The notes below the pieces were generated by a model, which worked only from the letters and a program-made list of their open reading frames with translations, did no database searches and was not told where the DNA came from. 41,804 nt of DNA, taken from the NCBI GenBank assembly GCA_013140715.1, contig JABFSG010000078.1, positions 1-41,804 on the forward strand, given 5' to 3'. Source of the stretch: Nitrospiraceae bacterium. Lineage in GTDB: Bacteria > Nitrospirota > Nitrospiria > Nitrospirales > Nitrospiraceae. A program made the translations under genes and the position numbers. Below, piece after piece: positions 1 to 41,804 of the stretch (its first letter is position 1; every line of letters begins with the position of its first letter).

Positions 1-105
1 GGGTAGGAGTTAGGGGTAGAGGGGTAATTGCGTAGAAATTCACTCAAAACTGGGCGAATCGGAGCACTCATGGCAGGATGCTCAATCTGGGGTTGTAAAT
101 TTCAC

Positions 106-184
106 GTTGCGAGTTTCGAGTTGCGAGTGTCGAGTTTTCGAGACGATGTGCAGCATGAAACTCGAAACCAGAAACTCGAAACTG
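106..184. repeat. Degenerate 7-bp tandem repeat array
   Basis: The stretch reads as phased heptamers of the type GTTTCGA/GTTGCGA, then the complementary type GAAACTC/GAAACCA after a short spacer. The two halves can pair as an imperfect hairpin. The first 30 bases of the window (GGGTAGG-like units) show the same 7-bp rhythm. No gene is seen in bases 1-256. Confidence 0.7.
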
Positions 185-256
185 CCATGGCCGGCATCAC
201 ATCGCAGATATTCCATTCATCGTATGCACACACCTCATAATAAAAGGAGCGTCACC

Positions 257-526
257 ATGAAGCAGCAACGCAACTCCTGTTTCTCTTCCAGAGTAGCCTG
301 TATGGCGCTGGCCCTCTGTGGGCTCGGCGGATTCCTGGGTTTGGGATCGACAGGCGCGGCCCTGGCCAGTGCGCCAACCCTGTCTCAATCTATCGAAGCG
401 GATTACACAACCAGCGTCAACCGCGGAACCACTGAACGGAAATGTCCACGCAGCGCCGATGGCTGCGAGAAGCCACAATCTTGCAAGCCCGGCATCCTCG
501 TCTGCCGCGTGGCAAGTGGTGAGTAG
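257..526 (+). CDS. Short exported protein, truncated paralogue of the next gene
   Basis: This is an 89-residue ORF. I chose the ATG at 257 because AAAGGAG lies just upstream and because the start context and first ten residues (MKQQRNSC...) nearly match those of the gene at 700. Residues 1-38 form a typical Sec signal peptide: basic start, hydrophobic core around residues 14-35, ALAS-type cleavage site. The remainder is short, has four Cys in a KCPRSADGCEKPQSC-like cluster, and resembles no family I recognise. The ORF ends where 7-bp repeat DNA begins. It is most simply read as a decayed or truncated duplicate of the 5' end of the 700-3198 gene, although a genuine small exported Cys-rich protein is possible. 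Confidence 0.5.
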   Translation: MKQQRNSCFSSRVACMALALCGLGGFLGLGSTGAALASAPTLSQSIEADYTTSVNRGTTERKCPRSADGCEKPQSCKPGILVCRVASGE

Positions 527-619
527 GAAGTGGAGGATAGCGAGTAGTAAGTAGGTAGTGGTAAGCGGGCGGAGCGATTGCAGATGAAAAGAGAACTCGC
601 AACCGGAAACTCGAAACGT
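515..619. repeat. Degenerate 7-bp repeat array
   Basis: The stretch contains AGTGGTG/AGTAGGA/AGTGGAG-type heptamers to about 571, then GAACTCG/AAACTCG-type heptamers at about 591-619. It separates the truncated gene from its full-length paralogue and overlaps the last codons of the former. Confidence 0.6.
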
Positions 620-699
620 TCATCGAGCGCATCGATTCGGAGAGAGTCATTGTCAGAGTCACGTGTCAGCTTTCACATTCATTATAAAGGAGCGGCATC

Positions 700-3198
700 A
701 TGAAGCAGCAACGCAATTCCTGTCTCTCTCCGAAAGTCGCCGGCGTCGCGCTGGCGCTGTTCGGGCTCGGAGGTCTCCTGGGAGCTCCGGGCGAAGCGAA
801 GGCGCAGACCGCGACCTCGGTCATCCTCGATGGTGTGATCGACCGCATCACGGTCGATAATATTGCCGACCACTGGTCAGGCGGCGTCATCGAGGTGGGT
901 GGGCAGAAGGTGATCATTCCGAAAAATCTTCTGATGGATCTGCCTGCCAATCGCCAGACCCTGCAAGAGTTCATGATACAAGCCCCTGGTCTCTGCCCTG
1001 CATTGGGACAGAGCGGCCTCGGAAGGGCAGACAGCCCCTTCTGCAACACCAGCGGCCAGCCTGGCTATGCCCTCATCCATGCCAACCGTACGAGCAATGG
1101 CAACGTCATCGCGGGCGACGTGTTCATCCAGAAGGGGATTGAAGCGATCCAAGGCACGGTGAACTATATCGACTACAACAACGGTTTCTTCAGGATGAAC
1201 GGGATTCTGAACGATCCGTTGACCGGCGTGATGGTCAGGATCAACGATCCTGACAGCCGTCATACGCTCCAGTTCGGCCCCGGTTGTGTGGCAGGCCAGA
1301 GCAACTGCAGCGCCGATCCACGGTTTACACTCGACGGGGACAACTACACCAACGTATTTGTGACCGGATTCCCCCTCTGCATTCCGAGCCGGACGTCGCG
1401 CAGCTTTGTCGATGTGCTGGATCTGAACGGGAATGGGAATGTGGTGGAAACCATCGCGACGGTCGCTGCGGCAGACGGCACTGGCGACCAGCTTTGCCCC
1501 ACGACCAATCGTACGGTCAACGCCGGCAAGCCTGTCGATGACTCTCGGCGCTTCGCTCCCATCATGCTGGGCGACACTGTGATGGCGGAGGGCAACTTCG
1601 AGAGGATCAATGGAGTGAGGTTTCTGTCTTCGCACTCGACCATGGTTGCGGCGGGGCTTACCACGAAGAACCTGCCGGACCAGCCGGACTACCTCTTCCT
1701 GGACGAAGTCTTTATCGACATGCCCGGCTTCCAGAATGAGCGGGTGCGGAGTTTGAACATCGGCTTTGCCACGTTGGCGCCGGAGGATGTCCTATTCTGG
1801 ACCATACATTACGACCCGACGACCAACCAGAAGCATGAACTTCCCTGGAGCTCAATCCTGGGCTGTGATCTTGCGGGCGGAGTAGGTACCTGCGGCGGGC
1901 AAGGCATAGCCGGCCTTACCCAAATCTTCAGGATCCGCCACGACATAGATTTTCTTGCCGGAGCCAAGCCCAGGCTCAATCCCTGCGCCCACCTCATCGC
2001 TGATGTACGGATTCACAAGAACGGCATCATACCGTGCAACAACAATGCGAGCGATACCAACACAGGTGGTATGTTCGGCGTCCTAAGTCCGATTCCGCAT
2101 GAAATCCAGGGACGCACGGGCCATGAGATGAACGATCTGTTTGTCGGTGGGGTAGATGGCGCTGCGCCTGGCCCGAGATTACTCAAGACAATTGATATCA
2201 ACGGCAATGAAGCGACCCATGGTCAATATCTCTTCCCTTTCGGGATGGGCCTTGGGGGGATCGACATACCAAATTTCTTTGAGATTAACCTAGACGGGGT
2301 TGCGAGCCCCATCATGTTCTCCGGTATTCCCTGGAACCTAGACCGGCGGCTGAGCCCTGGCGGCTGTTTCCCTGAGGGAGTCTGCGGGAACACGCCACAA
2401 CCACTTGACCCCTTCCCATTTGAGATTTTGGACCCGCGCACACAAGCGGCTATACCGCTCGGTGCATTTACCGATCCAGTCTACACGCAGACATCTCTCC
2501 CAAGGATAGCGGACCGTATCCTCTCTTATGTGGATGCGACCGGCAAAGCCAACGGCAATACGACGCGCCTGGCCTGGCCACCGGTGAATCCTCCTCCGTT
2601 TCCCATCACTCCTGTCGTCGATGTGCCGGCTACGAACTTGCCACCGACGATTACATCCGCTCCGGTTCTGACTGCGAGGGCGACATTCCCCTATTCGTAT
2701 CAGGTCATTGCGACGGACGATGCACCAGGGCTGATCTATACGCTGAGCGGTTCGCCACCGGCCGGAATGGCCATCAGCGCAACCGGGTTGATCACCTGGA
2801 CCCCCTCGCAGGCTCAAGCGCCGGCGCAGGGTGTGACCGTCACGGTGACGGATGCGGGCGGTCTCTACGATAAACAGGCCTTTGTCATCAGCGTGAATGG
2901 AGCCCCGTCCTTTGTGAACGTGCCGGCTCCTGCAACTGCCAAGGTTGGGATACTCTATGCCTATCAACCCTTCGCGACCGATCCGAATCTTCCCAACGAC
3001 ACCCTGATCTTCTCTCTGATTGCAGGGCCGACCGGGTCGATTCCACCGGCGGGCGTGATGAGCATCAACACGACAACCGGTCGGGTCACATGGACACCGA
3101 TTGTCGGTCAGGTGGGTGCCAGGACGTTCAGCATCCGGGTGACCGATGCGCTCGGTGCGAGCGCGACCAGGACCTTCAACGTGACGGTAGCGCCGTAG
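700..3198 (+). CDS. Large secreted protein with two C-terminal Ig/cadherin-like (He_PIG) repeats
   Basis: The 832-residue product starts at an ATG preceded by AAAGGAG. Residues 1-36 are a Sec signal peptide ending in an AKAQ-type site. The main body (about 37-640) has no family I can name with certainty. Its opening (GVIDRIT...WSGGVIEVGGQ) resembles the beta-rich DUF5666 type seen in the lipoprotein at 8519, and it contains scattered Cys pairs. Residues of about 646-735 and 736-832 are two putative Ig/cadherin-like repeats with the typical PYSYQV, GMAIS..TGLITWTP and TVTVTD landmarks. The same repeats end the multicopper oxidase downstream. The protein is probably a cell-surface or extracellular structural partner of that oxidase; this role is inferred from position and shared domains only. 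A perfect hairpin and then a strong terminator follow the stop. Confidence 0.85.
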   Translation: MKQQRNSCLSPKVAGVALALFGLGGLLGAPGEAKAQTATSVILDGVIDRITVDNIADHWSGGVIEVGGQKVIIPKNLLMDLPANRQTLQEFMIQAPGLCPALGQSGLGRADSPFCNTSGQPGYALIHANRTSNGNVIAGDVFIQKGIEAIQGTVNYIDYNNGFFRMNGILNDPLTGVMVRINDPDSRHTLQFGPGCVAGQSNCSADPRFTLDGDNYTNVFVTGFPLCIPSRTSRSFVDVLDLNGNGNVVETIATVAAADGTGDQLCPTTNRTVNAGKPVDDSRRFAPIMLGDTVMAEGNFERINGVRFLSSHSTMVAAGLTTKNLPDQPDYLFLDEVFIDMPGFQNERVRSLNIGFATLAPEDVLFWTIHYDPTTNQKHELPWSSILGCDLAGGVGTCGGQGIAGLTQIFRIRHDIDFLAGAKPRLNPCAHLIADVRIHKNGIIPCNNNASDTNTGGMFGVLSPIPHEIQGRTGHEMNDLFVGGVDGAAPGPRLLKTIDINGNEATHGQYLFPFGMGLGGIDIPNFFEINLDGVASPIMFSGIPWNLDRRLSPGGCFPEGVCGNTPQPLDPFPFEILDPRTQAAIPLGAFTDPVYTQTSLPRIADRILSYVDATGKANGNTTRLAWPPVNPPPFPITPVVDVPATNLPPTITSAPVLTARATFPYSYQVIATDDAPGLIYTLSGSPPAGMAISATGLITWTPSQAQAPAQGVTVTVTDAGGLYDKQAFVISVNGAPSFVNVPAPATAKVGILYAYQPFATDPNLPNDTLIFSLIAGPTGSIPPAGVMSINTTTGRVTWTPIVGQVGARTFSIRVTDALGASATRTFNVTVAP

Positions 3199-3204
3199 GG
3201 CTTA

Positions 3205-3240
3205 GGGACAGGCTCCGCTGCAGACAGCGGAGCCTGTCCC
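3205..3240. repeat. REP-like palindrome (GGGACAGGC family)
   Basis: A perfect 16-bp stem (GGGACAGGCTCCGCTG and its complement) encloses a CAGA loop, six bases after a stop codon. It belongs to a family with at least six more copies in the window. Confidence 0.85.
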
Positions 3241-3266
3241 AGTTTGAGAAGCGAAACAGAAGTAGA

Positions 3267-3298
3267 GCGGGGCCACGGAAACGTGGCCCCGCTTTTTT
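3267..3298 (+). terminator. Rho-independent terminator
   Basis: An 11-bp perfect stem (GCGGGGCCACG), a GAAA tetraloop and a T6 tract lie 69 bases downstream of the stop at 3198. It should end the transcript of the large secreted protein and separate it from the oxidase gene. Confidence 0.93.
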
Positions 3299-3315
3299 AT
3301 GGGGGATTGTGAGAA

Positions 3316-3352
3316 GGGGACAGGCTCTGCCGTCTGCGGTGGTGCCTGTCCC
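3316..3352. repeat. REP-like palindrome (GGGACAGGC family)
   Basis: An imperfect palindrome GGGGACAGGCTCTGCC...GGTGCCTGTCCC. It is the second copy within 110 bases, arranged in the same orientation as the copies at 8460 and 10611. Confidence 0.75.
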
Positions 3353-3673
3353 GGTTTGACGGCTGCGCTTCAGTGCCGTGAAACGTGAAGCGTATTTCGA
3401 AGGGAAGTTTCGAGTTTCGAGGGAACGGTTGAGGCAGTTAGGCTGAAGACTGAAGGCCGAACGCAAGGCAGAGAGTAAACAGTTTATTCCTGCTCTATCC
3501 CTTTATCTCTCTACCCCTCTACCCCTTTGATCCTCTCCCATGAGCCTTCAGTCTGATCCCCCTTCAGCCTATCCACCTGAGCGGTTACATTCTGAAATCT
3601 AAAATTTTCGGCTAGAAACCTGCCACCGGAAGTCGCTCGCAAGCAGATCTGTATTGCTTGCAGCCGTTGTCAA

Positions 3674-3691
3674 CCCCCAGTTGGTAGGGGG
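3674..3691. promoter_or_regulatory. Putative operator, CCCCC-N8-GGGGG
   Basis: CCCCC and GGGGG runs are separated by exactly 8 bases, about 355 bases upstream of the oxidase start. The same arrangement recurs twice upstream of the secretion operon (13457-13473 and 13506-13521). A looser dyad lies 30 bases further on at 3722-3746. The binding protein is unknown; a dimeric response regulator is a guess. Confidence 0.4.
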
Positions 3692-3910
3692 AATCCATAC
3701 TAGTGTGGAATAGGTATCGATCACCCCTCTGTTTTAAGTTGGGGCGTCGGTATTTAGGGAATGTTTAAAAAAGATTTAGGTATCCTTTAGTATTTATTTG
3801 AGCGATATTTGATCGGATGGCCGGCCGGAGTCAGCCTGGTTTCTCCGGTTTGTTTGGTTCTCGGAGCGAAAGCAACTACATAGACAAGATACAGGACATT
3901 CACGAGATTA

Positions 3911-3948
3911 GGCCGGATAGACCGAGAGAGGCCGGATAGACCGAGAGA
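3911..3948. repeat. 19-bp perfect tandem duplication
   Basis: The unit GGCCGGATAGACCGAGAGA occurs twice head to tail, followed by the first bases of a third copy, in the leader of the oxidase gene. Confidence 0.85.
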
Positions 3949-4045
3949 GGCAGGGAGTAACAGGTTCCATTTCTAAACCTCATGGCGATGACCTTCTGTG
4001 GCCGGATGGGTAGATATCGTCTGAATAGATGGGAGGAGGGTTTTT

Positions 4046-7000
4046 ATGTCTGCGTATTTACCGCCCGATGCATCGAAGAGACGTGTGCGTGAAGCTCAGA
4101 ATGCGAGGGACAATCGCGCGGAGATCGTCAAGGCCCTCTCCCAGGGCCAGATTACCAGGCGCGATCTGAACAAGTGGGGCCTCTTTACCGCCGCAGGGCT
4201 GCTGATCTGTAAGAACGGCTTGAGCCCCTTTGCCAATAGTGCCTTTGCTCAGGGTGCAACAGGTGTCCCGGCGACACCGCTGAATGGCGCGGTGCCCTTT
4301 ACGCAGTCCTTTAAGCGCCTCGACTATGTGCCGCCGACTCCCCTGACGAAGCTTGTGCAGCCGAACGGCGAGTGGGACGCCATCTGGCCGGCCGGCGTCA
4401 CGCCGGAGGCTCAACCGGCGGCGAAACGGCTTTCCTACCACACGGACTTCAGCGCGCACCAGGCTGGCAATACGGCGGCGAATCCCTTTATCAATCCCAT
4501 CACCAAGCGGGGGCCGATGGAAGGCCGTCCGCCGGGCGAATGGTTCGGCCATCAACGCTGGAAAGAGTTTTTCCCACAAGTGGGCTATGTCCTCGCGATG
4601 GGGGAATGCGCAACTGGGACCAAGTTTCACCCTGCCTGGCCGGATCAGGCCGCGAACAAGGTCTGGCCCATGTATCATTTCGAGGGATGGGGGCAGAAGG
4701 GGCATGCGCCGATTCCCCTCTTGAAGGGGCGCTATGGGGAACCGATGGTCATGCGGTTCTTTAACAACGTGCCGGCGGATCGGACCAAGAACGGTGGGTT
4801 CGGGCGGAATGAGTTTTCCACCCATTTCCACAATGCCCACAACGGGGCGGAGAGCGACGGCGCCTCCAACGCCTATCACTTCCCAGGGACCTTCTACGAT
4901 TACCATTGGGGGACCTGTCTGGCGCGGCACGACATGACCAATCGAGACGCCACTGAAAAACGCGCCTCTGGGCCGGATGGCCATGGTGGCTTGGTCCAGG
5001 TGCCGGGCGATTGGCGCGAGCTGCAGGGGACCCTCTGGTTCCACGACCACCGGTTCTTCTTCACCTCGGAGAATGTCTACAAGGGCAGCGCCGCGATGAT
5101 GAACTATTACAGTGGACCGGACCGAGGCAACGAAGTCATCGACGACGGGGTGAACCACCGGCTCCCCAGCGGCTTTCTTCTGGATTGGGGGAACATCGAC
5201 TTCGACCTGAATATCTTTATCTCAGACGCGGCGACCGACCTGGATGGACAGTATTTCTTCGACATCTTCACGACCGATGGGTTCGTGGGAGATCGTCTGC
5301 TCGTGAACCATGCGTGGAAACCCTACATGGAGATCCTGCCGAGGAAGTATCGCATGAGGCTCATCGATGGATCGATGTCACGGTTCATTCAATTGTGCTT
5401 GGCAGACCAGAACGGGAACGCTGTGCCGTTCCAATTCATCGGCAACGACGGCAACTTCGTCGTCAATCCGATCACGCTGACCCAACTGGACCAGCAGGGC
5501 ACGGCGGAACGGTACGACATCGTCGTGGATTTCTCACGATTCCGGCCAGGCGACAAGGTGCATTTGGTGAATCTGTTGCAACAGACCGACGGGAGAAAGC
5601 CGGATGGAGCCCTGTCTTTGGCGAGGGCGCTGGCGCAGGATTCACCGGACACGGCTGTCGGGGCGATCATGGAATTCCGGATCGTATCCGAGGTGGAGAG
5701 TGTGGACGTGCCGGGCCACATCCATCGCGCCAGCGACCAAGACCAGAGCCGTGTGCCGCAGATTTTAACCGACCAGATTCCCATCGTGGCGCCGGTGCGC
5801 GAACGGCATGTCGACTTCGGACGATCAGGCTCGGGAGATTCGCGGGATCTCATCACAGGTCAGTGCATTCCCGAGTGCCAGGAGCCGGAGGTGGCCCCCT
5901 CCTTCCCCTGGACCATCAAGGTCAACGGGGAGACGGCGCATAGCGCGAACGGAAATCGCATCTCGCTCTTGATCCCGAAACCGGGCGAGGTCGAACATTG
6001 GACCTATCAGAACGGAGGAGGAGGCTGGGACCATCCGATCCATCTCCACTTTGAAGAGGGCGTGACGATGGAACGCAACACGCCCATCATTGCTCAAGAG
6101 AATCTGGTGCGCAAGGACGTATGGCGGCTGCATCCCAGCGGCTCGGTGAAGTTCCAGGTGCGCTTCGGTGAATATGGCGGGGCCTATGTGAACCATTGCC
6201 ACAACACGGTGCACGAAGACTTTGCCATGTTGCTGCGCTATCAGATCCTGACGGATAAGGACAACCCAAACTCCTCGAACGTCCACGTGGACATTATTCC
6301 GACACCGCTGCCGACACCGGACGGTTGTACCTATATGACGCCGGATGTGCTGGCGGAGGGCAATCCATTGGGGAACCAGGTGACGGTCTCTGCCGCGCCG
6401 GTCATCAATTCAACGCCGATTCTGGCTGCGACGGTGAACGAAGCCTACAGTTACCAGGTACAGGCTTCGGACGCCAATGGCGATGTCTTGGCCTACAGTC
6501 TGGACTTTGCGCCGGTGGGGATGGCCATCAACGCTGCCACAGGGCAGGTCTCTTGGACGCCGACAGCGGCACAGATGGGACCCAACCAGGTGACGGTGCG
6601 GGCGGCGGATCCGAAATCTCTGTTCGCGACTCAGTCCTTCACGGTCGTGGTGGCGCAGATTGCGGTCACGCCGGTCATCACTTCGACGCCGATCCTGACG
6701 GGGAAGGTGGGCACAGCATACCGTTACGATGTAGATGCGACGGACGCCAACGGCGACACGTTGGTCTATAGCTTGGTGGCGCCGATCCCGGCCGGCATGT
6801 CGATCAACCAGTCCACTGGTTTGATCGCTTGGACACCCACAGCCAACGGGTCCTTCTCTGTGACGGTCCGAGCGACGGATCCAAGCGGTCTGTTTGCCAG
6901 CCAGTCGTTCAACGTGTCTGTGACGGCCAATGCTGCGCCGGTCATCGACTCGCGGCCGTCTACGACGGGAAAGGTGGGCGTGCCCTACAACTATAGGGTG

Positions 7001-7201
7001 CATGCCACGGATCCCAACGGGGATGCGATTACCTACCGTGGCAGTGGGCTCGGCAATCCCAATAACTTCTCGGTCAACGCGACAACCGGCGTCGTCAGTT
7101 GGACACCGACGCAGGCAGGAAGCATCCGAATCAGGGTCCGGGCAAGCGATACCGCCGGTCTGACGGCGGAGCAGGCCTTCTATGTGAAGGTATCGGCGTA
7201 G
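4046..7201 (+). CDS. Tat-exported multicopper oxidase with three C-terminal Ig/cadherin-like repeats
   Basis: The 1051-residue product starts at an ATG six bases after GGGAGGAGG. The N-terminus has a twin-arginine signal (ITRRDLNKWG near residues 36-45, hydrophobic stretch, AFAQ site near 69). All four copper motifs are present: HFHNAH (His260, 262), WFHDH (His333, 335), HPIHLH (His663, 666, 668) and HCHNTVHEDFAM (His717, Cys718, His719, His723, Met728). This gives a complete trinuclear centre and a type 1 site with Met as the likely axial ligand. Residues from about 786, 877 and 966 begin three He_PIG-type repeats, an unusual addition for this family. Laccase-like oxidation of metals or phenols with O2 reduction is expected, and the substrate cannot be read from sequence. 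Neighbouring SCO1 genes fit copper loading. Confidence 0.92.
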   Translation: MSAYLPPDASKRRVREAQNARDNRAEIVKALSQGQITRRDLNKWGLFTAAGLLICKNGLSPFANSAFAQGATGVPATPLNGAVPFTQSFKRLDYVPPTPLTKLVQPNGEWDAIWPAGVTPEAQPAAKRLSYHTDFSAHQAGNTAANPFINPITKRGPMEGRPPGEWFGHQRWKEFFPQVGYVLAMGECATGTKFHPAWPDQAANKVWPMYHFEGWGQKGHAPIPLLKGRYGEPMVMRFFNNVPADRTKNGGFGRNEFSTHFHNAHNGAESDGASNAYHFPGTFYDYHWGTCLARHDMTNRDATEKRASGPDGHGGLVQVPGDWRELQGTLWFHDHRFFFTSENVYKGSAAMMNYYSGPDRGNEVIDDGVNHRLPSGFLLDWGNIDFDLNIFISDAATDLDGQYFFDIFTTDGFVGDRLLVNHAWKPYMEILPRKYRMRLIDGSMSRFIQLCLADQNGNAVPFQFIGNDGNFVVNPITLTQLDQQGTAERYDIVVDFSRFRPGDKVHLVNLLQQTDGRKPDGALSLARALAQDSPDTAVGAIMEFRIVSEVESVDVPGHIHRASDQDQSRVPQILTDQIPIVAPVRERHVDFGRSGSGDSRDLITGQCIPECQEPEVAPSFPWTIKVNGETAHSANGNRISLLIPKPGEVEHWTYQNGGGGWDHPIHLHFEEGVTMERNTPIIAQENLVRKDVWRLHPSGSVKFQVRFGEYGGAYVNHCHNTVHEDFAMLLRYQILTDKDNPNSSNVHVDIIPTPLPTPDGCTYMTPDVLAEGNPLGNQVTVSAAPVINSTPILAATVNEAYSYQVQASDANGDVLAYSLDFAPVGMAINAATGQVSWTPTAAQMGPNQVTVRAADPKSLFATQSFTVVVAQIAVTPVITSTPILTGKVGTAYRYDVDATDANGDTLVYSLVAPIPAGMSINQSTGLIAWTPTANGSFSVTVRATDPSGLFASQSFNVSVTANAAPVIDSRPSTTGKVGVPYNYRVHATDPNGDAITYRGSGLGNPNNFSVNATTGVVSWTPTQAGSIRIRVRASDTAGLTAEQAFYVKVSA

Positions 7202-7224
7202 GAGTAGTAAGTGGCAAATAGTGA

Positions 7225-7261
7225 GGGGACAGGCTCCTGCCTCTGGCAGGTGCCTGTCCCC
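7225..7261. repeat. REP-like palindrome (GGGACAGGC family)
   Basis: GGGGACAGGCTCCTGCC pairs with GGCAGGTGCCTGTCCCC. It is the first of a pair just after the oxidase stop codon. Confidence 0.8.
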
Positions 7262-7278
7262 GTCTGAGGAGAAGGACT

Positions 7279-7313
7279 GGGACAGGCACCGCCGAAACGG
7301 CGGAGCCTGTCCC
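7279..7313. repeat. REP-like palindrome (GGGACAGGC family)
   Basis: GGGACAGGCACCGCCG and CGGCGGAGCCTGTCCC flank an AAA loop. It lies in opposite orientation to the copy at 7225, so the two form a closely spaced inverted pair. Confidence 0.85.
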
Positions 7314-7336
7314 TTGCACAACTAGAGACTCGAAAC

Positions 7337-8407
7337 ATGAAACTCGAAACTCCCCAGCGCCTCACGCCTCACGTCTCACGCTTCACATCTGAGGTTTCGC
7401 GTTTCACGCTTCACGTTTCACGTTTCACGTCTGAGGCTCCACGCCTCACGCTCTGCGCGCTGCTTCTGTGGGTTTTCTGCGCAGCGCTCGCCGCCACTTC
7501 CGCGTCCGCCGGGACCTGGGATGGTTCTTATTTTCCGAACGTGCCGCTGGTGACTCAGGACGGGCAGACAGTCAAGCTCTACGACGACTTGATCAAGGAC
7601 AAGATCGTCCTGATCAACTTTATCTATGCCGGCTGCAAAGAAGTCTGTCCCCTCGTGACGGCCCGTATGGCGCAGGTGCAACAGGCTTTGGGCGACCATG
7701 TCGGGCGCGACATTTTCCTCTACTCGATTTCGCTCGATCCTGTGCACGACACGCCGGACGTGCTGAAGCAACATGCCAAGGCCTTTCACGCTGGACCTGG
7801 CTGGTTGTTTTTGACCGGCAAGCCGGAAGACATCGCGATCGTTCGTCACAAGCTCGGAGATCGGGGCAAGGGCCTGTCGGACCATAGCAACGGCGCGATG
7901 GCGGGAAACGGCGCGACCGGCGACTGGGAACGTACCTCTTTGTTCGAGGATACGGGGAAGCTCGCTTTGGTGATGCTCAATATGGATCCGGCCTTCAGGG
8001 CAAAGAAAAACAACATGCCTGGCACGGCCTATGCCGGGATGTCGCCGGTGCCCTACGTGAATCAGCCGGGGCAAGCCCTCTTCATCAAGGCCTGTGCTTC
8101 CTGTCACAGCATCGGACAGGGAGACTTTGTCGGGCCGGACCTCCAGGGTGTGACGGCTCGTCGAGAGCGGCCCTGGCTCCTCAAATTTCTTCAAGCGCCC
8201 AATGTGATGCGCGCGCAGAAAGATCCGACCGCCGTGGCGCTTTCAGCCAAGTTCCCCGGTGTCATGATGCCTAATCTCGGTCTGTCGGAGGCGGATGTGG
8301 GAGATCTTCTGGCCTATCTGGACGTTAGAACGGCACGGTTGGCGGCGCCTCCCCATTCCGAGGCAGAACGACCTGTGACTCGTGAAACGTTAAACGTGAA
8401 ACGTTAA
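7337..8407 (+). CDS. SCO1/SenC copper chaperone fused to a cytochrome c domain
   Basis: The 356-residue product has a hydrophobic export segment at about residues 40-60 and a thioredoxin-like SCO domain (about 63-210). That domain carries the copper-binding GCKEVCP motif (Cys100, Cys104) and a SISLDPVHDTPD segment. A mono-heme cytochrome c domain follows (about 240-335) with CASCH (Cys253, Cys256, His257) and a Met in GVMMPNL as the probable sixth ligand. SCO proteins deliver copper or reduce Cys in oxidase assembly; the fused heme could also pass electrons from the oxidase. The ATG at 7337 has no clear ribosome-binding site. Residues 8-40 are encoded by a 14-unit heptamer array, and the last residues and stop by another. 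No better in-frame start is evident before the export segment, so the true start is uncertain. Confidence 0.88.
   Translation: MKLETPQRLTPHVSRFTSEVSRFTLHVSRFTSEAPRLTLCALLLWVFCAALAATSASAGTWDGSYFPNVPLVTQDGQTVKLYDDLIKDKIVLINFIYAGCKEVCPLVTARMAQVQQALGDHVGRDIFLYSISLDPVHDTPDVLKQHAKAFHAGPGWLFLTGKPEDIAIVRHKLGDRGKGLSDHSNGAMAGNGATGDWERTSLFEDTGKLALVMLNMDPAFRAKKNNMPGTAYAGMSPVPYVNQPGQALFIKACASCHSIGQGDFVGPDLQGVTARRERPWLLKFLQAPNVMRAQKDPTAVALSAKFPGVMMPNLGLSEADVGDLLAYLDVRTARLAAPPHSEAERPVTRETLNVKR
7358..7455. repeat. Fourteen phased 7-bp repeats inside the SCO-cytochrome gene
   Basis: There are exactly 14 consecutive heptamers of the form CG(C/T)(C/T)TCA with variants CATCTGA, GGTTTCG, CGTCTGA and GGCTCCA. Three units make 21 bases, so the translation shows a 7-residue period (VSRFTSE, VSRFTLH, VSRFTSE). 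The array supplies the basic region before the export signal. Confidence 0.9.
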
Positions 8408-8410
8408 ACG
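8375..8410. repeat. Heptamer array at the 3' end of the SCO-cytochrome gene
   Basis: GTGACTC is followed by alternating GTGAAAC and GTTAAAC units. The TAA stop of the gene lies inside the last unit, so the repeat encodes the C-terminal tail. Confidence 0.8.
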
Positions 8411-8459
8411 CGAGAGGCAGAAGGCTAAAGACTGAAGTGTTCGGCGCTTCGAATCCCGA

Positions 8460-8496
8460 GGGGCTGGCTCCGCTGTCTGCGGCGGTGCCTGTCCCC
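8460..8496. repeat. REP-like palindrome (GGGACAGGC family)
   Basis: The copy reads GGGGCTGGCTCCGC...GCGGTGCCTGTCCCC and ends 22 bases before the next start codon. Confidence 0.75.
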
Positions 8497-8518
8497 CTTT
8501 GAGCGAAAGGGTCTTTTC

Positions 8519-10567
8519 ATGCAACGGCGATCAATGTTGTTCAATTTGCTCGGTGCGGTGGGGCTGCTCGGACTGTTGGGCGGCTGTGGAAGTGGTGGTG
8601 GCGGGACCACGACCAGCACCGGCGGGACGACCAGTGGATCTGCGGCGGCCACCGGGACAGTCACAGGCTTCGGCAGCGTCTTTGTCGACGGCAAGAAGTT
8701 CGACACGAGTGGAGCGTCGTTCATCGTCGATGGCGAGGCTGGTGGACAGGACGATCTCAAGCTCCGTCAGCTCCTCAAACTTGGGATGACGGTCACGGTC
8801 ACCGGTTCTTTCAACGGCAACAAGTGGTTGGCCGACACGTTGCTGCAGAAGGATGCAGTGGAGGGCTTGGTACAATCAATCGCGGCTGATGGATTGAGCC
8901 TGGTGGTGATGGGACAGAGGGTCTTGATCGATAGCACCACGCTGATCGACAAGAACATTCCAGGGCAAAACATCCTGAGCCTCTTGGCGGGGCAAGACTC
9001 TGTCGAGGTGAACGGGTATATCGGACCGAACGGCGAGATCCAGGCGACCTTCATTGAAAGGAAGGATCCTGGGGCTGTAACCCCAGAGGTGCGTGGGGTT
9101 GTGACTGGGCATCAGTCCGGGCTCAATACCTTCCGGATCGGCGCCCTCATCGTGAATTATGCAGTGGCGGACTTCAGCAACATGCCGAATCCGAATGTCA
9201 CTCCTTGGAACGGGCTCTTCGTGGAAATAAAAGGAACAGACTCCAACAGCTTCGATCCCGTGACGAGGACCCTCACCGCCAGCAGGGTCGAGCCGGAGAA
9301 TCGTGGGCTCGCTATTAATCGTATCGATCAATTCAATCTGCAAGGGGCCGTGACTCAGACGCAAGTTGATGGGACCGACGACTTCTTGATTGGAACGACC
9401 AGGGTTCGCACGACGGCCAGCACGGAGTTCGTTGGCGTGAATCTCGGTACTATCGCCGTCAATGCAAAACTGTCCGTCGAGGGCCGGCTGGCGAACGGAG
9501 TCATGACAGCGACGCATGTGACAGCCAACGCCCCCCCCGTCATCACCTCAACACCGACCTTCACAGGGACTCAGGGCGTGGCATACAGCTACGACGTGAA
9601 CGCCACGGATGCGAACGGCGATACGCTGACCTATAGCCTGGTATCTCCAGTCCTGTTGGACATGACGATCGATCCGGCCACGGGCCTGATCTCGTGGACA
9701 CCACCAGCCGCGGCAAACGACTATTCAGTGACCGTGCAGGCATCGGACGGCAGCCTCGCCGCTAACCAGTCCTTCACTGTGAAAGTGGCGGCGGCCGTTG
9801 CGCCAGCCGCACCAGCCTTCATTACCCCAACAGCGCTACCGCCGGCGATTGTGCAAACGCTCTATACCACTACCGTAAACGCCACGGATGCGAACGGCGA
9901 TACGCTCACCTATAGCCTGGTGGCGCCGGTTCCAGCCGGGATGACCATCGTTCCCAGCACGGGAGTGATCAGTTGGACCGCGGCGGCAGGCCAGGTCGGG
10001 CCGCATGCTGTGACCGTGCGGGCGCAAGACAACAGTAGCAGCAGTCTGGCTGCCAGCCAGATCTTCACCATCAATGTGAATCAGGCCACAGCGGCAAGCG
10101 GCGTGGCTTTTGGGTTTGACGATCTGACAAGGGGTGGCTACAACGTCACGCAGCCAGGCCTCTGGACTAAAATTGGTCCGGATGCCTTCTCGACATTCAG
10201 TGGCTCGGCCATCATCGTGCGAGGGGATCTGACGGTGATCATAGACAGTAAAGGAAACCAGAGATTCAATAGCCCGGAGTTCACATTTTTAGGCGTGACC
10301 CTGATCGGCAATGCGACCACAGACACCACCTTTGTCGTCGCCGGCTACAACGGTAGTCACGGGGTCACGGATTTTTACTACACCACGACTGTGAAGGCCG
10401 GAGAACAGCCGATTACAGTTCAGAACTCTTTCCTCGACAATTTCAATAGACCGATGAACCTGTCGATCGACCGACTGGAAGTGAATGGAAACAGTCTGGT
10501 TACTCCTGATTTCGGGGTCAGCTGTCTCAGAGTCGGAACATCCGGAAGCACTCTCGCCTGTCCGTGA
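8519..10567 (+). CDS. Surface lipoprotein with DUF5666-like modules and two Ig/cadherin-like repeats
   Basis: The 682-residue product starts at an ATG after a GAAAGGG ribosome-binding site. A lipobox, LLGGC (Cys23), is followed by a Gly/Thr/Ser-rich linker. From about 47 to 330 there are repeated short beta modules (GTVTGFGSVFVDGKKF, GMTVTVTGSF) of the DUF5666 type. Residues of about 339-430 and 433-525 are two He_PIG repeats whose DNA contains a 44-base near-identical copy 279 bases apart. The last 155 residues are of unknown type. The lipid anchor plus adhesion-like repeats suggest an outer-membrane or surface protein. It sits between two SCO/oxidase gene pairs and shares repeats with the oxidase at 4046, so a scaffold or docking role is possible but unproven. 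Confidence 0.85.
   Translation: MQRRSMLFNLLGAVGLLGLLGGCGSGGGGTTTSTGGTTSGSAAATGTVTGFGSVFVDGKKFDTSGASFIVDGEAGGQDDLKLRQLLKLGMTVTVTGSFNGNKWLADTLLQKDAVEGLVQSIAADGLSLVVMGQRVLIDSTTLIDKNIPGQNILSLLAGQDSVEVNGYIGPNGEIQATFIERKDPGAVTPEVRGVVTGHQSGLNTFRIGALIVNYAVADFSNMPNPNVTPWNGLFVEIKGTDSNSFDPVTRTLTASRVEPENRGLAINRIDQFNLQGAVTQTQVDGTDDFLIGTTRVRTTASTEFVGVNLGTIAVNAKLSVEGRLANGVMTATHVTANAPPVITSTPTFTGTQGVAYSYDVNATDANGDTLTYSLVSPVLLDMTIDPATGLISWTPPAAANDYSVTVQASDGSLAANQSFTVKVAAAVAPAAPAFITPTALPPAIVQTLYTTTVNATDANGDTLTYSLVAPVPAGMTIVPSTGVISWTAAAGQVGPHAVTVRAQDNSSSSLAASQIFTINVNQATAASGVAFGFDDLTRGGYNVTQPGLWTKIGPDAFSTFSGSAIIVRGDLTVIIDSKGNQRFNSPEFTFLGVTLIGNATTDTTFVVAGYNGSHGVTDFYYTTTVKAGEQPITVQNSFLDNFNRPMNLSIDRLEVNGNSLVTPDFGVSCLRVGTSGSTLACP
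9599..9921 (+). repeat. Intragenic direct repeat (44 bp copies at 9599-9642 and 9878-9921)
   Basis: The two copies differ by one base and are 279 bases apart, exactly 93 codons, marking the same point in adjacent Ig-like repeats. The identity suggests recent duplication or gene conversion between repeats. Confidence 0.85.
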
Positions 10568-10574
10568 AGGGCGA

Positions 10575-10684
10575 TCGTAAGGGGTAAGGGGTGAAGCGTG
10601 AGGCGCGGTCGGGGACTGGCTCCGCCGTCTCCGGCGGTGCCTGTCCCCGTTTTCCGACCGAACGAAACTCGCAACTCGAAACTC
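10575..10684. repeat. Heptamer arrays flanking a REP palindrome
   Basis: GTAAGGG/GTGAAGC-type units (10575-10602) and GAAACTC, GCAACTC, GAAACTC units (10664-10684) flank a GGGGACTGGCTCCGCC...GGCGGTGCCTGTCCCC palindrome at 10611-10648. The last heptamer ends 12 bases before the next start codon. Confidence 0.75.
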
Positions 10685-10696
10685 CGGAGAATAACC

Positions 10697-12712
10697 ATGT
10701 CCCATCCATTCGATAGACGACATCTGCTCAAGTATGGTCTTGCGTCTCTAGGGGCGCTTACACTCGGCCATTGGCGGCCTCCGGTTCCCCTCTTGAACGG
10801 ACCGTCGGAAGCATCGGCCAAGAGCAGCCCCTCGCCCAGCAAAAGCGGAGCGGTCTTCGGTTACAAACCATTTTCACAACCGCTCTTCATCCCGTCGATT
10901 GCCCAGTCCAGGCCGCGCGGCACCCTTTCGCCGGCCCCGGGCCAGTACCCACGGGCAGGAGGACCGAGCGGAAGACCCGCTGCTCCTCGCGGCAGGTTCG
11001 AAGACGTGGCCCACGGTATCGCCCCGGAATTCGATGGCCGGGTTCCGGGCTTCCCCTGTCAGGACTGGAACCGCTTCTCCAGCCATACCCACGAAAAAGA
11101 ATATCGCATTGCCATCGAGGAGACAGTCCAATCGTTCTTTCCCGGGGTCGACACACCTATTTTTGCCTATCGCGATATCTATGCAGGAGGTCCGGGACGG
11201 ACGCCGGGGCCGACATTTCTGACGCGCTTCCGTGAGCCGGTGGTGGCCCGGTTCGAGAATCATCGCACCAGAAATCGAGTCCCCATCAATACGACCGGCC
11301 ACGATATCGAGAGCTCAGTCCATCTTCACGGCTCCCATGGCCCGGCCCATGCGGACGGCGCTCCGGACTTCTATGTCTTGGCAGGAGAGGCGCGAGACTA
11401 TTACTGGCCCAACGTCGATCCTCGTCTGGTCCAACCTGATGGACGCGCGAGCAGTGTTGTCGGTCCGTTCGATCCGACCTGGACTCCTTCCACCCTCTGG
11501 TACCACGACCATGCAATGGATATCACAGGGTTCAACGTGAGCCGGGGACTGGCGGGATTTTATCTGATGTTCGACGAGCGGGAAGAGCAGTTGATCGAGG
11601 ACCGAGTGCTGCCAAATTCGTTTCAAGGCTTCGATATCGGGCTGGCCCTGACCGATCAACGGTTCAATGCCGATGGGACGCTCTTCTACGATTTTTTCGA
11701 CCACAACGGCCGTCTGGGCGATGTCTCCACCGTCAACGGGACGGTGCAGCCGTTCTTGCAAGTGCAGCGGCGCAAGTACCGGTTTCGAATCTTGAACGCT
11801 TCGAATGCGCGGATCTATCAATTACGGCTCAGCAACGGCCAGCCGTTCCTCGTGTTCGGGGCCGACACGTGGCTCTTCCCCAGGGCCGGTGTCGTGAACA
11901 GCTTCGAGCTTGCCATGGGCCAGCGCCATGACGTGATCATCGATTTCACCCATGCGCCAGACGAACTGTTTCTTGAGAACATCATGCTTCAAACGAGCGG
12001 CCGAAAAGGGGATGGGGTGGACCCCAAGAAACCCACGCCTCTGATGAAGTTTGTCGTCACCGGAGCCCCGGTGGCCAACGACGTCATCGTCGACGACGGC
12101 ACGGTCATTCGAGATCGATGGGAACCGATTCCGGACCATGATGTCGCCGCGGTCCGGACCTTCGTATTCGATCGTTCCCTCGGGGCCTGGACGATCAACG
12201 GCCGATTTTTCAATCCACGACGAGCAGATGCAGTTCCCGAACTTGGCGCGACCGAACAATGGACCTTCGAAAACGGTGGAGGAGGCTGGTGGCATCCGAT
12301 CCACACGCATCTTGAGGGGTTTCAGATCAAGTCGCTTAACGGAAAGACTCCGCCCTTCGAACGGTCGTTTAACAGCGATTTGGTCATGCTCCACGGGGGA
12401 GAAGTCGCCAAGATCTTGATGAGGTTCCGCACCTTTACCGGCCCCTATTCCTTTCACTGTCATAACGTCGAGCATGAGGATATGAGAATGATGGGGTTCC
12501 ATGACCCCAGGCCCCTCGGGCAACCGAGCCCGCTCGATGGAGAGGCGAGGATCGATGCAGATGTCTCCGGGGTTGTGCCGGACTGTACGGAGCTGGAAGA
12601 AGAGCAGCGCATCTATTTCGATGCAGCAGGGGACCTGGACCGAGTGAGCGGACGAGGTGTCGGTTTCCCTGAGTGCGATTTCGATAACGACAAGAGAGGC
12701 AATCAATTGTGA
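10697..12712 (+). CDS. Tat-exported multicopper oxidase
   Basis: This is a 671-residue protein. I chose the ATG at 10697 because CCGGAG precedes it and it opens a twin-arginine signal (FDRRHLLKYG, residues 5-14, then a hydrophobic run). An upstream in-frame ATG would put repeat DNA into the protein. Copper motifs are complete: HLHGSHGPAH (His209, 211), WYHDH (His270, 272), HPIHTH (His533, 536, 538) and HCHNVEHEDMRM (His587, Cys588, His589, His593, Met598). The type 1 site again has a likely Met axial ligand. It lacks Ig-like repeats and is far shorter than the oxidase at 4046. Its stop overlaps the start of an SCO1-type gene by four bases, so the pair is co-translated. The substrate is unknown; CotA-like, metal-oxidising and copper-resistance oxidases all share this layout. 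Confidence 0.92.
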   Translation: MSHPFDRRHLLKYGLASLGALTLGHWRPPVPLLNGPSEASAKSSPSPSKSGAVFGYKPFSQPLFIPSIAQSRPRGTLSPAPGQYPRAGGPSGRPAAPRGRFEDVAHGIAPEFDGRVPGFPCQDWNRFSSHTHEKEYRIAIEETVQSFFPGVDTPIFAYRDIYAGGPGRTPGPTFLTRFREPVVARFENHRTRNRVPINTTGHDIESSVHLHGSHGPAHADGAPDFYVLAGEARDYYWPNVDPRLVQPDGRASSVVGPFDPTWTPSTLWYHDHAMDITGFNVSRGLAGFYLMFDEREEQLIEDRVLPNSFQGFDIGLALTDQRFNADGTLFYDFFDHNGRLGDVSTVNGTVQPFLQVQRRKYRFRILNASNARIYQLRLSNGQPFLVFGADTWLFPRAGVVNSFELAMGQRHDVIIDFTHAPDELFLENIMLQTSGRKGDGVDPKKPTPLMKFVVTGAPVANDVIVDDGTVIRDRWEPIPDHDVAAVRTFVFDRSLGAWTINGRFFNPRRADAVPELGATEQWTFENGGGGWWHPIHTHLEGFQIKSLNGKTPPFERSFNSDLVMLHGGEVAKILMRFRTFTGPYSFHCHNVEHEDMRMMGFHDPRPLGQPSPLDGEARIDADVSGVVPDCTELEEEQRIYFDAAGDLDRVSGRGVGFPECDFDNDKRGNQL

Positions 12713-13353
12713 ACCTGTCGGCCATGTGCCGGTTGCGGGGAATTCTGGTCATCGCGGCCTGGGTGGGTCTCTGGTCCGTCTCCGCCTGTGCGTCGATCCA
12801 TCCTCTCGGCGCGAAACCAGAGGTGTCCCCCGGTCCCACGACTTCCGCCCTTCCCAACATCCTCCTGCTGACGCAGGAAAACAAACAGGTCCGTTTCTAC
12901 GACGACCTGGTCAAGGGCAAAACGGTCCTCGTGAATTTCATCTATACGGGCTGCGAGAAAAGCTGCAGCCCGACCACAGCGAATCTTGCGCGGATGCATG
13001 GGTTGTTGGGCGATCGTATCGGTCGCGATCTGGTTCTGCTCTCGATCTCTCTGGACCCGACAGTGGACCGGCCTGCAAAGCTCAAAGAATATGCGGCTCG
13101 CTTCGGGCAATTTCAGGGCTGGTATTTCCTGACCGGAAACGACGTGGACATCGACGGTCTGCGCCGGACACTGGGCCTGTACGACCTCGACGCAGCTATC
13201 GACGCAGACAAAACGCAACATGCCGGGATTGTCGTGATCGGGAACGACGTGACCAACCGGTGGTCTTCAATGCCGGCTCTGATGGATCCCAGGCAGCTCG
13301 CCCAGACGGTGCTCCGGATTGCTAGAAACGGCAGAGAAGTTTCTAGTTTCTAG
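12709..13353 (+). CDS. SCO1/SenC-family copper chaperone, lipoprotein
   Basis: The 214-residue product starts at a GTG overlapping the previous stop (GTGA). An internal ATG at 12724 is the alternative start. The signal ends in a lipobox (SVSAC) near residue 27. The SCO domain has GCEKSCSP (Cys82, Cys86), a SISLDPTVDRP segment and His171 in TQHAG, the third copper ligand expected for SCO proteins. It probably supplies copper to the oxidase encoded just upstream, acting at the periplasmic face of a membrane. It has no cytochrome domain, unlike the paralogue at 7337. The last codons and the TAG stop lie in a TTTCTAG heptamer repeat. Confidence 0.9.
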   Translation: MNLSAMCRLRGILVIAAWVGLWSVSACASIHPLGAKPEVSPGPTTSALPNILLLTQENKQVRFYDDLVKGKTVLVNFIYTGCEKSCSPTTANLARMHGLLGDRIGRDLVLLSISLDPTVDRPAKLKEYAARFGQFQGWYFLTGNDVDIDGLRRTLGLYDLDAAIDADKTQHAGIVVIGNDVTNRWSSMPALMDPRQLAQTVLRIARNGREVSSF

Positions 13354-13425
13354 TTGTTGGTTTCTAGTTTCTTCTACTTATCGAGTCGATAACTCGAAAC
13401 GTAAAACTCGCAACTAGAAACTAGT
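13339..13425. repeat. Heptamer array forming a long imperfect hairpin
   Basis: GTTTCTA-type heptamers on the left and AACTAGAAAC-type sequence on the right flank a perfect central palindrome, TTATCGAGTCGATAA (13378-13392). It could fold as a hairpin at the end of the oxidase locus. The TAG stop of the SCO gene is within the second heptamer. Confidence 0.75.
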
Positions 13426-13456
13426 CCCCCCATTCACAGGCATTTGCCATGCCCTG

Positions 13457-13521
13457 CCCCCCTACCTTTGGGGTCTATCCCGGTCCCTCGAACGATGGGT
13501 TCGTGCCCCGCCAGAGAGGGG
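13457..13521. promoter_or_regulatory. Two CCCC-N8-GGGG dyads upstream of the secretion operon
   Basis: The first dyad is at 13457-13473 (C-run, TACCTTT, GGGG) and the second at 13506-13521 (CCCC, GCCAGAGA, GGGG). They lie 120-190 bases before gspG and match the arrangement upstream of the oxidase at 3674. A promoter probably lies between here and 13630, but I cannot place -35/-10 boxes with confidence. Confidence 0.4.
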
Positions 13522-13643
13522 ATTGTGCGATTTACGAACCCCCCATACTATCGCTTATCGGCTTATTACCAGACCACTGATGCCACTGGATATTGTACTG
13601 GGACGATTAGGAAGAACCGGACCATTAACGTAAAGGAGCGACC

Positions 13644-14093
13644 ATGGGAATCACTATGCCGCATCGCAACCATCCCCCGTACCGACGCAGGACGGAGGGG
13701 GGGTTCACACTGCTGGAATTGCTTGTCGTGATGGTGATCATCGGCCTGCTTGCCGGGTTTGTCGGGCCTCGATATTTTTCACAGATCGGGAAATCGGAGG
13801 CCAAGACTGCCCGTGCCCAATTGAACGCGGTGGAGCAAGCCCTCGATCAATATCGCTTGGATGTCGGTCACTATCCCTCCACGGAACAGGGATTGGCTGC
13901 CCTCATGACCAAACCGGCCGATGAAGCCAAATGGGCAGGGCCCTACTTGAAGAAAACCCTTCCTACGGACCCATGGGGCAAGCCCTATTCCTATAAGTTC
14001 CCCGGGGAGCACAGTGAGTTCGATTTATGGTCGTTCGGCAAAGATGCGCAACCGGGTGGAACGGTCGATAACGAAGACGTTACGAACTGGTAG
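13644..14093 (+). CDS. gspG: Type II secretion major pseudopilin GspG
   Basis: This 149-residue protein begins at an ATG after TAAAGGAG. The prepilin peptidase site is Gly20/Phe21 (GG-FTLLE) with Glu25 at +5, followed by a hydrophobic helix (about 24-42). The C-terminal half has the GspG hallmarks of a YPSTEQGL segment, DPWGKPY and a final acidic WSFGKDAQ.....DED loop that binds calcium in known family members. GspG polymerises into the periplasmic pseudopilus that pushes substrates through the secretin. It is the first gene of a run of about eleven overlapping or closely spaced genes. Confidence 0.95.
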   Translation: MGITMPHRNHPPYRRRTEGGFTLLELLVVMVIIGLLAGFVGPRYFSQIGKSEAKTARAQLNAVEQALDQYRLDVGHYPSTEQGLAALMTKPADEAKWAGPYLKKTLPTDPWGKPYSYKFPGEHSEFDLWSFGKDAQPGGTVDNEDVTNW

Positions 14094-14099
14094 GGGGTC

Positions 14100-15290
14100 A
14101 TGCAGTACCACGTCAAGGCCATGCAGTCGCTGGATACGGTGGTGGAGCTGAACGTCGACTCCATCGATGCCGACGACGCTCGCCGTCAGGTCGAGCGGTT
14201 GGGCTACGAGGTGTTGGCGCTCCGTTCTAAACGGGCCGGATTGTCCGCCTATCTGAAGCGGCCGACGACCTTTCCGCTGACCCTGTTCAGTCAAGAACTG
14301 ATCGCCCTGCTGGGAGCCGGCCTCTCGTTGGTGGAGGCCCTCGAGACGCTTCGCGAAAAAGAGCGCCATCCGGACTTGAAGCAGGTGCTGGAACAGATTC
14401 TCGCCAAATTGCGAGAGGGCCGCACATTTTCTTCGTCTGTCGAACAGTTGCCCTCCAGTTTTCCCGCGCTCTATGTCGCGACGGTTCGCGCCAGCGAGAA
14501 AACCGGCGATCTCCGCGAGGCCCTCTCCCGCTACATCGCCTATCAGGTACAACTGGATCTGGTTCGTAAAAAGCTCGTGAGCGCCTCTATCTATCCGGTC
14601 GTGCTGCTCGTCGTCGGCGGACTCGTGATGCTGTTCTTGCTGATGTATGTGGTGCCCAAGTTCAGCCGTATCTATGAAGACGCGGGCAAGGACTTGCCGG
14701 TGTTGTCGCAGCTATTGCTGGAGTGGGGAAAAGTGATGGAGGCGCACGGTCTCCTGGTCATGGGCTGCCTCGCGTTGGCGGGGGCCGTCTCCGCTTACGG
14801 ACTTACGCTGCCCGCTGTGAAAGCGAGAGTCGCCTCCCAGCTTCGATCGATCCCCTCCATCGGGAGCAAGCTGCAGGTATTCGATCTCGCACGTTTCTAT
14901 CGCACCTTGGGGATGTTGGTGAAGGGCGGTATCCCGATCGTGGCGGCTATTGAAATGGTCTCCGGTATTCTCCCCCTATCCTTGCGCGGTCCGCTTCAAG
15001 CGGCTGTGCGGGATCTCCGTGAAGGAAAGCCGGTTTCCCAGGCGATGGAGTCGCACGGATTGACAACCCCCGTGGCTCATCGAATGTTGCGTGTCGGAGA
15101 GAGGACCGGGCAGATGGGGGAGATGATGGAACGGATCGCGGTCTTCTACGATGAGGATATCGCGCGTGTGCTGGATTGGCTGACGAAACTGATCGAGCCG
15201 GCCCTGATGGCCGCTATCGGTCTCGTAATCGGGACGATCGTGCTTCTCATGTATTTCCCCATGTTTGAACTGGCGGGGAGTATCCAATGA
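14100..15290 (+). CDS. gspF: Type II secretion inner-membrane platform protein GspF
   Basis: The product has 396 residues, usual for the family, and starts six bases after the gspG stop with GGGGGT upstream. Two repeated cytoplasmic T2SSF domains are visible (about 65-190 and 265-390), each with the characteristic F...L..L...G..L..AL pattern. Hydrophobic segments lie near 160-190, 215-235 and 365-390. It forms the inner-membrane platform that couples the GspE ATPase to pseudopilus growth. Its stop overlaps the start of gspE by four bases. Confidence 0.93.
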   Translation: MQYHVKAMQSLDTVVELNVDSIDADDARRQVERLGYEVLALRSKRAGLSAYLKRPTTFPLTLFSQELIALLGAGLSLVEALETLREKERHPDLKQVLEQILAKLREGRTFSSSVEQLPSSFPALYVATVRASEKTGDLREALSRYIAYQVQLDLVRKKLVSASIYPVVLLVVGGLVMLFLLMYVVPKFSRIYEDAGKDLPVLSQLLLEWGKVMEAHGLLVMGCLALAGAVSAYGLTLPAVKARVASQLRSIPSIGSKLQVFDLARFYRTLGMLVKGGIPIVAAIEMVSGILPLSLRGPLQAAVRDLREGKPVSQAMESHGLTTPVAHRMLRVGERTGQMGEMMERIAVFYDEDIARVLDWLTKLIEPALMAAIGLVIGTIVLLMYFPMFELAGSIQ

Positions 15291-16984
15291 GCCGCACCGA
15301 ACAGGCGATCGCCGGTCAGGAAAAATTTTCGCCGAGCGAGTTGGCGCGCGCGAAGGCGGATGCCGTTCGCGCGAAGCGGCGGTTGATCGAGGTGTTGGAC
15401 GATCAGTTTCAGCTGAGCCACGATGAGTTTGCCGCAAAACTGGCGGCGACCCTGCACTACCGTTGGCTGGACCAGAAATCTCTCCAAGCCTGTGAAGCAG
15501 ATTTTAGCCGGATTCCCTATCCCGAGACAGTGGCGCACGAATGTCTGCCGTTCCGCGATGAGCAGGGCCTCCTCTGCGTGGCATTCTGCGACCCGTTCGA
15601 TCCGGCCAGACAGGCCTGGGCGAATGAACAGCTGAGGGAATCCGCCCTGTGGGTCTTGGTCCATCGCGTAGCGTTGCTCTCGATGTTCGCGAAGTACGAG
15701 GCGGGAGCCCGTGCGATGGACGACGTGATGGCGCTCGACCCGGAGCGGCGCCGGGTGTCCGAGGCGATCGAGGACCTGTCGATCAAATCGATCAGCGAAG
15801 GAACCAGCCCGGTGGTCAAGCTGGTGCATTCGACGATTTACGATGCGTTCAAGCTCGGCGCCAGCGACATCCATCTTGAGGCGGGCACGTCGGATCTGAC
15901 GATCAAGTATCGCATCGACGGGGTGCTCTTGAAAGTAAAGGTGGTGGAAGGCAAGGAGATGGCCGAGCAAGCGATCTCCCGCATCAAGGTCATGTCGGAA
16001 CTGGACATTTCTGAGCGGCGCATTCCCCAGGACGGCCGGTTCAAGCTGGCGGTCCTCGGCCGCGCGGTGGATTTTCGAGTATCGGTGATGCCCAGCATCC
16101 ATGGAGAAGACTCGGTCATCCGTATCCTGGATAAACAGTCGTTGTCGCAGCAGAGCCAGGGGCTTCGGCTGGATATGATCGGCTTCGACGAGCAGACGGT
16201 GACACAGATCCGCGGACTCGCTTCCGAACCCTACGGCTTGATGCTGGTTACAGGCCCCACGGGAAGCGGGAAGACGACTTCTCTCTATGCCGTGCTCAAC
16301 GAGCTGAACCAGGGCCAGGACAAAATCATTACGATTGAAGATCCGGTGGAGTATCAGCTGCCGGGGATTCTGCAGATTCCCGTCAACGAAAAGAAGGGGC
16401 TGACCTTTTCCCGCGGACTGCGCTCGATCCTGCGTCACGACCCGGATAAGATCATGGTCGGAGAAATTCGGGATTCGGAAACCGCTCAGATCGCCGTCCA
16501 GTCGGCATTGACCGGGCACCTGGTCTTGGCGACGGTCCATGCCAACAACGTGCTGGACATCATCGGGCGATTCATCCACATGGGAGTGGAGCCCTATAAT
16601 TTCGTCTCGGCCTTGAACGGGGTCATTGCGCAACGTCTCTTGCGCGTCCTCTGCTCCCACTGCGTCGATCCCTACCGCCCCGACAACAAACTTCTGGCCG
16701 CGTCACGGCTGACCGAAGCGGAGGCGGCGAACTTCAACTTTCGAACCGGGCGTGGCTGCAAGGACTGTTATGGAACCGGGTACAAAGGACGCCGGGCCAT
16801 CGCGGAGGTGCTGCTGCTCACCGACGAGATTCGGGAGCAGATCGTCGCCAAAGAACCGATCCGCAAGATCAAGGACACGGCGCGGGCGACCGGTACTCGT
16901 TTTCTCCGGGAGTCTGCGATGGATCTGGTTCGTCAAGGCATCACCACGTTGGAGGAGATCAACCGTGTTACCTTTGTTGGCTGA
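15287..16984 (+). CDS. gspE: Type II secretion ATPase GspE
   Basis: This 565-residue cytoplasmic ATPase overlaps gspF (ATGA). An N-terminal GspE/PilB-type domain occupies about residues 1-140. The motor domain has a Walker A GPTGSGKTTS (from residue 323), an Asp box with ITIEDPVEYQ, a Walker B region IMVGEIRDSET and a His box around TGHLVLATVHANN. A CxxC pair (Cys456, Cys459; Cys491, Cys494) forms the zinc module typical of GspE. ATP hydrolysis powers pseudopilus extension. The gene overlaps the next start. Confidence 0.95.
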   Translation: MSRTEQAIAGQEKFSPSELARAKADAVRAKRRLIEVLDDQFQLSHDEFAAKLAATLHYRWLDQKSLQACEADFSRIPYPETVAHECLPFRDEQGLLCVAFCDPFDPARQAWANEQLRESALWVLVHRVALLSMFAKYEAGARAMDDVMALDPERRRVSEAIEDLSIKSISEGTSPVVKLVHSTIYDAFKLGASDIHLEAGTSDLTIKYRIDGVLLKVKVVEGKEMAEQAISRIKVMSELDISERRIPQDGRFKLAVLGRAVDFRVSVMPSIHGEDSVIRILDKQSLSQQSQGLRLDMIGFDEQTVTQIRGLASEPYGLMLVTGPTGSGKTTSLYAVLNELNQGQDKIITIEDPVEYQLPGILQIPVNEKKGLTFSRGLRSILRHDPDKIMVGEIRDSETAQIAVQSALTGHLVLATVHANNVLDIIGRFIHMGVEPYNFVSALNGVIAQRLLRVLCSHCVDPYRPDNKLLAASRLTEAEAANFNFRTGRGCKDCYGTGYKGRRAIAEVLLLTDEIREQIVAKEPIRKIKDTARATGTRFLRESAMDLVRQGITTLEEINRVTFVG

Positions 16985-17819
16985 CCAGCTCAGCATCCTC
17001 ATGTGCCCAGAGTGGTTGCTGGTGGCGCATCGGCCCCGCGGTTTTCGCCCGGGACCGATGACGACGACTACGGTGCCGGTGTCGGCATCGTCCGAGGGCT
17101 CTGCAGGCTGGGAGGCGGCTGCCGCAGCGTTGGAAGCTCTCTTGGCAGCCAATCCCCAGTGGCGAGGGGCATCGATCCGGATCGTTCTCTCCAATCATTT
17201 TGTTCGCTATGTCTTGGTGCCCTGGAGCAACGACTTAAGCAACGAGAAGGAACATCTGGTGCTTGCGCGGCGCCACTTCGCCTTAACCCATGGACCGGTC
17301 GCCAAAAACTGGGCGATCCGGATGAGCCTCGACAACCCTGGAGAGTGCCACGTCGCCAGCGCGCTGGACGAGTCTCTCGTGAGCCGCCTGACCCTGGCGG
17401 CAACGGCGAGCCATTTGAAGCTCACCAGCTTGGAACCATTGCTGATGGCATCGTTTAACCGATGGCAGCAGGACTTTCGCGAGGAGTCCCAGTGGTTTGT
17501 GACTGTGGAGAACGGCATGTTGTGCGGCGCTCTGGTGGGTCGTAACCGCTGGATCGCGCTGCGGCGTTGGCGGATACAGGACGACTGGGCTTCAGAGTTG
17601 TCCCTATGGCTTTCACGAGAACAATTGATCGGCGAGGAGTCCGTCCCGGTCGGGGCCGTGTATCTCTTGGCGCCTCCCCATGCGGGGGCCCATTCAATGG
17701 CTATGGGACCGCTCTTGAGATTTCTTTGTGAGGACGATCGCAACAATTACCGGAACGGGACGCTGGACCGAGGCGCCAAGGCTGTTGAGGAGGCGGGCTA
17801 TCTCTCATGCATTCTTTAA
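16965..17819 (+). CDS. PilM/GspL-like secretion assembly protein
   Basis: I place the start at GTG 16965, giving 284 residues, because GGAGGAG precedes it by seven bases. This makes it overlap the end of gspE by 20 bases. Motif support is weak: no signal peptide or clear membrane segment is seen, and the fold resembles the cytoplasmic actin-like part of GspL/PilM only in a general way. Position between gspE and a PilN-like gene is the main evidence. In such systems this protein links the ATPase to the inner-membrane PilN/PilO-type subunits. The following gene overlaps it by 13 bases. Confidence 0.6.
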   Translation: MLPLLADQLSILMCPEWLLVAHRPRGFRPGPMTTTTVPVSASSEGSAGWEAAAAALEALLAANPQWRGASIRIVLSNHFVRYVLVPWSNDLSNEKEHLVLARRHFALTHGPVAKNWAIRMSLDNPGECHVASALDESLVSRLTLAATASHLKLTSLEPLLMASFNRWQQDFREESQWFVTVENGMLCGALVGRNRWIALRRWRIQDDWASELSLWLSREQLIGEESVPVGAVYLLAPPHAGAHSMAMGPLLRFLCEDDRNNYRNGTLDRGAKAVEEAGYLSCIL

Positions 17820-18352
17820 GGCTCGACTATACCGACCGGGCGGTTCTGTGGACCAGCCAGGGGGCTGTTTGGCTGGCTGTCGGTCTCCTGCTGGTGGTCA
17901 TAACCGGATCCTACTACTGGTACCTCGCAGAAGAAACCGCTCTCGTGGCGGAGAAGATCGAAGCAGCCAGGCAGCATACGGGGCGGGAGCGGATGGGAAA
18001 GGAAAAGTTGACGGAGGAACTGAAGACCTTTCGCGCCGATATCAAGGAATCCCAGACTGTGTTGGGACAGCTTACGATTCCCTGGGATCCGCTCTTCATC
18101 GCAGTGGAACAGGTCGGGGGCAGACATATCGACCGTATTGCCCTGATGGCTATTCATCCGGACGTAGGCGAGCAGCGAGTGGTGATTGAAGGCCGGTCGG
18201 CCGATTTCGATGTGTTGATGGACTTTGTGACGCAGTTGGCGGAATTCGACATCATCCGTCACGCGTACCTCAGCCGTCACCAGCGGGAAGATAAGGATCG
18301 CGATAAGCCTGTGCGGTTTTCAATCGTAGCGGAATGGAACGTACGATCATGA
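17807..18352 (+). CDS. PilN-like inner-membrane assembly protein
   Basis: The 181-residue protein has a short cytoplasmic N-terminus, one transmembrane helix (about residues 18-40), a coiled-coil segment rich in Glu/Lys (about 42-80) and a small alpha/beta periplasmic domain. This is the layout of PilN and of the GspL C-terminal part. It overlaps the preceding PilM-like gene and its stop overlaps the ATG of the next gene (ATGA). It probably pairs with the next product to form the alignment complex between inner membrane and secretin. Confidence 0.65.
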   Translation: MHSLRLDYTDRAVLWTSQGAVWLAVGLLLVVITGSYYWYLAEETALVAEKIEAARQHTGRERMGKEKLTEELKTFRADIKESQTVLGQLTIPWDPLFIAVEQVGGRHIDRIALMAIHPDVGEQRVVIEGRSADFDVLMDFVTQLAEFDIIRHAYLSRHQREDKDRDKPVRFSIVAEWNVRS

Positions 18353-19170
18353 ATTTCGGTAGCTTTCTCCGATCGACAGGAATGGGGACGGCGGTCGGTC
18401 ATTCTACGCCGAAGTCCAAGCAGGCCAGCTTTCTGCGGCGTATGCCCAGCCAGTGGATCGAGATCCTGGTGGCTCGAGTCGCAGGCTCCGGGAAAACTGG
18501 ACCAGCCGTTTCGCCAGTGGAGCGCTTGGGCTGGGCTCGTCGATTCTGGAAACAGCGGCCGGGGGGTTCTGGCATCAAGGGCATGGAGATTTCCAAGGCC
18601 AAGCCAAGCCTTCCGTCAGTGGGTCACCTGAGCTGGGCTTTGCGGCTCTGGGTGCAACGCCTCGGGGTATCTGGCGCTGTAGGTCTGGGACTTTTGGCGT
18701 TTGTAGCGATGTTTTACCTGTCTGCTGTCCTCACCCTCGAGGCAGAACAGGCGCAGATCCTTGAAGAGCTCGAGTCCTCGCTGTCGCATGTCAGGAAAGC
18801 AGGGGGTGTTCCCACCGTGGCTCCCCGGACTCCCAGCGAACAACTCTCGGACTTCTATGCCATTTTCCCTCCTGTCGATCAGGCGCCAGAAACACTGCGG
18901 AAGATCAATCAATTGGCTGAGAAGCAGCACCTGGTTCTACAGGCAGGCAATTACCATGTGATCGACGACCACACCGGCCGCCTGATCCGCTATGAAGCGT
19001 CGTTGCCGTTGGTCGGCTCCTACCCGAATGTGCGGCAGTTCTTGAGGACTGTGTTGGCTGAGGTTCCCAGTGCGGCTCTCGAAAAGGTGAATGTCGAGAA
19101 AAATATGATGGGTGGCGCTCAGGCCAAGACCACGGTCAGCTTCACGCTATTTATGAGGAGAGACAGCTGA
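18349..19170 (+). CDS. PilO/GspM-like inner-membrane assembly protein with extended N-terminus
   Basis: I favour the ATG at 18349, which overlaps the previous stop, giving 273 residues (an ATG at 18334 is also in frame). A single transmembrane helix lies at about 105-128, then a coiled coil and a PilO-like ferredoxin-type domain (about 165-270). The 100-residue cytoplasmic N-terminus is unusually long for PilO/GspM. It contains a duplicated motif, LGWARRFWKQR..GSG and LSWALRLWVQR..VSG, 34 residues apart, the second copy entering the membrane helix. The function of the extension is unknown. Confidence 0.65.
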   Translation: MNFGSFLRSTGMGTAVGHSTPKSKQASFLRRMPSQWIEILVARVAGSGKTGPAVSPVERLGWARRFWKQRPGGSGIKGMEISKAKPSLPSVGHLSWALRLWVQRLGVSGAVGLGLLAFVAMFYLSAVLTLEAEQAQILEELESSLSHVRKAGGVPTVAPRTPSEQLSDFYAIFPPVDQAPETLRKINQLAEKQHLVLQAGNYHVIDDHTGRLIRYEASLPLVGSYPNVRQFLRTVLAEVPSAALEKVNVEKNMMGGAQAKTTVSFTLFMRRDS

Positions 19171-19775
19171 TGGTTTCCGTCGCTCCGAAATACGTGATGC
19201 TCGTTTTGCTTGTGGCGGGGCTCCTCGAGGCTACCAGCGGGTTCGCCGGCAACCAGGCGGTGAGCCCTCAGGGGAATCTCGGTCTCGATCTCGGAAAGCT
19301 GAATCAGCGGGTGACCAGGAATAACGTCTACGATATGTTTCCGGGGGGTATGAGACAAGAGGGCTCGTCTCAGCCTTCTTCTCCTTCGACCTCCTCCAAA
19401 CAAGAGGAGCCTCGCTCGAAGGGTAAATTCAAACGGGGTGGGTCTCATGCTGTGTCCATGCCTCCTCTCCCGCTGCTAAGCCCTGCGGTCGTCGAGGAGA
19501 TTCAGGCCGCCCCGATCGAACCGATTACGATCGAGCCGCTGCCGCCCGTCGTAATCCCGACACCGCCTTTCCCGTTCAAATTTGCGGGAGTCCAGAGGCA
19601 ACCATCCGGGCAGACGATCTATTTTCTGACCAAGGACAACAGACTGTATACCGTCGAGGTCGGTCAAATCCTCGATACCCTGTATTCCATCGACGGCGAA
19701 GAAGGAGGGCAACTGACTGTGACCTACCTGCCGTTGGATCGTAAGCAAACCATTAGCATGGGGTTGGCAACATGA
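19170..19775 (+). CDS. PilP/GspC-like periplasmic assembly protein
   Basis: This 201-residue protein overlaps the previous stop by one base. A signal peptide or membrane anchor spans residues 1-27. A Ser/Pro/Lys-rich linker follows, then a Pro-rich stretch (PIEPITIEPLPPVVIPTPPFPF) and a small beta domain (about 140-200) resembling the HR domain of GspC/PilP. In related systems this domain binds the N0 domain of the secretin, which is encoded next. The assignment rests on layout and gene order. Confidence 0.6.
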   Translation: MVSVAPKYVMLVLLVAGLLEATSGFAGNQAVSPQGNLGLDLGKLNQRVTRNNVYDMFPGGMRQEGSSQPSSPSTSSKQEEPRSKGKFKRGGSHAVSMPPLPLLSPAVVEEIQAAPIEPITIEPLPPVVIPTPPFPFKFAGVQRQPSGQTIYFLTKDNRLYTVEVGQILDTLYSIDGEEGGQLTVTYLPLDRKQTISMGLAT

Positions 19776-21955
19776 CACTCTTCACTCGCGCAACGCTCGG
19801 GACACGCATCCTCGGCTGTGCCTTTCTCGCCGCTTCGCTGGCCGGCTGCAGCGCCAACCATCTTTTCAACGAGGGGATGTCGGACATCAATGCCGGACGT
19901 TTGGATGCCGGGTTGGCCAAGATCGAGGAGGCGGTGAGGAAGGACCCGGATAGTTCATTTTTGCAAACTCAACTGCGTATGAAGCGAGAATATGTGGCGC
20001 AGCGTTTCATTCAGGACGCGGATGCGGCCCGCGCGGCTTCTAATTTCACGGAGGCCCGCCGGCTCTATCAATCCGCGCTGGAACTGGACAGGGCCAATCA
20101 GCAGGCGTTGGCAGGCCTCGAGTCGACGAAGAATGCGGAGCTGAGTCAGCTCGAGATCCGGATGGCCAAGGATCTGATCGGTCATAACGACCTCAAAGAA
20201 GCTCAGACGCAACTGGCGCATATTTTAAGCACGGACCCGAATAACTTCGAAGCGAAACAGCTACTGAATAATATCCTCTCGCAAAACCCGCCGCCAGAAC
20301 CGGCCAAGCCGAGACTGCGCTTGAAGGACGATCGCATCTCAGTGCTGCAGTTCCGCGAGTCTCCGCTGGGTATGGTGTTCGAGGCGCTCTCGCGAACCAG
20401 CGGCATCAATTTCGTGCTCGACAAAGATGTGAAGAGCGACGCCAAAACGAATATTTTTGTGAAGGACATGCTGGTCGAGTCGGCCTTGGACATGGTGCTG
20501 GCCCAACATGGTCTAGAGCGAAAACTCCTCGCCGACAATATCGTCCTGATTTTTCCCGACACGCCGGACAAACGGCGGCGCTATGAAGAGCAGATGGTCA
20601 AGTCTTTCCACCTCACGAATGCGGATCCGAAGCAGGCGATGAGCATGCTGAAGGTCATGCTGGACATTAAATCGCTGTTCATCGACGAGCATGCGCGATT
20701 GCTCGTCATGCGGGATACGCCTGAAGTAGTGCGTATGGCCGAAAAGCTCCTCGTCTCCCTCGATCTGGAGGACGCGGAAGTCATGATGGAAGTGGATATC
20801 GTAGAGATCACTCGCTCGAAGCTGCAGGAGCTCGGTATCAAGTATCCGAGCCAGGTCACTCTCAATGTGCTCGCTCCTACAGTAGCCGGCGCAGCCACAG
20901 GCGGAGCGGCCCAGGCGCTGAATACGCTTGGTGGCATTCGGTTCGGAGACAAAACCACATCGATCTCGAGCCTCGGTGCGACGATTAACCTCAAACGGGA
21001 AGATTCCGATGTCAATATCCTCTCCAGCCCGAAGATCAGAGCGAGGAATTATGAAAAGGCCAAGGTTCATATCGGAGACCGTGTTCCGGTCTTTACGAAC
21101 GCTGTGACACCTATCATCGGCGGGACCGGCAGCGTGGTCACCGGCAGCGTAACGTATCTCGATATCGGACTGAAATTCGATGTGGAGCCGACGATCTATC
21201 GAGACGACGAAGTGTCCATGAAGTTGAACCTGGAAGTGAGCAGTATTGTGAAAGAGGTCACGTCCGGGTCGAGCTTGTCCTATCAGGTCGGCACGAGGGC
21301 TGCCTCTACCGTATTGCGATTGCGGGACGGCGAAACGCAGATCTTGGCAGGGCTGATCAGCGATGCAGACCGTGAGACGGCCAGCAAGGTGCCTGGACTC
21401 AGTAATATTCCGGTCCTCGGGCGGCTCTTCACGTCTGTGAAGACCGACAAGACCAAACAGGAGATTGTGCTGTCGATCACACCCCATGTCATCCGGCATG
21501 GCAAGCGCCCCAGCGCCTGGTCGTCTGAAATTCTGTATGGCACTGAAAGCTCGCGGGGCATTCCCATGACGATCAAGGTGGGTGAGAGCGAGCGCAAATC
21601 CCTTGTGGATGCCAAGGGCGCCTCAGCCGTATCCGTGCCCGCAATTGTGACGACGGGGGCGACCGTTTCAGGAAGTCCTTCCGAGGGCCAAGTTCGAAAT
21701 GAGCCGATCCCAGCCTCAGACGTGGACAGCACGAGGAAAGGTGCCCGCCGTAAGGGCGCCGGCCAGGCTCCTCCTGTGACAATACTGGAGACGGTTCCAG
21801 GAAGTCCTTCTGAAAGTCCGGTTCGCAATGAAACAACTCCTTCTACAGACTCGGCAGGAACGAAGAAAGGCGTGCTGGAAGATCCCTCCGAGAGTCCGGC
21901 TCTAAATCAGCCGGCCCCAGCTGAAGGAGCAGAAAACGCGGGGCAGACTCCATGA
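19772..21955 (+). CDS. gspD: Type II secretion secretin (GspD/PilQ family), lipoprotein
   Basis: The 727-residue product overlaps the previous gene by four bases. The signal ends in a lipobox, SLAGC (Cys26), so it may reach the outer membrane without a separate pilotin. Residues of about 30-165 look like TPR helices, not usual in GspD. N0/N1-type domains follow (about 185-350), then the secretin barrel domain (about 370-600) with VPVFTN, VEPTIY and the ILAGLI...VPGLSNIPVLGRLF signature. A 95-residue Ser/Pro-rich tail carries three diverged copies of a PSESPVRNE motif. It forms the outer-membrane gate. Confidence 0.93.
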   Translation: MTLFTRATLGTRILGCAFLAASLAGCSANHLFNEGMSDINAGRLDAGLAKIEEAVRKDPDSSFLQTQLRMKREYVAQRFIQDADAARAASNFTEARRLYQSALELDRANQQALAGLESTKNAELSQLEIRMAKDLIGHNDLKEAQTQLAHILSTDPNNFEAKQLLNNILSQNPPPEPAKPRLRLKDDRISVLQFRESPLGMVFEALSRTSGINFVLDKDVKSDAKTNIFVKDMLVESALDMVLAQHGLERKLLADNIVLIFPDTPDKRRRYEEQMVKSFHLTNADPKQAMSMLKVMLDIKSLFIDEHARLLVMRDTPEVVRMAEKLLVSLDLEDAEVMMEVDIVEITRSKLQELGIKYPSQVTLNVLAPTVAGAATGGAAQALNTLGGIRFGDKTTSISSLGATINLKREDSDVNILSSPKIRARNYEKAKVHIGDRVPVFTNAVTPIIGGTGSVVTGSVTYLDIGLKFDVEPTIYRDDEVSMKLNLEVSSIVKEVTSGSSLSYQVGTRAASTVLRLRDGETQILAGLISDADRETASKVPGLSNIPVLGRLFTSVKTDKTKQEIVLSITPHVIRHGKRPSAWSSEILYGTESSRGIPMTIKVGESERKSLVDAKGASAVSVPAIVTTGATVSGSPSEGQVRNEPIPASDVDSTRKGARRKGAGQAPPVTILETVPGSPSESPVRNETTPSTDSAGTKKGVLEDPSESPALNQPAPAEGAENAGQTP

Positions 21956-22437
21956 ACCTAGGGAGCAAATCCGAGCGAGGTTTTACGCTGGTGGAGATGG
22001 TCATGACGGTGGCTATCGTCGGAGTGTTGGCTTCGGCTGCCATGCCCCTTGCTAGCTTGGTTTCACAGCGCAGCAAAGAGCAGGAACTCCGACAATCGCT
22101 GCTGCAGATCCGTGAGGCCATCGATGCGCATCGGCGCGATTTCGATGCCGGGCGCATTGCCAAAGGCACGACGGATTCGGGATATCCCAAGACACTGAAG
22201 GATCTCACAGAGGGGGTCGTCGATCAGACGAGTCAAAAGAAGAAGCGACTGATCTATCTGCGTCGGATGCCGCGGGACCCGCTGCACATGGATCAGTCGG
22301 TGCCGGCAGAGCAGACCTGGGGACTCAGGAGCTACGAGAGTCCGCCGGATGAGCCGAGTTCCGGCAACGACGTCTTCGATGTCTATTCTCTCAACAAGGG
22401 TGTCGGGTTGAACGGCATTTCCTATTCGAAGTGGTAA
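21952..22437 (+). CDS. Type II secretion pseudopilin
   Basis: The 161-residue protein overlaps the secretin stop (ATGA). It has a prepilin site at Gly10/Phe11 (RG-FTLVE, Glu15 at +5) and a hydrophobic helix to about residue 32. The C-terminal half ends in a DVFDVYSLNKG segment and SYSKW. It resembles a GspG-type pseudopilin without the calcium loop. Similar C-termini (YSEW) end the next two proteins, suggesting a family expanded in place. Confidence 0.85.
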   Translation: MNLGSKSERGFTLVEMVMTVAIVGVLASAAMPLASLVSQRSKEQELRQSLLQIREAIDAHRRDFDAGRIAKGTTDSGYPKTLKDLTEGVVDQTSQKKKRLIYLRRMPRDPLHMDQSVPAEQTWGLRSYESPPDEPSSGNDVFDVYSLNKGVGLNGISYSKW

Positions 22438-22451
22438 AGGGTGATGTTGCG

Positions 22452-22841
22452 ATGAAGCCAGTCGATCGAAAGGGCACAGAAGGATTTACACTCATTGAGC
22501 TACTGGTGGTCCTGGCCATCGTCTCGACGCTGTTGACCTTGGCCGTGCCCCGATATTTCTCCAGTGTGCAACGGTCCAAAGAAGTCGTCATGAGGGAGAA
22601 TCTTTGGATCATGCGGGACGCTCTGGATAAGTATTTCGGCGACTCTGGACGGTATCCAGACCAGCTCCAAGATCTGGCTACTAAGAAATATCTCCGCGCG
22701 ATTCCCATCGATCCGCTCACTGAGACGGCGACGAGCTGGCGCGTGATTCCGCCTGACGATCCTGAGAAAGGAGGCGTTTACGACGTCAAAAGCGGAGCGG
22801 AGGGGAGCGATACGGGAGGGAGTTCCTACAGTGAATGGTAA
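22452..22841 (+). CDS. Type II secretion pseudopilin, GspG-like
   Basis: I chose ATG 22452 (129 residues) with AAAGGG upstream; a GTG at 22431 overlapping the previous gene is possible. The prepilin site is Gly11/Phe12 (EG-FTLIE) with Glu16 at +5. The remainder (RYPDQLQDL, YLRAIPIDPLT, VYDVKSG, final SYSEW) matches short GspG-type pseudopilins. It probably belongs to the same pseudopilus as the proteins at 13644 and 21952. Confidence 0.85.
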   Translation: MKPVDRKGTEGFTLIELLVVLAIVSTLLTLAVPRYFSSVQRSKEVVMRENLWIMRDALDKYFGDSGRYPDQLQDLATKKYLRAIPIDPLTETATSWRVIPPDDPEKGGVYDVKSGAEGSDTGGSSYSEW

Positions 22842-23451
22842 CGGTCTGGGGGGATCGGCTCTGCGGAAGATGAGCGGCAACCGGCGTCGGTGCTTGTCGC
22901 TAGGATCGCAGGAAGGGTTCAGCTACATCGGGATCCTGCTTGTGATCGCCCTCGTCGGGGTTCAGCTGGGCCTGGCCGGAGTGGTATGGAGCTTTGCGCA
23001 AGCCCGTCAGAAGGAGCGAGAGTTGCTGTTTGTCGGGGGCCAGTTCAGAACCGCCATTAGCCAATACTTTTTGAATCCAAAAGGCCCTCAGAAGGAATAT
23101 CCTCGTCGCCTGGAGGATCTATTGCAGGATCCCCGGTATCCCAGCACCGTTCGCCACCTGCGAAAAATTTATGCCGACCCGATCACCGGGAAGAAACAAT
23201 GGGGACTGGTGAAACTTCCGAACGGCGGCATTGTCGGAGTCTATAGCCTCTCAGAAAAAGAACCGATCAAGACCGGCAATTTTCAGCCTGCAGACATATC
23301 CTTTACGAGAAAACAACGGTATTCCGAATGGAAATTCGTGCATGCGTTCGGGACATCGAACGTTGCTGCTCCTGGTTCTCCCGGCACACCCGCTGTTCCT
23401 GCTCTCTCGTCCGACCCTCAAATACACAATGGTGAAGACGAAGAGCAATAG
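22831..23451 (+). CDS. Atypical pseudopilin lacking Glu at +5
   Basis: The 206-residue product starts at GTG 22831, overlapping the previous gene; ATG 22870 is an alternative. A prepilin-like site, EG-FSYIG (Gly29/Phe30), precedes a hydrophobic helix, but +5 is Gly34 instead of Glu. Among type II pseudopilins, absence of Glu5 is known for the tip protein GspK, though this protein is smaller. The body (YPRRLEDLLQDPR, YADPITGKKQW, VYSLSEKEP, YSEWKF) is clearly related to the pseudopilins upstream. A Pro/Ala-rich tail ends in an acidic stretch. It is the last gene of the operon. Confidence 0.8.
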   Translation: MNGNGLGGSALRKMSGNRRRCLSLGSQEGFSYIGILLVIALVGVQLGLAGVVWSFAQARQKERELLFVGGQFRTAISQYFLNPKGPQKEYPRRLEDLLQDPRYPSTVRHLRKIYADPITGKKQWGLVKLPNGGIVGVYSLSEKEPIKTGNFQPADISFTRKQRYSEWKFVHAFGTSNVAAPGSPGTPAVPALSSDPQIHNGEDEEQ

Positions 23452-23469
23452 CTGACCCCAAGTCTCATC

Positions 23470-23487
23470 AGATCCGTAGGATCTTTT
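23470..23487 (+). terminator. Possible weak terminator after the secretion operon
   Basis: A 6-bp stem (AGATCC/GGATCT) with a GTA loop is followed by a short T-run, 19 bases after the last stop. Confidence 0.35.
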
Positions 23488-23770
23488 CCCGCCCGATACG
23501 ATCGCTCCACATTCCTTACCATCTTTTGCGAGCAGGCTGATTCAGCAGCGCTCAATACGCTTGTGTGATAACCGAAAAACCGCGATGCGTTCACGCCGCA
23601 CATAGCTTGGCGACAATATTGTTTCGTTCGGTCTGCCTCCCGTAAGAACAGAAGGACAAGGCGTTTCGGCAGCCCTGTATTTCTACGCATACCCTACTTT
23701 CGTAGGGCTTACCCCCCTCCACTGTGGTGTAGGCACCGAACTTCATGCAGGCGTATAGATTGGCTACGTT

Positions 23771-23814
23771 TTTTAGAAATATTTTATCTGCCGTTTATGA
23801 ATATTTTAGAAATA
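23771..23814. promoter_or_regulatory. Direct repeats in an AT-rich upstream region
   Basis: TTTTAGAAATA occurs at 23771-23781 and again at 23804-23814, 33 bases apart (about three helical turns). The stretch is much richer in A+T than its surroundings and lies upstream of a small ORF and a di-heme peroxidase gene. It may be an operator or UP-type promoter element. In the rest of the gap 23452-23940 I see only a small CCTAC-TTTC-GTAGG hairpin near 23693. Confidence 0.4.
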
Positions 23815-23940
23815 AAGGATTCTGAAACGAAGCAGCACGAGTCATGCCAAGGGGCAGGCGTTTTTGGGTGGTAACCACAAACAGATGGATAGGGCAGTGG
23901 GGAAACATTTTTTGTGTGATTGGAAGGAGGTGAGATTCTG

Positions 23941-24060
23941 ATGCCGCTGAATTTTTGTGGCATCGAGATGCTCTCACTGGCAGGGGTTTCTGGGATGGTA
24001 CGAGGGTATGCAGGAGAGTGGAGAAACCCTTGTGAACTTTGTCAGCAGGGCATCGAGTGA
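23941..24060 (+). CDS. Possible 39-residue protein or leader peptide
   Basis: A 39-codon ORF begins six to seven bases after GGAAGGAGGTGA, one of the strongest ribosome-binding sites in the window, and ends 46 bases before the di-heme peroxidase start. The product (MPLNFCGIEMLSLAGVSG...) has three Cys, two of them in a CELC motif near the C-terminus, and no clear membrane helix. It resembles no family I recognise. The ribosome-binding site is the only strong support; it could be a small heme- or metal-related peptide, a leader controlling the peroxidase gene, or chance. Confidence 0.45.
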   Translation: MPLNFCGIEMLSLAGVSGMVRGYAGEWRNPCELCQQGIE

Positions 24061-24106
24061 TCGGTAGAGGCCAGTTTCAACAACATTCACACCGTAGGAG
24101 GGTATT

Positions 24107-25780
24107 ATGTATTTTCTTTATGATTTGAGCCGTACCGCACGGTCACGGCCGATCAGTTTCACAAGACGGTTTTCCGCGATGGGCCTGCTCATCGGAATCT
24201 TGGCGACCGGGGTCGTGCTGAGCACGAACTCCTACGGCAAGGACGGAGGAAACAGTGGCAGCGGGGGCGGTGGCGTCGATGGAGCAAAGCCGTTGAGCAG
24301 TGCCAAGGTGCCTCTGCCAGCTGACTTGAGCACCTATGTCAAGGACAAGCAGGCGGCCATCATTCTTGGCAAGGCCCTGTTCTGGGATACACAGACCGGC
24401 GGCACTGGTAACCAAGGCTGTGCGTCCTGCCATTATAATGCGGGGGTAGATAATCGCACTAACAAGGGTACCCTTGCCGGTGGTCACAATGGGGTTGTGG
24501 ATACCACCACATTCACCGCAGCGAGCTTCCCCTTCAATGCGCTACAGAAAGACGACATTGTCGGCTCCCAGGGAGTTCCGGCACAAGATTTCCACGGCCT
24601 TAACTATGGAAGCGCAGTAGACAACTGTGTAGTCACGGGCGACGGAAGTCTGCAAACAACCGGTCGCAATGCGCCGAACGCCATTATGGCGATCTTCAAT
24701 CGTGACAGTTTCTGGGATGGGCGAGCCAGCCGAGATTTTAACGGAGTCAGTCCGTTCGGCACATTCTCTGACCCTTCGCAGAGCGCTCCCTCCACTGCTA
24801 AGATCTGGGTTAATGGGCCAGGCGGGCTTTTTGAACAAGCAGTCATCATTTCTCCGGCTAGTGCCGCGTCACAAGCAGTGGGTCCGGCCAATAATCAAGT
24901 GGAAATGTCTTGCAAGGGCCGGAATTGGGGAGACTTGGGCAGAAAGATGATTAATAACGGTCTCAGCCCCCTTGGCAATCAATACGTCGACAAGACTGAC
25001 GGCGTACTGGGAGCCTATTCGAAGGGTCCGGGTAATAAAGGTATCACTGGCTCCTACGGGGCCATGGTTCGGGCAGCCTTCCACGATAAATTCACCACGG
25101 ACATTCCGCTGCCAAACGGCTACACCCAGATCGAGCAAAACTTCTCGCTCTTCTGGGGACTCTCCATCATGTTGTATGAAAGCACCCTGATCCCCGATCA
25201 GAGCCGTTTTGACAAATGGGCCAGCGGACAGGGGACATTGACCTCGACAGAGCTCCTGGGACGACAGGTATTTAAAGGCAATGGGCGTTGCGATCAATGC
25301 CACGGCGGGGCTGAGTTCACCAACACCTCCATCAACATCGGTGGGGACAGATCATTTGCCAACGACGGCGTCAGGCCCGATCTCGAAGACGGGGGACGGC
25401 AGCCGGAGAACCTGTCGAAGTTCAAAGTCCCCACGTTACGGAACGCAGAGCTGAGCGGTCCCTATTTCCACAACGGCGGCGCTCTCACCCTCCGGCAGGT
25501 CGTGGATTTCTACAATCAGGGCGGCAATTTCCCTGGGAGGAATACCGACTCACAGATCAGACCGCTTGGTCTGACCGATACGGAGAAGAATGCCCTGGTC
25601 TCGTTTATGCTCGCGCTCACCGACGAGCGGGTAAAATGCGAGAAGGCTCCGTTCGATCATCCCTCGATCAATATTCCCCTCGGTCCTTCCATTACGGCTG
25701 TGGGTAGCGCGGGTCGTGCGGCACAGGTCAATGGGCAGTGCTTGACACCCTACCTGAATGCGAATCAGTTCCAACCATAG
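24107..25780 (+). CDS. Di-heme cytochrome c peroxidase/MauG-family protein
   Basis: The 557-residue product starts at an ATG after GTAGGAGGG. An export signal lies at about residues 20-45, followed by a Gly/Ser-rich linker. Two c-type heme sites are visible: CASCH (Cys105, Cys108, His109) and CDQCH (Cys395, Cys398, His399). Other family landmarks are FWDGRA, the KVPTLRNAELSGPYFHNG segment and VVDFYNQGGN. It is longer than classical bacterial cytochrome c peroxidases (about 330-350 residues), with an insertion between the hemes. The family reduces peroxide with electrons from small cytochromes or carries out MauG-type oxidation. A periplasmic or extracellular location is expected. Confidence 0.92.
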   Translation: MYFLYDLSRTARSRPISFTRRFSAMGLLIGILATGVVLSTNSYGKDGGNSGSGGGGVDGAKPLSSAKVPLPADLSTYVKDKQAAIILGKALFWDTQTGGTGNQGCASCHYNAGVDNRTNKGTLAGGHNGVVDTTTFTAASFPFNALQKDDIVGSQGVPAQDFHGLNYGSAVDNCVVTGDGSLQTTGRNAPNAIMAIFNRDSFWDGRASRDFNGVSPFGTFSDPSQSAPSTAKIWVNGPGGLFEQAVIISPASAASQAVGPANNQVEMSCKGRNWGDLGRKMINNGLSPLGNQYVDKTDGVLGAYSKGPGNKGITGSYGAMVRAAFHDKFTTDIPLPNGYTQIEQNFSLFWGLSIMLYESTLIPDQSRFDKWASGQGTLTSTELLGRQVFKGNGRCDQCHGGAEFTNTSINIGGDRSFANDGVRPDLEDGGRQPENLSKFKVPTLRNAELSGPYFHNGGALTLRQVVDFYNQGGNFPGRNTDSQIRPLGLTDTEKNALVSFMLALTDERVKCEKAPFDHPSINIPLGPSITAVGSAGRAAQVNGQCLTPYLNANQFQP

Positions 25781-25807
25781 GATGACCGGGGTCTGCTAAG
25801 ACTCCTT

Positions 25808-25839
25808 GTCACCGCCGGGACTCTCGTCCCGGCGGTGAC
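25808..25839 (+). terminator. Strong hairpin after the di-heme peroxidase gene
   Basis: A 13-bp perfect stem (GTCACCGCCGGGA) encloses a CTCTCG loop, 27 bases after the stop. There is no clear T-run, so termination efficiency is uncertain. Confidence 0.6.
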
Positions 25840-25994
25840 AACCTCTCTTCTCCACTCGATCTTTTTCCATCCGCGGGAATAGAAGAACCACGAAGTATCC
25901 GCATGCAGGCGTTCCGATCGAACGTCGAACCTATCGGTAGCTCCAAGATCAATCGGGTAACTGATGGGGATCGATGGTGGGAGTATGGACGAGA

Positions 25995-26026
25995 ACGGCG
26001 GCCCAACCTTGTGGTTGGACCGCCGT
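25995..26026. terminator. Imperfect hairpin between convergent peroxidase genes
   Basis: ACGGCGG and CCAACC pair with GGTTGG and CCGCCGT around a TTGT loop, with one mismatch. It lies between convergent genes and may act on either strand. The rest of 25781-26103 holds only this and two neighbouring hairpins; no gene is seen. Confidence 0.45.
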
Positions 26027-26060
26027 CCAGAAAGCTCTCATCGTATCTTCAGAGAGAGGG

Positions 26061-26093
26061 GCGGGGCATCGACTCCATCGGTCGATGCTCCGC
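26061..26093 (-). terminator. Hairpin after the minus-strand peroxidase gene
   Basis: GCGGGGCATCGAC pairs with GTCGATGCTCCGC (one weak pair), beginning about 11 bases beyond the stop of the minus-strand gene. There is no T-run. Confidence 0.55.
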
Positions 26094-26103
26094 CTAATAC
26101 CGG

Positions 26104-27231
26104 TTATTGCGGAAAGCTGCTTGGCGGCGTGACATGCTTCCAGCCTTCGCCGGCCAGCGTGCGAAGAAACTGCACAAGATCCTGCTTCTCTTCCTTCGTC
26201 AATTCGAGCGGAAGGATCAACGGATCCTGGTGTGGGTTCTTCACACCGCCCTGATTGTAGAAATTCACGACTTCCTCGAGCGTTTTGAAGCGGCCGTCAT
26301 GCATATAGGGTGCGCTACGGCTGATCTCCCGCAGGGTCGGGGTCTTGAATGCGCCGATATCTTCGGCATTCTTGGTCACCATATATCGCCCGAGATCCAC
26401 TTTGTTTTCGTCCCAGCCGATGCCGAGATTGTGGAATTTTTCGTCGGTGAAGTTGAACCCGGAATGGCACTTTGTGCAGCGGGCTTTGTCCCGGAACAGA
26501 AGGAGGCCGCGTTGCGCCGTGGCTGGAATGGCTTCCGCTTCCCCGCCCTGATCAAATCGGTCTGCCGGGCTGTTGCCGGAAAGGACGGTGCGTTGAAAGC
26601 TGGCAATGGCCTTGCCCACGTTGCCGATCGTGATATCTTCGCCGAAGGTTTGGAGGAAGAGCGTTTTGTAGCCTTGGATCTTCTTCATCTTCGTGATCAT
26701 GACTTCATAGTTGGGAAAGCCATGCTCGATCGGGTTGGTAAAGGGTCCGATCGATTGATCTTCCAATGTGGCGGCCCGACCGTCCCAGAATTGGGCGCTG
26801 CTGAATACCCGGTTGAAGGAAGCAGGCGCGCTACGGCCGCCCTTTTGGCCTCGGATGCCTGCGGAGACCGGTTGGCCGTCTGTAAATCCATATTGCGGCA
26901 GGTGGCAGCTTGCACAGGCGATCGTATTGTCGTTCGACAACCGTTTGTCGAAGAACAGGATCCGGCCTAACTCGACTTTTTGAGTCGTCATGGGATTATC
27001 GGGAGTAATGACCATGGCACTCTCTTCCAGACCCAACGGAAGCTTGAACTTGTACTCGTTCGAGACGACAGCATCCGCATTCGGCGTGGCGATCCAGGAC
27101 GATAGCATTGCCACCGCGCAGACGGCCAAGCTTCCAAGCACGCGCTTGCCCAAAGGAAGTGAATCGCTAAAAACCGCCTTTCGGAGTGGAGTCGACGGCG
27201 GCAGTTCGGTATTCGGTCTGGATCGTTTCAT
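26104..27231 (-). CDS. Di-heme cytochrome c peroxidase family protein
   Basis: I chose the start at 27231 (375 residues) because GGAGGAG precedes it and an export signal follows (residues 28-54, ADA-type site); longer in-frame starts give a non-signal N-terminus. Heme sites are CASCH (Cys106, Cys109, His110) and CTKCH (Cys252, Cys255, His256). Family landmarks include FFDKRLSNDNTIAC, FWDGRAATLEDQ, FKTPTLREISRSAPYMHDG and VVNFYNQGG. The size fits classical periplasmic cytochrome c peroxidases. It is transcribed toward the larger relative at 24107; the two are too different to be a recent duplication. Confidence 0.93.
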   Translation of the reverse strand: MKRSRPNTELPPSTPLRKAVFSDSLPLGKRVLGSLAVCAVAMLSSWIATPNADAVVSNEYKFKLPLGLEESAMVITPDNPMTTQKVELGRILFFDKRLSNDNTIACASCHLPQYGFTDGQPVSAGIRGQKGGRSAPASFNRVFSSAQFWDGRAATLEDQSIGPFTNPIEHGFPNYEVMITKMKKIQGYKTLFLQTFGEDITIGNVGKAIASFQRTVLSGNSPADRFDQGGEAEAIPATAQRGLLLFRDKARCTKCHSGFNFTDEKFHNLGIGWDENKVDLGRYMVTKNAEDIGAFKTPTLREISRSAPYMHDGRFKTLEEVVNFYNQGGVKNPHQDPLILPLELTKEEKQDLVQFLRTLAGEGWKHVTPPSSFPQ

Positions 27232-27691
27232 TGCAGCTCCTCCCGGTTGTGTTGTAATGACCTGCGGTCCCTTGTTTGAGAGCGGTGGGCAGTCCTTTCT
27301 GCCAGTTCTCTGCATTGTGTCGAAGCATCGGAAACTCAATGTCGTCGGGCAAGCTTCCATGGCGCGAATCGTACCCATCATGCTTATTCTTTGCAAGTCC
27401 TTTTTTTCGCCATTTTGAACGAACACTCAGCTGTCACGGTGCCTAGTGGATGCCGGTTTAGGTTCGGTCAGTCTGCTGCCGACCGTGCAATATCTGTCGG
27501 AGAGTAACCAATTGCGCGAGGGAAATTGGAATGGGAAATAAGGGGTGAACTGTGAAGGCCGGGCACGGGGTAGGTCGCCCGGTTTATCCTAATTTCGCCT
27601 GCTCGATGAACTGGACAGACCAAAATCTAGAAGGAAATGAGAGTACAGCAGTTCTCTGCCAGGTGCTGCTCAATGGCTGATAGCAAGATAA
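27232..27691. other. Intergenic region with the peroxidase promoter
   Basis: It should contain the promoter of the minus-strand peroxidase gene. A hairpin, CCGGGC (27559-27564) with GCCCGG (27577-27582) followed by TTT, and a GGGTGAACTGTGAAGGC stretch are the only visible structures. No gene is seen. Confidence 0.4.
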
Positions 27692-28360
27692 TTATTTATA
27701 GTGTTCTCGGTCCTTCTGAAACTCAGGGTGATATGGACCTGCAGGGAGTCCGTAGCCCGATCGGTTGGCGGCAAAGTTATTCGCCTGAATGGCAATGGGG
27801 CGATACTGCACGGTCGTTGCCGTAATGGCAGCATTTACTGCTGCGACAACCAAGGCACCGATGAGTCCGCCCCCGCCTCCGCCGCCTCCGCTGTCGTGAA
27901 CGACTCGTTCTTTATGTGTCCAGAGGACGTCTCCGGTGGTGGCCTCTACCAACCGATATTCGGCCCCCACGATAATATTGGACGCCAATACGATATAGGA
28001 AGTAGTCCAGTCCGTGATGGTCACGTAGAGAATCGAATCTGTTCCGAAGACTTCCTTGAATTTATCCGGTGGCACAGCAGCGATGGCCCCTTCATCCGTG
28101 GCTCCCAGATCGGTAAGAATGGCCTGAACGAGGAAGACCGGAAACACGTAGTAACCACGTTCGGCAAATGCGGCACTTACGGTGGTGAGGAATACGGCTG
28201 GGGCATCCACAGCCGTCGTTTTATTGGCTGGAGGAACGACCAGAATCGATCGCGGCTGATGGTCGAAGAATTTTGTGTAGTCGGGCTTAGGGGGCGGCGT
28301 AATACATGCTGACAGCAGGAGGAGCGAAGCGGCTGCGAGCACTAATGAGGCATGTTTCAT
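27692..28360 (-). CDS. DUF799 (GNA1162-type) lipoprotein
   Basis: The 222-residue product starts at an ATG overlapping the upstream gene (ATGA). It has a lipobox, LLSAC (Cys19), then the DUF799 pattern ILVVPPANKTTAVDA, a YYVFPVF segment and DSILYVTITDW, followed by a Gly8 run and a hydrophobic stretch (about 160-182). DUF799 proteins are found with DUF4810 and CsgG-like lipoproteins in many Gram-negative bacteria, and their fold resembles the CsgG/TolB N-terminal domain. It is the last gene of a four-lipoprotein operon. The exact function is unknown; an outer-membrane assembly is likely. Confidence 0.88.
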   Translation of the reverse strand: MKHASLVLAAASLLLLSACITPPPKPDYTKFFDHQPRSILVVPPANKTTAVDAPAVFLTTVSAAFAERGYYVFPVFLVQAILTDLGATDEGAIAAVPPDKFKEVFGTDSILYVTITDWTTSYIVLASNIIVGAEYRLVEATTGDVLWTHKERVVHDSGGGGGGGGLIGALVVAAVNAAITATTVQYRPIAIQANNFAANRSGYGLPAGPYHPEFQKDREHYK

Positions 28361-28749
28361 GGTGCAGGCGTCTTTTCTTTGTCTTTGACCTTCCGTCCTT
28401 GAATGCGAGTAATCATCGTATCCATCAGGGGCTTCGATTCCGGATACAAGGAGGCTTCTTTCTGCAATTCCATAATAGCTTCGTCGGGTTTGCCTTGCTT
28501 GAACAGGAGATAGCCATAGTCCGCGTGGATGCCAGGGCCTACTTTCTGCGTGCCGTTCGACTGTGCTTCGTTGATTGTTGAAATGAGCATGGCGGCGGCT
28601 TCAACCTCACCTCCTGTTCCGGCCTGTTGCTGCCGGGAGAACAGACTATCTTCGTACGATCCCCAGTAGAAATTCTTCTGAGGAGCGCAGGCAATCGAGG
28701 TGAGTATCAGCGCCGTTAGAACGAGAGAGGAAAGGAATTGCGTTTTCAT
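28357..28749 (-). CDS. DUF4810 lipoprotein
   Basis: The 130-residue product has a lipobox, TSIAC (Cys21), and the DUF4810 signature FYWGSYEDSL. A TPR-like helical part follows (GYLLFKQGKPDEAIMELQKEA) and a Lys-rich tail. It overlaps the genes on both sides by four bases. DUF4810 and DUF799 proteins are regularly encoded together with a CsgG-like protein, as here. Confidence 0.88.
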   Translation of the reverse strand: MKTQFLSSLVLTALILTSIACAPQKNFYWGSYEDSLFSRQQQAGTGGEVEAAAMLISTINEAQSNGTQKVGPGIHADYGYLLFKQGKPDEAIMELQKEASLYPESKPLMDTMITRIQGRKVKDKEKTPAP

Positions 28750-29090
28750 CGGACGTCGATGGTGCGCGTAGAACCGGTACCGATAAATACTTTCTGTTTC
28801 AATCGAGTCATTCCTGCTTCACGGATTTCGATCTCATGAGTCCCAGGAGTGACGCCGAGTTGCCCGCCAGACCGGTAGGCATCGCCGGTGCCGATGGCCG
28901 TGCCGTCCAGAAAGATTTCAGCGTGGCTGCCGATATTGGAAAACCGAATGTACCCTTCATCCTTGTTTTGATCAACGTTGGACGTAGTGGTCTGCGAAAC
29001 AGGGCCAAAGAGCGGTGCGAGCAGCCCACACCCGGATAGGAGTATGGCGCCGATAAGGGATAGACCTGGGCGCACAATGTTCCTGCTCAT
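28746..29090 (-). CDS. PEGA-domain lipoprotein
   Basis: The 114-residue product starts after GGAGGAG, with a lipobox, LLSGC (Cys21). Residues of about 47-114 form a PEGA domain (IRFSNIGSHAEIFLDGTAIGTG...VTPGTHEIEIREAG), a small beta-sandwich common on surface proteins. It lies 16 bases after the CsgG-like gene and overlaps the DUF4810 gene by four bases. PEGA is not a usual member of the DUF799/DUF4810/CsgG set. Confidence 0.85.
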   Translation of the reverse strand: MSRNIVRPGLSLIGAILLSGCGLLAPLFGPVSQTTTSNVDQNKDEGYIRFSNIGSHAEIFLDGTAIGTGDAYRSGGQLGVTPGTHEIEIREAGMTRLKQKVFIGTGSTRTIDVR

Positions 29091-29106
29091 GACTTGCTCC
29101 TCCTGC

Positions 29107-30096
29107 CTAGAACTGAATCAGGTGGTCCGTCGTCGGTGTCGCTCCACTGATCAGGCGACAAATGGACCCCTCGCTGGTTTCAGAATCGCCAAAGAACGAC
29201 AGCACTTCCAGCTCGCCGACCTGGGTGTGTGGGAGTTGCACATTGAATCCTGTTTGCGAGCTCTTGATCACTTTGCCCTGGGCCATGACCTTCAGATGGT
29301 CGCCTACCCGCAACCCCTGGCGTTGTCCGCCTGAGACAATGACATGGGCACCTTCAACGGTGAGAATACTGGTCGTCCAGGGTTTGTCGGAGAGCTTGTT
29401 TATGAGTTTGTCGAGGAGATTCACCACCGCAGCGGACAATGCCTTATCGCCCAATGTGGAATCGAATGTCGCACGGTCGCCGAGGCCGAGGATCGTCGAT
29501 TGTTCGAGTGTCGCATCGCCGGCTCCGTCGTCGCTAAAAAAGGCGTGGCCTGTGCGTGGATCCACCATCCTGGCGTTGACCTTCGCATGTGCGATCTGTT
29601 GCCGAGATCGAGAGAACATCTGCACTTCCCCAACGTCTTTTCGGCCATATTCGGCTATGGAGCCGAATATCAACGCATCAACGCCAACCATGCTTTGCTT
29701 AAACTGCTCTCGGCTTAGGCCCATTAACTCGCTTTCCGCTTCGAGCTTGTTCAAGTCGATACGTTCGAGCACAATAAATTTTCCCGATCGGGTGAGTTCC
29801 GTGGACAGCATGTCCGCGGCTTGCTTGCCCAAACGATCGAAGTTCGGGTCGCGGTTATAGGCTTCGCCAAACAGGCTCGACGAGCCGGCCTTGGCTTCGT
29901 TGGTAAACCGGGCCACCGCGATTTTTCGTTTCAAAATGCGAGCCGATGAGTTGGATAAGGCGCCTGCTAGATTCGTCGGTGCTTGAGCCGCAGGGTTAGA
30001 CGCGGTCGGGCGTGAATCGACAACCGCGCGTTTATCGTAGCCGGCACAACTTGGAAGAAGGAAAAGAGAAAGCAGCAGAATCGCGAACTGTTTCAT
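29107..30096 (-). CDS. CsgG-family lipoprotein
   Basis: I chose the start at 30096 (329 residues) because it opens a lipoprotein signal with lipobox LPSC (Cys17). The upstream in-frame ATG at 30174 adds an unrelated stretch. The body follows the CsgG/HfaB pattern: KIAVARFTNEAKAGSS, LGKQAADMLSTELTRSGKFIVLERIDLNKLEAE, DALIFGSIAEYGRKD and KVNARMVDPRTGHAFFSDDGAG. CsgG forms the outer-membrane pore for curli; related proteins occur without curli. No curli subunit gene is nearby. It is the first gene of a lipoprotein operon. Confidence 0.88.
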   Translation of the reverse strand: MKQFAILLLSLFLLPSCAGYDKRAVVDSRPTASNPAAQAPTNLAGALSNSSARILKRKIAVARFTNEAKAGSSSLFGEAYNRDPNFDRLGKQAADMLSTELTRSGKFIVLERIDLNKLEAESELMGLSREQFKQSMVGVDALIFGSIAEYGRKDVGEVQMFSRSRQQIAHAKVNARMVDPRTGHAFFSDDGAGDATLEQSTILGLGDRATFDSTLGDKALSAAVVNLLDKLINKLSDKPWTTSILTVEGAHVIVSGGQRQGLRVGDHLKVMAQGKVIKSSQTGFNVQLPHTQVGELEVLSFFGDSETSEGSICRLISGATPTTDHLIQF

Positions 30097-30289
30097 GCCC
30101 ACCCCAACAGCAACCGCGATTGGGACTTGAAGTATAACCGAGATCACGGTACCAGAAACGCGAATCTTCGGCAAGTACGGACACTGGAGGGAGAGCTAAG
30201 CGGAAGGTCGCTCAGCAATCGGGAGGTAGATTCACGCGCAGTGGAGGTAGGGGAAATAGCACAGGGTTGAGGCAGGGGGCGCCACACAT

Positions 30290-31489
30290 TCATTCAGCGT
30301 GCTTGAGTTGGTACAGGATGAGCCCTGTGAGAGCGATCCCGCAAAACATGGCTCCCGCATAGAAAGTGAATGGGGCGCCAAGCTGATCCCACAGGAATCC
30401 GGCGAGGATGCTCGCAATCAACATCGCCCCGCCGCTGGCTAAATTGAAGAAGCCATATGCCGTCCCGCGTAGATCGGCAGGCACCGTGTTGGCGACCATG
30501 GAAGCGAGCAAGCCTTGCGTCATGCCTAGGTGCAGGCCCCAGAGTCCTACACCGACTAAGACAATGCTCCAGTGATCGTTCGTCGCCAAGACGAGATCGG
30601 CTGCTATCAGAACCAGAAGACCGAGTGTGAGCAGGCGGGTGTGACTCATCCGATCGGAGAGCTTGCCGAACGGATAGGCTGAGCAGGCGTAGGTCGCATT
30701 CATCGCGACCATCACGAGAGGAACGAGGGCGATGGGAATTCCACTCTGCTGGGCGCGAAGCACCAAAAAGGCTTCGCTGAATCGAGCCAGCGTAAAGATG
30801 GCTCCGAAGCCCACCACCCACCAATAGGTTGACCCTAAGCGGGTCAGCGTTTCCCATTGAATGGGATTCCTGCCTGTGGATGTCTGCCGATGCGCAGGCT
30901 CCTGGATGCCGAACGTCAAGAGCCCTACGGCCATCAAGCCCGGTACGAGGGCCACCCAGAAGACGGCCCGAAAGTCATTGGACCAGAGCAGCATCAATCC
31001 GACTGCGAGCAGGGGGCCGAGGAACGCGCCGACCGTATCGAGCGACTGCCGCAAGCCGAAGGCGGCGCCACGAAGATGTGAAGGGGCGATGTCCGCCACC
31101 AGGGCGTCCCGTGGCGCGCCACGCACTCCCTTGCCGACTCTGTCCAGCAAGCGCGCAGTCAGGACAAGGTCCACAGTGGAAGCGATTGCAAAGAGTGGTT
31201 TGGTGAAGGCTCCCAAGGCGTAGCCGAATAGGGCCAAGCCCTTTCGCTTGCCCCAATAGTCGCTCAATGTGCCGGAAAAGACTTTGACGATCAGTGCCAG
31301 AGACTCGGCGAGTCCTTCGACCAGGCCAACCATGATAGTGCCGGTTCCCAGAACTGTGACCATGAACAGGGGCAGCAGGCTATGGATCATTTCCGAGGAG
31401 ATATCCATCAGCAAACTGACAAAACCCAACACCCAGATTCCCGAGGGAATCTGGCGCAGGGGTTGTTCCATTTGTGTTTCAGTCTTCAT
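30290..31489 (-). CDS. Major facilitator superfamily transporter
   Basis: This 399-residue protein has about 12 hydrophobic helices. The MFS A-type loop appears as GTLSDYWGKRKG after helix 2 and again as GKLSDRMSHTR in the second half. A conserved LLDRVGKGVRGAPRDALVAD loop marks a widespread bacterial subgroup of unknown substrate. It is flanked by unrelated genes, so the cargo cannot be inferred. The start at 31489 precedes a short polar N-terminus; an internal Met at residue 7 is possible. Confidence 0.9.
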   Translation of the reverse strand: MKTETQMEQPLRQIPSGIWVLGFVSLLMDISSEMIHSLLPLFMVTVLGTGTIMVGLVEGLAESLALIVKVFSGTLSDYWGKRKGLALFGYALGAFTKPLFAIASTVDLVLTARLLDRVGKGVRGAPRDALVADIAPSHLRGAAFGLRQSLDTVGAFLGPLLAVGLMLLWSNDFRAVFWVALVPGLMAVGLLTFGIQEPAHRQTSTGRNPIQWETLTRLGSTYWWVVGFGAIFTLARFSEAFLVLRAQQSGIPIALVPLVMVAMNATYACSAYPFGKLSDRMSHTRLLTLGLLVLIAADLVLATNDHWSIVLVGVGLWGLHLGMTQGLLASMVANTVPADLRGTAYGFFNLASGGAMLIASILAGFLWDQLGAPFTFYAGAMFCGIALTGLILYQLKHAE

Positions 31490-31678
31490 CCGATAGTCGT
31501 GCGCTTAGCGGTCCAATGTTGGCCAGAAACACGAGTTATTCTATGTGTGAAAGGTCGGCCAAGGCCATAGAATTATCTTGCCCAATCGATCAGTCTTATG
31601 GCCGCATTGTGTGGGGAGAGAGACGATATCGGTCAGCCTCGCTGGGCCGGCGTTCTGCACGCATCGCGGAGGAGTTTA

Positions 31679-31945
31679 TCAGAGCGAACCGATGAACGAT
31701 TGTGTGAGGCAAACCAGGCTCATCGCGAGGGAGCCGTAGGCAGTGATCAGTGCAAAGCTACGGACATGTTTGGGACCCCATACCATCTTGACGACGGTGG
31801 GAAAGTAGATCACCGAGGTCCATTCCGGTGGATCGGTGATCCAGCGCCATTTCTGTTTGATTCCATATAGCAATAGCGAGCCATAGGCTACGCCGATGGC
31901 ACAGACGACAAGTTCCAGCGTTTCTACGAAGCGTGCTCCTTGCAT
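31679..31945 (-). CDS. Small membrane protein, paralogue of the gene at 35766
   Basis: The 88-residue protein has hydrophobic segments at about 9-27, a middle amphipathic part and one at about 62-85. The core ITDPPEWTSVIYFPTVVKM and VWGPKHVR is almost identical to the protein at 35766-36014. I recognise no named family. Upstream DNA is also similar between the copies (GTATCAAGAAAA here, GTATTAAGAAGA there), so the duplication covered the promoter. The ribosome-binding site is weak. Confidence 0.75.
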   Translation of the reverse strand: MQGARFVETLELVVCAIGVAYGSLLLYGIKQKWRWITDPPEWTSVIYFPTVVKMVWGPKHVRSFALITAYGSLAMSLVCLTQSFIGSL

Positions 31946-32014
31946 CCTTGCTTTTCCATTGCCGTATCAAGAAAACCGGACAGGCTCCTATCTGAATGCT
32001 TGTCGCGAAGATTG

Positions 32015-32725
32015 TTAAAACTGGTACCGAGCAGCGAAGAGCAACTCGTTCGCGTGGAGACTCGTTGTCGTCAACTCAAGCCCGCTTACGCTTGCATTAG
32101 CCCACACCGCGCTTCCAAGGTCTGTGTAGCGGTAACTCAGCTCCAACAGCATAATCTCGGTGAGGTTGACGGCGATGCCGGCGCCGACGTTCCAGGCAAA
32201 ACTCGTGTGAGTTTCCTTGAACGTATCGAATACCGGCGAACCGACTATGTTCAGAGTCGTCGTGGATTTATTGATGGCGGCTCCAATCCCCCCTCCGACA
32301 AAAGGTGTAAACGATGTCGTGTTCACAAAGTCGTAATAGATATTGGTAAACAGCGTCTGACTCCCTATTTTACTGGTAAGGCCTATCAGGGTTGCTGCAT
32401 TGATATACACGGGATTCACGTCGTAACCGAAGTTCGCCCGGTTGAGGAATTCGAACTCCGTGCGCAGTGCCATCCCATGTTTGCGCCAGTTGTAACCGAT
32501 CGCTGCTCCTAACGGCATGACTGTGTCGTGAGAATCTGTCTTTGTCAGGGATAGTTGTCCCGCAGGTCCTCGCGAGGTGTTGGCAATATCGCTTGCAGCC
32601 ATCGCGGAACCTCCAATCTTGCCTGCAATATAGAGCGGTGAAAGGGGGGTGTCCAGCGCTGATGCTTCCTCGGCTGAGAATAGCGCTACGAACGCGAGCG
32701 CGACATAACGTATTGTCTGATTCAT
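32015..32725 (-). CDS. Outer-membrane beta-barrel protein
   Basis: The 236-residue product starts after TTGGAGGA. A signal peptide covers residues 1-23. The rest alternates polar and hydrophobic residues in strands and ends in Phe (LLFAARYQF), the outer-membrane insertion signature. TPFVGGGIGAAI and LLELSYRYTDLG segments fit the OmpA-like/porin (OMP_b-brl) small-barrel group. Function and regulation cannot be told from context. Confidence 0.85.
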   Translation of the reverse strand: MNQTIRYVALAFVALFSAEEASALDTPLSPLYIAGKIGGSAMAASDIANTSRGPAGQLSLTKTDSHDTVMPLGAAIGYNWRKHGMALRTEFEFLNRANFGYDVNPVYINAATLIGLTSKIGSQTLFTNIYYDFVNTTSFTPFVGGGIGAAINKSTTTLNIVGSPVFDTFKETHTSFAWNVGAGIAVNLTEIMLLELSYRYTDLGSAVWANASVSGLELTTTSLHANELLFAARYQF

Positions 32726-33110
32726 CTGTCCTCCAATAGAAGAAAAACCAACTATAGATCAACCCAGGCCAGTCGAAAAGCTTAATGGAAAATTACTGCA
32801 TGGCTGAGAGGAGATTCGAACTGTGGAATAGATCCGCCTCCGCCTCACATCGTACTGAGTAAATACCCATGTCTTGCACCGCTCTCTCCTCGAAGTTCTC
32901 ACCATGTCGCGCGATCCACTGACACGATTTGTGTCATCGTGAATTTGATTCAGAATTGGCCGGGCCTCAAAGAGGTTGTACGAAAAGTACCCCCAGACAA
33001 TTTTTCGCCATTCGTTACTTCACAAGGAGTTAGCCGAGACGGGCAGTGGCGTGGGACTTGCTCTATCCACAGGTTGTTCACATGTGCAACCTTCATGGAG
33101 GATTGGCGAT
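32726..33110. other. Intergenic region between divergent genes
   Basis: It must hold promoters for the outer-membrane protein (-) and the VPLP-CTERM-like protein (+). The only structure seen is CGAAAA and TTTTTCG around a GTACCCCC core (32981-33007). No gene is supported. Confidence 0.4.
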
Positions 33111-33815
33111 ATGCAGACCGAAAAGCAGTTGTCGATCAAAGGGTTATACCTGCCGGCGATCGCGCTGTGTTCTTTTCTCTTCTCCGGAAACGCCGCTCAT
33201 GCGGCTCTGGTGACGTTTTCTTTTACAGGAGGCGCCAGTACCATTAGCGGGGCATTGCTCTCAACTCCGCTGGGGCCATCTCCGTTGAGTCTGGGCCTAC
33301 CTGTGACGGGCTCGTTCCAATTCGACACTATGACCGGTGGTGTCGGCGGCAATTATCCCGGCGCAGTGAAAGCGATGACTCTGACGATCGGCAGCTACAC
33401 CTCGGCGTTCGCTCTCGGAGCGAACGCGGTGACGATTCTTCAGAATACGAACTTGGGCGGTGGACTGGTGGGAGATCGGTGGAAGCTGGTCACGGCAGCC
33501 GATGGCCCTCCGGTCAAGGGCTATACCCCGTTCAGTTTCGACCTCCAACTGGACCGAGAAGGCGGAGGTCTATTTCCCAATACCGATCTGCAAAATCCAC
33601 CGAGCCTTTCATCTTCCTCATCACCTCTCACGGCGACGAGATGGCGTCTCATGTTTCAGAATGACGATGGGAATGTGGTTACTGCTCGAGGGACGTTTCA
33701 AAGCTTGACCGCAGTACCGTTGCCGTCATCCGCCATCCTGTTCGGTGTCGGTCTTATCGCACTCGTCGGTCTTGGCGCCGGTGGATTGCGAAACCTTCGC
33801 GGTCCGCAGGCGTAG
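33111..33815 (+). CDS. Exported protein with VPLP/PEP-CTERM-like sorting signal
   Basis: I chose the ATG at 33111 (234 residues), preceded by GGAGG and opening a signal peptide (residues 1-30, AHAA site). The body is a beta-rich domain of the kind common in PEP-CTERM proteins (VTFSFTGGAS, VTGSFQFDT, SFDLQLDREGG). The C-terminus has the sorting layout: VPLPSSAIL, a hydrophobic helix (IALVGLGAGG) and a basic end (LRNLRG). PEP-CTERM proteins are processed by exosortase and often go to biofilm or exopolysaccharide. No exosortase gene is in the window. Confidence 0.85.
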   Translation: MQTEKQLSIKGLYLPAIALCSFLFSGNAAHAALVTFSFTGGASTISGALLSTPLGPSPLSLGLPVTGSFQFDTMTGGVGGNYPGAVKAMTLTIGSYTSAFALGANAVTILQNTNLGGGLVGDRWKLVTAADGPPVKGYTPFSFDLQLDREGGGLFPNTDLQNPPSLSSSSSPLTATRWRLMFQNDDGNVVTARGTFQSLTAVPLPSSAILFGVGLIALVGLGAGGLRNLRGPQA

Positions 33816-33851
33816 ACGACAAAAAGGTTCCTGAAGATCTGCCTGGATACT

Positions 33852-33949
33852 CCGCTCGGAAGAGCGGGGAGGAATGGCAGCTTGTAGCGAAGCGGAGATA
33901 AATTCCCTCTTGGTTTACAAAAGCCCCGCCCGGCAGGGCGGGGTTCTTT
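33852..33949 (+). terminator. Hairpins after the VPLP-CTERM-like gene, including a terminator
   Basis: A CCGCTC-GGAA-GAGCGG hairpin (33852-33867) is followed by a CCCCGCCC-GGCA-GGGCGGGG stem (33924-33943) with TTCTTT. The second is a good rho-independent terminator. Confidence 0.75.
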
Positions 33950-34082
33950 ACTCGAACCAGGGCTTAGTGCCTCGGTAGGAGGTAGCAAGCCCATTCTTTA
34001 TGGGGATCGAATAGGGGGCGATACCCTTTTCGTTTCTCGGGGCGGACGCAGGTTCTCTATCAGGACCTGTCTCAAGAGGTGA

Positions 34083-35591
34083 TCAAGGGCAAGGGATCGA
34101 ATTCGCCAATGTCGCCGGGCGCAAGACATTAGTCGTTCCGCTTTCGTCTGGCCCAAGCACATTGTTCGTAAACCGGCAGCCGTATGTCGCAGTAGCGACA
34201 GTGGCCGGTGTCGTGACATCGTCGCCCAGCGGCTTGATGCCATCACGTTCCCACTTGATCATGTCGTCGAATGCGCTGACCTGCTCGGCGATTGTGAAAT
34301 CGCAATGGCTGACGCCGCGAATCGCTCGTTGCACCAGCCAGGCGCTGTTGCCCTTGGCTGTTACCCGGTTTCGATAGATCTGTTCCATGCTGAATGGAAC
34401 GAACAGGTCCCCCAACGTGTGGATCGAAACCACGGGGGTTGTGAACTCGCCGTTGATCACGGGAATCCAGCGAAGGCCGTCCCTCCGCAGGCGATTGGCG
34501 TCAGTTGCCGCGGTCAACTTCTGTGTTGAGTCATTGAGCGCCGTCGATCCTGCTATGTCACCATCGATGCTGTAGGTGAAAGCCTCGGTGTCAAGTACGT
34601 TGTTGTTCAGGATGCCTGCGATCGTGCCGTCCGAGCTGAAGGTCCCATAGGCCGATGGAAAGCTGCCGCCGAAGGCGATGCCGAGGTCGAACATCGGGCG
34701 TGTGCCACCGGTGAGATTCTTCAGCACCGACAGATACTTTTCCCCGGTGGCTGTCGGCACCGAGGGGAAGGTTAGGAACAGACTGTCGGTTACAAGGGCA
34801 CTCACGTCGGACCACTGTGCGGTCGGATAGTTCGGAATCCCTGCCAACGCTTGCGCCGCGACTTGCATGGCGGCGAACTGATTGAACAGCTCGACGTCGC
34901 CGACATTGCCGCACATCGGTACGGCGCCGTGGTATCTCACTTTATTTCGAGCTGTGGCGATGGTTTCGTCTTCAATGGCCGCGGCCGCAATGTGCCCACC
35001 CATCGAATGTCCAGTGATGTAGATTTTGGCCGGTGCGGCGAGCGAACGCAAGTTTTGCGCGGCGATGGCGGTGAATTGAAGCGCAAGCGCATTGGTATCT
35101 TCGATGCCGGCGCGCACATCGTAGTAGTTCTTGCTGTAACTCGATGCCGCCCAGGCATAGTCGTTCTGGATCAGATAGCGTCGAATGGAGGGGTTTACGA
35201 CACTCAATACGCTGCCGTTCCCAGCGAAGCCATGCGTATACATCACAAGCTTGCCGTTCCAGGCGGCGGGCACTTCGATTCGGTAGCCGGCGCCGTCCAA
35301 CACGCCGGCCCAGCGACTGGTCGTGCTCATGTCGGTCACGTCGCCGACCGCCTCCGGCATTGCCGCGAAAGTCGTTGCGGTCGTGTCGGCTACGAAGGCT
35401 CGGCTGTCCTGTGCGCGTGTTTCCTCAAGGGTCGAGGTTGGGTCCGAGGCTGGACTGCTGCCGCTGCCGCAGGCCACCAGTATGGTTGTACCGATGAGGG
35501 CAAGGGCGATCGAACAGATGGATGATTGAACGATCAATGGTTTTGAAACACGTTTCCTCTCTCGCCGGCTGTGGGAAAACCATTCCAGCAT
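34083..35591 (-). CDS. Lipoprotein alpha/beta hydrolase
   Basis: I chose the start at 35591 (502 residues); an in-frame ATG at 35669 would add residues encoded partly by a repeat element. A lipobox, TTILVAC, lies near residue 42. The catalytic core has a GHSMGG nucleophile elbow (Ser196), preceded by KLVMYTHGFAGNGS, the oxyanion-hole region. A late segment IHTLGDLFVPF may hold the Asp, and GVSHCDF the His. The long intervening part suggests a large lid. It resembles secreted bacterial prolyl-oligopeptidase or poly-ester hydrolase-like enzymes in outline, but no precise substrate can be given. No strong ribosome-binding site is visible. Confidence 0.8.
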   Translation of the reverse strand: MLEWFSHSRRERKRVSKPLIVQSSICSIALALIGTTILVACGSGSSPASDPTSTLEETRAQDSRAFVADTTATTFAAMPEAVGDVTDMSTTSRWAGVLDGAGYRIEVPAAWNGKLVMYTHGFAGNGSVLSVVNPSIRRYLIQNDYAWAASSYSKNYYDVRAGIEDTNALALQFTAIAAQNLRSLAAPAKIYITGHSMGGHIAAAAIEDETIATARNKVRYHGAVPMCGNVGDVELFNQFAAMQVAAQALAGIPNYPTAQWSDVSALVTDSLFLTFPSVPTATGEKYLSVLKNLTGGTRPMFDLGIAFGGSFPSAYGTFSSDGTIAGILNNNVLDTEAFTYSIDGDIAGSTALNDSTQKLTAATDANRLRRDGLRWIPVINGEFTTPVVSIHTLGDLFVPFSMEQIYRNRVTAKGNSAWLVQRAIRGVSHCDFTIAEQVSAFDDMIKWERDGIKPLGDDVTTPATVATATYGCRFTNNVLGPDESGTTNVLRPATLANSIPCP

Positions 35592-35640
35592 AGCAGTACT
35601 ACGGTGGTTGACACGTTTGGGACAAGAGGAGAATGTACTC

Positions 35641-35766
35641 GCAGGATGCTCAAAATGGCCGTTCAGCAAGGCCGCAGCGAGCGACGAGGCGAAGCGTACC
35701 CTCTGCGGTACGTTGAGCCTCAGAGCGACGCGAGAACGATGCTGACGGACTTTTTCAGCATCCTGT
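35641..35766. mobile_element. MITE-like element, 126 bp
   Basis: Terminal inverted repeats GCAGGATGCT and AGCATCCTGT bound the element, with further imperfect pairing inward (GGCCGTTCAGCA with TGCTGACGGAC). A central hairpin pairs GAGGC...CGTACC with GGTACG...GCCTC. It has no coding capacity. Its right end supplies the last base of the stop codon of the minus-strand gene at 35766, and its left part overlaps a possible upstream start of the hydrolase gene. Confidence 0.8.
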
Positions 35767-36014
35767 TAGAGCATATCGAGCAATGATCCCGTGAGACAAA
35801 TAATACTCATTACGATATAGCCGTAGGCCGTCACATAGGCAACGCGACGGACATGTTTTGGACCCCATACCATTTTTACGATTGTGGGAAGATAGATGGC
35901 AAACATCCATTCCGGTGGATCGGTGATCCAGGGCCAATCCTGTTTCAAGCCATAGACCAAGACTGCGCCAAATACGAGCCCGATTGTACAGACAAAAAGG
36001 TCAAGAATTTCCAT
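35766..36014 (-). CDS. Small membrane protein, paralogue of the gene at 31679
   Basis: The 82-residue protein has hydrophobic segments at about 4-22 and 58-80. The core ITDPPEWMFAIYLPTIVKM and VWGPKHVR nearly repeats the protein at 31679. The family is unknown to me. The gene ends exactly at the boundary of a MITE-like element, so its present stop codon depends on that insertion or boundary. Confidence 0.75.
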   Translation of the reverse strand: MEILDLFVCTIGLVFGAVLVYGLKQDWPWITDPPEWMFAIYLPTIVKMVWGPKHVRRVAYVTAYGYIVMSIICLTGSLLDML

Positions 36015-36165
36015 AGAGCGAGCTTTCTATTTTCGACGTATTAAGAAGAGCGGGGCATTGTACTTATTTGGGCCTGGCGGGTCCAGCCCGCATTATTGAT
36101 GCCGGTTTGTCGTGAAAACGATGAGCTTCGTCGCATGACCTGCAGACAGAGCGTAGCTGAAGAGT

Positions 36166-36202
36166 GGGACAGGCACCGCCGCAGACGGCGGAGCCAGTCC
36201 CC
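36166..36202. repeat. REP-like palindrome (GGGACAGGC family)
   Basis: GGGACAGGCACCGCCG pairs with CGGCGGAGCCAGTCCC. This copy lies 23 kb from the others in the window, showing that the family is dispersed. Confidence 0.85.
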
Positions 36203-36337
36203 TGGCCGCCGTATGCCCGTCTCGTAACGCGACTGCGCGATTTCGCGACGAATTGTCATGAATAATGTGGGTTAATTTGACTGGCGGGACTATGGCTTTG
36301 TGGCGGAGCTGATGGCCGCGACAAGGGCATGTTGGGC

Positions 36338-36524
36338 TAGGAGCCTGTCCGAGTAATCCTTCGTTGCGAGGCGAAGGAGATGCTGGTAGATGCAAGGCCA
36401 CAGGCTCGAAAAAACCGGAGGCGTATTCACTGGAATACGTTGAGGTTTTTTTCGGGTCGAGAACGATGCAGATGCCTGCAGATCGTTTGCCGCAGCAGAA
36501 TGGTATTACTCGGACAGGCTCCTA
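36338..36524. mobile_element. MITE-like element, 187 bp with perfect 20-bp terminal inverted repeats
   Basis: TAGGAGCCTGTCCGAGTAAT (36338-36357) is repeated inverted at 36505-36524. A central stem-loop pairs CTCGA/TCGAG, AAAAAACC/GGTTTTTT and CGTATTC/GAATACG. It shares TACGTTGAG and CGAGAACGATGC core words with the element at 35641. Another end sequence (GGCCTGTCCGAGTC, 36527-36540) follows at once and lies within the 3' end of the Sel1 gene. Apart from this element and the palindrome at 36166, nothing is seen in 36015-36521. Confidence 0.85.
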
Positions 36525-37019
36525 GGGGCCTGTCCGAGTCTTCCACTCTTTTGCGCGCTTTTGTGCTTCGGCAATTTGCGCCGGCTTCATCTGCCTGGCG
36601 AGATCATTGCGGTTGAGAGTAGCGCGGGGATGCCCGTTTTCTGCCGCCAGGCCGTACCACATGTAGGCCTGGACCAAGTCTACAGGTCCGCCCTGGCCGA
36701 AGGCAGACAGCAGGCCCAGGTAGAACTGCGCGTTGGCTTCTCCCTGAGCGGCAGATTTTTCATACCACTCGCGCGCCTTTTCGTTGCTCTGAGGGATGCC
36801 GTCTCCGTTTTGATGCAGTAAGCCGAAGTAGAACTGAGCGCGTGCATCTCCCTGCTCGGCGAGCGGTCGCCACTCACGCAATGCCTTTTCAAAGTCTCCC
36901 CGGTTTTTCGCCTCCATGCCGGCTTGAAAGTCCGCCCAGGCGGGCAGGGCGAGACTGACGACCGGTAGCACAAGGCCGATGAGGAACCGGAGCTGCATAG
37001 ACCGTCGGTTACAAGGCAT
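36522..37019 (-). CDS. Sel1-repeat periplasmic protein
   Basis: The 165-residue product (ATG at 36998 is an alternative start) has a signal peptide to about residue 29 (PAWA site). Two to three Sel1/TPR-type repeats follow: AEQGDARAQFYFGLLHQNG, YEKSAAQGEANAQFYLG and YMWYGLAAENGHPRA. Such helical repeats mediate protein binding. The last residues (TRTGP) and the TAG stop are encoded by a MITE end sequence, so the C-terminus was probably altered by the insertion. Confidence 0.85.
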   Translation of the reverse strand: MPCNRRSMQLRFLIGLVLPVVSLALPAWADFQAGMEAKNRGDFEKALREWRPLAEQGDARAQFYFGLLHQNGDGIPQSNEKAREWYEKSAAQGEANAQFYLGLLSAFGQGGPVDLVQAYMWYGLAAENGHPRATLNRNDLARQMKPAQIAEAQKRAKEWKTRTGP

Positions 37020-37089
37020 TCTCCATCACGGCAGGCCAGTCCCTCTTCCGGCGGCCCATCCATTCTCCCAATATCTATCCGGCGTCAAT

Positions 37090-37683
37090 CTATTGAGGTG
37101 GGTAACTATCGATCGGGATCATCAAGTGAGCATAGGGTGTGTCAGACCACATGACCCATGGTCCTCCGTTTTTGGAATTGGTCGACACATTTTTCAATGC
37201 AGCCACGTCAGGTACGAGAACCATGATGTGTGCGCCGACTCCTTCCACCCAATCGTCTCCCGGTTTGGGCCCCTTGGCATAGGGATCCGTATTGCTCACC
37301 GGGGTGTCACCTTGCAACATATAGCCGATGCCGACTTGTGTGTAGGTCGGCTTCTTCTTATTCTTCAATGCGTCCTTGAAGTTGAGCCAAGGTTCGTTCA
37401 TGCACATGGGGTCCGTGCCCGGTGTGTTGGGATTGTCTGGCATGCAGGTCCACCCGTTTGTGCCCTTGCGAAGCTCTTTCCCATCCCAATCCATAATCGT
37501 CGCATTTTTAGAAAGCGAAGAAGGTCCGGCACTTTCTGCCCGCGTAAACTCGGCGGCATGACGAACCACATCGCGCCGCGCACCCCCCTCGCCAAATGCC
37601 GGCGAAAGAGGCAATGCGGCGGTTATTGCTATGACCAGAACCCCTGTCAGCGAGACGGCTTTCGATTGTGTGGATGTTGTCAT
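37090..37683 (-). CDS. Conserved exported protein of unknown function
   Basis: I chose ATG 37683 (197 residues), which follows AAGGAGAGG by six bases. Residues 1-32 form a signal peptide (PAFG site). The mature part has a conserved-looking start (RAESAGPSSLSKNATIMDW, LRKGTNGWTCMPD) with two Cys (in WTCMPD and DPMCMNE) and ends in HLMIPIDSYPPQ. I have a general impression of similar unnamed proteins in many bacteria but cannot give a function. Confidence 0.8.
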   Translation of the reverse strand: MTTSTQSKAVSLTGVLVIAITAALPLSPAFGEGGARRDVVRHAAEFTRAESAGPSSLSKNATIMDWDGKELRKGTNGWTCMPDNPNTPGTDPMCMNEPWLNFKDALKNKKKPTYTQVGIGYMLQGDTPVSNTDPYAKGPKPGDDWVEGVGAHIMVLVPDVAALKNVSTNSKNGGPWVMWSDTPYAHLMIPIDSYPPQ

Positions 37684-37892
37684 AGGCACCTCTCCTTATC
37701 CGAGTGATGGCAAAACTTTACCCTAAGCGTCAAGGTATTTGGAAGCCCAATTGAAACTTCCTCGGTCAGGCTGTGCCCATCAGGTCGATGCGATCGTGTA
37801 GATTTCGCAACGTAACTTGTACGGCGGCGCATCTTTCGTGCCTCTTTGGCCCGTCGAGCTAGGCGGGCCGAATCGGCGAACTCCGGCAATAC

Positions 37893-38102
37893 TCACGTGA
37901 ACGTCGCTGTTTGTTTGATCGTAAAGCTTCCTACTCCCCGCGTAATTTTTACTTGCCCGTTTCGGCTCAAGCGACCCAGCTCGGTATAGAATTCACTCGC
38001 GGTGAATTCAGGATAGCGAGTGGTCAAGGCCTCGAACTCACCTTCAGGGGAGGTTTGGAGAAAATCGAAGATCCGGTCTGTAATGGGCCTCTGCAATGCC
38101 AT
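37893..38102 (-). CDS. Small protein with winged-helix-like pattern
   Basis: The 69-residue product starts seven bases after AAAGGAGA. The sequence suggests three helices and a beta-wing (ITDRIFDFLQTSPEGEFE, SEFYTELGRLSRNGQV, KITRGVGSFTIK), like a small winged-helix DNA-binding domain. It has no signal peptide. It stands alone, and a GGCCCG/CGGGCC hairpin lies 23-44 bases beyond its stop. Confidence 0.65.
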   Translation of the reverse strand: MALQRPITDRIFDFLQTSPEGEFEALTTRYPEFTASEFYTELGRLSRNGQVKITRGVGSFTIKQTATFT

Positions 38103-38575
38103 GAGGATTCTCCTTTCGGCTATCAGCGTATTGGTGAACTGGTTCCTCGTGCAGACTGGCCTGCGTGCCTCGTGAAGAGGACTCAGAGCGGTGTCGGCGT
38201 TGGAGCGGCGGAGACTGGAGAATCGGTCGCGTTAGGAAGGACCGGGAAGCGCGAAGGATGGGACAGTCGGCGTAGCTGAAACGCCTAGCGCCCATGCTAC
38301 GCGCGGAGCGGTTGCCTGGTCAAGCTGCCGTATTCATGCGCAGTTGTTCCCAGGCTGACACCGGATGAAGGAAATAGCAAAATCTTGGGTTTCGAGACCT
38401 GGATCGGTTTCTCTCGGTCTGATCAACGGCGGGCGGGACTGGTGGTAGGGAAATATGCGTTGGACGATACGATGTCGGAGTGCCTGGAATCAGCAGCACG
38501 AGGGGAGAGTGTATTATGGACTGAACTGTAGCTGAGCCGGTGGGTGTTGAGGAAGGTGCGAGTGCTCACTAGACG
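38103..38575. other. Intergenic region without visible feature
   Basis: No gene, strong hairpin or repeat of the window's families is seen. It should contain the promoter of the minus-strand gene ending at 37893. Confidence 0.4.
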
Positions 38576-39061
38576 CTACGTGAATCTTTTCTGCTCATCT
38601 CCCTTGCGCCTCTTTTGTTTCGCTCCGATGCGCTCGCGCTCACGTTCATAACCGACGGCGGTGTAGTACAACGCACGATCGAAGAACTTGCCGAGCATGT
38701 GCATCAGCTCCAGCTCCCCATGCAAATCCATGGCGCTGTCGGACAGACCTTCGCGTTGGACGAAGGAACGCAGGTGTTCCTTCGTGGCGGTGAGGGCCCA
38801 GTGGAAGTGGCTGTAGGCCACACCCTGCTCGGCGCGGCGCGCGCCCAGTTCTGTGTAACGTTGCTCTAGCTCGGCCTCGGTCTTCTCCAGCAGCGAGTCG
38901 CTCAGGTTGCGGTAGATCTCGCGGGTGCGGGCTTGGAGTTCGTCTGCCGGGACTTTGTGCAGATCGCTGCACCGGGGAGAGTTCCACACCTTCTCGCTGA
39001 GTTCGCGGGAAAGTTGATCGGAGTGCTTCTCGATGAGCTTCACCAATTTCACGGCCAGCAT
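38576..39061 (-). CDS. RsbRD-like N-terminal domain protein
   Basis: I chose ATG 39061 (161 residues), preceded by GGAGGTG. The protein is almost all helix: LVKLIEKHSDQLSRELSEKVWNS, EIYRNLSDSLLEK, YSHFHWALTATKEHLRSFV, ELMHMLGKFFDRALYYTAVGYERERE. This resembles the RsbRD N-terminal sensor domain found before kinase or STAS modules, but here no output domain follows and a Lys/Arg-rich tail ends the chain. It may be a stand-alone signalling or stress protein. Confidence 0.65.
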   Translation of the reverse strand: MLAVKLVKLIEKHSDQLSRELSEKVWNSPRCSDLHKVPADELQARTREIYRNLSDSLLEKTEAELEQRYTELGARRAEQGVAYSHFHWALTATKEHLRSFVQREGLSDSAMDLHGELELMHMLGKFFDRALYYTAVGYERERERIGAKQKRRKGDEQKRFT

Positions 39062-39212
39062 GCACACCTCCAGTTTTAACTGAGAAAATTGTATGTCGCA
39101 GCGGCGGCAGAAAGCAAGAAATAGACTTGTATCTGAGGTGACGAAAGATATGGCTACTCTGGCTACTTCCTCATTCTCATTGTGGGAAGGTTGCTCTAGT
39201 GCCGCTCCTCGA

Positions 39213-39544
39213 TCACGTATCGTATTTCTTTTCCATCTCGCGAGCCAAGGCTTCGGCCTCGGCGTCAGACATGTTCTCCATCTTCTTCAAAGATTTGCCG
39301 GTCACTTGTTTGAAGGTGTCAGCGCCTTTCGTTTCGCGTCCATCATATGTTTGTTCATCGCGGCATTGGCCTTGGCCTCCGCCTCGCTTTTCATCCTCTG
39401 TATTTCTCGCTGCTTCGCGTCCTCGGCCCGTTTTGCCGCTTCATGCTTGACGGCGTCGCGTTTTTCCTGTTCCAGATCCATGTCGGCGAAAGCCGGCGCG
39501 CCGGTCAGCAAGGCAACGGCAATCAACGTAAGAAATCGTTTCAT
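39213..39544 (-). pseudogene. Frameshifted secreted helical protein
   Basis: The gene opens at 39544 with a signal peptide (residues 1-20, PAFA site) followed by a charged helix rich in Glu, Lys and Ala. The frame stops at 39302. Shifting frame near 39320-39330 lets the protein continue as ADTFKQVTGKSLKKMENM and on to KKYDT, ending at 39213. The total length is one base short of a whole number of codons, so a single-base change would restore about 110 residues. It may be a true mutation or a sequencing error. Confidence 0.65.
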
Positions 39545-39829
39545 GAAGGGTCTCCTTACTGACGATAGTTCGGTGTCAGACTATTGTCGGGGGCTAGTTT
39601 ATTCCAAAGTTCGAGACCTGTCCATCATCCTGGAAGGCGAGGTGATGGACAGAGTGCGGCGAGGGGTTTGAGACGGAAAGAGACGGATAATAACGCCAGC
39701 CCGCCACGTTCCGCGAATTCAGAATGTCCCCACTTTCTTGCTTTGGAAGTGAAATCCTGTTCGGGTAGGATTATTCGCGCACGCGATGGATTGGCCGTGG
39801 TCGAGTCTACGATTCCCGCACCTCCGTGA

Positions 39830-40033
39830 TCCGTTCCCATCGACACACCGAACGAGTGGCTTCAATGGATCGGTCAGCCGGTGTTCGATCATGAGCTTAC
39901 GACGCTACGCATCTATGTGAATCGACAGCACCCGTTTGGAACTGAAGAGTGGCAGGCGACGATCGTCGCAGCATGGGGAGTAGAATCGACGCTCAGGAGG
40001 CGAGGGCGTCCGTTGAAGACGTCAGAAAAGTAG
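39830..40033 (+). pseudogene. C-terminal remnant of a REP-associated tyrosine transposase (RAYT)
   Basis: Without a start codon, this frame encodes about 67 residues ending at TAG 40031-40033. The text NEWLQWIGQP, TTLRIYVNRQHPFGTEEWQ, VESTLRRRGRPLK matches the C-terminus of IS200-like RAYT proteins (PFG..W, LESTLRPRGRPRK). The catalytic HUH and Tyr regions are missing, and an in-frame stop lies at 39827. Half of a GGGACAGGC palindrome (GCCTGTCCCC, 40034-40043) follows the stop directly, linking this enzyme type to the palindromes in the window. Confidence 0.75.
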
Positions 40034-40063
40034 CCTGTCCCCTTTTCTTCTTTTCATCATAAT

Positions 40064-40683
40064 ATGAGAAATGCGCGTGACGTCCATGCTACCGCCGCCC
40101 ATCTTTTCGTCGCCGATGACGCTTGCAATCGTGTCAGCGTTTACAACCTACCCATCACGGCCAATCAGCCGAATGCTGTCTTAGTACTCGGTCAATCGAC
40201 ATTCACCGGGTCCACTTCCGGTCTCAGCGCAACACAACTGGCGGGCCCCTTCGGGTGTGGAGCGACGATACGAGGATTCTTGTGTCCGACACGGATAGCA
40301 ATCGTGTGCTCGTGTTCAATTCGTTCCCGACATCGAACGGTATCAGCGCTGACGTCGTGTTGGGCCAGGCCGATTTTACGTCGAACGTCTTTGGCACCAC
40401 CAACTACAATTTCGAGTCGAGCAGCACTTCAAGCGTGAGTTCCAACGGTACACAGATCTTCGTCGCCGACTATTACAACAACCGAGTGATGGTCTGGAAT
40501 GCCTGGCCGACCGGCAACGGTGTTCCCGCCGATCGCGTGCTAGGGCAGCCGAATTTCACTTCTAGCACATCCAACGTAACGGCGACCGGACTGAACAACC
40601 CGAACTCCGTTAGTGTTTCTAGCCAATACCTTCTGGTTACGGACCGGGGGTCGAACCGGGTCTTGATTTGGCGGACGCAGTAG
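40064..40683 (+). pseudogene. Frameshifted NHL-repeat protein fragment
   Basis: The first frame (from 40064) encodes HLFVADDACNRVSVYNLP and PNAVLVLGQSTFTGS. After a shift near 40240-40255 a second frame continues with ILVSDTDSNRVLVFNSFP, QIFVADYYNNRVMVWNAWP and YLLVTDRGSNRVLIW to a stop at 40683. These are NHL beta-propeller repeats. There is no signal peptide and the repeats start abruptly, so the 5' end is also missing. It is a relic of a longer surface or extracellular protein. Confidence 0.75.
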
Positions 40684-40939
40684 ACTTCATCCTTTCCTCT
40701 CTCAGTCGTAGCCTGCCAGCTGATCAGCCCCATTCACACGGTTCAGGGAACAAACCATGGATACCTATGAAAAAGACTGTCAAGAGGCCAGGCTGTTCCT
40801 GTTGCGGCCGGCCCTGCGAGTCTCGATGGACCAGGGTCAGGCACCTATGCGTGCTCGAAGCACAGGATGAAATGGGACGCCGGTCGCGCAATCATTCTGC
40901 GGCTCTGAAACGCTGTGGGGCGTCTCGGTCAGTCCCCGT
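40684..40939. other. Spacer between NHL and IS110 remnants
   Basis: No convincing gene or repeat is seen in this stretch, which separates two decayed genes. Confidence 0.4.
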
Positions 40940-41320
40940 TTAGGCGTTGACCGGCTGCCCCCTCCGGATCGTCCGGAACGGCTCCTGTGTGGTCGGCATG
41001 GCATAGATGGTCTTCAGCGCCGCACGGGCGGCCACTCACCCCACATTGCCGCCATGCATCTTGTCCACGCGATAATAGAGCGCGCGAAATTGCGGGGCGC
41101 CAGAGATCGCGTGGATTGACATTTCCAGCAGAACCCAGCGCGGCCACGCGGAGCCTTGTTTGGTCAGCCGCCCCAAGCAAGTCTTGTCCGCCGAGGCATG
41201 CACCGAGGGCACCAAGCCGGCATACGAGCAGAGGTGCCGACTGTCGGGAAACCGATGGATGTCTCTAATCTCGCTTCGGATGAGCAGTGGGCGTACGGGC
41301 CGATCCCGTGGGAACAGAAG
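40940..41320 (-). pseudogene. IS110/IS116/IS902-type transposase, C-terminal remnant
   Basis: Reading leftward, the frame encodes LIRSEIRDIHRFPDSRHLCS, YAGLVPSVHASADKT, GRLTKQGSAWPRWVLLE and ALYYRVDKMHGGN, the typical C-terminal (Transposase_20) domain of IS110 enzymes. An in-frame TGA at 41036-41038 interrupts it, after which VAARAALKTIYAM continues to a TAA at 40940. The N-terminal DEDD nuclease domain is absent and the upstream part is unrelated or out of frame. The copy is inactive. Confidence 0.8.
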
Positions 41321-41411
41321 CTGGGATATCTTGAATTTGTTTTGGGCGGCTGCTTGAATCAGGCGGCAAGAAACCAAGAAGGTTCTTTTAAGTTTTCCAG
41401 GAATGCAATCA

Positions 41412-41804
41412 TCAGATCCCCTGAGCTGAGATGCGCGTGAGCAACAGAAGCTCCTCAAGCATTTCAAGAAGCGATCCCGGCGGAGGCAAGTAGATTGGTT
41501 TCCCATCGTCAACGAGCGCAGAATACCGAAGTGCGTGAGTTTTGTGCTGCTCGGAAAGCTGACGTACCAACTGGTCGTATCCGACGTTACCGTAACACCC
41601 TTTTCCATGAGCGCAGTGAGGAGCTTGTCGAGATTGTTTGGGGTCACAGGGACATTGTACTTTTTCAGATCGGCCCGGTCTGTCGCTGTGTACGGTTGAG
41701 TAGGGGTGTTGGAAGAAGGCGCCGGACCGCCACGCGCCGCGAAATGGCTCTTGGCACCTTTTTCTTCTCTTACGGCCCATCTCGATTTGTCAGGTCCTTC
41801 GGCG
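41412..41804 (-). pseudogene. Frameshifted hypothetical gene, cut by window edge
   Basis: The frame entering from the right edge reads through DKSRWAVREEKGAKSHF and DRADLKKYNVPVTPNNLDKL to MEKGVTV. A shift near 41590-41600 then continues as YDQLVRQLSEQHKTHALRYS and PGSLLEMLEELLLLTRISAQ to a stop at 41412. I recognise no family. The start lies outside the window. Its 3' side is close to an IS110 remnant, which may have caused the decay. Confidence 0.55.

Follow-up and report, generated by a model that had tools for sequence, protein, structure and literature searches.

A putative island for maturing and secreting extracellular multicopper oxidases in comammox Nitrospira

Genes for multicopper oxidases, SCO-type copper chaperones and a type II secretion system (T2SS) are linked in one genomic island of a Nitrospira MAG. 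The best explanation is a module in which extracellular multicopper oxidases, with Mn(II) as the most likely substrate, are matured and secreted (probability about 0.6); for Nitrospira, secretion, the location of the oxidases and their substrate are inferred. T2SS-secreted multicopper proteins are already known, as in Geobacter OmpB. What is new is the packaging in one locus, the conservation across phyla and, one incomplete MAG carrying only the oxidase MCO1 aside, the restriction to comammox genomes within the genus.

Comammox Nitrospira oxidise ammonia fully to nitrate, and several are known from drinking-water sand filters. In 2025, Nitrospira were proposed as manganese oxidisers of such filters from community data and the annotation of mnxG, moxA and cyc2, without a tested enzyme (PMC12070406). 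The island supplies a concrete candidate, comprising a homologue of an oxidase that is Mn-active in vitro, likely maturation factors and a likely exporter, and makes the suspected role of comammox in manganese removal testable gene by gene. It is a tentative proposal, held at somewhat less than even odds, that island-bearing comammox Nitrospira export their oxidases through a dedicated T2SS and with them oxidise Mn(II) extracellularly, one organism thereby coupling complete nitrification to Mn removal in sand filters. The unit of oxidase, SCO–cytochrome fusion (SCOcyt) and T2SS recurs across phyla, is genetically testable in cultured rhizobia and is relevant to the long-standing problem of how bacterial Mn oxidases come to lie beyond the outer membrane.

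Gene content and predicted functions

The window (the whole 41,804-nt stretch of DNA analysed, contig G000:C62) comes from a Nitrospira MAG in which amoA is present as well. An earlier note on this DNA had described oxidase, SCO, Ig-repeat and T2SS genes on one strand, and all were found in place, on the plus strand throughout (Table 1). The span it gave, 4046-23451, holds for the named genes except the second Ig-repeat protein, which lies upstream of it. The N-terminal part of that protein is kept in the Paraburkholderia module, where it matches two proteins beside MCO1. For MCO2, the ATG start was preferred to a GTG at 10598.

Table 1. Features of the island and its flanks in the window
Feature	Position	Strand	Basis
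Secreted protein, 2 C-terminal Ig-like (He_PIG) repeats, no Pfam match in N-terminal part	700..3198	+	Pfam; 27-29% tblastn
MCO1, Tat-type multicopper oxidase, 1051 aa, 3 C-terminal Ig-like repeats	4046..7201	+	Pfam/phmmer/Foldseek
SCOcyt, SCO1/SenC copper chaperone fused to mono-haem cytochrome c	7337..8407	+	Pfam
Putative lipoprotein, DUF5666 + 2 Ig-like (He_PIG) repeats	8519..10567	+	Pfam
MCO2, Tat-type multicopper oxidase, 671 aa	10697..12712	+	Pfam, phmmer, copper ligands
SCO1/SenC copper chaperone, 4-base overlap with MCO2	12709..13353	+	Pfam
T2SS operon	13644..23451	+	
GspG major pseudopilin	13644..14093	+	TIGR01710, 178 bits vs cut-off 88.85
GspF/PilC inner-membrane protein	14100..15290	+	PF00482; best NCBIfam GspF, under its cut-off
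GspE/PilB ATPase	15287..16984	+	PF00437, E 1e-126; best NCBIfam GspE, under its cut-off
PilM/GspL-like, from operon position only; no Pfam match	17001..17819	+	Position kept in related Nitrospira loci
PilN-like protein	17807..18352	+	PF05137, weak, E 5e-4
PilO/GspM-like by position; no Pfam match	18334..19170	+	Weak match to same-place Paraburkholderia protein
PilP/GspC-like by position; no Pfam match	19170..19775	+	Weak match to same-place Paraburkholderia protein
GspD-type secretin, N-terminal lipobox	19772..21955	+	PF00263, PF07660, PF03958; best NCBIfam GspD, under its cut-off
Pseudopilin	21952..22437	+	N_methyl motif
Pseudopilin	22431..22841	+	N_methyl motif
Pseudopilin-like protein; no Pfam match	22831..23451	+	42% identity to same-place Paraburkholderia protein
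MauG/di-haem cytochrome c peroxidase, 3' of T2SS	24107..25780	+	PF03150

A third Tat-type oxidase, MCO3, is encoded on contig C48 of the same genome, together with an SCO and a MauG-type protein with the same Ig repeats; in two better-assembled genomes this block lies directly upstream of the island. The peroxidase downstream of the T2SS has relatives (32-35%) near MCO1 in loci L030, L087 and L088. A transposase-like remnant was noted by eye at the end of the window's contig.

By motifs and fold, MCO1 is predicted to be a three-domain multicopper oxidase of the CotA/bilirubin-oxidase type. Besides its three He_PIG repeats it matches Cu-oxidase_2 in Pfam. All four copper motifs, with the His, Cys and axial Met ligands, are intact in MCO1, MCO2 and MCO3; in MCO1 and MCO2 they include HCHxxxHxxxxM. 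Bilirubin oxidase and CotA are the nearest solved relatives in phmmer and Foldseek searches (MCO2 to bilirubin oxidase, phmmer E 9e-53; MCO1 model to CotA, Foldseek E 2e-29), and CueO is a distant one. The AlphaFold model of MCO1, built on an alignment of 27 rows, is of moderate confidence, and its copper site is modelled too poorly (mean pLDDT 69) for substrate pockets to be compared. The motif HLHFEEG, which follows the copper ligands, is invariant, and bilirubin oxidase differs at that place. At the N termini an RR motif precedes a hydrophobic stretch, in agreement with the Tat-type export that the earlier note had assigned to both oxidases. MCO3 has the same arrangement, with a Pfam TAT_signal match slightly under the cut-off; no cleavage predictor was used. 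The Ig-like repeats that MCO1 was said to have in common with the surface proteins are likewise confirmed, at 40-54% identity between proteins (52-54% for the DUF5666 lipoprotein against MCO1).

The claim of a compact T2SS operon was upheld, with a GspG well above its model's cut-off. GspD, GspE and GspF have the Pfam domains and are scored best by T2SS models yet fall under the NCBIfam equivalog cut-offs, which marks the T2SS as atypical. A prepilin peptidase is encoded by a single Peptidase_A24 gene at another site in the genome. The machinery is not the general T2SS of Nitrospira, since that of other genomes differs (about 30% identity in GspD and 35% in GspF). Nor is the subtype oxidase-specific, a candidate ruled out by the RHS/FG-GAP genes that it adjoins in other Betaproteobacteria.

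A sequence of events can be proposed for the Nitrospira island, in which linkage and family membership are established and secretion, SCO-dependent loading of copper and activity on Mn are inferences. MCO1, MCO2 and the separately encoded MCO3 would cross the inner membrane folded via Tat, as inferred from their N termini. The SCO proteins, one with a c-type haem, may then supply or redox-prime copper, a role suggested by their family and constant adjacency. The adjoining atypical type II machine (GspG, F, E and D, a PilN-like protein, positional PilM-, PilO- and PilP-like proteins and three pseudopilins, with the prepilin peptidase encoded elsewhere) would move the oxidases across the outer membrane; this step rests on the linkage and on OmpB and Pul in Geobacter. 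Outside the cell, MCO1 might be held through the Ig-like repeats common to its partner proteins and oxidise a metal with O2, most likely Mn(II). That the haem-bearing SCO protein feeds some electrons back to respiration is improbable.

Linkage of oxidase and secretion genes

Within the genus Nitrospira, the island T2SS was found in 7 of 32 genomes, all of them carrying MCO1, and in none of the 24 genomes without MCO1 (Fisher 2e-6, phylogeny not corrected). Its orthologues in the seven genomes are 76-100% (GspD) and 93-100% (GspF) identical. The only MCO1-bearing genome without the island T2SS is 71% complete. Genomes with T2SS and MCO1 do not form one clade in an rpoB tree. All T2SS-bearing genomes carry amoA, and 5 of the 12 amoA-bearing genomes lack the island; with the exception of the incomplete MCO1-only MAG, the island is restricted to comammox genomes within the genus. 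The gene order MCO1-SCOcyt-(DUF5666)-MCO2-SCO-GspGFE... is conserved in related Nitrospira. In one genome, G008, MCO1 occurs twice, and no T2SS genes lie near the second copy.

Beyond the phylum, T2SS genes are found no more than about 11 kb from relatives of MCO1 in Rhizobiales, Rhodobacterales (Fuscovulum) and Paraburkholderia, and MCO1, SCOcyt and T2SS genes are co-localised in Alpha- and Betaproteobacteria. Nearly the entire module resides on a Paraburkholderia megaplasmid, where a DUF5666-like protein also adjoins SCOcyt. In most of the alpha- and betaproteobacterial loci, and in Methylomirabilis, MCO1 is directly followed by a SCOcyt homologue. The co-localisation exceeds chance: 15 alphaproteobacterial genomes (3.6-7.5 Mb) with MCO1 relatives have one T2SSG gene each, which lies at most 10 kb from MCO1 in nine of them, against an expected 0.06 (phylogeny not corrected). 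No T2SS was matched within the examined flanks of several MCO1 loci, for example L021, L026, L027 and L034-L036. MCO1 is nested in Alphaproteobacteria in its tree, and GspE groups with Betaproteobacteria; this discordance suggests that the pairing of oxidase and T2SS arose more than once.

The link between oxidase and secretion operon, earlier offered as inference, is supported by the co-occurrence in the genus, the proximity in other classes and the discordant trees. Absence of conserved linkage, which would have refuted the proposal, was looked for and not met. The expectation that linkage would extend across Nitrospirota stood for the gene order of related Nitrospira and failed for the phylum, as MCO1 was present in only 5 of 396 sampled Nitrospirota genomes, all five from this genus.

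Substrate and competing readings

The evidence for Mn(II) comes from GE001273, an FtsP/CotA-like multicopper oxidase of Georhizobium sp. MAB10 that made Mn oxide in vitro (PMC11708043). GE001273 was identified here via primer sites and not via a deposited sequence. Both published primers have exact sites at the ends of an ORF of 777 aa found in a public genome; the ORF's predicted mass of 87.2 kDa agrees with the reported 100.7-kDa SUMO fusion. MCO1 and this ORF share 55% identity across 775 aa and have the same copper motifs, and the ORF adjoins SCOcyt, T2SS and MopA-like peroxidase genes. The exact forward-primer site occurs in three genomes, and in all three the oxidase ORF has these neighbours; one of the three ORFs is frameshifted. 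The suggestion of Mn(II) as substrate thus gains an in vitro assay of a homologue, and activity in Nitrospira itself remains inference.

The oxidases may be T2SS-secreted and yet act on organic (phenolic, laccase-like) substrates or on Fe(II)/Cu(I), with Mn(II) oxidation as a side reaction. This is unlikely but a real possibility. Among solved relatives, bilirubin oxidase and CotA are closest, and the CotA of B. pumilus is a laccase that also acts as an Mn oxidase (PMC3618234). GE001273 formed no more than about 6 Mn oxides per enzyme in an overnight reaction supplemented with 0.25 mM Cu (PMC11708043), a turnover so low that Mn is possibly not its main substrate. Against a side reaction, MopA-type peroxidase genes lie beside MCO1 in seven loci (both such peroxidases scanned have An_peroxidase and RTX), MCO1 relatives occur in the ferromanganese-crust MAG MnTg02 and in Nitrospira MAGs labelled RSF, and the invariant HLHFEEG, whose role is unknown, sets the family apart from bilirubin oxidase. 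Limimaricola OXR-209 was rejected as a documented Mn oxidiser, as manganese is absent from its paper.

A periplasmic location, with the oxidases serving copper tolerance or copper supply to ammonia monooxygenase and the T2SS exporting different neighbours, for example the Ig-repeat proteins, has little in its favour. SCO proteins are periplasmic copper handlers, CueO is related, if distantly, and amoA, a copper enzyme gene, accompanies every island T2SS of the genus. However, the amoA-bearing genomes without the island do not fit, nor does the pairing of MCO1 with T2SS in Alphaproteobacteria that are not known to oxidise ammonia, and Ig-like repeats fused to MCO1 suit an extracellular location. 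That the island is merely an accessory block, its oxidase and secretion genes moving as one but functionally independent, is very improbable. Patchy distribution and the transposase-like remnant would fit such a block, but the T2SS lineage that accompanies MCO1 and the gene order vary between classes, and MCO1 and T2SS are jointly absent from 24 genomes, which makes hitch-hiking hard to sustain.

Relation to known systems

If the island does mature and secrete oxidases, a close parallel is OmpB with the Pul/OxpG T2SS of Geobacter sulfurreducens, where secretion of OmpB depends on Pul (Mehta 2006, cited in PMC3543383 and PMC5566968). Both pair a multicopper protein with an atypical T2SS as its exporter, by inference in the case of the island, and OmpB has SCO1 and cytochrome genes nearby and an accessory adhesion-type domain. 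The pul genes are not located with ompB but close to genes for cell division and DNA uptake, and OmpB acts in Fe(III)/Mn(IV) reduction, unlike the role proposed for MCO1. SCO and cytochrome genes adjoin ompB/mofA, and mofABC/ompB-type clusters likewise join an extracellular oxidase to cytochrome c and SCO1 genes; unlike in the island, no T2SS is described within them (PMC5566968). In Pseudomonas putida GB-1, a Gsp-related pathway is reported to be required to export the Mn(II)-oxidising factor (de Vrind 2003, cited in PMC3798386). GE001273 differs from MCO1 in lacking Ig-like repeats, and the T2SS at its locus is only about 37-43% identical to GspG and GspE of the window. Its report, in the part available, does not tie the oxidase to its own secretion system (PMC11708043).

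MopA haem peroxidases are a known class of Mn(II) oxidases (PMC6247904), a separate protein family with RTX repeats that is absent from the island. MopA-like genes adjoin MCO1 in several Alphaproteobacteria. No animal haem peroxidase with RTX was present among the window proteins scanned, and two An_peroxidase matches, in frames of 741 and 513 aa, were found elsewhere in the window's genome.

Gene content of the island

The source Nitrospira MAG is 99.7% complete, and all genes from 700 to 23451 lie on one strand. The gene list of the earlier note was found to be correct when checked against the window, although the span assigned to it was slightly short: the first Ig-repeat protein falls just upstream. 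All copper motifs of the window oxidases are intact, including the axial Met; among proteins of solved structure, bilirubin oxidase and CotA are the closest to them. Export of the oxidases by the Tat pathway, their copper loading by SCO and surface placement via the Ig repeats are inferred.

Features of the island and its surroundings in the window
Feature	Position	Remarks
Secreted protein	700-3198	Ig-like repeats
MCO1, multicopper oxidase	4046-7201	three Ig-like repeats of the same kind as in the 700-3198 protein
SCO1–cytochrome c fusion	7337-8407	3' of MCO1
DUF5666 lipoprotein		two Ig-like repeats
MCO2, multicopper oxidase	10697-12712	between DUF5666 lipoprotein and secretion operon
Second SCO		follows MCO2, before secretion operon
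Type II secretion (T2SS) operon	13644-23451	GspG, GspF, GspE, PilN-like, secretin, three pseudopilins; three proteins named by position only
Di-haem peroxidase		3' of secretion operon
Lipoprotein cluster	27692-30174, minus strand	small lipoproteins, PEGA-like and CsgG-like proteins (sequence look only)
ORF at contig end	41036-41803	similar to broken IS110-type transposase (sequence look only)

The 700-3198 family, whose N-terminal ~600 residues match nothing in Pfam, accompanies MCO1 in both Nitrospira and Paraburkholderia (two relatives, at 5247-7664 and 9918-12329 of locus L089) and is a conserved MCO1 partner of unknown function. The first ~45 codons of the SCO1–cytochrome c ORF (7337-7460) consist of repeated VSRFT-type units that are absent from homologues. 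These resemble a short intergenic repeat in translation, and thus the true start may be later.

In two long-contig genomes, the island extends upstream with a third Tat oxidase (MCO3), a further SCO and a MauG-type protein bearing the same Ig-like repeats. In this genome, these three genes are on contig C48, which is most likely a piece adjoining the window. Upstream of them, a large repetitive surface-type protein (L068:370-3849) carries an N-terminal LEPRLLLSA motif.

Pairing of oxidase and secretion operon

The link between oxidase and secretion operon, proposed earlier as an inference, is borne out by three tests that agree: co-occurrence within the genus, linkage outside Nitrospirota and discordant trees. 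The island-specific T2SS (recognised by identity: GspD 76-100%, GspF 93-100%) was found in 7 of 32 genomes of the genus, all seven with MCO1. It was absent from all 24 MCO1-negative genomes of the genus, which have other secretion systems instead (about 30-37% identical). The single MCO1-positive genome lacking it is 71% complete. The Fisher value for the association is 2e-6, uncorrected for kinship, and positive genomes do not form one clade in the rpoB tree (support partial). Conserved linkage across Nitrospirota was upheld within the genus but not in the wider phylum, in whose sampled genomes every MCO1 found belonged to this genus. One Nitrospira genome has a second MCO1 copy (G008:C20:10216-13110; 78% identical), around which neither a T2SS nor a SCO gene was matched.

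Outside Nitrospirota, T2SS genes lie near MCO1 relatives in Rhizobiales, and a Rhodobacterales plasmid carries a relative near an annotated T2SS. Among 15 alphaproteobacterial genomes, each with one T2SSG gene, this gene is <10 kb from MCO1 in nine (chance expectation 0.06). In Paraburkholderia, ~24 kb holds MCO1 and the SCO1–cytochrome c fusion together with a DUF5666 protein, the two relatives of the 700-3198 protein, a peroxidase of MauG type and a T2SS whose gene order is largely that of the window. The Nitrospira branch of the MCO1 tree is nested among Alphaproteobacteria, whereas Nitrospira GspE groups with Betaproteobacteria (midpoint-rooted, long branches). Because the two trees disagree, the pairing probably arose more than once. 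On plasmids of Burkholderia ambifaria, Eleftheria terrae and Janthinobacterium lividum, the same atypical T2SS subtype adjoins genes for large RHS-repeat, FG-GAP or IPT/TIG proteins; it is possibly a cargo-linked system exporting RHS proteins, and its position beside RHS or FG-GAP genes fits a machine travelling with its cargo.

T2SS export of the oxidases is itself inferred. A known precedent is Geobacter OmpB, a multicopper protein exported by an atypical T2SS (PMC3543383, PMC5566968). The latter paper also describes SCO and cytochrome c genes adjoining extracellular MCOs. A Gsp-related pathway for a Mn-oxidising factor in Pseudomonas putida is cited in PMC3798386. New here is an oxidase module that shares one locus with a T2SS of its own, recurs in different phyla with T2SSs of different lineages, is tied to a Mn oxidase tested in vitro and occurs in comammox Nitrospira. 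No report of this combination was found in a literature search of incomplete coverage.

Carriers and candidate substrate

All seven island-bearing genomes of the genus carry amoA, as do five without the island; in this sample, comammox Nitrospira are thus the only ones with the complete pairing. Among the named relatives are several MAGs with the label RSF, which we take to mean rapid sand filter. A role of Nitrospira in Mn removal in sand filters has been proposed without a tested enzyme (PMC12070406).

Georhizobium sp. MAB10 has a multicopper oxidase, GE001273, whose recombinant form produced Mn oxide, with a yield of only 5.84 mol per mol overnight with copper added (PMC11708043). Its published primers were translated, and the forward primer was sought in 395 genomes of the family, of which three matched exactly. 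In one, both primers are the exact ends of an ORF of 777 aa (87.2 kDa), in agreement with the reported 100.7-kDa SUMO fusion; a second has an intact ORF of equal length with identical last residues. The primer-bounded ORF is 55% identical to window MCO1, with the same copper motifs. In all three genomes, the ORF has as neighbours the SCO1–cytochrome c fusion, T2SS genes and a gene for a peroxidase that matches MopA-like proteins, and such a peroxidase is near MCO1 at four further loci. Both peroxidases scanned have An_peroxidase plus RTX repeats, the MopA architecture (PMC6247904). Because of this homology and these neighbours, Mn(II) is the leading substrate candidate, with the low GE001273 turnover as a caution; its oxidation in Nitrospira is inferred. 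In the third primer-matching genome (G683), a frameshift cuts the ORF to 456 aa, and a second MCO1 copy beside it (L132:7235-9513) also seems split, by assembly error or decay.
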